In this document: in pieces, positions 1-64,000 of the stretch | Layout: the number at the start of each line of letters is the position of its first letter | Numbering within the stretch: the first letter of the stretch is position 1 | Source of the DNA: Amyelois transitella | Lineage: Eukaryota > Arthropoda > Insecta > Lepidoptera > Pyralidae | DNA: 64,000 nt | NCBI RefSeq assembly: GCF_032362555.1 | Contig: NC_083534.1 | Location: forward strand, 2,322,001 to 2,386,000 | Reading direction: 5' to 3' | Notes under the pieces: model-generated | Databases searched by the model: none | Seen by the model: only the letters and a program-made list of their open reading frames with translations | Told to the model about the DNA's origin: nothing | Made by a program: the position numbers and the translations under genes

Positions 1-556
1 TAATTTCTTTGTTAAAGTGACAACGAAGAGGTTATCTTTAACTTTTTAAATAATATTTTCTTCGTTCAAGTACAAAGAGATATTTTTGTCATGAGCGTGT
101 GTGATAGAATGAGTAAGAAAATACGGCATTATTTCTGAAATTATTAAAGAAGAGTGGCTTTGTTTATTAGTGTCTATGGCTATCCGTACAGCGAGACAAA
201 TATTTGCTTAAAAATAAAACGAAGTATTTATAGGTATACATAATATTTTATTCTATTATCTATTTTTCTCAATATAATTATAAAAATTGCGTTAAAAACG
301 TGGCGTGTATAGTAAAATAATTTTTACAACATTATTATAGTTAAAGTAAACCTTGTGTTTGTAATAAATAAAGTTGTAAATACATTTTTAATAAACCTAC
401 CGGTTGTAGGTGTATGTAATGGTACATGATGCAGCATCACTACTAATGAACTTGGGGCAGAAACACATTTTTTCACAAACTTAGTGTAAAATAAAACGAT
501 AATCTAATGGCGATTCTCTCAACATAAAATATCTGTGTAATGTATTGTTGAGTTTA
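1..556. other. 3' flank of gene A
   Basis: AT-rich DNA downstream of the gene A stop codon (gene A reads leftwards). On the minus strand an AATAAA overlaps the stop codon (plus 553-558) and another lies at plus 247-252, so the 3' UTR probably ends in this stretch. I see no coding signal or named repeat here. Confidence 0.5.
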
Positions 557-3500
557 TTAACATCCTTCCATCTGACCAGTAAAGTCATTCTTCATCTTCT
601 CTGCTTGCTCTTTCCTCCTACTTTCCGCTGCTATCTCTTTCAGCGTCAACTCTCTATTGTCAATTAAATGTTTAACATCATCGAACTCTTTGAAAATGTC
701 TAGATCGTCCTGATGCAGTCTTACATGGCTTTTCAAGCTGCATTTCTGCATGAATGTCTTCTTGCAGATCTCGCACTGATATCTCTTGTCGTCCTCGTGC
801 AATTTCATGTGTTCCTTCAGGGTTCTCGGTCGGGAAAACGTCTTCCCGCAAACATCACAAGTGCAGACCTCCCCACCCGTGTGTCTCGATATGTGATCCA
901 CCAGTCCGCGCTTCGAAAAGAATTTAGCGTTACACTTATCGCACATAAAGCTGCGCTGCTGCAAATGATGATGCTTTATATGCCTGTTCAGTTCGAATTT
1001 CTTCTTGTAGGTCTTGTTGCAAGCATTACACGGATACACTATCGGCGTTTCGTTATGAACCCTAACTAGATGTTCGCTCCTGTCGTAATAGCTCACGAAA
1101 ATTTCCGGACAATGTGGACATTTATTCCTTAACCAACCACCCGTGTGGACTCCTTTCTCGTGGTTGCGTTTCTTTGTCAAAGACGTGTAGGATTTCTCGC
1201 AATATGCACAGGGGAATATGCCCTGCGCGTGCGTCTTTCTGTGCTTCCTCAAGGCTGCTATAGTTATGTATCCGGCACCGCACTTCTTACAACAATAGTT
1301 CCTGTAATGACTGCTCATGTGGTGATACAAATTCTTGAACGACACATGAATGGCGGAGCAAATTTCGCATGTGAAGTTCGAGCCGTTCTCCAATCGGAAC
1401 GGTAGAATTATGTCTTTTATGTGCTTGTGTATAATTTTATTGTGAATACTGATCAAGTGGTCCTTCAGATCGATCAGATCCCTCAACGGCAGATCGCAGA
1501 CTGTGCATTTGAGATTGGTGATGTCCAACTTTATGGGGTTATAACTGAGTTTGTAGTCTATCATCGAGTTAAGTTTCTCTTTTTCTGATTGGAGCGCCGT
1601 GTGGGACCTGAGTTCGTCTATATTTTGGAAGGATTTAGCGCAATACAGGCAGGAGAAGCCACGTATGGTCTTGTCTCGGAACGGACTGGCGTTGGAATAC
1701 TGCAGTATGGCAGTAAGGTTCACCCTGTGCTCTACGCGCTCCGGTGTCGCGCTAACGTCCCCCTTTTTTTTCTTTTTCTTTCGCTTGGGCGCGTCGCCGT
1801 CCGTTCCTATAACAAGAAACGATCGTTCATTATCTTGATGGCTTGTTGTCTTCATGCCAACGGTATTCATTCCGATTTGAAAATCATGTCAGGTCGCGAG
1901 GCGGTTTTAGTGGGTAACTCTAACACGGTAAAGAGCATTTCTTGATATTCCTCCTCAATCGATAAAGAGGCCGTAACTAACACGAATGTGAAAATTTTTC
2001 ATTCATCATGGCCCTGCATTTTTCCTCTCTCATATACACACATTTGTATGCCGCCCATCGATAATTGTACCAATGTCAACATACCGATCCCCCGGATGAT
2101 GACAAGACACCAGGGTGAACTTAAATAACAGGTTTTTATAAGACTGAATAATTTAATAGAGATGTTGAAGTATAATAATTATAGTAGGCTATATTCGGGA
2201 GAAGCAAAAGCAAACAAGTGCGCTACCCCATATATGATAATTAAAATATCTCTTATGGGGACACTTATAAGGCTAAAGTCTAGATTCAGACAGCTTAGAG
2301 GTTCAGAGGTATTGACAAGTTGCTTGTCCGTCCAAAACCTTCAAAGATTTCGGAGTTAAAGATCTAAAGTATCGTAGGGTTAGTATCTCATAAAACAAGC
2401 TTCGAACTTACTTTGATACTAACTCAATCTGTGTATTTGTCCCGTATATATTTCTTTATATGGCAGGTATTATTTGTCGCGTGTAGTAATTTAACGTACG
2501 TTAATTAAGGAAATGACAACAGTCATCATTTTAAGTCTTCCCAAAACGTGGCACCAAATGATTATTAAAATTTTATCTTTTCCGCATTCCACAAGTTATT
2601 TACTTATAAGAGAAAGTAGTGGTTGATGCAATTATATTACAACAGCAATAAATAGAGGAAAAATTGTCAGACTTAAACATATGGCAATATAACTCTGGCT
2701 TTGATGGTAAAGAATCCAAATTGATATAAAAATCGATGATCTTCTGGAAATTATTACATCTACAGCATATTTAAGAACAGCGAAGGTTATTTCTTTAAAA
2801 TATACCTAGTATAAAATTACGGTATAACCATTACCCGTGGGAATTTAGATAGATAGATAATTCATTTATTTCATTTGCTACACACAATTTACAATTATTA
2901 ATAATTTCAGAACATACTCTCCCTAACTGCGTCCCTTCAAACGCTAAGGAATATACATGGCAAGTTCCAGGTTATGTGTGGTTACCGGCACGAATTTAAA
3001 AAATAATTTAACCGCTGTCGTAAAAGATTACTAAAGCTTATAAACTTAAAATTCTTCTTTAAGGCGTTAGGCTAGTAACCTATCACTAAACCTAACAGCT
3101 GAACGTGGTCTATCGGTCTTTCAAGACGGCTCTGTCTACCCCGCAAGGGATGTAGACGTGATTATATGATGAATCGTTGAGTTAGTATGTCGTTACACAA
3201 GTCTCGAACTAACTTCGAGGCTAACGCAATCTGTGTAATCTGTCCCGTATATATTTATGTAGATCCTAGTCTTACCCAGTGATCTTTCCCCGGTAAAAAA
3301 AACCGCCAGGATGATGACTTTTTGTATATCGAAAATTATTAACCTTCACCATCACCGCTTAACAACGCTTCGCTGTACTCAAATTGCGCACGCGCATGCT
3401 TAAACATACAAACAGTAATGCAAAATCACAAGACATGTTTAACCGACTTCCGAAGGTTCTCAATTAGTCCAAAAAAAAAAGAGTTTTAGCCACCTAAACC

Positions 3501-6500
3501 TTCCCTGGAAATGTACCAATGAGTTTTATCTGGGTTATATGAATGTGAGTGCAATCTGAAGGCATAGAGAAACAGTGAGAAAACGTGGTGAAATAACCTG
3601 CACATTCAGGCAATTGGACGTGTGGTTGCCATGATCCAATAGTTGTTAGTTCCCCTTTGATCTCGCTTTGTGTAAAAACCTGACTTTACCAATCTATACT
3701 ATTATTATAAGCTGAAGAATTTGTTTGTTTGTTTGAACGCGCTAATCTCAGGAACTACTGGTTCGAATTGAAAAATTTGTATTGAATAGACCATTTATCG
3801 AGAAAGGCTTTAGGCTATATTACATCACGCTGCAACTATTAGGAGCGAAGATATAATGGAAAATGTGAAAAAAACGGGGAAAATTATTCATCCTTGAGGG
3901 CTTCAATGATGTCCAAAATAACTATTCCACGCGGACGAAGTTGCGGGCACAGCTAGTACAAGATATTTGTTTAACGGCGCACCCCGGGCTCCTCCAGAGA
4001 CATGAGTAGCCCGGACCATAAGAAAGGTGGAATAAAGTTACTAAAACCCCCGACATTAATTTTACTTATAACACGTCTCTTTTTTGCTCTTGGGGTTAAG
4101 CTATGAACACTCTCGATTAAAATAATCAATATTCTCTATCACTTGTGTGTGCTTTCACTCGAGTATAATCGCCGACATTCGGTCTTCCTTTACCACTTTA
4201 AACTCCAACTTTTAAACGGCTCAACCGATTTTGATCAAACATGTCTTAGAACACTCGCACGTAAATTACCTTTCATCCAAAAAATAATAATTAAATTCGC
4301 TTCATCCGTTTGTGAGCTATGATGCCACAGACAGAGACACTCCTCTCATATTTCTTAGAGGGTTTAAAAAGTATACCTCCAGTTAGGGATCCATCTCCTC
4401 TCCAGAGAGAGTATGCAACAGGGACTAAAGGTCAGGAGGATCATGTTTTGTTCGGTTCATAAATCCCAACTAGGCCAGTTAACGTGGATGGGGTTCGCTT
4501 CGGTATCTTTAAGCGGACCCCGGGCCGGGACCCCTCTACAAGGGACTAACGCCGGGAGGATAACTCGTTCTCGTTTCTGTTGTGACATTAAGAGTATCAA
4601 AAGCTTGTATAAAAATTTGATGAAGATATGTAAAAACAAAAGAAGTATCCACTCCAGCCCCAGTAGCGTATAGCGCGAAAAACTATCGGTGTCTCGTTTC
4701 ACATCATGATAAAAAATGAAACAGCGATTAGCCAGATGAAAACTTTTCAAATTTCGTTGCGAAAGGAAATGATGCTTATAAACTTGGGATTCTTCTTTTA
4801 GGCGATCAGCTAGCAACCCGTCACTATTTGAATCTCAATTCTATCATTAAGCCAAACAGCTGAACGTGGCCTGTCGGTCTTTTCAAGACTGTTGGCTCTG
4901 TCTACCCCGTAAGGGATAAAGACGTGATCATATGTATGTATGTATGGAAATGATGAAGTCTTTGTAGTACAATTTGTTTGTCTATTGCGATATGCCGTCT
5001 AAATCTAGTTGTTTTGAGAAAAAATAGTCCAAATAATTTTGCATTACCGTCACTTATAATTACCTACAAATAACTAACTACTAGACTATGTTATAGAAAA
5101 GCATAGGGAAAGCTGACTAAACTTAGAAAACACTAAAATTATAAGTATAAAAAATTCTGTCTGTATATTACAGTCTGAAACTAACTAACATAATATTTTC
5201 TGAAAGTACCGAATTATAATCCGTTTTGAAGTTATTCACAGACTAGGTTTACCGGAAGGAATGCATAATTTGCGAAAAACCTGTATTCTTTTCTTTTTTG
5301 TAGGTGGTGGCGCTATATTCGCACGTGTAAGTTGGGCCCAATTCGTTGTTTTTTTTTTCGTACGTAGCGCTTAATTCGACGCTTTTTGTTGATGACGCTA
5401 TATTCACGCGGGCGAAATGTATTGCGGGTAAAATCTACTTGCTTATAAAATTCCAGCTTACGAATAATAATAATTTGGTTATTTATTAAGTCTTCAAATC
5501 TGACAAAAACACGCTATCGTTGTACTTATCGTCAGCCGGCCGTCACATCGAGACGTAAAAGATCTTAGCAAACACTTTTAATTATCTAATTAAAATTGGC
5601 ACAATTAGCTACTGATCCAATACGAATTAGGTTCCCCGGCAAAGGTTGCGGAGGTCAGACGGGTGTCGCTTCGTGTAAAAACCTGACTCACCCAATCCAG
5701 GATCCACGGTCAAAAGCATACTTCGGGCTCCTCTCCAGAGTGGTGAGGATGCAACCGGGACTAAAGCTAGACGGAAGAAAATCTTCTTAATAAGCTACGG
5801 ACACTTTGAAAAATATTCTGAGATTTAAATACTCAGAAGTCTTGATGCGATGCGAATAATACGTGGGTCGAGTATAATAAAACCAGTTAATGTGCCTCCC
5901 AGAAGCGGACTGGTCGATTCTATAAGCTAAATTAATTACAGGTATACAAACATATTTGCATCTCAGATTTTGAAATAAAAACTTCATTAATAAAAATTTA
6001 CCGGGTCCTACCATCTATTCCTTTTATGAAGATTATTTTAAATCAATACTAATATTATAAAGCTGAAGAGTTTGTTTGAACGCGCTAAGGAACTACTGGT
6101 TCGAATTGAAAAATTATTTTTGCTTTGAATAGACCATTTATCGAGGAAGGCTTTAGGCTATAAAACACACGCTGCAACTATTAGGAGCGAAGAGAAAATG
6201 GAGAATGTGAAAATTATTCATCATTTAGAGCTTCAATATAACTATTCCACGCAGACGAAGTCGCGGGCACAGCTAATGTATTCATATAAGGGGAAGCCTG
6301 ATTAACTTGTGATTCTTCTTGTAGACGATGGGCTAGCAACCTGTCACTATTTAAATCTCAATTCCATCGTAAACCCATACAGCTGAACATGGCCTTTCAG
6401 TCTTTTCAAGTGTGTTGGCTCCATCTACCAGGCAAGGGATATAGCCGTTATTATATGTATGTATGTAATGTAAAAAAAAAACACTTCAGTCAGCTTTCCC

Positions 6501-9500
6501 AATGTTATTTAAAGTAAGGTCGGTCGGCTGTGCACACTGTTCAATACTGCCACTAACAAGCATTAAGAATTTTTTTCAGTAACAAAAAGAGATGACAGCT
6601 CTGTAATTAAACTTTAAAATAAAAATGAGACTCCTATTCGTTTTGCCGACGGGCTAACAATCTGTCGCATCTCAGAAAATCAATTGTAATCTTTAGATTG
6701 AAGAACTTGTTAAAACAAGTTAATCAACCTGTTAAAAATTGGTTTTGTCTTTCTTGATATAAACACTTTGTGTTAAAATCGCTAAAAATATTTATATTAA
6801 TGTCGTCTATTTCGCGACATAAATTTTGTACATTTTATTTCAATAAGTGATACAGAATTATATACCTACAGAATTTTGAGTGCGTTTTTTGACCGCTTTC
6901 ACAAAAAAAAAGTGGATCTCAGTTTCACCTGTACATATGTATGTTTGTCCGCGATTATCTCGTGTTTCGCTGTACCGATTTTGATGCTATTTTCAGGAAA
7001 GTGACTACAGTTACACTTGGGAGATAGTTTAAGAAGTTCAACCTTATTTTAAAAAATGAGGATATCGATTGGAGGCAGTTCTCTTTTTACAAAAACAATG
7101 TACACACCTAACCAACCTCACGGATAAGAGAACTATTCACTTACGTTTCGTGGATGTTTCACCGCGCTCGGTCTTAGACTTCTTGGCGCGGGAGGTGGTC
7201 GCCCTGGCCGCCCGCTTTCTGGGCTTCGGCTCGTCAGCCGGCTCCTCCTCTTTGATCGGGACGTCGTATTCTGAAAATAATATATGATGTACATAAGGAA
7301 GGCAGCCTACGTTTAGATTCCTCTGCAAAGGTTACGGAGATCAGATGCTCGGTACGTTTATAAAACATGATTCGCCCAATTCAGGTCCGGTCGGTCAAAA
7401 GGCACACGCTGGGCTTTTCTCTAGAGAGATGAGGACATAATCAGAAAAAATCAGCTCAAGTATGCGAGCAAAACACAGCTGTTATTTATTTATTAATTTA
7501 TTTAAAAACTTTATTGAGCCTCAAAGGTACAATAGGTGGTCTAAATGCTAATACTATTCTCTTGCAGTCAACCTTTAGAAAATAGCAAACAGATAAATAA
7601 TCCCGTGTAATAGGTTGCCTTCAAAACAAAATTTTTACATAAAACAGTTTAACTTACATTTTGAATGTAGGGTAGGGTACATAATTATAGCAAATAAAGT
7701 ATTTGTATTGAATTTTGATGAAATTTCATCACAGTTAACCAACTTGGCTGTAACATTGTCCAAATGGTGATCTGCACAGGTGCGACAGTGCACCTCATCT
7801 GACTTACGTCCTGCCCCATATGTGTAAGATACTGACCAGTGCCCGAGAAATCATCATTGTTATCATTGTCCGATTCCAGGGCGTCGTCATCAGGCCCTGG
7901 GACTTCCACCTTCACAATGCTACCTGTAGAATTGAAAATAGAAATAAGTAAGTGCCTACTAGTAATGCATTATGAAGAAGTCTTTTTATTTTATGGCTTG
8001 ATATGTTTATGTCTATGCCTAATCACATAGTATATAGTTGGTTGCTTCATCTGTCTGTATGTATGCTTAGATCTTTAAAACTACACAATGGATTAAGATG
8101 CAGTTTTTAATAGATACGATTGATGAAAAGGAAAATTTATTTATACTAATACTAGCTTTTGCCCGCGGCTTCGCCCGCGCAAATGTATTTTACATTATAA
8201 GAATACGCCATAAAATTTCACCCATTTTTTAATCCCGTATCGAGCGGGACTGTTTTAAGTTTATATTGGATTTAAATTCATATGGCTTCTCCCGTCTTGT
8301 CCCGTCTCTTCTCGTTCTGTCCCGTCCTGCCCCGTCCAAACCTCCTGTCCCATCCCATCCTATTTAATGCCATCCTGCTTTCCGCAACTGATACGTATTT
8401 TTTATTAACCAATATTTAAGACTTCTCGCACTTCGACACCCATCAAAAAACGAAGTTTCATACAAACTTCCAACCCTTATTTTTCGCCGTGTTTTTTTCA
8501 GTTTTCAAAATCCAATGTTTAAATGATTATTTCATACTAACCAAAATTTAATTCTAAAATTTCATGTGCCCAACGTTAAAATTGACGAAATTTCATACAA
8601 ACTTACCACCCCTATTTCACTCCTATAGGAATACAATTTTCAAAATCCAATAAATGAATTAATTATTTTAATCTAATCGTGAATTTAAATCTAATGTGTC
8701 CAACACTAAAAATGACAAAGTTTCATACAAAGTTGCAACCCCTATTTCACCCTCTTAGGAATGCAATTTTCAAAATTTAATAATGAATTATTATTTTAAT
8801 CTTACCGTTAATTTTAATCTTAAATTTCATGCGTCCAACATTAAAAATGACGAAGTTTCATACAAACTTGCAACCCCTATTTCACCCCCTTAGAAATACA
8901 ATTTGCAAAATCTAATTAATGAATTATTATTTTAATCTAACCGTAAATTTAAAGCACAATTTTCTGGTGTCCAATACTAAAAATGACGAAGTTTCATACA
9001 AACTTGCAACCCCTATTTCACCCCCTTAGGAATACAATTTTCAAAATCCAATTAATGAATTATTATTTTAATCTAATCGTTAAAAACCTAAAATTTCATG
9101 TGTCCAACAATAAAAATGCAGAAGTTTCATATAAACTTGCAAACCCTATTTCACCCCCTTAAGAATGCAATTTTCAAAATACAATTAATGGATTATTATT
9201 TTAATCTAAGCGTAAATTTAAATCTAAAATTTCAAGTAATTATCCCACACTAAAAATGACGAAGTTACATACAAACTTGCAACCCCTATTTCACCCCCTT
9301 AGGAATAGAATTTCCAAAAATCCTTTCTTAGCGGATCCCGCCTAATTAAAATCTACCTTCCTGCCAAATTTCATCTTTATTGGCTTAGTAGATTTCGAGA
9401 TTTCGTGATTCCTAAGTGAGTGTTTTTTGCTTTTATATATATAGATAGATTAAGATTATAAAGCTGAAGAGTTTGTTTGTTTGAACATGCTAATCTCATA

Positions 9501-11089
9501 AAGTGCCGTGTGGTTCCCGGCACCAATACAAAAAAGAATAGGACCACTCCATGTCTTTCCCATCGATGTCGTAAAAGGCGACTAAGGGATAGGCTAACAA
9601 CCTGTCACTATTTGAATCTCAATTCTATCATTAAGCGAAATAGCTGAACGTGGCCATTTAGTCTTCAAGACTGTTGGCTCTGTCTACCCCGCATGGGATA
9701 TGGACGTGACCATATGTATGTAATCTCAGAAACTACTGGTTCAAATTGAAAAATTCTTTTTGCATTGAATTGAAAGGCTTTAGGCTATATAACATCACGC
9801 TGCAACTATTATGAGTGAACAAAATAATGGAATATGTGAAAAAACGGGGAAAATTATTCATCCTTCAGGGCTTCAATGATGCCCAAAATACAGCTAGTAG
9901 GTACATACATAAATGCTTCCTGTGTGAAGCAGGGATGGATTGCAAGTAAATTCTGTCTGTCTCACTATTTACTTGCGAGAACAAAGCTTTAACAACTAAG
10001 CCACCCTCTGAGCCTCCCTACACACATTCTACACCGAGTGACCTTTTCTGATCCATAGAGACCTCCTTTTCCCATAAGTTTTGTTTTTGTCTTGTGTGGT
10101 TTTTTGACAGAGGTACCTACAATAAACCTAACTAACTCTCATTCAATAACCTGCTTGGTGGACTATTTATAATGAAGTTAATAAAGATACTAGTGCTGTG
10201 GTTCCCGGCACCAATAGAAAAAGAATAGGACCACTCCATCTCTTTCCCTGAGGATGTCGTAAAAGGCGACTAAGGGATAGGCTTATTAACTTGATATTCT
10301 TGTTTTAGGCTAGCAACCTGTCACTATTTGAATCTCAATTCTACCATTAAGTCAAACAGCAGAATGAGGCCTATCAGTCTTTTTGTCTTTTTAAGATGGT
10401 TGGCTCTAACTACTCTGCAAAGGATATATTGACGTGATTATATGTATGTTTGTATGTTAATAAACTTACTGTATAAGAAATAACAAAACAATACTTACTT
10501 TTGAAAAGCTTGTCCTGCAATCTTTTCTTAAACTGTTTTTCTGTATGAAGCACCTGCTTCTTAAAATTTGATGCATTACGGAGTTGGGTGATGCATACTT
10601 CACAAATACCGCCTTGTTCGCTGTCTTCCGCAGCACTGAGCTGAAGGAAAATATGTAATTTAAAACTTGAATGGTTCCAATTACGCCATTGTTCACTACA
10701 ATTACTCTTCTGAATTATATAGTGGCGATACGATAATACTGGAAGGAGTATTAAAAATTGAATAAAACAATTATTGACGCTGATAATACATACATATATG
10801 TATGCAGGACTCTGCCGGATGCTTTTTTATTTTACATAAATATATGTAGATATACAAGGTACATGATCAATAATTTGGTTTGTGGGAAAGTGGCAAGTTC
10901 TTTCTAGTAAAAGTTTTATAATACAAGCAGTTGAATAATATTGAAACTTACTTGAATATCAAAACATTCTTTCAACATTTCGGCATAAATTTCTTCCTCG
11001 CCCATCCAATGATAGGTGGTTGCCAAATCTTTAAAAGTTCCTTCTGAAGCACAACACCGGCAAATGCCATTGTTTATTCTAGAGTCCAT
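557..11089 (-). CDS. Gene A: ZAD-C2H2 zinc-finger protein, five exons
   Basis: Probable sequence-specific nuclear transcription factor. Exons joined by eye: 10952-11089, 10499-10640, 7837-7923, 7145-7270, 557-1806. All have GT/AG borders, phases are 0,1,1,1, and the frame stays open for 580 codons. Exon 1 starts at the only in-frame ATG and gives CRCC at residues 10-13. Exon 2 gives ICEVC. Together these are the two zinc-binding pairs of a ZAD, a dimerisation domain of insect zinc-finger proteins. Exon 3 is acidic (DDDALESDNDNNDD); exon 4 is basic (PRKRAARATTSRAKK). The last exon begins with a lysine run, then the PF motif and ten finger units. The first unit keeps CLYC but lacks a correctly spaced second histidine, so probably nine fingers fold. 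The last two fingers carry contacts R/T/E and Q/S/S. Introns 2 and 4 are swollen with repeats. The family call is firm; DNA target and pathway are unknown. Confidence 0.88.
2974..3168 (+). repeat. Retroposon family A, decayed copy
   Basis: Family A is the commonest repeat here. Its full form starts near GTGCCGTGTGGTTCCCGGCAC, runs through GGATGTCGTAAAAGGCGACTAAGGG and CTGTCTACCCCGCAAGGGATA-type text, and ends in (TATG)n. This copy lies in gene A intron 4 and is diverged, with the end GACGTGATTATATGATG. Confidence 0.6.
3694..3957 (+). mobile_element. Helitron-like non-autonomous element
   Basis: Begins with a variant of CTATACTAATATTATAAAGCTGAAG and ends GCGGGCACAGCTAG followed by T. Several copies in this window share both ends and the interior (GAACTACTGGTTCGAATTG, CATCACGCTGCAACTATTAG). 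The CTAG end next to T, without target duplication, fits Lep1-like Helitrons of Lepidoptera. No coding capacity. It lies in gene A intron 4. Confidence 0.6.
4773..4947 (+). repeat. Retroposon family A, 3' part
   Basis: Matches the second half of family A from the AAACTTGGGATTCTTCTTTTA region to three TATG repeats. It is 5' truncated, as expected for target-primed retroposition. A palindromic repeat piece (AAAACTATCGGTGTCTCG) lies just upstream at about 4678. Confidence 0.65.
5600..5790 (+). repeat. Dispersed repeat family B
   Basis: Recognised from recurring text such as GGTTGCGGAGGTCAGACGGG, GTAAAAACCTGACTCACCC and GGACTAAAGCTAGACGG, which recurs at 7310, 13955, 18045 (inverted), 57476 and 60895. 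Non-coding here. The class is unknown to me; it may be part of a non-LTR element. Confidence 0.55.
6046..6276 (+). mobile_element. Helitron-like non-autonomous element
   Basis: Has the same two ends as the copy at 3694 (ACTAATATTATAAAGCTGAAG start, CGGGCACAGCTA end), with the last G of CTAG mutated. Small internal deletions relative to the other copies. Confidence 0.55.
6296..6470 (+). repeat. Retroposon family A, 3' part
   Basis: 5'-truncated and diverged family A copy directly after the Helitron-like element, ending in TATG repeats. Confidence 0.55.
7310..7445 (+). repeat. Dispersed repeat family B, fragment
   Basis: Diverged fragment with the recurring CCTCTGCAAAGGTTACGGAG and GGTCAAAAGGCACACGCTGG segments. 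It lies in gene A intron 3, about 40 bases from exon 4. Confidence 0.45.
8145..9447. repeat. Tandem repeat of about 135 bp in gene A intron 2
   Basis: Seven units are marked by the recurring core GACGAAGTTTCATACAAACT at about 8449, 8585, 8714, 8849, 8985, 9118 and 9258, spaced 129-140 bp. Each unit continues CAACCCCTATTTCACCCCCT and an AT-rich stretch. The block is preceded by TACTAATACTAGCTTTTGCC and CGCGGCTTCGCCCGCGC and followed by a TA run. It may be the internal satellite of one larger Helitron-like element. Confidence 0.7.
9450..9900 (+). mobile_element. Helitron-like element split by a retroposon
   Basis: The left part (ATTATAAAGCTGAAGAGTTTG to GCTAATCTCA) and right part (AATCTCAGAAACTACTGG to ACAGCTAG) together make one Helitron-like copy. 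It is interrupted by a family A retroposon at about 9499-9721. AATCTCA occurs on both sides of the insertion (9492-9498 and 9722-9728), the expected target duplication. Confidence 0.65.
9499..9721 (+). mobile_element. Family A retroposon, full length, nested
   Basis: Complete family A copy from the GTGCCGTGTGGTTCCCGGCAC head to the TATGTATG tail. It sits inside a Helitron-like element with a 7-8 bp target duplication, so it is the younger insertion. No open reading frame. Confidence 0.7.
10193..10458 (+). repeat. Retroposon family A
   Basis: Near full-length copy with head GTGCTGTGGTTCCCGGCAC and tail GTGATTATATGTATG. It ends about 40 bases from the donor of gene A exon 2. Confidence 0.6.
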
Positions 11090-12121
11090 TTTCTATATTT
11101 ACATCAACTAACACAATACTAAATAAACCTTAAAAATTTTATTTCTTTCAAATAGCATCACCACTAAAAGGAAAACGATGCTCCGCCATTTTCTTAAATC
11201 CAGTGTTGCCTGTTGTAGGCAAAGGATAGGAACTCCAGTACTGACAGCCATAGTCGACTATTAACATTGAATTTAACCATCGAATTCAAAATCTAGCGCG
11301 TAGATCACATAAATTACATTTGTTCATAGATATTTACACTGCCTAATATACCCAATATAAAAAAGGAATATCCCATGGATGTCGTTAAAGGTGACTAAGG
11401 AACACGTTTATAAACTTGGGATTCTTTTTTAGGCGATTGGCTAGCATCCTGTCACTATTTGAATCTTAATTCTATCATTAAGCCAAGCAGATGAAGGTGG
11501 CCTGTCAGCCTTTTCAATACAGTTGGCTCCGTCTACCCCGCAAGGGATATAGACGTGAGTAAATGTATGTATGTAAACTATGGCAACGCTTACACACATC
11601 TTAACAAAAAAAAAATTTTAAAGCCATCTTCGAAAAACCACAAAAACCCTAAATATAATTAAAAAGAAGGTACGATTATTTATTTAAGTAATTTTCAATT
11701 TTTGTTTTAGCTTTTTGGTGTTTTTGAAGTCTGTTTTCATTTTTTTATTTGATCCTCTTTAGTGTGAGTACATTTTACCAGACTGCGAAAAACTATCGCA
11801 GCCCCTGTTTACGTCATAATTAAAAGCGAAACAGTGATAGTTTTTCGCGTGATAAAAACAGCATCGTACGTTGCTGCTCACTCTCTCTCCATTTGCTCTT
11901 TTTAGGGCCACGTTTTTGTAACAATCAAATAAATAACTTAACTTGGCTAGAGTAAAAAAACATATTGACATTAGTTACCTAATTGTAGAAATGACATGTT
12001 TGTTTTGTCAGTTGTCAATGTCAATATTTGTGGGACAAAATAAAAATAAATAAATAAATTCTTTTGTGGAATAAAAGGCAATTTCATCAATTATATTTAA
12101 TATTTATTTAGTTTAATAATT
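11090..12121. promoter_or_regulatory. Divergent intergenic region, genes A and B
   Basis: About 1 kb between the start codons of A (left) and B (right), so it should hold both promoters. On the A strand an AAAATGGCGG element lies about 100 bases upstream of the ATG (plus 11185-11192). A family A copy occupies about 11361-11577. A hairpin with 13-bp perfect arms (GCGAAAAACTATC / GATAGTTTTTCGC) lies at about 11787-11850. No TATA box is convincing. Confidence 0.5.
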
Positions 12122-15100
12122 ATGAGTAAAACGCCGTGTCGATGCTGCCTTATCCGACCTCCAGACAAAGATCTGAAGCAAATATACAAATACCTCGGAA
12201 GAACCGAAGTTTACGCTGATATGCTAAAGGAATGCTTTGAAATTCATGTAAGATTTTTGTTTTCTAAATCATGTACATATCTGTTTATTAATTAATTTAA
12301 AAGCTTTTATTGTTCTCTTATCTCGACTTCAAGATCCAAAATGAAGCAAGTAAGGTCTTTTGTTCATATTATTTCATCGCGGTAAAATTAATCATACATA
12401 CATACTATACAATCACGTCTATATCCCTTGCGGGGTAGACAGAGCTAACGGTCTCGGAAAGACCACGTTCACCTGTTTGGCTTATAGTAGAATTGAGATA
12501 GTACAAATAGTGACAGCTTGCCAGCCCATTGCCTAATAGGAGACTTCCAAGTTTAAAAGCCTTTAACGACATCCATGGGAAAGAGATGGAGTGGTCCTAT
12601 TTTTTTTTTGTGCTGAGAACCACACATCTCAAAATAAATCATATCATATGTATGTATTGGACCTGCCAAAATGCCCTTGAAACCATAGAATACAATACAG
12701 AATATATCCCAGATCTTGCCTATATCCCAGATCTCCCCCCAAAAAACTTGCGGACCCAAATCAGCTGAATGTGAAGGGGCAGAATTTAGATAATTTTAAA
12801 ACTTGGTCATAAATATATGAAAACTTGCCTCATGTCATTATTAATAACTACTAATTATTTTATAACTTTCAGCTTAAACTCAGTGATGTCGAACGTGACA
12901 GTGGTATATGTGAGACATGCGTCACTCGGCTACGAGACTCGTACGAGTTCAAGCAGCAAGTGCAACAGTGTCAGAAGGAGTTCCAGAAGACACTCACGGC
13001 TGGAGTTGACATCAAAGGTGACATTTCTTTTGTCTAGTGTAGTTTGTTCCGCCTCTTGATTTCATATGTGCTTTGGAAGCGGTTTTAGTTATAATTAGAT
13101 TTAAGTGATGTGACGTCAATAAGTGATACGTTGTGTCCAATTTTGAAAATAAATCTATTCTATTCTATTCTGTTCTTTGATTCACTTTCTGCTTAAATTT
13201 AGTGTTGGTGAATGTAATAATGGTACAGGTTCAAATCCCAACTCCATTTACAAATGAGTTATAAAATAAATAAAATAAAATCCATTTATTTCAGGCTACT
13301 GATAGGCCCATAATACAAGAGAAAATACAAAATCATCCATATTCACATTAAAATCAATCAAGTAATGTACTCCATTTTAAATCAAATTAATTCAATTAAA
13401 TCAAGTTATGTATGTTAATTTTGTTGTACATATTGTATTTTCGTTGGTGCTATAACAACAAATGTTAGAAATTAAAAATATATATAATTAAGGTTTACAA
13501 TACCCACATTATTAGTTTTTTTTTGTCGTATTTTTTGCTGAATATTAATATAAACAGGTGGATGCTTATAATTTTTCCAGAGAATATACCCATATATTAT
13601 GTTTCAATTTAAATAACTATAAAGCGATTATTTAAGGTATGTTCATGTGAACATACATTAACATAATGGCGTTAACTTTTGCTTAGCCCCAAGCAACCAA
13701 AAAAATGGTTAAAAATTACATTGTAAATTTTTTGTTTTTTTGCATAGTAAAGTCCCAAGTCAAAGTTAACAGGTGATAATTTTGTTTGATCTCCATTACA
13801 GATGAGAAGGCGGCTATTGTCAAAGAAGAGGTAACGGATCCCGATGACGAGAACGACATATTTTTCATGGGTAACATACATACTTATAATCACGTACATT
13901 AGTTTGAATACTGACCAATGCTCTTATATTAAGGGGAAAACATCTAGGACATTGGCACATTCAGGCGACTTGATGGGTAACCATGATCAATCCAATATGG
14001 GTTAGGTTCTCCTGCAAAGGTTGTAGAGGTCAGATGGGAGGTGCTTCATGATAAAAACCTGACTCAATCTAGGATCCATGGTCAATGGCATACACCGAGT
14101 TACTCTCCAAAGTGGTGGAATAGGGATGGAACTGGGACTTAAGTCTGGAGGAAGTGGAAAACATACATATAATAACTATATCCCTAGCAGGGTAGACAGA
14201 GCCAACAGACTAACAAAGCCACATTCAGCTGTACTGCTAAATGATGTTAATAAGATTCAAATAGTGACAGGTTGCTAGCCAATCCCCTAAAAGAAGAAAC
14301 CCAACGAAATAAGGGTGCCGTGTGGTTCCCGGCACCAATAGAAAAAAGAATAGGAGCACTTTATCTCTCTCCCATGGATGTCATAAAAGGCGACTAAGGG
14401 GTGGGCTTATAAACTTGGGATTCTTCTTTTAGGCGATGGGCTAGCGACCTGTCACTATTTGAATCTCAATTCTATCTTAAAGCCAAATAGCTGAACGTGG
14501 CCTATCAGTCTTTTTAAGACTGTTGGCTCTGCCTTCCCCGCAATGATATAGACGTGATTATATGTATGTATGTATGTTTGCCTAATCTGCACGGGAAGAG
14601 AAGAATTGCGCCCACAATACGTTTTATTTCCTCTATTCTCTAGAATTAAAAGAAGAATACTCAGATTACGACATGAAGGACGAGGACGATAAGAATCTGG
14701 CGGAGATACTGGGCTTCTCGGACGTCGCGGCGAAGAAGAAGAAGAAGAAGACCAGCAGAAAGCTGGATCTGAAGAAGAGTCACGGTGAGTGATTAATTAT
14801 ATCTTCACTTACGCTTTTGTCCGCAGCATTGACGGGGGGATTTTTGCGCCATTTATAGTAAAAAGCGACGAATTGAAATTTTAATGTCACTTAATATAAA
14901 AGCGACGAAATTAGCACCACTTACAATAGGCATCGATTTAAACGCCACCTACACAAAAGGGATGAATTTAACGTCAACTACAAAAGAATACAGGTTTTTC
15001 GCAAATCCCACGAAAGTTTTTACCGTTCATTACTAGGTTAAATGTTGATTCATTTATAAATGTGAATGAAGCGAAAGACGTATGCAAAGATCGTGGCAAG

Positions 15101-16757
15101 TGGAAAAATGTAGTCTCTGTCTACCGCTCTGGGAAAAAGGCGTGATTTTATATAGGTATGTATGTATGTATAAAAGTTGATTAAACAAGATGTAATTTAA
15201 TGAAATAGCAGATTTGGTAGCTAGCTGACTACAACATAAATATAGTCGCTTCCGAGCCCCCTTCCTCCGACGCCAAACTCGTAAGCATACATCCCTTGCG
15301 GGGTAGACAGAGCCAACAATTTGAAAAGACTGATAGGCCACGTTCACCTGTTTGGCTTAATGACAGAATTGAGATTCAAATAATGACAGGTTGCTAGCCC
15401 ATCGCCTAAAAAAAGAATCCCAAGTTAATAAGCCTAACCTTTATCGCCTTTTACGACATCCATGGGAACGAGATGGAGTGGCCCAATTCTTCTTCTTTCT
15501 TTTTTTATTGGTGCCGGGATCCACACGGCACGGCGTCACCTAGTAATTATTTTATTGTTTTCAGATCGCAAAGCGAAGAAGATGCTGACGGGCCCTTTGA
15601 AAATATCTCTCAGGGCGCTCTCGGAGAAGTTGAAAAGTCCGGTCATTTCCGACATCCGCTTCCTCAGCGAGAACAAGAAGCACAAACTCAACATTGAAAA
15701 CGTACTCAAATACTCAAATGCGACGCCATTTTCCAACAAAACTCTGTCGGGCATAGTCTGCGCGTACTGCAAAGAAACGTATAAGAACCCCGAAGACTTG
15801 CGCATTCACACACAAGACACTCACAAGAATTCAGAGCTGAACGACAACAAACGCATAGACAAGAACAACTTGTCGATAAAAATGGACATCACTAATCTAA
15901 AATGCAACATTTGTAACACGAATGTCGATGTTATATCGAATCTGAAAACACATTTGGTCAAGGAGCACGATATAAAATTTTATCCGGACGTATACGATTA
16001 TATATTGGAATTCAAACTAACGGCCGACGACATAATGAATTGCGCATTGTGTCACTCCACGTTCGAAACGTTCAAAATGTTGTTACAACATATGAACGGC
16101 CATTATAGGAACTACATATGTGATGTTTGCGATCTGGGGTTTATAAACAAACATAGACTTAAGAACCATCAAAGGACGCACGAGTTGGGGACATTCAAGT
16201 GTACGTTTTGCGATAAAGTTTTCAGTACACGCGTGAGGAAAGTGTGTCACGAGAAATACACGCATAACACGAGTGCCCGTTATACAACCAACTGTCCGCA
16301 TTGCGACAAATCGTTCACGAGTTACTATCAGAGGAACAGACACATGTTTCAAGAGCACAACACCGCGGCCGCGTCTTACAAGTGCAATATATGTGATAAA
16401 TCGTTCATTTTGAAGTCGAAATTGACGTCTCATATAAAAAAAGTGCATTTAATGGAGCGTAATCATATCTGCGCGGAGTGCGGTCAGGGATTTTTCATTA
16501 AACAGTCTTTAGATGAACATATGATTAAGCATAACGGTGAGAGAGTGTATAAATGCACGGTGTGCCATAAAGCGTACGCTAGGAAGAAAACTCTGAGGGA
16601 GCATATGAGGATACATAATAATGACAGGCGTTTCAAATGTGGAGTTTGTGGGCTGGCGTTCGTTCAGAAGTGTAGCTTAAAGAGTCACATGCTGTCCAAT
16701 CATGGGATTACTTTAGCGGAGTTCGAATCCGCTAGAGCTGATATAATTAGCCCGTAA
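12122..16757 (+). CDS. Gene B: ZAD-C2H2 zinc-finger protein, five exons
   Basis: Probable nuclear DNA-binding regulator of 557 residues. Exons: 12122-12247, 12873-13017, 13802-13870, 14644-14784, 15565-16757, all with GT/AG borders and phases 0,1,1,1. Exon 1 gives CRCC at residues 6-9 and ends ECFEIH. Exon 2 gives ICETC and a long amphipathic helix, completing the ZAD. Exon 3 is acidic (DPDDENDIFFM). Exon 4 ends in a lysine-rich stretch (AAKKKKKKTSRK) that could be a nuclear localisation signal. The last exon has ten C2H2 units, all with complete zinc ligands. Penultimate and last fingers carry contacts R/T/E and Q/S/S. The joint between them, HNNDRRF, is identical in genes C and E, and the C-terminus (KSHMLSNHGIT) closely matches gene C. 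Possible poly(A) hexamer at 17611-17616. Head-to-head with gene A. DNA target unknown. Confidence 0.9.
12395..12620 (-). repeat. Retroposon family A, inverted copy in gene B intron 1
   Basis: Reads as family A on the minus strand: (CATA) at the left, ATCACGTCTATATCCCTTGC, then CATCCATGGGAAAGAGATGG and a decayed head near 12620. Confidence 0.65.
13955..14160 (+). repeat. Dispersed repeat family B
   Basis: Matches the 5600 copy through GGTTCTCCTGCAAAGGTTG, AAAAACCTGACTCAATC and GGACTTAAGTCTGGAGG. It lies in gene B intron 3. Confidence 0.5.
14164..14300 (-). repeat. Retroposon family A, inverted partial copy
   Basis: The 3' half of family A on the minus strand, from the CATACATATAATAACTATAT tail to the CTAGCCAATCCCC segment. 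Confidence 0.5.
14311..14575 (+). repeat. Retroposon family A, full length
   Basis: Complete copy with head GGTGCCGTGTGGTTCCCGGC and (TATG)n tail. It ends about 70 bases before gene B exon 4. Confidence 0.65.
14820..15170. repeat. Degenerate repeats in gene B intron 4
   Basis: The left part repeats a motif of the type AAAAGCGACGAATT-GCGCCA-, also seen near 5300 and 23000. The right part (about 15045-15165) matches family C, marked by GAATGAAGCGAAAGACGTATG, GATCGTGGCAAGTGG and a TATG tail. No intact coding frame. Confidence 0.4.
15285..15535 (-). repeat. Retroposon family A, inverted, next to gene B exon 5
   Basis: Full-length family A on the minus strand: CATCCCTTGCGGGGTAGACAG at the left, GGTGCCGGGATCCACACGGC at the right. 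It ends only about 30 bases before the acceptor of the zinc-finger exon. Confidence 0.65.
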
Positions 16758-17096
16758 GATATTGAGGGTAGTTTAACAAAATTAACTTATTAGTTAAAAG
16801 TGGTTTTGTTGGGACTAGATAATCTTATTTATTTTTTTTTGTTCACTTCAATAGGACAATTTCTGTAGGCTATTTCTGCCGTAAAAAGTCATATTGTTTG
16901 ACGTGAGTTAAACTTTTTCGCTTTTTTAAGGTGGCCCTGGTGGCCCTGCCTCGTGACGTGACCGAATATTAAGTAGTTGATTTTTTTTATTATAAAAGAA
17001 AACCACTTTGATACGTTAAAATCTAAAGATAATTTCGCTGTTTTAGAAAAAATCTGTCTTTTGTTGCCCTGGTGGCACAACCGTGTTCTCGAAAAA

Positions 17097-17360
17097 TCTA
17101 TACTAATATTATAAAGCTGAAGAGTTTGTTTGTTTGTTTGAACGCCCTAATCTCTGGAACTACTGGTTCGAATTGAAAAATTCTTTCCATGTTTATTAGA
17201 CCACTTATCGAGGAAGCTTAAGTTTACCATCACGCTGCAACTATTAGGAGCGATGAAATAATGGAGAATGTAAAAAAACGGGGAAAATTATTCCTCCTTG
17301 AGGGCTTCGATGATACCCAAAATAACTATTCCACGCGGGCGAAGTCGCGGGCATAGCTAG
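17097..17360 (+). mobile_element. Helitron-like non-autonomous element
   Basis: Good copy with CTATACTAATATTATAAAGC start and CGGGCATAGCTAG end followed by T, in the 3' flank of gene B. Confidence 0.65.
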
Positions 17361-18044
17361 TAATTACTAACACGCTTACGTGTAAGGTAAAGCTGTGGAC
17401 ACCATATTATTTATTTATAGTTGTTACAAATATTTTTTTATCTGGATTAAAAATAAATTTAATACGAAAAAATGTATGCAAAATTTATTCATATCAAATG
17501 TGAAAAGATCATAGCGTGATTATCCTAATCAAACTGATTTGTGATTAGGATAATGACGTTATGGTCTATCCGTATGTTCTAATGCCTTGTGGCGTTATTA
17601 TTTTAGGTGCAATAAAGTTCTATTAAGTTTTACTGTTTATATGTTACCGTTAGATGGTTGTATCATATCGCGCTACTGCGATTTCAATATTATTTTGTGC
17701 GTAACATTTCATCGGAAAGAATTGCAATAAATTGTATTGTAGTTTTCAGTACATCCAGCCGTTTCTTAGCTTTGCTAAAAATGTAAATACGTATATATAT
17801 AATATTAATATATATATATAATATTATATTATAGTGTTATATTGTATTAAATAAGGTTTATTTACATCAAACTTTTTATAAATTTAAATAGAGCGCTAGA
17901 TTGTTCTTTGTATTTGAAATTGGTTGTATTTTGATTAAGGCATTCCTCTATTATAGGGAATTGAACGTTGGAATTGTGACGTCATCACGTCATAACCTTA
18001 GCCTAGTGTTTCAGATATCTTGGATATAATATCTTCTTCCTCCC

Positions 18045-18300
18045 GGCTTTGTCCTCACGACTCTGGAGAGGAGCCCGGGGTATGCATTTGACCGTGGATC
18101 CTGGATTGGGTGAGTCAGGTTTTAACACGAAGCAACTCCCATCAGACCTCCGCAACATTTGCAGGGAAACCTAACCTGTATTGGATCGGTCATGGTTACA
18201 CATCCAGTTGCCTGAATGTGCAGGTTTCCTCACGAGGTTTTCCCTCGCCGTAAGAGCATCGGTTGATGTTCAAACTATTTCCCTGTCGCCACGATCCTAA
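18045..18300 (-). repeat. Dispersed repeat family B, inverted and long
   Basis: The longest family B copy. It includes an extra part (GAATGTGCAGGTTTCCTCACG and CGTAAGAGCATCGGTTG) missing from most other copies. No intact ORF. Confidence 0.5.
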
Positions 18301-18654
18301 TAGAAGGAATGCCTTGGTCAAATTTTGTGTATAAATGAATGATTTAAAGTAATATGTTGATTAATATAGTTCTTCCAGTGTTTTGTTTGAAATTGTATAA
18401 GTCCTATTTATTATTTGTTACAATAAAAGATTTTATTTATAAATATAGTTTATTACTCTCAAATACCACTACAAACATGACATACATCGTGACGTTCCTA
18501 GCATCTAGGTTGCTATAACATCGCCTTAAAGAAGAAATTCAATTTACTTAGCTTTTCCCTTTATTGCTTTGTACAATTGGCACGGGAAGCAGTCGGTACC
18601 AGCCTTGTTTTTTCTCCGCTATTAAACTCGCATGGAAAGTGAGCATATATATAC

Positions 18655-19000
18655 CTTCATATGGTCACGGCTATATCCCTTGCGGAGTAGACAGAGCCAA
18701 CAGTCTTAAAAAGTCTGAATGGCCACGTTCAGCTATAAGCATAGGTATATCGGGGAGAATATGACATACATATGTACATAAATCACGCCTCTTTCCCGGA
18801 GGGGTAGGCAGAGAACACATCTTTCCACTTGCCACGATCCCTGCACACTTATTTCGCTTCATCCACATTCATAACTCTTCATGCAAGCTCGTCGGTTTCG
18901 GGTACTCTTGACCTGACCCTTTGCTAGAACGTCTCCGATTTGATCAAGGTACGTTCGTCTAGGCCTTCCCACACCAACAGCCCCATTCACACTTCCTTTG
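18655..19000 (-). repeat. Family A fragment followed by family C, both inverted
   Basis: The left 75 bases are the tail of family A (ATATCCCTTGCGGAGTAGAC). From about 18757, family C runs on the minus strand with its characteristic GGCAAGTGGAAAGATGTG-type text and an upstream segment that reads like a decayed protein ([13 protein letters not shown]). Family C may therefore derive from the 3' end of a retrotransposon ORF; this is inference. Confidence 0.45.
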
Positions 19001-19403
19001 TATATTTGTTTAAAAAATATGAGATATTAAAAAAAACAAGCAAATAAATTAACTTAATTTTATTAAGTAAAATTTATATGTAAAGCATAAATACAAATAT
19101 GATACTTCATGTACATAGCACTCTATCACAGATTAACATAATCTAAGTCACATTAAAAGTAACTTGTTTCGCCCGCTATTTACAAATTCAATGACTTGTG
19201 GCGACATCTATCTATACGTCACAATACCGGAAATCCTGAATCGTTTTCCACGATACTCTCCGACCCTAACAGAGACGTTGATTTTCTCATAATTCTCTCT
19301 TCATTTTCCAAAGAACATTTCTATTCCAAAGTCTGTCTTGTATGAACATAGGTAGACAAAACACAAAGTTTCAAATATAAGACATATTTTTCCTGGAATT
19401 CAA

Positions 19404-19520
19404 GATGGCCTCTGTGGCGCATCGGTAGTGCTTGTCTGTGACACCGGAGGTCCCGAGTTCGGTCCGGGCAAGGCATAATGAGAAACGAACTTCCTTGCGC
19501 GTATCTTGTTAAAACGACCG
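19404..19520 (+). mobile_element. tRNA-derived SINE head
   Basis: GTGGCGCATCGGTAGTGC (about 19414-19431) resembles a pol III A box, and GGTCCCGAGTTCGGTCC (about 19449-19465) a B box, at tRNA-like spacing. The sequence does not close into a tRNA acceptor stem and continues as non-tRNA text (AATGAGAAACGAACTTCC), so it is a SINE, not a tRNA gene. The 3' end is uncertain. It sits just beyond the gene C stop codon, in its likely 3' UTR. Confidence 0.55.
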
Positions 19521-19632
19521 GCGCATTTGAACTGCGTTACTATATACTATGTAGTGAAATTGTAACCGCACGCGTGAGGCCGTCGCTGACTATGAAATCA
19601 GCCTTAGCTCGTGATACTGGGGCTTTGATAAT

Positions 19633-22600
19633 TTACGACACAGAAGTAATGTCACAAGCGGCCATTGTGATACCATGATTCGACAGCAAATGGCTTTTCA
19701 GACTGCATTTCTGCACGAACGACAACCCGCAGACCTCACACTTAAACCTCCTATCGTTATTGTGTATTCGCATATGTTCCCTCAAGGTATATTTCCTGGC
19801 ATACGACTTATGACACACTTCACATGAGAATGTCCGCTCTCCGGTATGTTTCACCATATGAGCTTTGAGCGCTTTCTTACTGAAAAACCTATAGCCACAC
19901 TCCGTACACTGACAGTTCCGTTCCATCAAATGACTCTTCTTTATATGATACATCAGAAGAGATTTCAACGCGTACTCCTTGTCGCAAACGTTACACTTGT
20001 ACGGAGTTTCAGAATTGTGCACTTTGATCAAATGTTGATTACGCTGATAGTAACTCCGGAATGACTCATTGCAGTACGGACAGTTAGCGATGCTGCGGTT
20101 ACCCAAATGTTTAGTTTTCTCGTGATAATGCTTTTTTGTCTTGTTGGAAAATACTTTCTCGCAATGATCACATTTGAAACTGCCCTCCTGGTGAGTGACT
20201 CGGTGGGCGTTCAAAGATCTTCTGGTCGCAAATGACGTATCACAATTGCTGCACGTGTAGTTCCTGTAATGTTTGTTCATGTGTTGTTTCAACATCTTGA
20301 AAGTCTCGTAAGTGGCTGAACACATAGCGCAGTCGTACACTTCGCCTTTCTTCAACTTGAACTGCTGCAAGTGGTCCTTAATATCTTCATGGATGATTTT
20401 CTCATGGGTTTTCATTAAATGCTCTTTTAATTTGGCGAGATCGTCTTTCCTCTCGTCACATAACGTGCACACCAAGTCTGTTATATCCAGTTTCACGTTG
20501 TATTCAAAGTCGAAATTCGCCTTGTACTCGAGCCGCTCCATTTTATGATTAGAATCCGTGTGACTTCTCAAATCCAACGGATCTGGGTAAGTACTGTCGC
20601 AATATCCGCACTGGTAACCCAAAAGATTCTTGTTTTTGAACGGTAAAGCATTCGAGTATTTTAATATAGTCATAAGATTTTCTCGGTGTTTGATTTTGTG
20701 TTGATTGTTGGTCGCAGTCCAGGTTATATTTATTTTACTGTCATTGTCACGAGATATGGTCAATTTGGACTTGCTGGCCTTGACTGCCCTGCTGCTTTTC
20801 CTCTTGTCTGGCGGGTCCGTCGAATCTAAAAAAACATATAAATTTTATTGAATTAACGTAACACAAGTTTATGTACCTTGCGGAGCTGACAGAGCCAATA
20901 GTATCGAAAAACTCGAAGGTCACATTCAGTTCAATAGCTCAGAAACTTGGGATTATTCTTTTCGTGTTCTTCAGAGACTTTCTAAAGAAAGGTATAGAGA
21001 AGAATTTACTCTAAACCGACAAGCTTGCATGAAGAGAGTAATGCGGATGAAGCGAAAGAGGCGTGATTTGTGAAGAATAAATGTATGTAAGACGAAATAT
21101 CCCAAGATTCCATCCATTCCGGGATGCATCCAGCTGAATGTGGCCTTTCAGACTAGTCTGTCTTACATTTGAGGGATAAAGACGAGACATTTTTATGTTA
21201 AAAGAAGTTATCATTAATAGCTGTGCCCGCGACTTCATCCGCGTGAAATAGTTATTTTGGGCATCATTGAAGCCCTCAAAGATATACAGGGTGACTTTTA
21301 ATTCAACTGCATTAATTTAACTGTTAAGTTTACTCATCTCAAGGATATTTAAAAACTTTAAAAGAAAAATATCGGTTCATATTTCAGAAAGTACGAAAAA
21401 AAATAAAAGTATCAAAATCCACGATCCTAAATACGTAATATCACTGAGCTGAGCGATCTCGACAACTCTGTACTTTACTTGATCTTGATACTAGAAAAAT
21501 AATTTATTTTTCAGACATTTATTTACATATTTAGTTTTAATTTCTTTTTGTGCGTGTGACGTAGTTTTTGAGGGTTTTTAAAATGTGAAAATGATGACGT
21601 TTAATTTAAATAAAAATAGGCTCAAACGGCACAGAAGCATGGGTATAGTCTATGTTTAAAAGGATGCAGTTGTTTTAAATGTCACCCTGTACAGTTTTCC
21701 CCGTTTTTTTTTCACATTTTTCATTATTTCTTCTCTCCTTATTGTTGCAGCGTGATGTTATATAACCTAAAGCCTTCCTCGATAAATAATCTATTCAACA
21801 CAAAAAGAATTTTTTAATTCGAACCAGTATTTCCTGAGATTAGCGCGTTCAAACAAAGAAACAAACAAACTCTATATAATATTAGTATAGAAGAAAGAGT
21901 AAAACAACTTACTTATAGAAGTGGTGAGCCTGTTGACTAATGTTTTGATTTTCTGCGACTGCCAAGTTTCTTTCTTTCCAGATTTCTTCACGGAAACTTT
22001 TTTCTTCTCCGTCTTCTTCTTCGGTTCTTCATATTCGACCTTGACGTTTCCAACGACTTCATCCTTTGCTGAAACTGGATAAAACAAGTAGTTTATATGT
22101 TGTTTTGTTACCTCATAATCATCACTCTAGAATTTAGTCTACATATATCGTACTAGCTGTGCCCGCGACTTCGTCCGCGTGGATTAGTTATTTTGGGCAT
22201 CATTGAAACCCTCAAGGATGAATGTAAAAAAAAATTCGCCGATTTTTTTACATTCTCCATTATTTCATCTCTCCTAATAGTTGCAGCGTGATGTTATATG
22301 TACAGCCTAAAACCTTTCTCGAAAAATGGTCTTTTCAACACAAAGCATTTTTCAATTCGAACCAGTAGTTCCTGAGATTAGCGCGTTCAAACAAACAAAC
22401 TCTTCAGCTTTATAATATTAGTATAGATGTGTAAAAACCTGACATATCCACTTCAGCACTCGCAGCGAGACACGCGCGACGCCGGTAATGCTGCCATACC
22501 ACACATAAAACATACCTGCGTCTGATAGGAAATAGTCATCAGAGTCATCGTCATTCTGCGGTGGCTCCAGTTTGATGTCAACGGGTTTTTCATCTGAAAT

Positions 22601-24288
22601 TTTAAAATATTCCACCATACAAATCCAAACATATATTTTAAACATGAAAGTGTGCTTGAAAAGGTGACACAAAATGCAACCCAGCTTATATAAATAAATG
22701 CGAAAGTGAGTTTATTTGTTACCTCTTTATGAGTTACCTCTTGAAATATCACATAATAATATATGTATGTATACATATATAATTAAATCTCAATCTGAAT
22801 TTAAATCTCAATTCTATCATTAGGCCGAACAGCTGAGCGTGGCCTTTTAGTCTTTTGGTGACTGTCGGCTCTGTCTGCCCGGTGGGGAATATAGCCGTGA
22901 TAATACGTTATGTTAAAAGTCTGAAGAAATACAAGGGATATTTTTCATCACGGTAAAAACTATATTTATCTTGGTATTAGCAAAAAAATCTGTATTCTTT
23001 TAAAGGTGGTGATTAATTCAATGCTCTAGGACCTAGAGCATTGAATTAATCGCCACCTTTACACCTAGAGTCTAGGTAATATCGTCGCTTTTTGTAGATG
23101 GCGCTAAATCACGCGGGCGAAGTTGTGGCTAAAAGCAAGTACATACATAATAACCAGCCAAAAATAAAATGTCAATAAGTACATACCACTAATTTGTACA
23201 TCCGTTGCCACCTTCAGAAGCTGCTGTTCGTTGTGCAGCACGAGCTGTTTGAAGCTGCAGGACCGGCGGAGCAGCTTAATGCACTCCTCACAGATGGCGC
23301 TACTGCTGTGTTCTGTCATTCTCAGCTGGAATATCAGTCATGATCATTTAACATTAACAGCTTATTTGAGTGAAGGCATAATTCATACTATTGAATATGA
23401 AGTGCAGAGTTCAAGAAGTAGTTATTAGTTTTTTTTTTAGATTGATCTATTTTGAGTTTTTTTAAGTACAACATTGGTTCAGTAGGTATTACTCACAATG
23501 TTGGACCATGTAAAAGATGTCTTTAACAAATAATTATTATATTTTTTTGTGCTGTAAATATATTTTCCAGTGTCCTAGATTAATATAGTAGAAATAAATA
23601 CTACTATATTACTCTTTTATTTTCCCGAAACCGCCGAGCTTGTATGAAGAGAGTTATGAATGTGGACGAAGCGAAAGAAGTATGCAGAGATCGTGGCAAG
23701 TGGAAAGAGGTAGTCTCTGCCTACCCCTCCGGGAAAGAGGCGTGATTTTATGTATGTATGTATGTATGTATGTACTCTTTTATAACAAGAGATTTTCTTA
23801 TTTACTTTAACAGTATTGGGACAAGGAATAGGAAAGGAATATGAAATATAATTAAATTAAAAATGAAAAACTATTCAATTCACATATTGTTCAAACGCAT
23901 TTGCTAGATGGGTCCAGACATACATTGTAAACTTAGCATACAATACAAAATTAAGCTTCTTTCCCGGAACAACAGCTGAATGTGGCCTATCAGTCTTTCC
24001 AAGACATATATTCCTAGGGGGGTAAACCAAAACTACATCTTTCCACGATCCTTGCATACTTATTTCGCTTCATCCATATTAATAATCTGTTTATGCAAGT
24101 TCGTCGGCTTCGGGTACTCTTGACCTGATCTGTGAACTCTACAGATTTTTTATCCTTACCACTATGTTAAAACATTCGTGCAGCATTTCAGAATACACTT
24201 CTTTTTTATCTAGCCAGATGTAACTTTTGAATAAGTCTTTGTGAACGCCCGAAGAGAGACAGCAGCGGCAAGCATTTAGAGACTCCAT
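19633..24288 (-). CDS. Gene C: ZAD-C2H2 zinc-finger protein, five exons
   Basis: Probable nuclear transcription factor of 564 residues. Exons: 24160-24288, 23187-23325, 22516-22593, 21913-22068, 19633-20825; GT/AG borders and phases 0,1,1,1 hold throughout. Exon 1 gives CRCC at residues 7-10; exon 2 gives AICEEC, completing the ZAD. Exon 3 is acidic (QNDDDSDDYF). Exon 4 is lysine-rich (EPKKKTEKKKVSVKK). The last exon has a short basic lead, the motif ILKYSNALPF, then ten C2H2 units with all ligands present. It is closest to gene B: finger 3 (ETFKMLKQHMN), finger 9 (YARKYTLREH), the HNNDRRF joint and the final KSHLLSNHGIT all match. Three introns have been invaded by Helitron-like elements or retroposons. 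It lies on the same strand as gene D and directly downstream of it. DNA target unknown. Confidence 0.9.
21218..21890 (-). mobile_element. Helitron-like element split by a TIR element
   Basis: Minus-strand Helitron-like copy: CTGTGCCCGCGACTTCATCC at the left, TATATAATATTAGTATAG at the right. It is interrupted by a different element at 21287-21689 and lies in gene C intron 4. Confidence 0.65.
21287..21689. mobile_element. MITE with terminal inverted repeats, TA target site
   Basis: Starts CAGGGTGACTTTTAATTCAA and ends with the imperfect reverse complement (...GTTTTAAATGTCACCCTG). It is flanked by TA on both sides (21285-21286, 21690-21691). About 403 bp with no transposase. TIRs plus TA duplication suggest a Tc1/mariner-type non-autonomous element; the superfamily call is tentative. 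Confidence 0.6.
22152..22427 (-). mobile_element. Helitron-like non-autonomous element
   Basis: Complete minus-strand copy (ACTAGCTGTGCCCGCGACTT to TATAATATTAGTATAG) in gene C intron 3, about 90 bases from exon 3. Confidence 0.65.
22780..22910 (+). repeat. Retroposon family A, 3' fragment
   Basis: Tail half of family A (AATTCTATCATTAGGCCGAAC to ATATAGCCGTGATAATACG) in gene C intron 2, antisense to the gene. Confidence 0.5.
23002..23060. repeat. Near-perfect 29-bp inverted repeat
   Basis: Arms at 23002-23030 and 23032-23060 (core ATTAATTCAATGCTCTAGG) with one mismatch and a single-base spacer. It lies in gene C intron 2, next to repeat text GGCGCTAAATCACGCGGGCG. Confidence 0.75.
23629..23772 (+). 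repeat. Repeat family C with TATG tail
   Basis: Contains TGAATGTGGACGAAGCGAAAG, GATCGTGGCAAGTGGAAAG and a (TATG)n tail. The forward frame can be read as a short protein tail (MNVDEAKEVCRDRGKWKEVV). It may be the 3' end of a retrotransposon ORF. A minus-strand copy lies at about 24000-24135, close to gene C exon 1. Confidence 0.5.
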
Positions 24289-25811
24289 CGTTGTAATTTG
24301 ATTCTTTAAAGTTGTGTTAAAATATTCTTAATTGTAGGTCCGCATTTGAAAATTATAATAAGATGTTATAGATTATATAATACAAATCGCACTTCAAAAT
24401 ATGAACACTAATATATATATCCATAATACATTATCATTTAATAAATTAAATAAATAGAAAAGAATTTTATAATGAAAATTGTCAACAATCAACTACTGAC
24501 AATTCAGTTAGACCGCTGACAGCCATGACAGTGACTTTTTCAAGTTAAGTGTTGCCAGCGCGAGAGGCATACCTCAGGGTAATCAAAGGCATGCATTTGT
24601 ACTCAAGTAATGTTTTTAAATCTGTGACTGGTACGAAATAAAACACATAATATGCGAACATATGGAAAAACTGGCTCAATTTAATTCGTTTGCAGTAGAG
24701 ATAGAAAATTTATTTATTTGATTTTTCACACACAAACTCTAATAACTAACTCTTTGTTGTTAATCAAGACTTGAGTTTTTCGCAAGATTACTGTTGAAAT
24801 AAAAAATATATACCTACTTAGTGATTGTCAAAAATTCCTGGGGACATATTCACAAACGTTGAAAGGCAATATGTATCTTGCCATAAGGCAAGCTGTCTTT
24901 CTTTCTAGCTTTGAGATAAGCAGCAGAGAGAGAGTAGATAAGATATATTGCCTAAGTTGTTGCCTAATAAGGGAACGTTGAACGTTAATTATTGTATGTA
25001 GGTACTAAAAATTGAACATTGTCTGTCATTCATGGTTCTATAGTTATGCACTCTAAGACAAAAGAAATCGAGTAATTTTGACGAGTTTTTAAAAGTGGAA
25101 CATATTGCATAATGTCACGATTGTTTCGCTGGCCATCCTCACCTACCGTAATAAGTTTATGCCTGTGTTCAGTGCCCACGTGCCCTCGTGATGCATGTAT
25201 GATGTCTGCATGTTTATAAAGCGAGATAAGAATGGATAAGAGCGCCGTTGCCCAATCACGTGGTGGCGGCACCAATTGACCAAATCTTCAAAAAAAAAAG
25301 AACATGGCGACAGTGCGCGCTGGAAAATCGATGATTTACACACTTTTTTAACATAATACGTTATCGAAACCTATAAAAGGTTGCTGTATATTATAGCCAA
25401 TTAACATAAATAAAACCGAATAAAAATATACCAGATTACTTTTATTGTTTAATAGGTATCTCATTTTAAATTGTCGTATTCTTAAACCTTTGAACAAATA
25501 TTACACTCACATTGTTCTGTATGATAGTTTACATTAGGCGTTGTTTGACTTTATTATATTAAGTAAACATTATTATTCTGGATTCTACAATATCAGCAGT
25601 GTTTTTATTAAGAGAGGTCCAAGAATTGAACCCTGTGTGACTTCTATCTCTCACTGGTTTCATAACGATCACATTAAAATCCATTCATTTATTTAGCTGA
25701 CGGTTCCACCCAGTTACAACATCGTAAGTCTTAGGATTTCTAATATTCCCCAATATGAAGAAACCTTGTAATGCAATTTAGCCCATGTGGACGTCCAGCA
25801 TAACCACACAT
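24289..25811. other. Spacer between gene C and gene D terminal exon T11
   Basis: Contains the gene C promoter side (24289 onward) and the 3' UTR of gene D exon T11, with AATAAA on the minus strand at plus 25688-25693. No ZAD exon or other gene is evident. A palindromic-looking stretch with CACGTGG and a GGCGGCACCAATTG segment near 25250-25275 looks repeat-derived. Confidence 0.45.
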
Positions 25812-26932
25812 TTAATTCCACGATCCTCTTAAATCTGGCGCCGAGTGATGTACCTTACTGTGTAATTTTAAACTAGTAACCTGGATGAATGCTTTACCGC
25901 ATACCTTACACACGTATCTTTTGTCATTTGTGTGGATCCTTATATGCAGGTCCAAAGTCTTCTTTCTCTGAAAAGATTTCTTGCAAATTTCGCACTGGAA
26001 GGGCCTCGAGTCGTCGTGCTTCACCATATGCTTTTTCAACAAGTCTTTACTAAATACTTTGAAGCCACATATCTCACAAGCGAAATTCTTTTCTTTAACG
26101 TGCATTCTAGCTTTATGCTGGGTAAGTACGCTTAAACACATGAACGTCTTAGGACAAATATCACAGCTAAACTGATACTGTTTTACATCATGCACTAAAG
26201 CCATATGTCTCTTTCTTATATATCTAGTTTGCAAAATCTCAGGGCATTTCGGACATTTCAACCTTTCTTGACGATGAACTCTTCTGACATGATCAGCTAA
26301 AGCTGCTTCGGAGGAATACGATCTATAACATTTATTGCATCTATTATTAACATTATGTACAGTTCTGACGTGATTCATTACATTGGCTCTTCCAGAAAAT
26401 GCTTGGCCGCAGATTTCGCACAAAAACATTTCAGTTTTAGTATGAAGCTTGTGTACGTGACCGATGAGTGTCCCGAAGAATAAGAATTTCTGGCCACAAT
26501 CAAGACAAGACATTCCGTCATCTGATAATTTATACGCAAACATATAAACGCTCACATCTTTATTTAAATTCATGTCGTGAATGCCATTTAAATGATCGAA
26601 GAAATCCATTAGATTTTCAGATGGTTTGCTACACTTTTTGCATACTATTTCTGTAACGTCCAATTTGATTTTCGATGTTGTCCTGACTGTTTGAAGTATG
26701 TATTTGAGTTTGGGGTTCTCGTGTTCGTTTCCGGTATGTTGTTTGAGAGCAGAGCTGGAAGAGAATGGGCAGCGGCAGTAGAAACACATGTACTTGTTGC
26801 TGCACCATCGGAATGGCATGATGGTGGAATGTTCTATGACGGCGGTGAGGAGTTTCCGTAAGTCGGCTAAATCTCGGAGTAGCTTCGCATCATCAAGTGT
26901 CTGTTTCAGAGATATTAACGGCTTTTCTTCAT
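25812..26932 (-). CDS. Gene D terminal exon T11
   Basis: 1121 bases, phase-1 acceptor. After DEEKPLISLKQ and a leucine-rich helix comes the VIEHSTIMPFRW motif, then ten C2H2 units, from CFYCRCPF to the last one with contacts Q/S/L. It is the closest relative of T10: same length, mostly the same residues. Penultimate finger contacts are R/T/L, as in T10. Stop codon followed by AATAAA 119 bases on (plus 25688-25693). It is the most distal choice, 23.4 kb from the exon-4 donor. Confidence 0.87.
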
Positions 26933-29900
26933 CTGAAAAATGAAAACAATAATTCCGGTTAATTTTGTTTTTCTAAGCTAATTTAATGGATGTAGTTAAT
27001 AAGTAAGTTAAATAGGTACCTCTAGTTCTTCATAGATTGGGCAAAATTTGTAGGTTTTATGAACTGCAGTCAGGCCAGGCTACGAGGATTTTATTAAATA
27101 AAATTCACGCATATCTTGCGGGGTGAGGTTCTTTATCACTTTCGATTTTATTTCTAGATTATTTGTATTGATGATATAATAGATTTTCATTAAAATTTTT
27201 ATTGAATTCCATTTTCTATTTTGATGCAAGCAATGAATGTATGAAGGCGTAAGTAACAATAATTATTACCGATATCTCAAATTTAAGAGTCGTAAAAGAA
27301 GAATACTTTATATCTTGTTGGAGTAGTCCTTGTAATTAAAGAAATGGGTGAATCTGTTGTCCTAGTCCAGCAAAGATATCATTTTTATTCCTTTCACATA
27401 GAACGGTTAGAACAGTTAAAATGTAGACAGTACAAAAATAGGTGAAACTAGAATATGAAAAAAAGATAACAAATTACTCACGAAGAAACAAATACTAATT
27501 ATTATTTTGATATGCTTTACCAAAAAAAAAATCTTAGGTACCTAATTTATTTTGTTATGGCTCGCATATCCACATACGTTTCATATCAGCATAGGCATGA
27601 CAATATAATGAAAAATAATTACTGTAGGATTTGCGATAAAGACGCAAGAAAAGGCTGGTTACTATTAAATATTTTACTAAGAACTATCAGTGTACACCAT
27701 ACTACATGTCGCTTTAGTTTCCGAAGTGTAACACACTTCGGAAACTAAAGCGACTTCGAATCGCTCAGTAGGACGAGACTTTAACAATATCGTCTAGGTA
27801 TACAATGAGAAATTATTTTCGCTGGTACATTTTATAGTGTTTATTATGGTATTTATTTATCATAAGCTTTGATTCAGTTCCATGAAACATCTGATAGGGT
27901 AGAATGATGCACTTTCACATGTAACTTTAAACTGGTGACCTGTATAAACGCCTTCCCGCATTCCTTACACGCGTATCTTTTATCGTTCATGTGAATCCTT
28001 ATATGTAGATCTAAAGTCTTCTTTCTTTGAAACGATTTCTTGCAAATTTCACATTGGAATGGTCTCGAGTCGTCATGTTTCACCATATGCTTCTTTAGCA
28101 AGTCTTTATTGAAAACTTTAAAGCCGCATATTTCGCACGAAAAGTTCTTTTCTTTCACGTGCATCCTCGCTTTGTGCTGATTCAACACGCTCATGCATGT
28201 GAACGTTTTCTTACAAATATCACAGGTGAATTGAAATTGTTTAACATCGTGTACTAACGCCATATGTCGCTTCTTTAGGTAAGGAGTACGTAATATTTCT
28301 GGGCATTTGGGACACTTTAATCTCTCTTGTCGATGCATCCTTCTCACGTGATCAGCCAAAGCAGCCTCTGAAGAATAACTTTTATAGCATTTGCTGCATC
28401 TATTACTGCCGATGTTATGGACTGCTCTGACGTGGTTGGTAACATTAGCTTTACCGGAGAAGGCCTGGCCGCAGATTTCACATAGGAACATCTCAGTTTT
28501 TGAATGTAGCCTATGCACGTGGCCGATCATAGTTCCAAAGAAAACAAATTTCTGACCGCATTCGAGGCAAACCATTCCATCATCCGACAATTTAAACGCG
28601 AACATGTAAACGCTCACATCCGTGTTCAGTTTCATATCATGAACTGCGTTCAAATGGTCGAAGAACTCGATCAAACTATCTAATGGTTTACTGCATTTCT
28701 TGCAGATGATTTCTGTGACGTCCAACTTTATTTTGGAATTGGTCCTGACATTTTGCAGTACGTATTTGAGTTTTGGGTTTTCGTGTTCACTTCTAGTGTG
28801 TTGCCTGAGCTCATTACTGGAGGAGAAGGGGCAGCAGCAGTAGAAACACATGTACTTGTTGCTACACCATCGGAACGGCATGATGGTGGAATGTTCTATG
28901 ACGGCGGTGAGGAGTCTCCGTAAGTCGGCCAAGTCTTGCAGGAGCTTTGCGTCATCAAGTCTCTGTTTCAAAGAGATGATCGGCTTTTCCTCTTCTGGAA
29001 AGAAAATCACTTCGTTTGAATCGTGCTCTTCTTTGACCGACTGGAATTGGAGGGTTATGTTCTCATTTTATTAAGATTTATTTTGCTTTTCACTAATATC
29101 AGTCGGCTGGGTAAGTTTACTTTGCAATAAATCCCCTTTTGCTTCATGTAATTTTTTTTTATTGCAATTGATTATTTCGTGTTTTATTTTTAAAAATGTC
29201 CTATCTTAACCACATGTATTTGGTGGCATGAAGTATTTAAACTCTGCTTTACTAGACAGATCCATCCCTTACATATTCTCCCGGTGGTAAGTAAGTCATA
29301 TAATCAATGAGGCAGCGATCAGTGAAGAAGTCATCAATGAAACCGGTGAGGCAGCCAATGATGCAATCAATATATAACAAAATACATCAGCGAAATCATT
29401 TAAACTCTATTATCTTCATTTATAGCTCTTTACAAACATAAAAGTTGCAGCACATGCGCTTCGGTGGTATCCGCATTCGGAGATCATCATAGTGTATTCC
29501 TATTAATAATATGCAATTCCGACAAAGGTTGCAGAAGTCAGACTGGAGGCGCTTTATGTCACAAACCTGACTTTCCATTTACAGTATAGTGGGAAGAAGG
29601 CCTCTCCTGAGAGGATATCTAGGCAAGGATATCTTCATCACAGAAAATTCGAACCTTAACCCTTTTTGCGTATCGCGCATATTAACCGGGCGCCTTCCCG
29701 ATTCGACCACCGACGCCCTAAACCTCTTGCGCAAAAATCTGTATTATTTTGTAAATGGTTTTAATTGCGCGGGCGCAGCTGCGAGTAGAAGCTAGAAGAC
29801 CTATTTTACTCCGATTTCTACGATCTTACTTTAACAGTTCGCTGGCGGAGGAGAGGAAAGACCACACGATATAAAATGTGGCTACTAAAAGAAAAATACT

Positions 29901-32900
29901 GATTTCTTGGATTGCAAGATTTTATTGGCAAAGCGTATTTTTATGTAACAACTAGGTACGTATTACCTAAAGTAAGGATTAGCTGTATTTACAGTGTGGT
30001 AATAAAACATTGTTCTGGTCAATAGTAAGTTATATTTAACAATTTCACTAAATATATTGAATAATGTATACATTTCCTAAGTACCTGCCAAATTAAATTA
30101 ATAAAAACTATGTGCTTGAGAGTTAGTCACGGAACAAACGTATAAATACTCAGATACATACATACAAAAACAAAGTATATTAGCCCAACTCCAATAAGAG
30201 GTGTGCAAAAGCATTTCATTCTACTCAACTTGACATTTAAGAAATTGTTATGGGTTCAATAATATGTTGACTCGTTCAGATGAGGTTTCGTGGATTAATC
30301 GACTGTTGTCCCAATAGCCTGGGACGCGCGATGCCGTATTTATCGCGCGTCATAAAAAATAATCACTGTTTCTCTTTTTATTATGACGTGAAACGGGACG
30401 TCGAGCGTGCAATGTACGGAGGTTGGTTTCATTCATAATCCTGTTGGACCACACGGCTTCTATTCTGATTATACCTACCTACTTTTAAAAAATCTAATGG
30501 CACTCACTATCCGGCTATATTCAACGGATTGGGCAAACCGTCGGGGGCCTCGACATTTTCTGATGAATATTATTATAATGCTGCATCATCGTCTTCTTCG
30601 TCTTGAACGCCTTGTCGCACAAAGGGCATTTAAAGTTTCTCTCGTTGCTATGCTTGGTCATGTGTTTCTGTAACCTACACTCACTAAATGCTCTCCAACC
30701 ACAGATACCGCAAACGGCATTCTTCTCTTGCATATGCGTTTCTCTAACGTGCCTCATCATGGCACTCCTAAACACGAACGTCTTACTACAATGCTGGCAT
30801 TTAACCTCATCTCTAGTTTTGTGCTCATCAATCATATGCCGCGACCTTCTGTAATGAGTTTCGAACAGAATAGGGCATTTGAAACATTTATATCTCTTAT
30901 TGTGGTAGTTCTGCATGTGCGTTCTCATTCTGTTCATGTTCGTCAACGTTTCTCCGCAGAGATTGCAAATAACGGTCGCTTTCGAATGTTGCTTCTTGAC
31001 GTGATCTCTAAGATTTTGCGGATATCTAAAATGCTGACCGCATATTTCGCAAAGCAATTGTGAACAACCTTTGTGATGTCTGTTGGAATGAACTAATAAA
31101 TGCCCAAATGTCCTATAATGTTTCTCGCAACCCACGCATTCAACTGATATATTAAGCAGTTTGAACGGACTCATACACAATCCGTTTTCTTTGTTAAACG
31201 GAACGTTATGACTCCCTATCAAATGATCTATCATTTCGTGAAAGTCCTCTTTAACTTCGCTACATATTCGGCACTTCATATTTGAAACATCAACGTATAC
31301 TGACGATTCCCAGAAGTTGTTCATGACTTTTTCAATTTCCTCGGCTTGTTTGTGAATTTCACTGTGCGATTTCAAATCTTTCGGCTCTTGGAACACGTCG
31401 TAGCAATAGAAACATCTATAGGAGCTCTTGAGCCATCTGAATGGCATTATTGTGGTATTAGTTACCACCTCTATTACATTCTTTCTCATTATAGTAAGTT
31501 TCTCTTTTCCAGTTACAGCCTTCCATGTATCAGTTGCCGCGCCAGTATCGTGGTCTATTTTCCATCTTCTTTCCTTTAATCCTGAAAGTAAAATGGTCTT
31601 CTTAGATGTAGGTTCAAGGAAGAATGCTGATGAATTTTCAAAATCCTTTGGAAATTCGAGTAGCTTTCTTGTTTTTGGGAAATGAACTTTCGTCTACATA
31701 TTTGTGTTTGCGAGTTTGGTTTTTCTTCATCATCTATCATGTTTCCTACTAGTCTACACACTGTATCTTAATTTTCTAATCTCAACCATCTCTTTTTTAC
31801 TAATCAGAAAGATATGGACAAATATGTTTAGATAGCTCTCCGCTTTTTTCTACAATTAGAAAGAGACGAAGATAAAATTCAAGGTCATTTTTCCTTTTCG
31901 AATTTTGACAGGTGAGTATGTGCTTCCACAGTAGAAATGATATACAGAATAGACATGATATTTTGATTAAATTCTAGTGTTTTACATCGTACAAGAATAG
32001 TATAATATATCAATAGTCAGATCGACGATATAGTGCAATCTGATGAAGTGATGTATAAACGACTATCACACAAATCACATATTCATCCAACGTAGGTAAA
32101 TAAAGATTTCATTGAAGAATCATTCAACGGTATAAATTTGAGTGTAAAATCTAAAACATGTCTTCAATAGACAAGAGAAAAGAATAGAATGGATAATTTA
32201 AAGTTCATTAAGTTAGTTACTAATTAAATATCCCATTGATTGTGACTGGACGGGCTTATCGGAATGTAATCTCATGAAATGAGCTTTCATTATCTTCTTG
32301 GTTGTAAATGCTTTGCCACAGACTTCGCATTTAAAATTCTTCTCACCGCTATGTTTAAGCATATGGTTCTTCAAACGATTATTATTAAACGCTTTCCACC
32401 CACAAATACTACAAATGTGATTCCTCACCTTCAAATGCGCGTCTCTCAAGTGTGTCATCATCATGCTCCTAAACACGAACGTTTTAGGGCAGTGCAAGCA
32501 TTTTATAGCTTTCCTGTTCTGGTGTTCCGCTACCATGTGCGCAGATCTTTTGTAATGGCTGTCAAACGTCTGTATGCAGACCAAACATTTGTATTTCTTC
32601 GCGGCTTCATGCTGATTCTTCTGATGAGTCTTTAATTTCGAACGAGTGTCGAACTTTTCACCACATTCCGTACATAACACGCCAGTGTTCTCATGAACTG
32701 TTTTGATGTGCAGCCTCAATAGGTTTTCTCCTTTAAAATGTTGTCCGCAAACGTCACAGAGTATCACAGAAGTTCCTTTATGGTCTTTATTCGTGTGACA
32801 CAGTAAAGGGCCAAAAGAATAAAAGGTAGCACCGCAGACGAGACAGTTAACCGACACATTATCTAATTTGAACGCCACCATACACAATCCTACATCTTTG

Positions 32901-35900
32901 TTAAAAACCACGTTATGTGCAACGACTAAATGATCTACTAAGCTATGAAGATCCATAATTTTCTCAGGGCACAGTTTGCAAGACAAATTTGAGACATCTA
33001 CATAGACTACCGATTCCCAATAGTTGTTCATTGCTTGTTCTTTTATATCGTCACCAATATGAGTTAGTTGATGATTCTTTAGGTCAGATGGTTCTTGAAA
33101 TATGTTGTAGCAGTAAAAACATCTATAGGAGCTCTTCAACCAACGGAATGGCATTACAGTCGACTTTGTCAACACTTGTATTACATTTTGTCTCATTATT
33201 TTTCTTTTCTCCTTCGCAGTTGTGGGCACTTCCGTGACTGGTTTGTGCACAGTTTTCGCACGCAACTCTATTTGTTCGTTTCTTTCCGTGGGTATATAGT
33301 TTTGTTCAGATTCTATAGTCCTAATTGGTATATCCATTAATTTCGACGTCTTCTGGCCGCCACTAGATTCACCTGTAACGAAAACAGGTTCTCATTTAAT
33401 AGCGGCCAGAGACATACATTATATTATTACTTGAAATTGTCGTACATTTTGCGATAAGCAGGACAATAATTCATGTTTATGCTAAGGTTCAATCGTACTC
33501 CGAACTTAGTATAGGTAGTATGTTTCTCTTTCCAATTAATAATGAACTACTTATATGAAGTAATATCTTAATGTGCTATAGCGCATAACCTTCCAGTGTA
33601 CTCGTATAAAGTACCTATAACTAAATGGTTTGTGGAGTCCTGGTTTGTTGAAATAAATTCCTTATACAATATTCATTTTGCGAATATTCCTTCAATCCTA
33701 GGTATTACAATTGATCAAAATAATGCACTTCCCGTTCGTGTGCGCTCAGCGCATCAAAAGTGACGAACCCTTGCCTACAATGACGGCATACTCTACCAAA
33801 TTGTCCAGTGTGGACTTTCATATGCGCACGCAAATTACTAGACCTTCCAAATTTCCTTTCACATATACTACAAGAATAGTTCCGCTCACCAAAATGTTTA
33901 CGTTTATGTAACTTAATCATCCACTTAATAGTAGTTTTATAGCCACAAAGGTCACATTCGAATCTAGCATCGGAATGCAACGCTTGAACATGTAGGAGCA
34001 TTGCACCTTTGGTTGTACAAACTTTAGGACAATATTCACATTTAATCCGATATTTCTCCACATTATGGACTTTACCCATGTGAACTTTTACTTGGTAATT
34101 GTTCTGGAACGATTCACTACACAAATTACAATCGTAATTTTTGACTTCACCATGTATTCTAGCTCTGTGTTTCTCCAACTTATGAGCGGCGGGGAAGAGC
34201 ATGTTGCAGATTTTACAGCGATGCCCAATATGGCTGCAAGTGATGTGTCTTTTGAGCCTAATGTTATCTATGAAGCTGCGACCGCAGATCTGACACATAT
34301 AACTATGTTCTACATGTTCTTTATTCATATGACTGACTAGACTGGTGAAATTATCGAACTGTACATCGCAGATGACGCAGGGCATGATTTCTTTTTTAAG
34401 GACGAAAGGGAACATGCAAACTCCAGCGGATGTATCATAATCCTCTTCGTGGACAGTAACAATATGAGATATGAGATCATCAATGCTTCTCAAAGGCATA
34501 TCAGGGCATAACTTGCAACTTATATTTGTGACATCAATTTTAATTGGTATATCTTTGGATATAATTCTTTTTGGAATGAAATCGTCTAAGGCGACGTTGC
34601 TATGTTTTTGAGTGGTGTGATCTTTTAGTACAGTGCAATCGGTCATGGATTTAGAGCAGTAGAAGCAACGGAAGCCTTTGGTATTCCAGTTGAAGGGCAG
34701 AACGTTCCCGTATCGGAGCACGGCGAGTATATTCTCCCGCATGCAATACAGACGTTCCATTATCTGCGATTCCTTCTTGATTCTCATGCCTGCAAAGAAT
34801 CAAGAATATTCTTGTGGATATATGATTGCTGCTGATACCATTACTAAATAGAACCTATTCCAGTTATTTTTTAACGTCTCGTTATTGAATATTTGTTTGT
34901 TTGGACACGTAACTGTGAATGGACGTGTACTCGTATGTCTTACTCAGGTTTAACCACTAAACTGATCACGAGTTAAATCAGTAATGTATTAAAAAACCCA
35001 GGAAATCATACAATAATTTTATTAAATAAAAAAAAAACAAAAGAAATCATACCGACTAGTCTCTTTCTCTCTATAAGCTCTATTTAAGTTAGCTTAATAC
35101 GTTGCCGACTGTACTGGTTTTTACTAGCCAATGAGAAAGAAAAATGCGTATAATGGCCACCATTTACATATTAACTTAACTGCAGAGCTTATTCTGTAAA
35201 TTTTTGAGGGGTTCCTTTGAATATCTCCCATATTTATGACCAGAACTTAAACATTTTTTTATAACACCACACGGACTCTACTCTTCTGAATGCAAAGAGT
35301 TTTTCAAATCCGATTATAAATACCGGAGATGTGCCCTAACATGCATAAAAACAGAGCTCTTGCTGTTGATTTTTGTAGTGTTCCCTGAAATATCTTTCAC
35401 ATTTATGACCCGACCTTAGCCAAATTAAATATAAAACCAATCGGACGCTTTACTATTTTTGCAAAAAGTATTTTTCAAATTTGGATTACAAATGCCGAAG
35501 ATATGCGCTAACATATTTTTTTAAAAATACGGTCGGTTTTTTTTTCACATACGTGGCGTTAGTAAATAAGTATAAGACAATGGATTTGGCTATTCAATAC
35601 AATGCTCGAGAAAAACACATACATTTTCCTAATGAACATATTGTCCAATCACTTCGGCCCCTTCCAGGTCATCACCTACAAACTCCAGTTGCACTGACTC
35701 AGAATCAGCCTGCAGTTCAACCAAACCTTCAGTTTCTTCAGTGAATTCAACGTGACGATTCTTCATGTGAATACGATAATTCGTAAGATGCGCAAAAGCT
35801 TTGTTGCATATCGAACAAACGAACTTCTTTTCACCCGTGTGCGAAACGGAATGAGAATTCAAATTACTCTTTTTAGAAAATTTCTTTCCGCACACCGAAC

Positions 35901-38900
35901 ATATGAATTTTTTCTCGCCGTTGTGTTTGACCATATGCATCTTAACATCGTACGGTCCGAAAAATTTGTCACCGCACACTTCACATTCTACGTTCTTCTC
36001 TCTCAGATGTACTCTTCTCATATGTCGTGACATTATACTCTCCTGCGGATACACTTTGGGGCAATACGGGCATTTTATTATAACCTCCTCAACCCTATGG
36101 ACGTTAGCTAGATGTAGTTTCTTAAAGTATGGACTCAAGAACGTCTCTGAGCAGTGAGGACACGTAGGGAGATTGACATGATGCACATTCTTTTCATGGA
36201 GAATCTTCTTAGACAGCGTCGCCAGACTAATTCCGCAGTAGTCGCACGTGTAACCGCCTTCTCTGTGGTAGTACCTGTGGTGCATTTTCAAATGGTTCTC
36301 CCCTTGGAAACTAGTTCCACACACATCGCAAATGTAGTCGTGAGACAAATGGTGTTTATTTGCATGGCGGAGTAAATATTCGAAGAAAACGAACTTCATA
36401 TTGCAAGTAGGACATGTAAGGTTATCTTTATCTAATTTAAATGGCAACAAGCAATTCGGAACTTCAAGATCGTATTCGGCGTCGTGAGCTATAATCAAAT
36501 GGTGTATTAATTCTTCAAGAGTATCGACTGAAGTTGTACATAAATTGCAAGTGAGGTCTGTAACATCAATTTTGACCGCTGCATCTTTATTTCTATTGTT
36601 TTTTGTTCTATCGTGAACAGCTAACTCAATATTGGCAAATTGATGAGCGGTCGCAGTGTGCTCTCTCAGTATAGAGGGATCTTTCATGGGCTCAGAGCAA
36701 AAGAAACATCTGTACTTGCTCTTATACCACAAGAAGGGCGTAGCATTGCTGTACTGCAGCACGTACTCAACGTTTCTTCGTTTAATCAACAGTTTCCTTG
36801 CACTTTCCATTTTCTTATGTTTGTCCTCCAGTGTACTGAATTTTGCACCTGCAAAGAAACGTTCAGCTTTTATTTGTCAACTTTTTCTTGAGCTTAACCT
36901 CGTGTCTGTTTAAAATGTACTCGTCGAGCTATGGTGCATATCGCAGATCATGTCAAGCCGTCCATGTGTTTTATTATATCAGTTATTATTCTTTTACATA
37001 CTTATGTAGTCTTTGACCCATAACTTATTAATATTTTTTTGTGTTGAAGTAAAAGTTAATTGCTTATTTCGGTTAGACGTTAGACTAAGTAATAGTATTT
37101 TTTTAGGTTTGAAGCGTTCACCAAACGAGACGTATTACTTAAAAAAATAATCACTTAATGCATACTACCCATAAGATTGACTTTATTTAATTATTTCGTA
37201 CTTTTTAAAGAGAACATAAATTTGTGTCGGAGGTATTATAATTAAAATTTAATTTAATTTTATCTTTAATTTAATTCGTTAAGAACTTATAAGAGTGGAA
37301 AGTTAAGACATGTGCTATGTTAAATATTATGAATAACACGCAGAATACAACGTAAGAAATAATTGGGATATTGTAAGAAAAACATCAGATATATTATCCA
37401 AGATTTATTCGCATGTATTTTCCACAATTTGTAACACTATCGTCAAATAATAATCTAAAAGCCTAAGCAATACTATGTACCACCAAATTGACTCGATTAT
37501 CTTCCATCTCGATTTTTGTATTTTCTAAAATAAAAACCTCTTCTGAAAACGTCATTAAAAAAATAGCATCAAATAAACTTGGTCAATGAGAAACAAAAAT
37601 CTTATTACAAAACGTAATATTTTCACAGTACAGGAATATAATTTTCATTGTACTATTTTAAATATTAGCCATATCACGATAAATTCTTAACATATATTTA
37701 CAACACTACATCTAAACGAGTATAAATTCAAATGGAAATTTCCTAAAAAAGTAATAAATACTACAAATTTGTGAACAAATATTGTAAGTACGTAAGAAAT
37801 ATAAAATTGTTTTTGAGATCAACTTAACATTAATCTTACAAAAGCTAAGTACATTTCCTTGAAATAAAATCGATGTTTTATTATGAAATCGCCTTAATAA
37901 ACGAACCTCGAGGAGTGACGCTAACAAGTTGAGGAATAAAGGCCCGAACACACCACATGTTGGTCAGATTTAAATTCTAATAAAAGCCATCCGTCGGAGC
38001 CACGTTTGGCTCTAATAAAAATTATTGATTGACAGATTGCTTGCCCATAAATCAACATTCAGAAATGATTCTGGTTCTTATATAGAATTTAAATTGCTGA
38101 GAGGTCACGTTTCAATATCCGTACACCTCGCAACATTACTTTTCAATCATTAAATAGGCACCGATACATGACCATACTTCTTGTGCATATCCATATGGGA
38201 TTGCAAGTTGCTTCTCCTCAGAAAGGCCTTGCCGCAGACGTCACAAGTGAACTTCCTCTCACCATCGTGCTTCACCATGTGCATGCGCAGCAGATAGTTA
38301 TCGAAGAACCTCTCGTTACACACGGAGCACGGAACATTCTTCTCTCTCAAATGGGTCCTCCGTATATGATCTTTCATGAAGGAGTTCCTTGTGAACATTC
38401 TACCGCAATACGTGCATTTGTGACCAATATCGTGTGCTTTAATCATATGCTTCTGTCTGTGATACGCCGATGGAAATTTCTCAGGACATTTCGTACATCC
38501 GTAGTCTTTAGCGTTGTGTACCTTAGCCCTGTGGCGGGCTAGACACCACTGGTTTTTATACTTCGCTCCGCAAATAGTGCATTCGCAACAACCAGTATGC
38601 GCGTACGAGATGTGAACTTTGAGATTGGCCACGTTTCGGAAACAGCGGCCGCAGAAGTCGCATATCCTATTGTTATTACTGTGCTCAGCGTTCAAATGTT
38701 TCAACAGGGTCGCGAAATATCTGAACACACGTTCGGGACAAACCGGACACGGCAGACTATCTTTGATTATCTTGAACGGCTCGAAGCAACGAGTAAAAGA
38801 TTTGTCGTAGTTAGCCTTATGCTCTACTATCAAATGGTCTATGAGGACGTCCAGTTCTGACATTGGCTGCGAACAAATCTTACAAGACAAGCACGCTATG

Positions 38901-41900
38901 TCAATTTTAACAGTGATCCTTTCGCCTTTACATTTCTTCATGCATTTAGATTTAAGTTCGCAAACGGGGTGCTCCAATATAGTATGCTCTTTCAATTCCT
39001 CGTATTCCGTGAACTTTTTAGAGCAGTAGAAGCAGGAGAATTTGGAGAAAAATTTGAATGGGATAGCAGTGGACATGTTGAGAACGCACTGAATATTTTG
39101 CCTGATCTGTAAAATGTTCTGTTTCTTCTTGGGTTTCGAGCCGACACCCGAGGGGAAGGAGTCGAAGACAGGCGGTGGCGGCTCGTCTGGCTGTGCGATC
39201 AGCTTGACCTTACACCGGGCCGTGTGCTGTGCCAGACCATTAGTCGAGTGACACTCTTTACCGCAAAACGAACACTTAACATTCCCATCTTCAGGGTGTT
39301 CGGCTTTCATATGCTTTTGCAAAAGAGCAGGCGAAAGGAAATGCAAACTGCAATTTTTACACTTTCTAAAATGCGCAGTATTTTGATGAGTACGGAGCGA
39401 GTAATAAGTATCGAAGTTCTCCGTACACTGATCACAAGGGTATCCGCCCTGCCGGTGGAGATTCCTCATATGCACAGCCAAGTCCCTCTTTTTATTAAAA
39501 GTAGCGCCGCAGTCGTCACAGATGAAACTATTCTGAGGATGCATTATATTGACATGACTGACCAAGCTTCCGAAATAAGAGAATTGTTGATCGCAGCACA
39601 AACACTTGAAATCGATCAATCTGTACGCTTGAAACGGTATGTCTACAGACTTGTCGTACTCCATGTTATGCTTACCGACAAGATGATCGACTATCTCAGA
39701 CATATTCCCAAATGGTTCATTACAAATATCGCATGTTATCTCCGAAACGTCTACCTTAATTTCTATGTGATTGCCTTTTATAACTTTCAAGGCATAATCC
39801 TTTGTAGTGCACGGTCCGTGAGACTTGGTGTGCTTTCTGAATTCGGGGTACTCTGAATAGCTTTTGGCGCAGTAGAAGCAGAGGAACTTGCCCCGCCATT
39901 TGAACGGGATAATAGTAGTGTTGTTGAAGAGGATTCTTAAGTTTTTCCTTCTGCGTTCAGACGCGCAGCCATCGTAAGGGCCAGGTGGGTATTCATCTGA
40001 AAATAAATGTTTCTTGCTGTAGTAACGCCAAATATCTCGTATTATCATTTAGCTAATTAAATGCTAGGTTTGCATTTTGGAATTGCAATTTTCTATGTGA
40101 GAAGACATATGGACAATGAGGTTCTTCTTCCAAAGAAATTGCTTGCCGCAAATGTCGCAGTGGAAGTTTCTTTCCCCGAAATGTTTTACTAGGTGCTTTT
40201 TCAGAAGGCGTCCATTGAAGAACTTCTGTTGACACATATTGCATTGTACATTCTTCTCTTTCAAATGCGTGCTGCGCACGTGATCGAGCATTAGGCATTT
40301 TTTCGGAAATAGTTTCCCGCAATGCTGGCACTTCTGTCCTGTGCCGTGCGCGTCTATAAGATGTCTTCTCATTATATTTTTGGAAGAGAACGCCTCTGGG
40401 CACTCTGGACATTTGGATATCTTTGTCCCGTGAGCGTTACCAGAGTGTGACTGCAAGGAATCTCTAGAATTAAATTCTAGATTACAGATCGTACATTTGT
40501 ACCCGTCACGTTTATGAAGTCGAGATACATGCGATCGCATGTTCGTTTCTGTTCTAAATGACAATCCACAAAATATGCATATTATTTTATTGTCATTATG
40601 CGAATTGTTCATGTGTTTTAGCAGACTTCCAAAGAAACTGAAAATTTGTTCAGGGCACAGAGGACAAGCGACGCCTTCTTTATATATCTTGTACGGCTCT
40701 AAGCAACAAGGGAGCGATTTATCATAGTCGACTGCATGTTCCGCTATCAAATGGTCAATCAACATTTCCAATCCTGACATGGAAAGCGAACACAGTTTAC
40801 AAGACAGAGAGCTTATATCTATTTTAACGGTTAGATTTTTCCCCTTGAATCTCATCATAGACTTCGATTTACTATCACAGATGGTATGCTCCGAGTTGGT
40901 GTGCTCTTTCAAGGTATCAAATTCGGTAAATTTCTTTGAACAATAAAAGCATGAAAATCTATTAAAGAAACAAAACGGCACTGCCGTGGACATATTTAAA
41001 ACGCTTTGAACATTTTGCCTAATTTTCACTAGATTGTTATTTTTCTTTGGTGTTAAAATCACGGTTTTGTTATTCAGATGAGGAGAATTGTCTAGTTTTA
41101 GATTTTCAAGTTTAACTTTACATTTTCTTATATGTGTAGCTAGGCCGTCAGTGTTACGACATATCCTACCACAAAAGACACATTTAACATCAACATCATC
41201 GGGATGGTCCGCTAGAATGTGCCTCTGTAAAAGAATCCGCGAGTCGAAATGGAGATCGCAATTTTTACATTTCAAGAAATGCACGGTGTTCCGATGACTC
41301 CGTAGCAAATGGTAAGTGCTAAATTTCATTTGACATTGGTCACAGCTGTAACCATCTTTACGATGTACACTTCTCACGTGAAGCATGAGATAATTCTTTT
41401 TATTAAAACTAGCTCCACACTCTACGCAAACGAGATTGTATTTAGGATGTGAAATATTAACGTGATGTATCAAGTAACCGAAATACGAAAACTTTTCATC
41501 ACAATACAAACATTGCAAATCTACTAGTTTATACGCTTGATACGGAATCTCCACAGAGGTATCGTATTTCATATCATGCTTACTAATAAGATGTTTTATA
41601 ACTTCATTTAGATTAATACACGATTCATCGCATATACTGCAGTTAATTTCAGAAACGTCAATTTTAATTTCAATATGATTGCCAGAGACAGCTTTTAACG
41701 AGTAATCCTTCGTTGTACATTGTCCATGAAATTTTGTGTGTTTTCTGAACTCTATATAATCTTTGTAAGTCTTAGCACAGTAGAAACATACAAAGTTGCT
41801 CCGCCATTTGAACGGAATGATTGTTGTGTTGTTGAATAATATTTGTAAATTTTTCCTCCTGCGTTCTGATGTGAGGCCTTCTTTACGAGCGGGCGCGTTT

Positions 41901-44900
41901 TCATCTGAAATCAAATTGCACCCGCTGTAGTTTTATTTTCGAAGGTCATATCGTATTTTCATTTACACAATTTATTACCTCCATGTTTTTTTAAAACATT
42001 AGGTTTATTGGATACAAGGGCACGGTTTCTATTGAAGTTTAAGACGCGATGCGATCATTCATCACATATCTCGATGATGTCATCATAGTTTATTTAACAT
42101 GGTTTGCCATATGGACCTTCAAAATTTACTTCCCAAACATTGATTACCTTATTAACTGCTTAGTTTGCATTTTGGAATTGCAGTTTCCGATATGAGAAGA
42201 CATATGGACTATGAGGTTCTTCTTCCAGAGAAACTGTTTGCCGCAAACATCACAATGGTAGTTCCTCTCGCCTACATGCTTTACCATGTGAATCTTTAAC
42301 CGCGCCGCGTCAAAAAATCTCTCCGAACATACGGAACAATGAACGTTCTTCTCTTTCAAATGGAGCCTCCTAACATGTGAATTCATTACAGAGTTTTTCG
42401 CAAAAAGCTTCCCACAGTAATTGCATTTATGTCCTACACCGTGAGCATTTATTAAATGTCTTCTCATTAAATTTCTGGAAGAGAACTTCTCTGAACACAC
42501 GGTGCATGCAGATATTTTAATACCGTGTACATTCCCACAATGTAATTGTAGCATATCATTTGTAGGGAACACAACTGCGCAAATTTCACACCTGTGCGAG
42601 TAAGGCTTGTGATGGTGGTTCATGTGAGCCCTTAAATTTGGAACTGTCCGAAAAGCCATTCCACAGTGTACGCAAATAATCTTATTCTCTGCGTGACAGC
42701 TGCTTACGTGTTTTAACAAATTTCCAAAGTACCTACACACTTCCGAACAATACGGACACGGATAGCTGTCTTTTATTAACTTGTACGTCTCCAGATGGTT
42801 ATCGATAGACTTATTGTATTGCGCATTATGATCACTTATTAAATGATCAATTAGAGTATTTAAGTCGTTGATTGTTTTAAAACATAATTTGCAAGATAAA
42901 GTCGATATATCGATTTTTATACGAACACCGTCTTTCCTATTACGCAACTTCAATCCTTTTATCTTCGTATCGCAATGGGGGTGTTCGGTAACCGTATGTT
43001 GCTTTAAGAGATCGCTATCTTTGAAATCTATAGAGCAATAAAAACACCGGAATGTATGCAGGAAAAACTTAAATGGCACTGCGGTGGACATGTTCAAAAC
43101 ACAAGCTACATTTCTTCTTATTTCAATTACGGAAGATTTCTTTTCATCTTCTGTGTTCTGTACATGTGAATATTTCATGTTACATTTAGAAGCGTGAACT
43201 AGAAAAGCCATTTTCGTACTAAGAGTTTTATTACAGAACTGACATTGGATCATGTTTTCCAAGACATGTTCGGTTTTCATGTGATGAAGCCTTTTGCTAT
43301 CAGATGTAAACGTTTCAAAGCAGAGATTACAACCAGAAATATGCGCACTTTGCTTGTGTTTATGAAAATCCGCAAAGCTTTCAAAAAATTGCAAACATCT
43401 ATTACATTTGAACTCTTTTTTATGTTGAGTTCTTAAGTGAGAATGTAAATATCTTTTCTTATTAAAATTATGGTTACATTCGTGGCACGAGAAACTATTG
43501 TCTGGATGTATGGAATTGACATGACTTATAAGTTTGCTGAAATAATTGAAGGATTCATCGCAATACACGCATTTAAGATCTAACAAGCGATAACTTGAGA
43601 TTGCAAGTTCTACGCGTTTATCGTACTGCAAATTATGTTGTTCTGTCAAATGGTCTGTTATTTCTTCAATATTGTTAAATTTATTATTACAAATTTCACA
43701 AGTGACGTGTGAAACATCAATTTTAACTTCAGTATCACCAGATTTAACGAGTTTCATAGATCGTTCTTTGTCTGTGCAGCGTCCGTGTGCTTTTGTATGT
43801 TTTCTGAGATCGGTATAGTCTTGGGCGTCTTGCCCGCAGTAAAAACACATATATTTCCCACGCCATTTGAAAGGAATCAAGGACGTGTTGTTGAATAACG
43901 TGAGAAGGTTACGCCTCCTCAGCTTGTTAGCGTTCAATACTTTTGGCGGCCCAATATCATCTGAAAAGATGAAAATTTTTTCATGAGAATTTGGGGGCCT
44001 TCGCTTTTTGATACTAGTGTTATAATAGCGCTTCGAAAAATATTGTTCAAAATAATAATGAAGTCTAAACAGACCGACCGTGATTGAAGTTGATTTTGAT
44101 AAGAGTCACGCAATACAACGTTAACTAAAGCTTAATGTTATAAAATAGTACAGATTATTACCACTTTTTGAATATGAACGAAAGTCGACTACCACCGCAT
44201 TTATTTTATAGAAATTATTACAAATTCTTATTTACAATTTATTTTTAATACGAGTAATTTCACACAAACAGTTTGTCTATGACTATTATATGAACAAGCT
44301 TAATTCATAGATAAGCTATCCAGCCTTTCGTTGGCTCTTTCTACATCGCTGTTGATAAAGACGTGATATACTCGTACGTATGTATGGTTATGACGAAAAA
44401 AAGGAAGAAAATAATAATCCTACAGCTGTAAAGAGTGCACGTGCTTATTATGCCTAGCCATATGCGTGCGCAGGCTTTTCCTCCAGAAAAATCTCTCGCC
44501 GCAGACATCGCAATGAAAATTTTTCTCCCCACTATGCTTGACCATGTGTCGCCTAAGAAGGATATTATTAAAAAATTTCATATTACAAATTGTACATTCT
44601 ACATTCTTCTCTTTGAGGTGAGTTCTTCTAATATGATCACGCATGAAAGAATTCCTAGTGAAAAGTTTGCCGCAATAGTTGCATTTATGACCGGAATCGT
44701 GCGCTTCTATCAGGTGTTTTTGTCTCGAATATTGTGTGGCGAAAGATTCCGGACATTTAGGACACTTCGCGGCTTTGACACCGTGGGCTTTCGCCATGTG
44801 CATGTACAGCCTGGAGGGTATGTTACATTCTGCGCCGCAAATATTACACTTGAATCTCCCATCGCGATGGTGCCGCCAAACGTGCACTCTCAAATTCTGA

Positions 44901-47900
44901 TCACGCCTAAACGTCTGACCGCAGTAAACACAAATTATATTATTATTCGTATGTTTCTTGTTCATGTGCTTCAGAAGCGTCCCGAAGAATCTGAACACTT
45001 CGCCCGGACAATTTGGACAAGCCATGTGATCTTTAATAAGCCTATACGGTTGAAGACACGTTGTTATACTTTTGTCGTAATTTGCTTCGTGTTTCAGTAT
45101 TAAATGATCTAGAAGGTTGTCCAAATCATTCATTGATTCGAAGCATATTTTGCAGGCTAGAGTGGACACATCGATCTTAACGCATGCCACAGATTCTCTG
45201 CATTTTCTTATGCATTTCTCTTTTATATCACACACTGGGTGTTCTATGACAGTGTGCTCCCTCATAGAATCTGAATCTGCAAAGTCTTGAGAGCAATAGA
45301 AACAATTGAATTTATTTTTATAAAAATTGAATGGTATTGCAGTAGACATATTTATAACTATAACAATGTTTTGCCGAAGTTGTTTCACACTGGGTCTTTT
45401 AATCTCATCGTAACTTTGATCTAAATCCAGATCGTATGATTCCTTTTTTATGATTTCGAAAATTTCTTCTTCGACTTTGCACTTCTTTACGTGCATTTTC
45501 AAGCCTTGCTTTGTGTGGAACTCTTTGGAACAATTGTCACATTGCAACGACCCATCATCGGGGTGCTCCAGTTCCATATGCTTCTGTTTCAAAGCAGCTG
45601 ACGGCAATTTTAACTGGCATACATTACACTTAGTAAGATGCCTGTTGTTTCTATGTTTACGTAGAATATTCAAAGAACTAAAACTTTGAGGGCACAATTC
45701 ACATTTGTATCCGCCTTCTCTGTGATAATTCTTTATGTGGGAAAACAAATCTCTCTTTTTGTTAAACTTTTGATTACATTTATCGCAAAGAAGACAATTT
45801 TTAGGATGACTATTATTTACATGTGACACTAAATAACCAAAATATGAAAATTTCTCTCCACACACAAGACAAGTCAAATCTACGAGCCTATACTCCTCTA
45901 TAGCCATTTCTACTCCTCTGTCATACTCCAATTTGTGTTTCACGTGCAAATGTGTCAATATTTCATCAAAGGCAGTAAATGGTTCATTGCAAATTTCGCA
46001 AGTCAATTCGGATACGTCGATTTTGATTTCCATGTTTTGTCCTCCCTTCAAAACTTTAAGAGAATGGTCTTTGGTCGAACAATTGCCATGGGATTTGGTA
46101 TGCTTCCTCAGTTCCGTGTATTCAGCTATGTCTTTACTGCAATAGAAGCATAGATACTTCCCCCTCCACTTAAACGGTATAATTGTAGTGTTGTTGAATA
46201 GAATTTGGAGATTTTTGCGTCTGCGCATGGAGGAAGAATCGCAGCCCTTGTATTTCCGAGGCTTTACATCTGAAAAGGAAACGTCTACTGTAAATGTACC
46301 CTTATCATTTAAACTAAACATCGAAAAACATTTTAATTTTAAATCATAATAAAGTAAAAATTTTGATACAATTATTTACAGGGTACATTTAAAGTTTTCT
46401 TGCTATCCTTACTCCCATAAACGGTTTATCAAAATAGGTCCCATGAAAGGTTTATCAAAATATTTCATGTTTATGGAATTAAAACTTGTGTAATTTAGAT
46501 GCACCTTAAGTGTTACCGTAGTGATAAATGAAAAGGTTGGAAGAAATTACATAAACAATTAACCGCCTATTAATTTATTTGTAAAAAAACCTAAAAATCT
46601 TAAGTATGTACAATAATGAGTATAACTAAAATACCAATTAACGACACGGGCATAATTAAACACTAAAAATAAAAACTAATTTGGTCTTTAATTTGCAATC
46701 TTAAGACTATTTAAGCGCTAATATTATCTGAATGATGTACTCTCATATGTAACCTCAAACTGTTATTTTGAACAAACGCCTGACTACACACCGCACATAC
46801 AAATCTCTTATCATTATTATGAATCCTCATATGATCTCTCAAAGTCTGCTTTCTTGCATACGACTTCATACAAACTTCACATTGATGTACCCTTTCACCA
46901 AAATGTTTCACCATATGTTTTTGTACGTGAGTTTTAGAGAAAAACTTCTGTTCGCATAACGTACACGAGAAATTCTTCTCCCTCATGTGCACCTCTTTCA
47001 GATGCACTTTCATTTTGCTCATGATCTGAAAGTTTTTATCACACACCGGGCATTTGAACTCTACCGTTTCCACGTCGTGTTTTGACACATGATGTCTCTT
47101 CCTTTGCATATAGCTAGAAAAAGTTTCAGAACAATAACAGCACTTGAGCGTTCTATCTTTCTTGTGTACTTTCATTTCGTGATGATTTTTCCGTGACAAC
47201 GACTCAAAGGTTTCCGAGCACGAGCAACATTTGAAACGAGATCCGTGGCTCAAGGAGTGACACCGCAACCTGTCCTGACTAAGAAACGACTTGCCACACA
47301 ACTCGCAGATATAATCGCCGTAATGACCGTTCATGTGCTGGTTCAACTTGATAAAATACTGAAAGTGCTCTTTACAAATCGCGCATTGGAATTCATCCTT
47401 CTTCAATTTGTAAGGTATCAGACCATATCCAAATTCTTCGACAAACGATTCATTATGAACAACTTTCATGTGATCAATTATTTGGTCTAGATCTTGTGGA
47501 TCGCCATCGCATAATTTACAAGTTAAATCGGTAACATCAATTTTAACTTTTTCGTCTCTCCTTAAATAAGCTACAGCTGTTTTGATGTTGCTTTTTACGT
47601 GTTTGTCTTTAGTGTGTTGTTTGAGTAAAGCGGAGTCTTTGAAAGGCATGTGACAGAAGAAGCACAAGTAGTTCTGTCTGTGCCATTTGAAGGGAACCGC
47701 CGTGGAATATTCCAGAACGACAATAGCGTTTCTCTTCATGAGTCTGTTGCGTTTCGTTGACGACATGGAGGACTTACTCGCTGCCTCTGTCCCATTGTCA
47801 CCTAAAATGTGAAATTATACAATTCAAATTCAAAGTGACGAACTACTCTTCCATTATTTTTAACGTTATTTGTCTTCAGTTAAGTATTATTAAAAACATA

Positions 47901-50900
47901 TTTTTAGTTCATGTAGGCGTCACACCTTCTTAGACCTCTTACGTAAGAATAAATCCACTTTTTCGACGATTTATGCAAAGGCATTCTTATAAGTCGATTT
48001 GTACGTCTTTGCAAATCTCCATTTGTTAGAGCATTCCTCCCACCAAAATTAGATGAATATGTCGTGTAAATATGTTAAATCATAGATAGTTCAGACAGAT
48101 TTATAGGCGTTTTTAAATGAGTTAAAATAGTAGAACATTTTAATTTTGTTTCTTTCTAATCCGTTTATTGTAAGAGAAAGCACATACATAAAGTTGAAGT
48201 ATACAGTGGCCGACTTTATAGAAAAAAGGTAAATTATGTTATTCGTAAATATCTGTGTACCCAATTTAATCAAAATCGGTTTAGTAGTACATATTTATTT
48301 TTTCCTTATAAAAATACAAATATCTCTTCATTATTACTGTGGACTAGCTGTTTACCGCCGACTTCAGTCAGCGAATAACAGAAACATCAGACAGCATTTT
48401 AGGGTTCTGTAGTCATAAAACTCAAACGGAACCTAAATAGCATGAATCTCTCCGTTCGTATATTAAGACAAGTTAACGTAATTTCAAGTGATCACACAAT
48501 TGTCTCCATACCTTAATAATAGTCCTTTGAAAGATGACTTGAAAGAAGTATATTTCTGTCATTTCCCATTGTAGGCATTTGGAGGATCAACTCAATTCAG
48601 CCGTTTAGCCGTGACAGTGTAACAGACAGACTTTCACGTATTGGTATCAATTTTTAAGGTTAAGTAACTGATAACTTATACATTGTATCAAATTTTGAGA
48701 AATTAAGAATTTTGCTTATTATTCGTTCACTCCGGTTACTCGTATTCTGATAATAGTCCCGCCGACATGACTAAGGGTTTAGGAAGACGCTATCACGCAT
48801 TTGCATCTGTTTCTGGGACATGTTGTCAACAAAAGCGGCATTACTAGGACCATTATGAAAATGTAGGCTTTTAATTTTTTGTATAACTACTTTTGCGTGT
48901 TTGACCCTCACTTTTAAAATCGAACAGTGGTAGTTTATTGCCGTGTGGTTCCCGGCACCAATAGAATAAAGAATGGGCTCTCCATCTCCTTTCCATGGAT
49001 ATCATCAAAGGCAACCAAAGGATAGGCTTATAAACTTGAGATGGGCTAACAACCTGTTACTACTTGAATCTAAATTCTATTATTAAAACCAAACAGCTGA
49101 ACGTGGCCTAACACATCAAGACTGTTGGCTCTGTCTACCCCGCAAGGCATATAGACATGATCATACATATGTTTGTTTAAAATCTGTCATATTTTAACAG
49201 AACGTCAATGGAAGCATTGAACTCTTAAACAATTTCCATTTACAATTTACCCATTGAAGACATAAATTCCAATATTAACAGACAAGCTATGCCCGCGACT
49301 TCGTCCGAGTGTGAAATGATGAAAATGAAATGAAAATGTTCTATTCAACGCAAAAATAATTTTTCAATTCGAACCAGTAGTTCCTGAGATTACTGCGTTC
49401 AAACAAACAAACTCTTCAACTTTATAATATTGGTATAGATATTAAATACTTTGTGAAAGATTGTGGAGCTGACTGCGTCGTATCGCAAAAGTGAGAACAG
49501 CTTAAAGATATCACGCCCCTTATTCGTGGTTACAACGTATCCGAATTTAACTTTAAATCTGCGCTTTGGTGTCAGGGCTTCCAATGGAAACTCCTTTGAA
49601 TGCACCAGATGGTTATCAGTGTGTTGTATTGATTCACGAACTATGATAACGTATGTACTTTTCTACCCTCTCAGAAATCGAGAGGGAGGGAACTTAGTGA
49701 CATATACCTATAGCTTTTCAACATTCGTGAATCGACCCTCTGCCTTTTCGAAAAAAAATGTTCTCGAACAATCCACTCATTCCAAAAATCTGGTAAAGAA
49801 TATAAGATAAAAGGGCTTGCAAAACTAACACGATTAATCACTACTTAGATGTTTTTGATGCATCAGCGCATGAAGTGGGATGAATATTGTTAAATGTTGT
49901 TGTCAATAATAATAAATAAAGGACTTATTGGTCGCATATATTTTTTTAACCAGTTTTCCAAGCCCTGCATTTTAAGGCCAAGCGTGACCGCTGTATGCGA
50001 ACATAACATTCAGTGATTCTCTAATTTTAATTTCTGTTGCTTTATCAAATTGCATTGTGTTGCCTTCAGCGGTGTCTGCTAGGCCCAGAACCATAGAATT
50101 CGGAATGGCATAAGACAATAGAAATGGAAATGACCGTTAAATATAATAATCAAGACCGGTAGTTTTAAAACCATAACATATTCATGCTATATGTAATTTT
50201 TTAGATTTAACAGCTTTACATGTTTGTAAAGCTGTTAAATCTTTATAACTTATAATATTTTAAAACATTTCTATTGTCTTATATTCCGATTTCTATGTGT
50301 ATAACATAACAATGTGATCTTACCTTTAACGAGGGTTTTGGATGACTTCGCTTTCTCCTCCATCTTGGCGACTTTAGCTTTCTTCTCTGTCTTGACCACA
50401 GTCTTCTTTGGCCTGCCACGCTTGTTCTTGACAGGCAAGGTTGACACTGTGATGTCGGAGACTGATGGCTCTTCAGGAGGCTTCAGGGGTTCATCTGGAA
50501 TACAAATGTACTTTATTGTTGTGGCGACCATAGAGTTTTATATAACAGTTGATTTTTACAGAGAAATGTCATTCATATAAAAGTCAGTTGCATAAATATT
50601 ACTTTTAAAGTATAATAACTGTTCCTTTTTGTGCTAATACATCTATGTTTCCTTTTTTCTCTGTATTACCCTTCGTTTCTCATCTATTTCTCACACTCAT
50701 GTACCGTGTGGTTGCCAGCACTTTTGAACAGGACCATTCCATCTCTTTCCCGAGAATGCCGTAGAAGGCGACTAAGGGATAGGCTTACATAGTTGGGATT
50801 CTTCTTTTAATTGATGGACTAGCAACCTGTCACTATATGCATCTCGATTCCATCACCAAACCATACAGTTGAATGTAAATGTGAACTTTAAGTCTTTGCC

Positions 50901-53427
50901 AAACTGTTGGCTCTATCTACCCTGTAAGAGAAAAAATCGTATTGTGAATACATTTTTTCCCTAAGTTTACTGTGTTTCTCTTTGTTTCTCTATATTCTTA
51001 ACACATCGTTTCTCATCTCTTTCTCACACCTACTTTATTGTCTGAAAAAGATTGTTTCGACGCTAAACCTCAGCATTTCTACTTCCATTTTTCATCTACA
51101 CTGTAGTGCAAGCTTCCTCATCGCTCTGTATGCCAGTTGCTGCTGCTGATTGTAAAAGTAAGAGGAACAGGCATGTTACAAGGGACTTCTTTCAGGTGAT
51201 GGACTAGCAACCTGTCTCTATTTGAACCTCAAATAACTACTAAGCTATCCTGCTGAACATAGGCTTTAATAGTTTTTGAGAATATAAATTCTTTCTTCCC
51301 TACAAAGGCCCAAAGACGTGTTAGTGTGTCCGGAAAAGATCGCCCTTGTTGGCCATTCATGTAAATGGCCCACTTCTTAGTAAGACTCAAGGTCATTTAT
51401 GAAAATGTCCCACTTTTTAGAAAGACTCAAGGTCATTGATCTAAACTTGAGGTCATTCATGTAAATGGCCCACTTCTTAGCAAGACTCAAGGTCATTCAT
51501 GTAAATGGCCCACTTCTTAGCAAGACTCAAGGTAATTTATGTAAATGGCCCACTTCTTAGCCAGACTCAAGGTAATTTATGTAAATGGCCCACTTCTTAG
51601 CAAGACTCAAGGTCATTCATGTAAATGGCCCACTTCTTAGCAAGACTCAAGGTAATTTATGTAAATGGCCCACTTCTTAGCCAGACTCAAGGTAATTTAT
51701 GTAAATGGCCCACTTCTTAGCAAGACTCAAGGTCATTCATTTAAATGGCCCACTTCTTAGCAAGACTCAAGGTCATTCATGTAAATGCCCCACTTCTTAG
51801 CAAGACTCAAGGTCATTCATGTAAATGCCCCACTTCTTAGCAAGACTCAAGGCCATTCATGTAAATGCCCCACTTCTTAGCAAGACTCAAGGTCATTCAT
51901 GTAAATCGCCCACTTTTTAGCAAGACTCAACCTAAGCCATGCGCAAATCTAAATTTTTTTCTTTATGAATGAATGAATGAATTTAAATAAATTTATATTA
52001 AATATTAATGTAAAATTACATAAGCTTAATAATTATGGTATTTACAGTCTTCAACAATGTATAACGGTCATATACATTATTTTATTTAGAGTTCCTCAGT
52101 TAGTTCTACAATAATGTACAGAAATTAATTCATGCTTATGTCTAATACATTACCATCATCAAAATCCATATCATCATCAAGATATTCGGGTTCATTGAGT
52201 GTGGTGTCTTCTGCCTCCGCCTTCAGCTGAGACTGGTAGATGAGTACTGTGAGAGGAAAAGAAAATTGTTTATTAATTTATTTAAAGATAATGTATTGAC
52301 TATTAAAGTCAATCAAAAATCATTTTTAAAAATGCTATAATTATTACGTTTGTTATTTGAAATATGGCTGCTGCTCGCCTATGACATTAGCTATTTTAGG
52401 TTTGATTACCAACTATGGAAAGATTAATTTTTTGTATGTTTTTTCACTTTATGGTGTTTTTATAACAGTTAACAACAACACTCCGTCATCCAGGTACTCT
52501 ATTAAGTTTAATAAAATCAACAAACCCTTGGGTGCAAACTCGCCCCTGCCAATCATATCAATGAACTTCTTCTCTGACTCCAGGACTTGCTTCTTGAAGT
52601 TGCACGCATCCCGGAGCCTTGTGATGCACACTTCACATATCAACCGGTTGGGGCCATTTGGGCCGTCTGAGTGCTGAGAGATCTGAAAAAACACTGGGAA
52701 ATTAATATTGGATTTTTATGGGACTTTACAATACAATGGTGGTCCACCCACTGTATAATATGACATATGATATAGGGGCTCCATTTCAAATATTTCCACT
52801 TATTTAATACAACGAAGTGATGAGAATGATATTAATATATGCCATGTTAATGTTTATAAACAGACTTCAAAAGATAGTCTTATAGATGTTAGTTCAAACT
52901 TATGTAAGGGACAGGCTAATGGAAGGTTTGAGCCTTTTGAGTATGGAGGATATTGAGGATACATGTAAGGGTCTCTTGTGGACTAGGGAACCCTAAACAT
53001 CAAAATGGCGGCGGGTCGATATGCCAGCTTCCATACAACACGTCCAAATCCCTAAAAGCTGTTGTTACCGGTTTTAATTTATATATTGTTTGATATGAAT
53101 AGGCAGTCAATGGTGGGCTAAAACATAAGCCTGCCCGAGACGATACTTTTTGTACAAAGCATAAGCCAAGGTATGAAAGAAAGATGACAACCGGCAATAC
53201 CTATCCTAAAATTCAAATGTAACATAAAATTGTTAAATACTTGTTTTCCTCAGATATTTAGTCTAAATACTTACGCCTATATCAAAGCATTCTAACAGCA
53301 TATCAGCGTATACTTCATTCTCATTCATCCAAGTGTATTCGGTCCCCATATCTTTGTAACATCCTTCAGAGAGACAACACCGGCATAGACCGGGACTCTC
53401 CTTTACAACTATTTCATCGAACTCCAT
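25812..53427 (-). CDS. Gene D: ZAD locus with eleven alternative zinc-finger terminal exons
   Basis: Four constant exons (53275-53427, 52526-52682, 52154-52246, 50324-50494; 574 coding bases, ending in phase 1 after a G) are followed by eleven terminal exons. Each starts at an AG acceptor and takes the frame up exactly after that G. None of the eleven is followed by a splice that would chain it to the next; each ends in a stop codon. Predicted isoforms T1-T11: 554, 807, 796, 804, 806, 597, 552, 577, 544, 564, 564 residues. All would share the ZAD, acidic linker and AT-hook, and differ in the whole DNA-binding domain. By analogy with lola and mod(mdg4), one promoter would make a family of nuclear factors able to dimerise through a common N-terminus. 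Seen: exon borders, phase, stop codons, lack of other ZAD exons. Inferred: that splicing really joins them. The alternative is eleven separate genes whose 5' exons I missed. Confidence 0.8.
26933..27873. other. Spacer between T11 and T10
   Basis: No exon on the minus strand. It holds the T10 3' UTR, with AATAAA at plus 27852-27857, 17 bases beyond the stop. On the plus strand a short ORF from 27608 contains CRICDKDARKG, which faintly resembles a ZAD start. A 22-bp perfect hairpin is listed separately. Confidence 0.45.
27708..27754. repeat. Perfect 22-bp hairpin
   Basis: Arms 27708-27729 and 27733-27754 (core CGCTTTAGTTTCCGAAGTG) are exact reverse complements around a 3-base loop. It would fold as RNA from either strand. 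Origin unknown; it lies in the T11/T10 spacer. Confidence 0.85.
27874..28994 (-). CDS. Gene D terminal exon T10
   Basis: 1121 bases, phase-1 acceptor (TTTCCAG). Begins EEEKPIISLKQ, then VIEHSTIMPFRW and ten complete C2H2 units. Finger 1 has an odd CFYCCCPF start with extra cysteines. Near-duplicate of T11 over its whole length; differences are spread through the fingers, for example the sixth finger helix (RTPYLKKRH here, QTRYIRKRH in T11). Last two fingers have contacts R/T/L and Q/S/L. Confidence 0.87.
28995..30520. other. Spacer between T10 and T9
   Basis: No minus-strand exon found. T9 has AATAAA on the minus strand at plus 30377-30382, 139 bases beyond its stop. Fragments of family B lie near 29510-29600, of a GCGCGGGCGCAGC-type repeat near 29650-29790, and of the ATTATGACGTGAAACGGGAC palindromic repeat near 30333-30420. 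The rest is unremarkable AT-rich DNA. Confidence 0.45.
30521..31581 (-). CDS. Gene D terminal exon T9
   Basis: 1061 bases, the shortest terminal exon. Phase-1 acceptor, then a lead (GLKERRWKIDHD...), the VVTNTTIMPFRW motif and nine C2H2 units; the usual tenth finger is absent. Sister of T8: both share the CFYCY finger 1 with FQEP, FVFRSxMM in finger 7 and the CGIW/CGW type finger 8. It ends shortly after the ninth finger. Confidence 0.86.
31582..32212. other. Spacer between T9 and T8
   Basis: 631 bases without an ORF of note. No AATAAA or ATTAAA was seen on the minus strand for T8, so its poly(A) site is unclear. Confidence 0.4.
32213..33372 (-). CDS. Gene D terminal exon T8
   Basis: 1160 bases, phase-1 acceptor (GTTACAG). 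The longest lead of the single-module exons, about 54 residues before VLTKSTVMPFRW, with serine, glutamate and lysine. Nine C2H2 units, from CFYCYNIF to CEVCGKAF; no tenth finger, as in T9. Short tail after the last finger. Confidence 0.86.
33373..33704. other. Spacer between T8 and T7
   Basis: 332 bases. ATTAAA on the minus strand at plus 33395-33400 could serve T7, only about 20 bases upstream of the T8 acceptor. Nothing else seen. Confidence 0.4.
33705..34789 (-). CDS. Gene D terminal exon T7
   Basis: 1085 bases, phase-1 acceptor (TTTGCAG). Very short lead, then NILAVLRYGNVLPFNW and ten C2H2 units. The most diverged of the single-module exons: finger 2 is one residue longer (CKLCPDMPLRSIDDL), finger 8 lacks the usual double phenylalanine (CGYKTTIKW), and the last finger reads CRHCRQGF. 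Last-finger contacts differ from the Q/S pair of T1, T10 and T11. Confidence 0.86.
34790..35628. other. Spacer between T7 and T6
   Basis: 839 bases, no exon seen. Two loosely similar halves (around 35215-35300 and 35380-35480, sharing ATTTATGACC and a GTATTTTTCAAAT-like segment) suggest an old local duplication. Nearest AATAAA for T6 is on the minus strand at plus 35018-35023, about 600 bases from the stop. Confidence 0.4.
35629..36848 (-). CDS. Gene D terminal exon T6
   Basis: 1220 bases, phase-1 acceptor (TTTGCAG). Lead GAKFSTLEDKHKK, then YVLQYSNATPFLW and ten complete C2H2 units ending CSICNKAFAHLTN. It is unusual in continuing for about 40 residues after the last finger as a strongly acidic, hydrophobic-dotted tail (EETEGLVELQ, EFVGDDLEGAE), which could act as an activation region. 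No other terminal exon has this. Confidence 0.87.
36849..38149. other. Spacer between T6 and T5
   Basis: 1.3 kb of AT-rich DNA without exon or named repeat. AATAAA for T5 is on the minus strand at plus 37877-37882. This is the largest repeat-free gap among the terminal exons. Confidence 0.45.
38150..39996 (-). CDS. Gene D terminal exon T5 (double module)
   Basis: 1847 bases, phase-1 acceptor (TTTTCAG). Two finger modules in one exon. The first starts at ILFNNTTIIPFKW and has seven units, the seventh with the C2HC pattern (CSFCGKECHSTN...QHTARC). A proline-rich joint (DEPPPPVFDSFPSG) follows. The second starts at CVLNMSTAIPFKF and has nine C2H2 units. Sixteen units in all. The acceptor lies only 67 bases beyond the T4 stop codon. 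Confidence 0.87.
40064..41904 (-). CDS. Gene D terminal exon T4 (double module)
   Basis: 1841 bases, phase-1 acceptor (GATTTCAG). Same two-module plan as T5: seven units ending in a C2HC finger (CVFCGRICRNTD...HIRKC), then CLNMSTAVPF-type start and nine C2H2 units. The last 35 residues (GKQFLWKKNLIVHMSSH) are almost the same as in T3, but T4 stops six residues earlier. Only 67 bases separate its stop from the T5 exon, with no poly(A) hexamer between. Confidence 0.87.
42144..43960 (-). CDS. Gene D terminal exon T3 (double module)
   Basis: 1817 bases, phase-1 acceptor (TTTTCAG). First module from LFNNTSLIPFKW with seven units, the seventh C2HC (CQFCNKTLSTKM...HASKC); second module from CVLNMSTAVPFKF with nine C2H2 units. 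The joint between modules is short. The C-terminus matches T4. AATAAA for T3 occurs on the minus strand at plus 42004-42009 and 41971-41976. Confidence 0.87.
43961..44419. other. Spacer between T3 and T2
   Basis: 459 bases, no exon. AATAAA for T2 is on the minus strand at plus 44200-44205. A degenerate family A tail lies near 44310-44390. Confidence 0.45.
44420..46269 (-). CDS. Gene D terminal exon T2 (double module)
   Basis: 1850 bases, phase-1 acceptor (TTTTCAG). First module from ILFNNTTIIPFKW, seven units, the seventh C2HC (CDNCSKEFHTKQ...HVKKC). An acidic joint (KKESYDLDLDQSYDE) follows, then IVINMSTAIPFNF and nine C2H2 units. Second-module finger 3 (CPNCPGEVFRFF) is one residue longer than standard, a feature shared with T4 and T5. 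Confidence 0.87.
46270..46710. other. Spacer between T2 and T1
   Basis: 441 bases. AATAAA for T1 is on the minus strand at plus 46574-46579, 132 bases after the stop. A short repeated segment (GGTTTATCAAAATA) occurs twice near 46425-46465. No exon. Confidence 0.45.
46711..47801 (-). CDS. Gene D terminal exon T1
   Basis: 1091 bases, phase-1 acceptor (ACATTTTAG); the most proximal choice, 2.5 kb from the exon-4 donor. Lead GDNGTEAASKSS, then VVLEYSTAVPFKW and ten complete C2H2 units. The last two fingers (SYARKQTLRDH and FVQNNSLRLH, contacts R/T/D and Q/S/L) and the HNNDKRF joint match genes B, C and E more than the neighbouring T2-T9, so T1 may keep the ancestral form. Confidence 0.87.
48940..49172 (+). 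repeat. Retroposon family A
   Basis: Full-length but diverged family A copy with head TTGCCGTGTGGTTCCCGGCA, opposite to gene D. Confidence 0.6.
49285..49440 (-). mobile_element. Helitron-like element with internal deletion
   Basis: Keeps both ends (GCTATGCCCGCGACTTCGTC and ACTTTATAATATTGGTATAG) but has lost about 100 bp of the middle compared with other copies. Confidence 0.5.
50203..50242. repeat. Perfect 18-bp hairpin downstream of D exon 4
   Basis: AGATTTAACAGCTTTACA (50203-50220) and its exact reverse complement (50225-50242) around a 4-base loop. In gene D transcripts it lies 81-120 bases after the exon-4 donor. Confidence 0.85.
50324..50494 (-). CDS. Gene D constant exon 4 (AT-hook linker)
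   Basis: 171 bases, phase 1 to phase 1. Encodes an acidic/proline start (DEPLKPPEEPSVSD), then NKRGRPKKTVVK, a good AT-hook core (GRP flanked by basic residues) likely to bind the minor groove, and a lysine-rich stretch (KKAKVAKMEEKAK). The donor GTAAGA follows AAA G. Every terminal exon begins with the two bases that complete the codon after this G. Confidence 0.88.
50700..50945 (+). repeat. Retroposon family A, diverged
   Basis: Recognised from ACCGTGTGGTTGCCAGCAC, CCGTAGAAGGCGACTAAGGG and CTGTTGGCTCTATCTACCC. Opposite strand to gene D, without a clean TATG tail. Confidence 0.5.
51351..51930. repeat. 40-bp minisatellite in gene D intron 3
   Basis: About fourteen units of the type CAAGACTCAAGGTCATTCAT + GTAAATGGCCCACTTCTTAG. 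Variants are ordered: a three-unit block with GGTCATTCAT, GGTAATTTAT and CCAG...GGTAATTTAT repeats at 51481-51600 and 51601-51720, a 120-bp higher-order period. Nine units contain TCAAGGTCA or TCAAGGCCA. One 20-bp half unit sits at about 51441-51460. Confidence 0.9.
52154..52246 (-). CDS. Gene D constant exon 3 (acidic linker)
   Basis: 93 bases, phase 1 to phase 1. Encodes a glutamine/glutamate-rich start (YQSQLKAEAED) and a very acidic end (EPEYLDDDMDFDD), the same character as exon 3 in genes A, B, C and E. Confidence 0.87.
52526..52682 (-). CDS. Gene D constant exon 2 (ZAD second half)
   Basis: 157 bases, phase 0 to phase 1. Encodes LICEVC, the second zinc-binding cysteine pair of the ZAD, then ITRLRDACNFKKQVLESEKK, the long helix used in ZAD dimers. 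The donor GTTTGT is weaker than the others but is the only one in the right phase. A cluster of GGxNGPN residues precedes the cysteines. Confidence 0.88.
52683..53274. other. Gene D intron 1
   Basis: 592 bases of AT-rich DNA. No repeat family or additional exon was recognised; a possible older repeat with TACCGGTTTTAATTT lies near 53066. Confidence 0.4.
53275..53427 (-). CDS. Gene D constant exon 1 (start codon, ZAD first half)
   Basis: 153 bases, 51 codons, phase 0 donor GTAAGT. Starts at ATG in the context AAAATGG. Gives LCRCC at residues 14-18, the first ZAD cysteine pair, and ends EVYADMLLECFDIG, the conserved exon-1 end of this family. Confidence 0.9.
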
Positions 53428-54111
53428 TTTCACTTTTTAACACAAAACAACAACATGAAATTGGATAAATATCACCAAATTTCCAGTAATCCAACTCAAT
53501 GACACAGTTCTTGCTGCAGTCTTGAAAAAGCAGCAGCCATTTTATTTACTGTTCTGATTGGTTGGACCACCGGCAAGACTGGGCGGGGCTGAGAAAAAGC
53601 ATCAAGCCGTTCAGAATTAGATAAATGACACATTTTAAATTATCTGTGCGATAAATCAAGATGTATAAAATGTACATTACTCAAACATTTTATATTCATA
53701 TAATTACGTAGATCATATGTTCAAATAAATAAGTCATATGATGGTGGAGTGAACTCATTATAAGGCACACAATCACACAAAATATTATATAGGTACTTAC
53801 ATAAGTTCCAAAAGGTTTCTTGTTCAAGAAACAAAATCTTGAAAGTTGTTTCAATAGAGAGAACGAGTTCTATTAAAACGATATAATGAAACATTTGAAA
53901 GTTTAATAAAGTACCAAGTAAAGAAAGTAATGTACCACCAAGTAAGTAAACTTTACTTTCTATTTTCTGCAATTATTCTTTAATCTATACTCAACCCAAT
54001 TTCTGAACTAAAACTGTCAAAATGACTTCTATTAGAGCAATGTTGCTAGCTATAGTTTTCCAGTTTTCCATAAAATTAAGTAAAAGGCGCAAATATATAG
54101 GTATCGGTAAT
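53428..54111. promoter_or_regulatory. Gene D upstream region
   Basis: Contains the likely gene D promoter. On the D strand AAAATGGCTGC lies about 110 bases upstream of the ATG (plus 53536-53543), at a similar distance to the AAAATGGCGG of gene A. Beyond about 53650 the DNA is plain AT-rich up to the LTR element. No TATA box is convincing. Confidence 0.45.
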
Positions 54112-54116
54112 ACCTA

Positions 54117-54259
54117 TGTGGTGATATGCAACCTCCACATTAGCTTTGACACCTTTTATCATAAAACGAACATTTCAGTTCTGTCACATGTTCAAAGTCA
54201 TACTGTATAATTTTATTGAATAAAGCCATATTTACTGAGAAATGGTTAGTTATTCTACA
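54117..54259 (+). repeat. 5' LTR, 143 bp
   Basis: Starts TGTGGTGATATGCAACCTCC, ends GTTATTCTACA, and appears identical or nearly so to the 3' LTR, which suggests a recent insertion. Confidence 0.85.
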
Positions 54260-54260
54260 A

Positions 54261-54518
54261 TTTATTCAATAAAATTATACAGTATGACTTTGAACATGTG
54301 ACAGAACTGAAATGTTCGTTTTATGATAAAAGGTGTCAAAGCTAATGTGGAGGTTGCATATCACCACATTCTCCCCAGGTTTTAAGAAAGATCGTAATCT
54401 TGAAGATGAGACGGTGGACGTCGGTCTCTAGTAGAACGTCGCAGTTCAGGGTTTTGTGTTGTAGTAGCATCTGTAGTCAAATTAACTGGTTCCTGTTCTT
54501 CAGTTGTTGTCTCTTCGT
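54261..54518 (-). repeat. Inverted copy of the element's 3' end
   Basis: Reverse complement of the end of pol plus the first part of the LTR. It matches about 55636-55900 and breaks off sharply after CTTCAGTTGTTGTCTCTTCG. Together the two arms could form a large hairpin in RNA. Confidence 0.8.
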
Positions 54519-55616
54519 TCTGATTATGCTATCGCTGCAGCGCTCACTCAAGACGGGCGACCTGTAGCATTCTTTTCAAGAACTTTAAACAATCATGAAC
54601 GAAATCATTCGGCGATAGAGAAAGAAGCAACTGCTATAGTTGAAAGTATAAAAAAGTGGCGCCAATTTCTTATAGGAAAAACTTTCCAACTTATCACAGA
54701 TCAAAAATCGGTAGCTTTCATGTTCGATCAGAAACATGATTCTAAGATTAAGAATGATAAAATTCAACGTTGGCGCTTAGAACTTTCAAATTACGATTTT
54801 GAGATCTCATATCGCCCGGGCAAGGATAACATTGTGGCCGATGCCCTTTCAAGAGCAAATGTAACAGCATTAACAACAGTAGACAATGCTAAGCTTCTCG
54901 AGTTGCATAATAATCTGTGTCATCCCGGTATAACTAGAATGGTACACTGGATCAGATCAAAAAATTTACCATTCTCAGTTGAGGATGTCAGACGTATGAC
55001 GTCATCATGCAATGTATGCGCTGAAATAAAACCACGATTTATTAGAACACAGGGCACATTAATCAAAGCAACATCACCTTTTGAAAGAATTTCTATTGAT
55101 TTCAAGGGACCATTGCCATGCGATAATACAAGAAATCGTTATATACTTACTGTGGTGGATGAGTTTTCTAGATTTCCTTTCGCTTTCCCGTGTGCAGATG
55201 TAAGTTCATCAACTGTGCAAAAGAAACTTTCTGAATTATTTGCCATTTTTGGCTTGCCATCTTACGTTCACTCGGATAGAGGTACCGCATTTATATCAGC
55301 CGAACTTAAAACCTTTCTGCACGGATTAGGCATAGCTACAAGCTACACTACACCATATAATCCCCAAGGCAATGGTCAGACCGAGAGATATAATGGAATC
55401 ATTTGGAAAACTATACAACTTACCTTAAAATCAATTAATTTGCCTATTACTCAATGGGAAACTGTCCTTGAGAAGTCACTTCATGCTATCCGCTCACTTC
55501 TATGCACAGCTACTGGATGTACGCCCCATGAGCGTATGTTTAATCATTCACGACGTTCTTCTAATGGACAATCAATGCCATCTTGGCTCACAGAAGCTCA
55601 CAGTATGTATGTGTAA
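54504..55616 (+). pseudogene. pol fragment: RNase H and integrase
   Basis: About 370 codons. RNase H-like start (DYAIAAALTQDGRPVAFFSR, ITDQKS), the YRPGKDNIVADALSR motif, an H-H-C-C integrase zinc site (LHNNLCHPG ... CNVC), then the integrase core with its Asp, Asp and Glu in DFKGP, HSDRGTAF and QGNGQTER. The first RNase H aspartate and the whole reverse transcriptase are missing because of the inverted segment. The frame stops at 55616; the remaining 3' coding text continues in another frame to about 55773. Non-functional. Confidence 0.85.
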
Positions 55617-55786
55617 TTGGGATTCAGCAGAGTCAAACGAAGAGACAACAACTGAAGAACAGGAACCAGTTAATTTGACTACAGATGCTACTACAACACA
55701 AAACCCTGAACTGCGACGTTCTACTAGAGACCGACGTCCACCGTCTCATCTTCAAGATTACGATCTTTCTTAAAACCTGGGGAGAA

Positions 55787-55929
55787 TGTGGTGATATGCA
55801 ACCTCCACATTAGCTTTGACACCTTTTATCATAAAACGAACATTTCAGTTCTGTCACATGTTCAAAGTCATACTGTATAATTTTATTGAATAAAGCCATA
55901 TTTACTGAGAAATGGTTAGTTATTCTACA
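55787..55929 (+). repeat. 3' LTR, 143 bp
   Basis: Same length and ends as the 5' LTR, immediately after the purine-rich GGGGAGAA, and followed by the ACCTA target copy. Confidence 0.85.
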
Positions 55930-55934
55930 ACCTA

Positions 55935-56157
55935 TACTTTTGAACCTTCGGGGGTAGAAACTCTGGGACCGTGGGGCCCATCTGCCCATCAGCTTTTCCG
56001 ACAATTGTCGAAAAAGCTGATTGAGGTATCTCGTGACCGGAGGGCTGGAAATTATCTGGCTCAGAGAATCAGCATTGCCATTCAAATTGGCAATGCTGCC
56101 AGCCTTCTAGGCACACTCCCGCATGTTGATGCTATGCAGGGACTGTACAATTTATAA
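55935..56157 (+). pseudogene. 3' tail of a retroelement-like ORF
   Basis: Open frame to a stop at 56155-56157 reading FEPSGVETLGPWGP, an LFRQLSKKLIE helix, RAGNYLAQRISIAIQ and GNAASLLGT. I recall this pattern as the C-terminal end of dispersed reverse-transcriptase-type proteins, but cannot name the family. The LTR element inserted exactly at its left edge. Ends in T-rich repeats (TTTTTATAAGTAGTTTTA twice). Confidence 0.5.
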
Positions 56158-56660
56158 ATTAAATTTTAGTTTGTAGTCATGTTTTTTTTTTCTTTTTATA
56201 AGTAGTTTTAGTTTTAAATTAATTCGTTTGTAAGTATCTTTTTCTTTCTTTTTATAAGTAGTTTTAATTTGATTTAATTATAATATTGGTGTTACTTAAA
56301 TAATAAGTAAAAGCTTGTGGCGACATAATTAATGTCAATCAAAGGAAGCGACGACGCGACGGCGACGAGAGACCATTTTCAAGTTGGCTGACAGTTTTGT
56401 GTTTAGTTGCGGGGAAAATTTTGGTAAAAGTTGTTAACACTGCCTTCCTCTATCGCATCGTATCACTGTTTTTTTCTCGGATTTTTTTCGGTTGATTGTA
56501 AATTCATTGATTTAATGATAATTTTTGAAATGAAATTACAAGAAAAACATGAATTGTGTATGTAGATTACCAATTGTTAATATTTAAAAGGTTGAACACA
56601 AATAATGACCTAAATTTGTATAACTTTAAATTGCGTTCAGACAGTGTAATTCAACACAAT
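56158..56660. promoter_or_regulatory. Gene E upstream region
   Basis: About 500 bases before the gene E ATG. The left half is the T-rich tail of the retroelement fragment. The right half has a GC-rich patch (AGCGACGACGCGACGGCGAC near 56345-56365) that could be the promoter or first 5' UTR. No TATA box is evident. Confidence 0.4.
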
Positions 56661-59600
56661 ATGAGTAGCAAAAAGAATTATGGTTTGTGTCGCTGTTGTT
56701 CTGCGAAAGGAAATCATAGGGAACTAACGAAGGAATACTATATGAATGGGATCCGAGAAGTCTATTATGATCTATTCATGGAATGCTTTAATCTATTTGT
56801 AAGTTAAAATGCAATTTTCAAGTGTAATCTAATTGTTATTTATACTATTTGTATAACCGTCTGGATCCCGGGACTTTACACTCTTATCTCTTTCCCATGG
56901 CTTAAAAGGCGACTAAAGAAATAGGCACATTATGCATATTTGTACATTTACAACTGTATATAAATAAGACGTATTGATTCTTTTCTCAAAAATACTAAAA
57001 GACCACTCACAGCTGTATGGCTTAATGATGGAATCAGATTCAGATAGTGACAGCTTGCTAGCCTATCATGCCTCCTATTCATTTTATTAATTTCCAGCTT
57101 TTCTTCGATATAGCCTTTGTCACTCCTGCCCCTATAGAATGGCACATGCAACACCGTTTTTATAGTGTGAAAACCTATTGCTATCCCATTTCACAAAAAA
57201 ATAAAAAGGGAAAATGTCAAAACTTAATTTATTCAATACAAACAAAACTACAAGTCTTTTCTTTTTATTATATCAGAATGTATATTGTCTTGCAGCTATC
57301 AACAGACCCAAATCTGTCGCATCTCATTTGCTCATCATGCATACAGAGATTGCGAGAAGCAAGCAGTTTCCGCATGATGGTGGTTGCGACAGAAAAACAG
57401 CTGCTTAGCTGCATCAACAGCACAGATGAAAAGGAAACCTTTTTTGTTAATGGTACTTACTTAACTATATAGTGTAAAACCTGACTCACCCAATCCTGGA
57501 TCCATGGTCAAGGGCTTATGCCGGGTTCCTCTCCAAAGTTGTGGGGATGCCATTGGGACTAAAGGTAGGAGGAAGATGAAGATTTAACTATCTTTTGCCA
57601 GGTTAACAGAAAATTTATTATTTCCTGTTTCAGAGGTAATTTTTTGAGGAAAAGTAGTGTATGTGATTTACCTAGCCTATCATTAATTCTATACTTATTA
57701 TTTCTTTTTTTAACTCTCTAAATTTTTTTCTTCTCTTCTTTTTTAAATCATGAACAAATGCACATTGCATTTGTCTACAATTTAGATTTCAGAACTGTAT
57801 TTGTAAATTGAGGTCTGGTTTAAACGCTACAGTGTAATTTTTTCCATAGCTTCTTCACCACATACACTTTGGTTGGTTGGTTGGTTTGGTTAAGTGATAC
57901 CATGTGTCCAATTTAAAAATAAATCTATTTCAAAAGTTCACCAATGAATAACTTATTTCTTTTTCTCTTATAGTTCCACCAGCTCCTGAGCTCACAGCGC
58001 AGCACGATCTCCACATTAAGCTGGAGTTGAAGGAGGAAGAATATGAACATGATGATTATGAGGAAGACTTCCACGATGAAGGGCATCTAGGTCAGTGGGT
58101 TACGCAGAACGATTGGGACACTAAGCAGGTTGACTAAGCACATATAAATACAGTCACTGTTTTAATAACAGGTACAAGATGAGCCCCGTAGGGTATAGCG
58201 AAAATACAATATGATTTACACTGCAAGTCCCGATCAGGTAATGACGAGAAATTTACTTTCTCTGATTGGCTTTTTCTTGAATGTTTATCTTTATATGTAT
58301 TTATTATAAAATATAGTATCATTGAGTTAGTCAATTATCACACGTCTTGAACTTACTTTGTGGCTAACTTAATCTGTCTATTCTGTCCGTTATATATATT
58401 TATTTATTTCGAATTGGTTGTAGTAAAATACATATATAGATAAAATATATATATAGTCACGTATACATATATAGTCCTGCGGGGCAGACAGAGCCAAAAG
58501 TCTCGAAAAGACTGAGAGACCAGCCGTTCAGCTGTATGTCGCAAATAAAAGTTGCAAAATAAAACATACATACATACATACATACATATAATCACGTCTA
58601 TATCCCTTGCGGGGTAGACAGAGCCAACAGTCCTGAGCGGACTGATAGGCCACGTTCAGCTATTTGGCTTTAAGATAGAATTGAGATTCGAATAGTGACA
58701 AGTTGCTAGCCTATCGCCTAAAAAAGAATCTCAAGTTTGTAAGCCTATCTCTTAGTCGCCTTTTACGACATCCATGGGAAAGAGATGGAGTGGTCCTATT
58801 CTTTTTTGTATTGGTGCCGGGAACCACACGGCACAATAAAACATTGAAACGAAGTCGCGGATACAGCTAAGAGAAATTCCTTCCCGATGAAATATACTGA
58901 GGAACAATACATTTCGTTTTACAGATACAGGGATCGACACAGATTTGGTGGAGGGAGAAGCGGAGTTCCTAGCCAGGTACTCTAGTCTGGACGTCAAGCC
59001 GCTGCCCACGCGCAACTCTTTGTACCAGATATGCCCGGACTTCGTCAGGCGTTTGGACGCCATGAAAGGTTTGCCATTTTGTTCACGTAGCCGTAACTAG
59101 ACTTGCTGGTTTATCGTTTGACTTTCTATATTTGACCTCGGAAATTATCAGGATTCAGGATCGTGGTCTTAAAATGAACCCCAGACTAACCGAAGCCTCT
59201 GGTCTATTGGAACAATTGCGTACCAGAGTGCATTCAATAATACGATAGGATATCTATTCTAAAAAGAAAACCGCCTCCAACCTATATCCTCCTTTTTTGA
59301 AGTCGCTTTAATTTCTGAAACCTAAGTGTAAAGGCAGGCAGTGCCGTGTGGTTCCCGGCATCAATACAAAAAATAATAGGAACACTCCATCTCTTTCCCA
59401 TGGATGTCGTAAAAGGCTACTAACGGATAGGCACAGACGGATAGACAAACTTGGGATTCTTTTTTAGGCGATGGGCTAGCAACCTGTCACTATTTGAATC
59501 TCAATTCTATCATTAAGCCAAATAGCTGATAGTGGCCCTTCAGTCTTTTCAAGACTGTTGGCTCTGTCTACCCCGCAAGGAATATAGACGTGACCATATG

Positions 59601-60807
59601 TATATAAGTGTAAAGGCGCTTCATACAGGTCACACTGAGAACTATATGAAATGCAATATATATTTCAGATGCCGTGATACATCCGAGTGTGTTGACATCA
59701 CTGGTTAAAAACAAGCCCAAGAAGATGAAACCTTCAACGTTGCTCACCGAGAAAATGGTGCACATAACCAATGCCACCACCCTCATCCAGTGCTCCAACA
59801 TCATGCCCTTCCGAAGCAAAAACAGGTCGGGCTTCCCCTGCTTCTACTGCAGCAGCATCTTCGAAACCGTAGACAAATTGAGAGATCACACACTGGGCCA
59901 CGAAAAAGATGACGTTAACAAGATCCTGAACCGCTACGGAGCAGAGTGCATGGTCGTATACGCAGACGTGACGGATCTTAAATGCACCATCTGCAACACT
60001 GACCTGCCAAACTTGAACGAGCTGAAATCACATCTCATCAAAGTCCACAATAAGAAAATTTTCACCGATTACACCGATAGAGTCATACCCTTCAAGTTGT
60101 CTAATGACCACATCTACGAATGCCAAGCCTGCGGATTCAACTTTGAGACTTTCGGTGCCATAGAGAGGCATATGAATACACATTACAGGAACTACGTTTG
60201 TCACGAGTGTGGTACAGGTTTCATAACGAAATACCGTTTGAAAGTTCACGGGAAGAGTATGCATGCGGCTGGTAACTTTCCTTGCGAGGTGTGTAAAAAG
60301 GTTTTCTCCAGTCAACAGAAACATAAGAACCATGTTGATGCCGTGCACAAGCTGTTGAAGCGGTTCAAGTGTGCGAAATGCCCGGAACGGTTCAACGAAT
60401 ACTTCAGAAGACAGAAGCATATGGTCGAAGTGCACGGAGTCGCCCCATTACTGTACAAGTGTAACGTATGCGACAAGTCCTTCGAGAGACGGTACACTCT
60501 GTCCAGACATTTGAAACGGGACCACTTGGAGGAACGGGATTATCAGTGTGAATTGTGTTCGTATAAGTGTTTCACTAATAACGAGTTGAGAGTGCACATG
60601 GTCAAGCATAACGGTGAAAGGATATTTGAGTGTTCTGTGTGTAAGAAGTCCTACGCTAGGAAGAAAACGTTGAAGGAACATATGCGGATACATAATAATG
60701 ATAGGCGGTTCGCGTGTGCGGTGTGCGGGCAAGCGTTTGTGCAGAAGTGTAGCTTGAAAGGTCATTTGAAGACACATCATCACGAATATTCCTTGCAGAT
60801 GGTATGA
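56661..60807 (+). CDS. Gene E: ZAD-C2H2 zinc-finger protein, five exons
   Basis: Probable nuclear transcription factor of 564 residues. Exons: 56661-56798, 57296-57452, 57974-58090, 58925-59068, 59669-60807, with GT/AG borders and phases 0,1,1,1. Exon 1 gives LCRCC at residues 9-13; exon 2 gives LICSSC plus the ZAD helix (IQRLREASSFRMM). Exon 3 is acidic (KEEEYEHDDYEEDFHDE). Exon 4 is unlike those of A-D: it is not basic and has no AT-hook (RYSSLDVKPLPTRNSLYQ). The last exon has ten C2H2 units, all with zinc ligands; the ninth and tenth have contacts R/T/E and Q/S/G, and the joint HNNDRRF matches B and C. Finger 8 has a CSYKCFTNN start instead of the usual FF. AATAAA at 61191-61196 and 61245-61250. 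Divergent from gene D. Only one terminal exon lies in the window. Confidence 0.9.
57476..57590 (+). repeat. Dispersed repeat family B, fragment
   Basis: GTAAAACCTGACTCACCCAA to GGGACTAAAGGTAGGAGG, directly after gene E exon 2; the retained donor lies just outside it. Confidence 0.5.
58568..58834 (-). mobile_element. Family A retroposon with target duplication
   Basis: Full-length inverted copy in gene E intron 3. AATAAAACAT occurs on both sides (58558-58567, 58835-58844). The (CATA)n tail adjoins the left duplicate and the CGGGAACCACACGGCAC head the right one, as expected for a retroposon. Confidence 0.85.
59336..59605 (+). mobile_element. Family A retroposon with 12-bp target duplication
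   Basis: Full-length copy in gene E intron 4, flanked by AAGTGTAAAGGC at 59324-59335 and 59606-59617. The longest clear duplication in the window, so a young insertion. It defines the ends of the family. Confidence 0.9.
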
Positions 60808-60894
60808 ACTTAACTCGGGCGTCGGCAGGCGAGCGATTAAGTTATCAGACTATACAAAGTGCACGGGTTTGAATTCTACCACGGTCGCAGGGTC

Positions 60895-61080
60895 ACGTTC
60901 ATAACGTATGCTTCGACGGTGAAAACATTGTCAGGATTGTCCCACAGATTCAGGCAACTGGATGTAACCAAGATTGTTAGGTTGTGTAGGTCAGACGGGA
61001 GTCGCATCGTGTAAAAACCTGACTTACCACATTCACGATCTTTGTTGCCACGGACTCCTTCTGAGAAAAGAAAATGCAGC
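60895..61080 (+). repeat. Dispersed repeat family B
   Basis: Contains TCAGGCAACTGGATGTAACC, GTGTAGGTCAGACGGGAGTC and GTAAAAACCTGACTTACC. It lies within the likely 3' UTR of gene E. Confidence 0.5.
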
Positions 61081-61306
61081 TGGGTCTAACCCTAGCAGAA
61101 TCATTGTATGAATTTGATTTTTTTAAAGAAACTATGTACTTACAAAGAATATCCGTTGTCTGAATTTTAACACGAAATAACCCTTGTTCTAATAAAACTG
61201 ATAATAAGAACTAGAAAAATTTGTATGTTTTATGATTATGGTGCAATAAAATGTATAGGTGATTGTATAAAGAAATGAGTTTTTTTTGGCATTAATAATC
61301 TATAGG

Positions 61307-61569
61307 TACTAATATTATAAAGCTGAAGAATTTGTTTATTTGTTTGAACGCGCTAATCTCAGGAACAGCTGGTTCGAATTGAAAAATTCGTTTTGCATTG
61401 AATAGACCATTTATCGAGGAAGGATTAAGGCTATATAACATCACGCTGCAACTATAAGAAGCAAAGAAATAATGGAAAATGTGAAAAACGGGGGAAATTA
61501 TTCATCCTTCAGGGCTTCAATAATGCCCAAAATAACTATTACACGCGGACGAGTCGCGGGCACAGCTAG
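61307..61569 (+). mobile_element. Helitron-like non-autonomous element
   Basis: Complete copy: ACTAATATTATAAAGCTGAAG start and CGCGGGCACAGCTAG end followed by T. Confidence 0.65.
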
Positions 61570-61639
61570 TAACAGATTATGATGTTTAGCACCATTTGCC
61601 AGCTGCTTCTCTGTGTGGTTGTAAAAGTCGATCGGAGGA

Positions 61640-61775
61640 AGAACTTGTGAATTTGGGATTCTTCTTAAGGCGATGGAAACTTAATTCTATCATTGAGCCA
61701 TACAGCTGAGCGTGGCCTTCAGTCTTACCGAGATTGTGGGCTGTTTACTCCGTAAAAGACGTGATATGTATGTAA
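61640..61775 (+). repeat. Retroposon family A, shortened
   Basis: Family A tail half with internal losses (GGGATTCTTCTTAAGGCGATG to GACGTGATATGTATG). Confidence 0.45.
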
Positions 61776-61956
61776 AACTCTTTATCTTATCACAAACCGA
61801 TTTAGAACATCTCTCACTTTCGCTTGACCTCAGTGTTGGAGAGACATGATACACCTTATCAATTGATCGTGAATGCGAACAGGATAAGACTAAACTTATT
61901 TCTTGTCAACGTAAATAAACACAAAGAGTTGAGCTAAAGGGTGCCGGGTGTTATCC

Positions 61957-62165
61957 TACTAATATTATAAATGCGAAAGTTTGTATGTCGGTATGTATGT
62001 TTGTTACTCTTTCACGCAAAAACTACTGAAGCGGTTATGATGAAATTTGGTAGATATGAAGGTAGCTAAAGACCCAGAATAACATATAGGCTACTTTTTA
62101 TCCCGGAGTTCCTGCGGGATTGATAGGATTTCCATGCGGACGAAGTCGCGGGCGGCCTCTAGTTG
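61957..62165 (+). mobile_element. Helitron-like element, second subfamily
   Basis: TCCTACTAATATTATAAATGC start, interior CACGCAAAAACTACTGAAGC and ATCCCGGAGTTCCTGCGGG, end CGCGGGCGGCCTCTAG followed by T. Differs from the main subfamily inside but has similar ends. Confidence 0.6.
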
Positions 62166-62626
62166 ATAAATACTTCGCCCTGTCTTTTCCAATCACTTTG
62201 GAGCTAAAACACATTTTTTGTAGGTATGTATGTATGTACGAGTAAGATGTAAGGCGATCACATTCAAACCGTTGGTCTAATTTATTGAATTTTAAAGTAA
62301 GTATAAGTAGGATCTGTCAATAGAAGTTCGTGGGGCATCAAAATCGGTTAAGTAGTTTTTTATATTCTCAATTTTGGAAAAAAATTAAACGCTATCGTGA
62401 GGTCTAAAATCACGGCGAACAATTAGCAGAGCTGTGATGCCGACCGCTGAGAAATGCAATAAGCCAAGCCGATATTTATGAGGAAGATATTGAGCGTCGG
62501 TGTCGGTGGACAAAACCTTGGATAAATTTCTTGAACATCCTCCTTAGTTAGCATAAAACTATCGCTGCATCGCTTTTTATTATGATGTGAAGCGGGACAT
62601 AGATGTCTATCGCGCGAGTTAACAGC

Positions 62627-62850
62627 GTGCCGTGTGTTTTGGCACCAATAAATAATAGGACCACTCCATCTCGTTCCCATGGATGTCGTAAAAGGCGACT
62701 AAGGGAAAGGCTTATAAACTTGAGATTCTACTTTTAAGCGATGGGCTAGCAACCTGTCACAATTTAAATCTCAATTCTATCAGTCTTTTTAAGACTGTTG
62801 GCTCTGTCTACCCCGGAAGGGATATAGACGTGATTGTATGTATGTATGTG
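62627..62850 (+). mobile_element. Family A retroposon with short target duplication
   Basis: Full-length copy bounded by AACAGC at 62621-62626 and 62851-62856. A small internal deletion removes the ALL-family segment between the two halves (CAATTCTATCAGTCTTTTTA). Confidence 0.65.
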
Positions 62851-63446
62851 AACAGCATACGTCACCGAACCGCAACATCTGTGGCAGCAACCTATGGATT
62901 TTTCAAGTTAAATCGCTTCACCTACCCAACAAGAAATTAAACACAAGTTTTTGTTGATACCTATGTAATATATTTTCTATCAATAAATTATTGTTATACA
63001 TTATTACTAATTTAATACCAATTTGTGACCTTACACATATTGTAAATACATACATTTAAATTCCATGATAGTTTGTGGACTACAGAAAGTAATAATACTT
63101 TATTGCATTGCACCATAAGAAAACCGTTTAAATAAATTAATGCCAATCAAAATCCCTGTCCGATCCGCGAACTTCATGCTCGGAAGCCAGTAAGAGTTCT
63201 TTTTATAATTCTCACCGAAAAAAAGTACAAAATTATAACACCTGTAAAAATTTAACTTTTTACTATGATACCTCTTTTCTGTATCGGACAGGATTTTTGT
63301 TACATATCGAACATGTAGAAAAAAGTAAAAAAAAATAGTACAAAAGACGACCTATTCTTGACAATGCAACCTCTTTCACACGGTGTTCATTCACGAACTA
63401 TAATTTTTAAATCAATTCCAGTGAAACTGTCCTCTATCCAACTTCC

Positions 63447-63575
63447 TACTAATATTATAAATGCGAAAGTTTGTATGTCAGGATGTCTTGTATGTCTTTC
63501 CCAGAATAACATATAGGCTTAATTAAGTTAGGATAGGGTTTTCACGCGGACGAAGTCGCGGGCGGCCTGTAGTAA
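63447..63575 (+). mobile_element. Helitron-like element, second subfamily, deleted
   Basis: Keeps CCTACTAATATTATAAATGC and CGCGGGCGGCCTGTAG but lacks about 80 bp of the interior found in the 61957 copy. Confidence 0.5.
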
Positions 63576-64000
63576 GCTATAATTTTGAAAATAGAATACA
63601 TTCCATATTTTTATCTGATTTAATATCTAAATAACAGAAAGAGAGAGAAGACATATGTCTATGTTATGTTCGTTCTTTCTTGAATAACAACAAATAAGAA
63701 TGAGAAACCGTTACAAGTATACATTTCTCAGTATTAAAATACCGACTTATTAGCCAAAGCCAATGCTACAAAATGACTTTTTCACTTATGTCGCGATTTG
63801 CTGTTTTCTTTAGTATTTTTAATAATCGATACATATAATTTTTAATAAATATAATGGCAACATTCCAATAATTGCACAACATGAACATGTAAACATTTGT
63901 TACCAAATCATCCAATCATGAAGCGTCCCGCCATTTTAGATCAGCCAATAAGATTCCAACCTGTTGTATTTATTATTTTAACCATTAAGCTTCACTTGTC

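Follow-up and report, generated by a model that had tools for sequence, protein, structure and literature searches.

The window analysed here, a stretch of 64,000 nt, contains at positions 25812-53427, on the (-) strand, four common exons followed downstream on the same strand by eleven intact C2H2 zinc-finger exons (Table 1). The four common exons each carry a GT donor and, from exon 2 onwards, also an AG acceptor. Once spliced, they form an open frame of 574 nt from the ATG at 53427, encoding 191 residues with a ZAD at the N-terminus, then an acidic linker, then a basic linker whose single GRP core, in exon 4, we take to be AT-hook-like. The spliced product matches the Pfam zf-AD model (PF07776) with 33.8 bits for a cut-off of 28, and the CxxC pairs are invariant across the five ZADs of the window. 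No BTB domain was found in the constant part, zf-AD being the only Pfam model matched at E values up to 0.1. The ZAD matched none of the sequences of solved structures in a phmmer search (E up to 1), although the Pfam model does match. The exon-2 donor, GTTTGT, scores weakly and counts against the gene model proposed below. Common intron 3 also contains a 40-bp minisatellite at 51354-51930, with 12 copies of 95% match within 51450-51930. A retroelement fragment with RNase H and integrase, presumably Ty3-like, lies at 54116-55894, some 0.7 kb further upstream than the ATG. It is flanked by 259-nt inverted arms of 100% complementarity, which would stem either from a rearrangement in the recent past or from an artefact of the assembly.

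Table 1. Exons of the ZAD locus and neighbouring ZAD genes in the 64,000-nt window. Finger numbers (9, 10 or 15) were counted with a simple C2H2 pattern; E01-E11, terminal exons in order of distance from the ZAD.
Feature	Position	Strand	Remarks
Common exon 1	53275-53427	-	ATG at 53427, first half of ZAD (CxxC); donor GTAAGT
Common exon 2	52526-52682	-	second half of ZAD; weak donor GTTTGT
Common exon 3	52154-52246	-	acidic linker
Common exon 4	50324-50494	-	basic linker, one GRP core (AT-hook-like); donor AAG/GTAAGA, phase 1
Common intron 4	47802-50323	-	precedes first finger exon
E01	46711-47801	-	10 fingers; array module nearest the neighbours' finger exons in the tree
E02	44420-46269	-	doubled module, 15 fingers; better-scoring out-of-phase AG at 46220
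E03	42144-43960	-	doubled module, 15 fingers; lacks in-frame ATG at least 15 codons before core
E04	40064-41904	-	doubled module, 15 fingers; stop 67 bp from next acceptor
E05	38150-39996	-	doubled module, 15 fingers; better-scoring out-of-phase AG at 40016
E06	35629-36848	-	10 fingers
E07	33705-34789	-	10 fingers
E08	32213-33372	-	9 fingers
E09	30521-31581	-	9 fingers
E10	27874-28994	-	10 fingers; sister of E11
E11	25812-26932	-	10 fingers; sister of E10
Neighbouring ZAD gene	557-11068	-	ZAD 11068/10607; finger exon (frame 557-1888, acceptor 1806, phase 1); linker not traced
Neighbouring ZAD gene	12107-16757	+	ZAD 12107/12906; linker-like frame; finger exon (frame 15438-16757, acceptor 15565, phase 1)
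Neighbouring ZAD gene	19633-24303	-	ZAD 24303/23295; linker-like frame; finger exon (frame 19633-20844, acceptor 20825, phase 1)
Neighbouring ZAD gene	56670-60807	+	ZAD 56670/57287; linker-like frame; finger exon (frame 59650-60807, acceptor 59669, phase 1)

The eleven terminal exons all match C2H2 models and have open lengths of 352-615 aa. Joined to the common part, each gives the make-up of a ZAD-C2H2 (ZAD-ZNF) factor, with two CxxC pairs in an N-terminal ZAD and a C-terminal C2H2 array. By our reading of the predicted contact positions, there are wide differences among the arrays; E10 and E11, the youngest pair, are identical in six of ten fingers. The initial annotation had described a single set of ZAD and linker exons serving eleven finger exons, each with a length of 2 modulo 3, its own stop and an acceptor that restores the frame after the exon-4 donor. 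This anatomy proved exact. An AG in the fitting phase is present at all eleven acceptor positions, and the length rule, with the stop included in the count, holds for every exon. As the common part ends in phase 1, a partner exon must supply two nucleotides first, and all eleven do so. A constant part followed by several terminal exons compatible in frame, here 11/11, is the arrangement that characterises lola and mod(mdg4).

Ten of the acceptor triplets are CAG and one is TAG. Acceptors were ranked with a simple score, using untrained weights, over the span from 150 nt before the open frame to the conserved core. With phase ignored, the proposed site was the top-scoring AG in 9/11 cases; at the other two (46269 and 39996) a better-scoring AG is present, but only out of phase, where its use would disrupt the reading frame. 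Among the AGs on that strand, the proposed acceptors fall at the 91.7-99.9 percentile. The phase shared by them had also been put forward as an argument. The phase is indeed identical in all eleven, but these are not eleven independent events, since the last intron of all four neighbouring ZAD genes is in phase 1 as well. The common phase is best read as inherited and kept rather than as eleven separate coincidences, and we rejected it as independent statistical proof. Five of the eleven exons have no in-frame ATG at least 15 codons before the conserved PF core (ATGs nearer to the core were left out of the count), so that they cannot easily start alone. Of the others, four (acceptors 47801, 36848, 34789 and 33372) contain an in-frame ATG within the exon, and two (46269 and 39996) have one shortly before the acceptor; these six could in principle be started independently.

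Searches with the two halves of the ZAD (tblastn, E up to 10) detected five ZADs in the window, the array's own being at 53427/52682. No ZAD was found within 25812-50323, nor any ZAD remnant in the gaps between the finger exons; the matches inside this interval were zinc fingers resembling the second half of the ZAD (best E 0.002, 35946-35791) or brief similarities of the kind that arise by chance. A codon-usage scan of 24300-53600 recovered all eleven finger exons, by construction, as these had trained the scan. On the minus strand it detected no further segment above threshold; on the plus strand it reported two, which lie antisense to E10 and E05. The scan passed over common exons 1 and 3, and short exons could therefore escape it. 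The gaps from each stop to the next acceptor measure 67-1526 bp, and in the smallest, which separates E04 from E05, there is no intergenic space that could house a promoter and 5' exons.

The initial annotation had further noted a poly(A) hexamer for most of the exons. Between the stop and the following acceptor, and no more than 600 nt from the stop, an AATAAA or ATTAAA is present for 8/11, the exceptions being E04, E06 and E08, but this frequency is at chance level: the expectation from shuffled sequences is 64-88% for ten gaps and, for the remaining one of 67 bp, 23%. Hexamers were for this reason rejected as proof. Dispersed repeats, defined as self-matches more than 2 kb apart, make up 1% of the 6776 non-coding bp of the array (25812-47801), compared with 9-25% in the four other parts of the window. 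This low repeat content matches a constrained unit, as expected.

The window as a whole is a cluster of ZAD genes, in which four genes are built one-to-one and one gene is built one-to-eleven. The finger exons of the four neighbours were paired with their ZADs by order and strand, with linker-like frames in three of the four, and their acceptors include one (59669) that ranks second, behind a site outside the open frame. Each of the four thus has its own ZAD exons for its finger exon, as in an ordinary tandem ZAD-ZNF cluster, which is not the case for the exons of the array. This contrast between one-to-one and one-to-eleven loci is the best internal control available. The acceptor of the neighbour located downstream of the array (20825) has the same phase and strand as the array, and a twelfth, read-through isoform using it is possible in principle. 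The neighbouring gene at 557-11068 contains a tandem unit of about 135 bp at 8445-9352, with at least 7 copies, between its ZAD and its finger exon.

Pairs of modules from the terminal exons were compared for signs that the exons are functional. The pair E10/E11 has a pN of 0.09 for a pS of 0.80, and in all eight pairs of array modules compared pS lies at 0.76-0.94, i.e. at synonymous saturation, with pN of 0.09-0.43. To judge from these substitutions, all eight module pairs are under purifying selection. The pairs span 8/11 exons, and E01, E06 and E07, which have no close partner, lie outside this comparison. Between E10 and E11 the similarity is also sharply bounded: identity is 0.89 over the initial 150 nt of exon sequence and 0.55 upstream of the acceptor (0.50 in shuffled sequence), and it falls from 0.75 before the stop to 0.40 after it. 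Weaker steps from exon to upstream sequence occur at the acceptors of E04/E05 (0.71 vs 0.59), E02/E05 (0.66 vs 0.57), E03/E04 (0.65 vs 0.53) and E02/E04 (0.67 vs 0.53). For E08/E09 there is no step in similarity at the acceptor (0.55 and 0.55), which counts against the gene model proposed below.

Clues on the growth of the array were obtained from a tree of 19 modules, i.e. the 15 modules of the array and the four finger exons of the neighbours, with no outside root. Intermixing of array modules and neighbours was dropped from consideration, since a branch with 100/99.8 support separates the 15 from the four. E01, the exon nearest the ZAD, is the array module closest to the neighbours (95/93), which fits growth in the downstream direction from an ancestral one-to-one gene. 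Exons E02-E05 each consist of two finger modules of about 300 aa (42144-46269 and 38150-41904). In the tree, the first modules of the four exons group together in one clade (100/100) and the second modules in another (95/86), and this is explained most simply by a single doubling, the doubled exon then being copied. The orders within the two clades are discordant: the first module of E04 groups with that of E05 (97/98), but the second module of E04 groups with that of E03 (100/99). Trees forced to join the second modules of E04 and E05, or the first modules of E03 and E04, were rejected (AU p 0.0017 and 0.0078, respectively, in tests chosen after viewing the tree). Moreover, E03 and E04 are 83% identical over the last 40 aligned codons and 55% before, the high-identity 3' ends being located at about 42144-42290 in E03 and about 40064-40190 in E04. 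Together with the discordant module trees, this difference in identity suggests sequence exchange or gene conversion between the 3' halves of the two exons. The starting point was probably a ZAD gene of the one-to-one type seen in the neighbours; its terminal exon would have been duplicated in tandem to give the array, and a single internal doubling of the module would have been passed on by copying to four exons.

Taken together, a single ZAD exon set, eleven frame-compatible ends, the lack of any other detected 5' coding exon, the lack of room at one junction and the one-to-one neighbours give strong support to a gene model in which one set of ZAD exons is shared by eleven alternative terminal exons. 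On this sequence evidence we consider such a gene likely, whatever its mode of splicing. The locus would form one (-) strand transcription unit. Each mRNA would carry exon 4 spliced to a single terminal exon, with any terminal exons upstream of that one left out, and its 3' end would lie at a poly(A) site behind the exon used. The mRNA of E04 would probably share poly(A) sites in or beyond E05, with hexamers at 39496 and 37882, since only 67 bp separate the two exons. Cis splicing of one long precursor would be the most likely route, and on balance it is the mechanism that we favour in particular. A Dscam-like docking mechanism was considered and rejected. When the 145 nt before each acceptor were paired with the initial 1200 nt of this common intron 4, 2/11 acceptors gave a better pairing than all of five shuffles, about 1.8 being expected by chance. 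There is no excess over shuffles, in what is a weak test with one species.

The same proteins would also result from trans-splicing, with the common exons and the finger exons transcribed separately from promoters of their own, as in mod(mdg4). This alternative differs from the favoured one in mechanism alone and leaves the gene model as it is. It has precedents in mod(mdg4) of Lepidoptera with its many acceptor exons (PMC4667647) and in lola of Drosophila (PMC11426971, PMC12692577), to go by the accessible text of these papers. Here, however, the eleven exons form a compact row on one strand, and the 67 bp before E05 offer no intergenic room for a promoter, although a promoter inside E04 is conceivable. 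Nor was an additional U1-like site (at least 8 of 11 positions) found in the common intron (0, vs 2.3 in shuffles, a weak test in one species), so that an extra element of this kind was discarded as a candidate. Trans-splicing seems rather unlikely, if well short of implausible.

Two further alternatives would alter the gene model itself, and we regard both as improbable. E01 alone might belong to the ZAD gene, the other exons being a tandem array of separate ZAD-less zinc-finger genes with a single exon or a short 5' exon. The in-frame ATG near the start of 6/11 open reading frames would allow for this, as would the tree, where E01 is the array module closest to the finger exons that belong to one-to-one genes. 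Separate genes are difficult to reconcile with the five exons that have no in-frame ATG at least 15 codons before the core, with well-scoring phase-1 acceptors at 11/11, with a similarity between E10 and E11 that ends near the acceptor, with the 67-bp spacing of E04 and E05, and with the lack of extra coding segments on the array strand in the codon-usage scan. It could also be that only a subset of the exons is used and that the rest are decaying remnants of ZAD genes whose ZAD exons were lost. Losses of this kind are plausible in a window with related ZAD genes in both orientations, and E01, E06 and E07 were outside the selection test. Decay is nevertheless at odds with open reading frames that are intact in 11/11, with saturated synonymous and limited amino-acid change in 8/8 pairs (8/11 exons), and with gaps in which tblastn at E up to 10 finds no trace of a ZAD. 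The shared-ZAD gene is thus retained as the preferred model, and the locus is best read as one of the lola-like kind with alternative terminal exons and a ZAD in place of the BTB domain. Of the switchboard pictured in the initial annotation, the gene model has strong sequence support and the eleven factors are putative products, and two of the arguments given for it, the shared phase and the poly(A) hexamers, were weaker than claimed.

One gene would probably be able to make eleven different regulators with the potential to pair with each other. In Drosophila, ZADs are reported to dimerise and to prefer pairing with themselves (PMC9751008, PMC9531945, as far as the accessible text goes). Where ZADs pair mainly with themselves, as in the fly (PMC9751008, in the portion of the text available), each ZAD gene gathers copies of one DNA motif. 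With the same ZAD on all isoforms, this self-preference predicts mixed dimers, and a dimer of two isoforms should be able to combine two DNA specificities. If so, the presence of one ZAD on eleven arrays would turn self-pairing into mixed pairing. It is tempting to speculate, though we hold this as a tentative proposal less likely to be right than wrong, that the locus acts as a switchboard which breaks the rule of one ZAD for one DNA specificity, with as many as 66 dimers, 11 of like arrays and 55 mixed, bridging different DNA motifs in a combinatorial architecture code whose evolution ran parallel to that of the BTB loci lola and mod(mdg4). A gene with one ZAD for eleven arrays would also show that the solution known from BTB genes, in which a constant dimeriser is combined with a DNA-reading end that can be exchanged, evolved once more on a domain unrelated to BTB. 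The locus is in addition a compact test case for the choice among many terminal exons.

Similar ZAD genes with many isoforms may already be present among the automatic RefSeq models for some lepidopteran species. According to the initial annotation, no such ZAD locus was known to be described in Lepidoptera, and this agrees with the literature searched, in which no ZAD locus with alternative finger exons was found among the best-ranked matches (titles and starts of abstracts; insect genome annotations and most subscription papers were outside its scope). None is described in the accessible portions of PMC7655104, PMC4327956, PMC5094011 and PMC12786933, and ZAD scans of viral contigs and prokaryote genomes yielded no related locus.

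With ordinary ZAD-ZNF clusters the locus shares the clustering seen with its neighbours in the window, but in such clusters each gene has its own ZAD, as opposed to one ZAD for eleven arrays here. The gene cucoid of culicine mosquitoes likewise belongs to the ZAD-C2H2 type and gives rise to transcript isoforms that differ at the 3' end (PMC6783274, PMC9810180); in the accessible text of these reports, however, it has three isoforms, the shorter of which are without the last fingers of one array, and no set of alternative finger arrays is described. The likeness to mod(mdg4) lies in one constant dimerising part followed by tandemly duplicated 3' exons. The available text on mod(mdg4) in insects reports tens of alternative 3' exons with tandem 3' exon duplication, and FLYWCH domains in 6/9 acceptor isoforms of B. 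mori and 37/40 of D. plexippus (PMC4667647). In Drosophila, some of its acceptors are on the opposite strand (PMC12692577, accessible part). Where mod(mdg4) combines BTB with FLYWCH and is trans-spliced, the present locus combines a ZAD with C2H2 arrays, all on one strand. In lola of Drosophila, a constant 5' part with a dimerising domain is likewise joined to C-terminal C2H2 fingers that differ among isoforms. The isoforms of lola have one or two fingers each, and the exons of the array 9-15. C2H2 fingers are found in 17/20 lola isoforms, according to the available text of PMC11426971. The constant domain of lola is a BTB of the TTK type and its isoforms are documented by RNA, whereas the array locus has a ZAD and is known from DNA sequence. 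The principle of a constant dimeriser with exchangeable DNA-binding ends is therefore one already familiar from lola and mod(mdg4), and what would be new here is its ZAD version.
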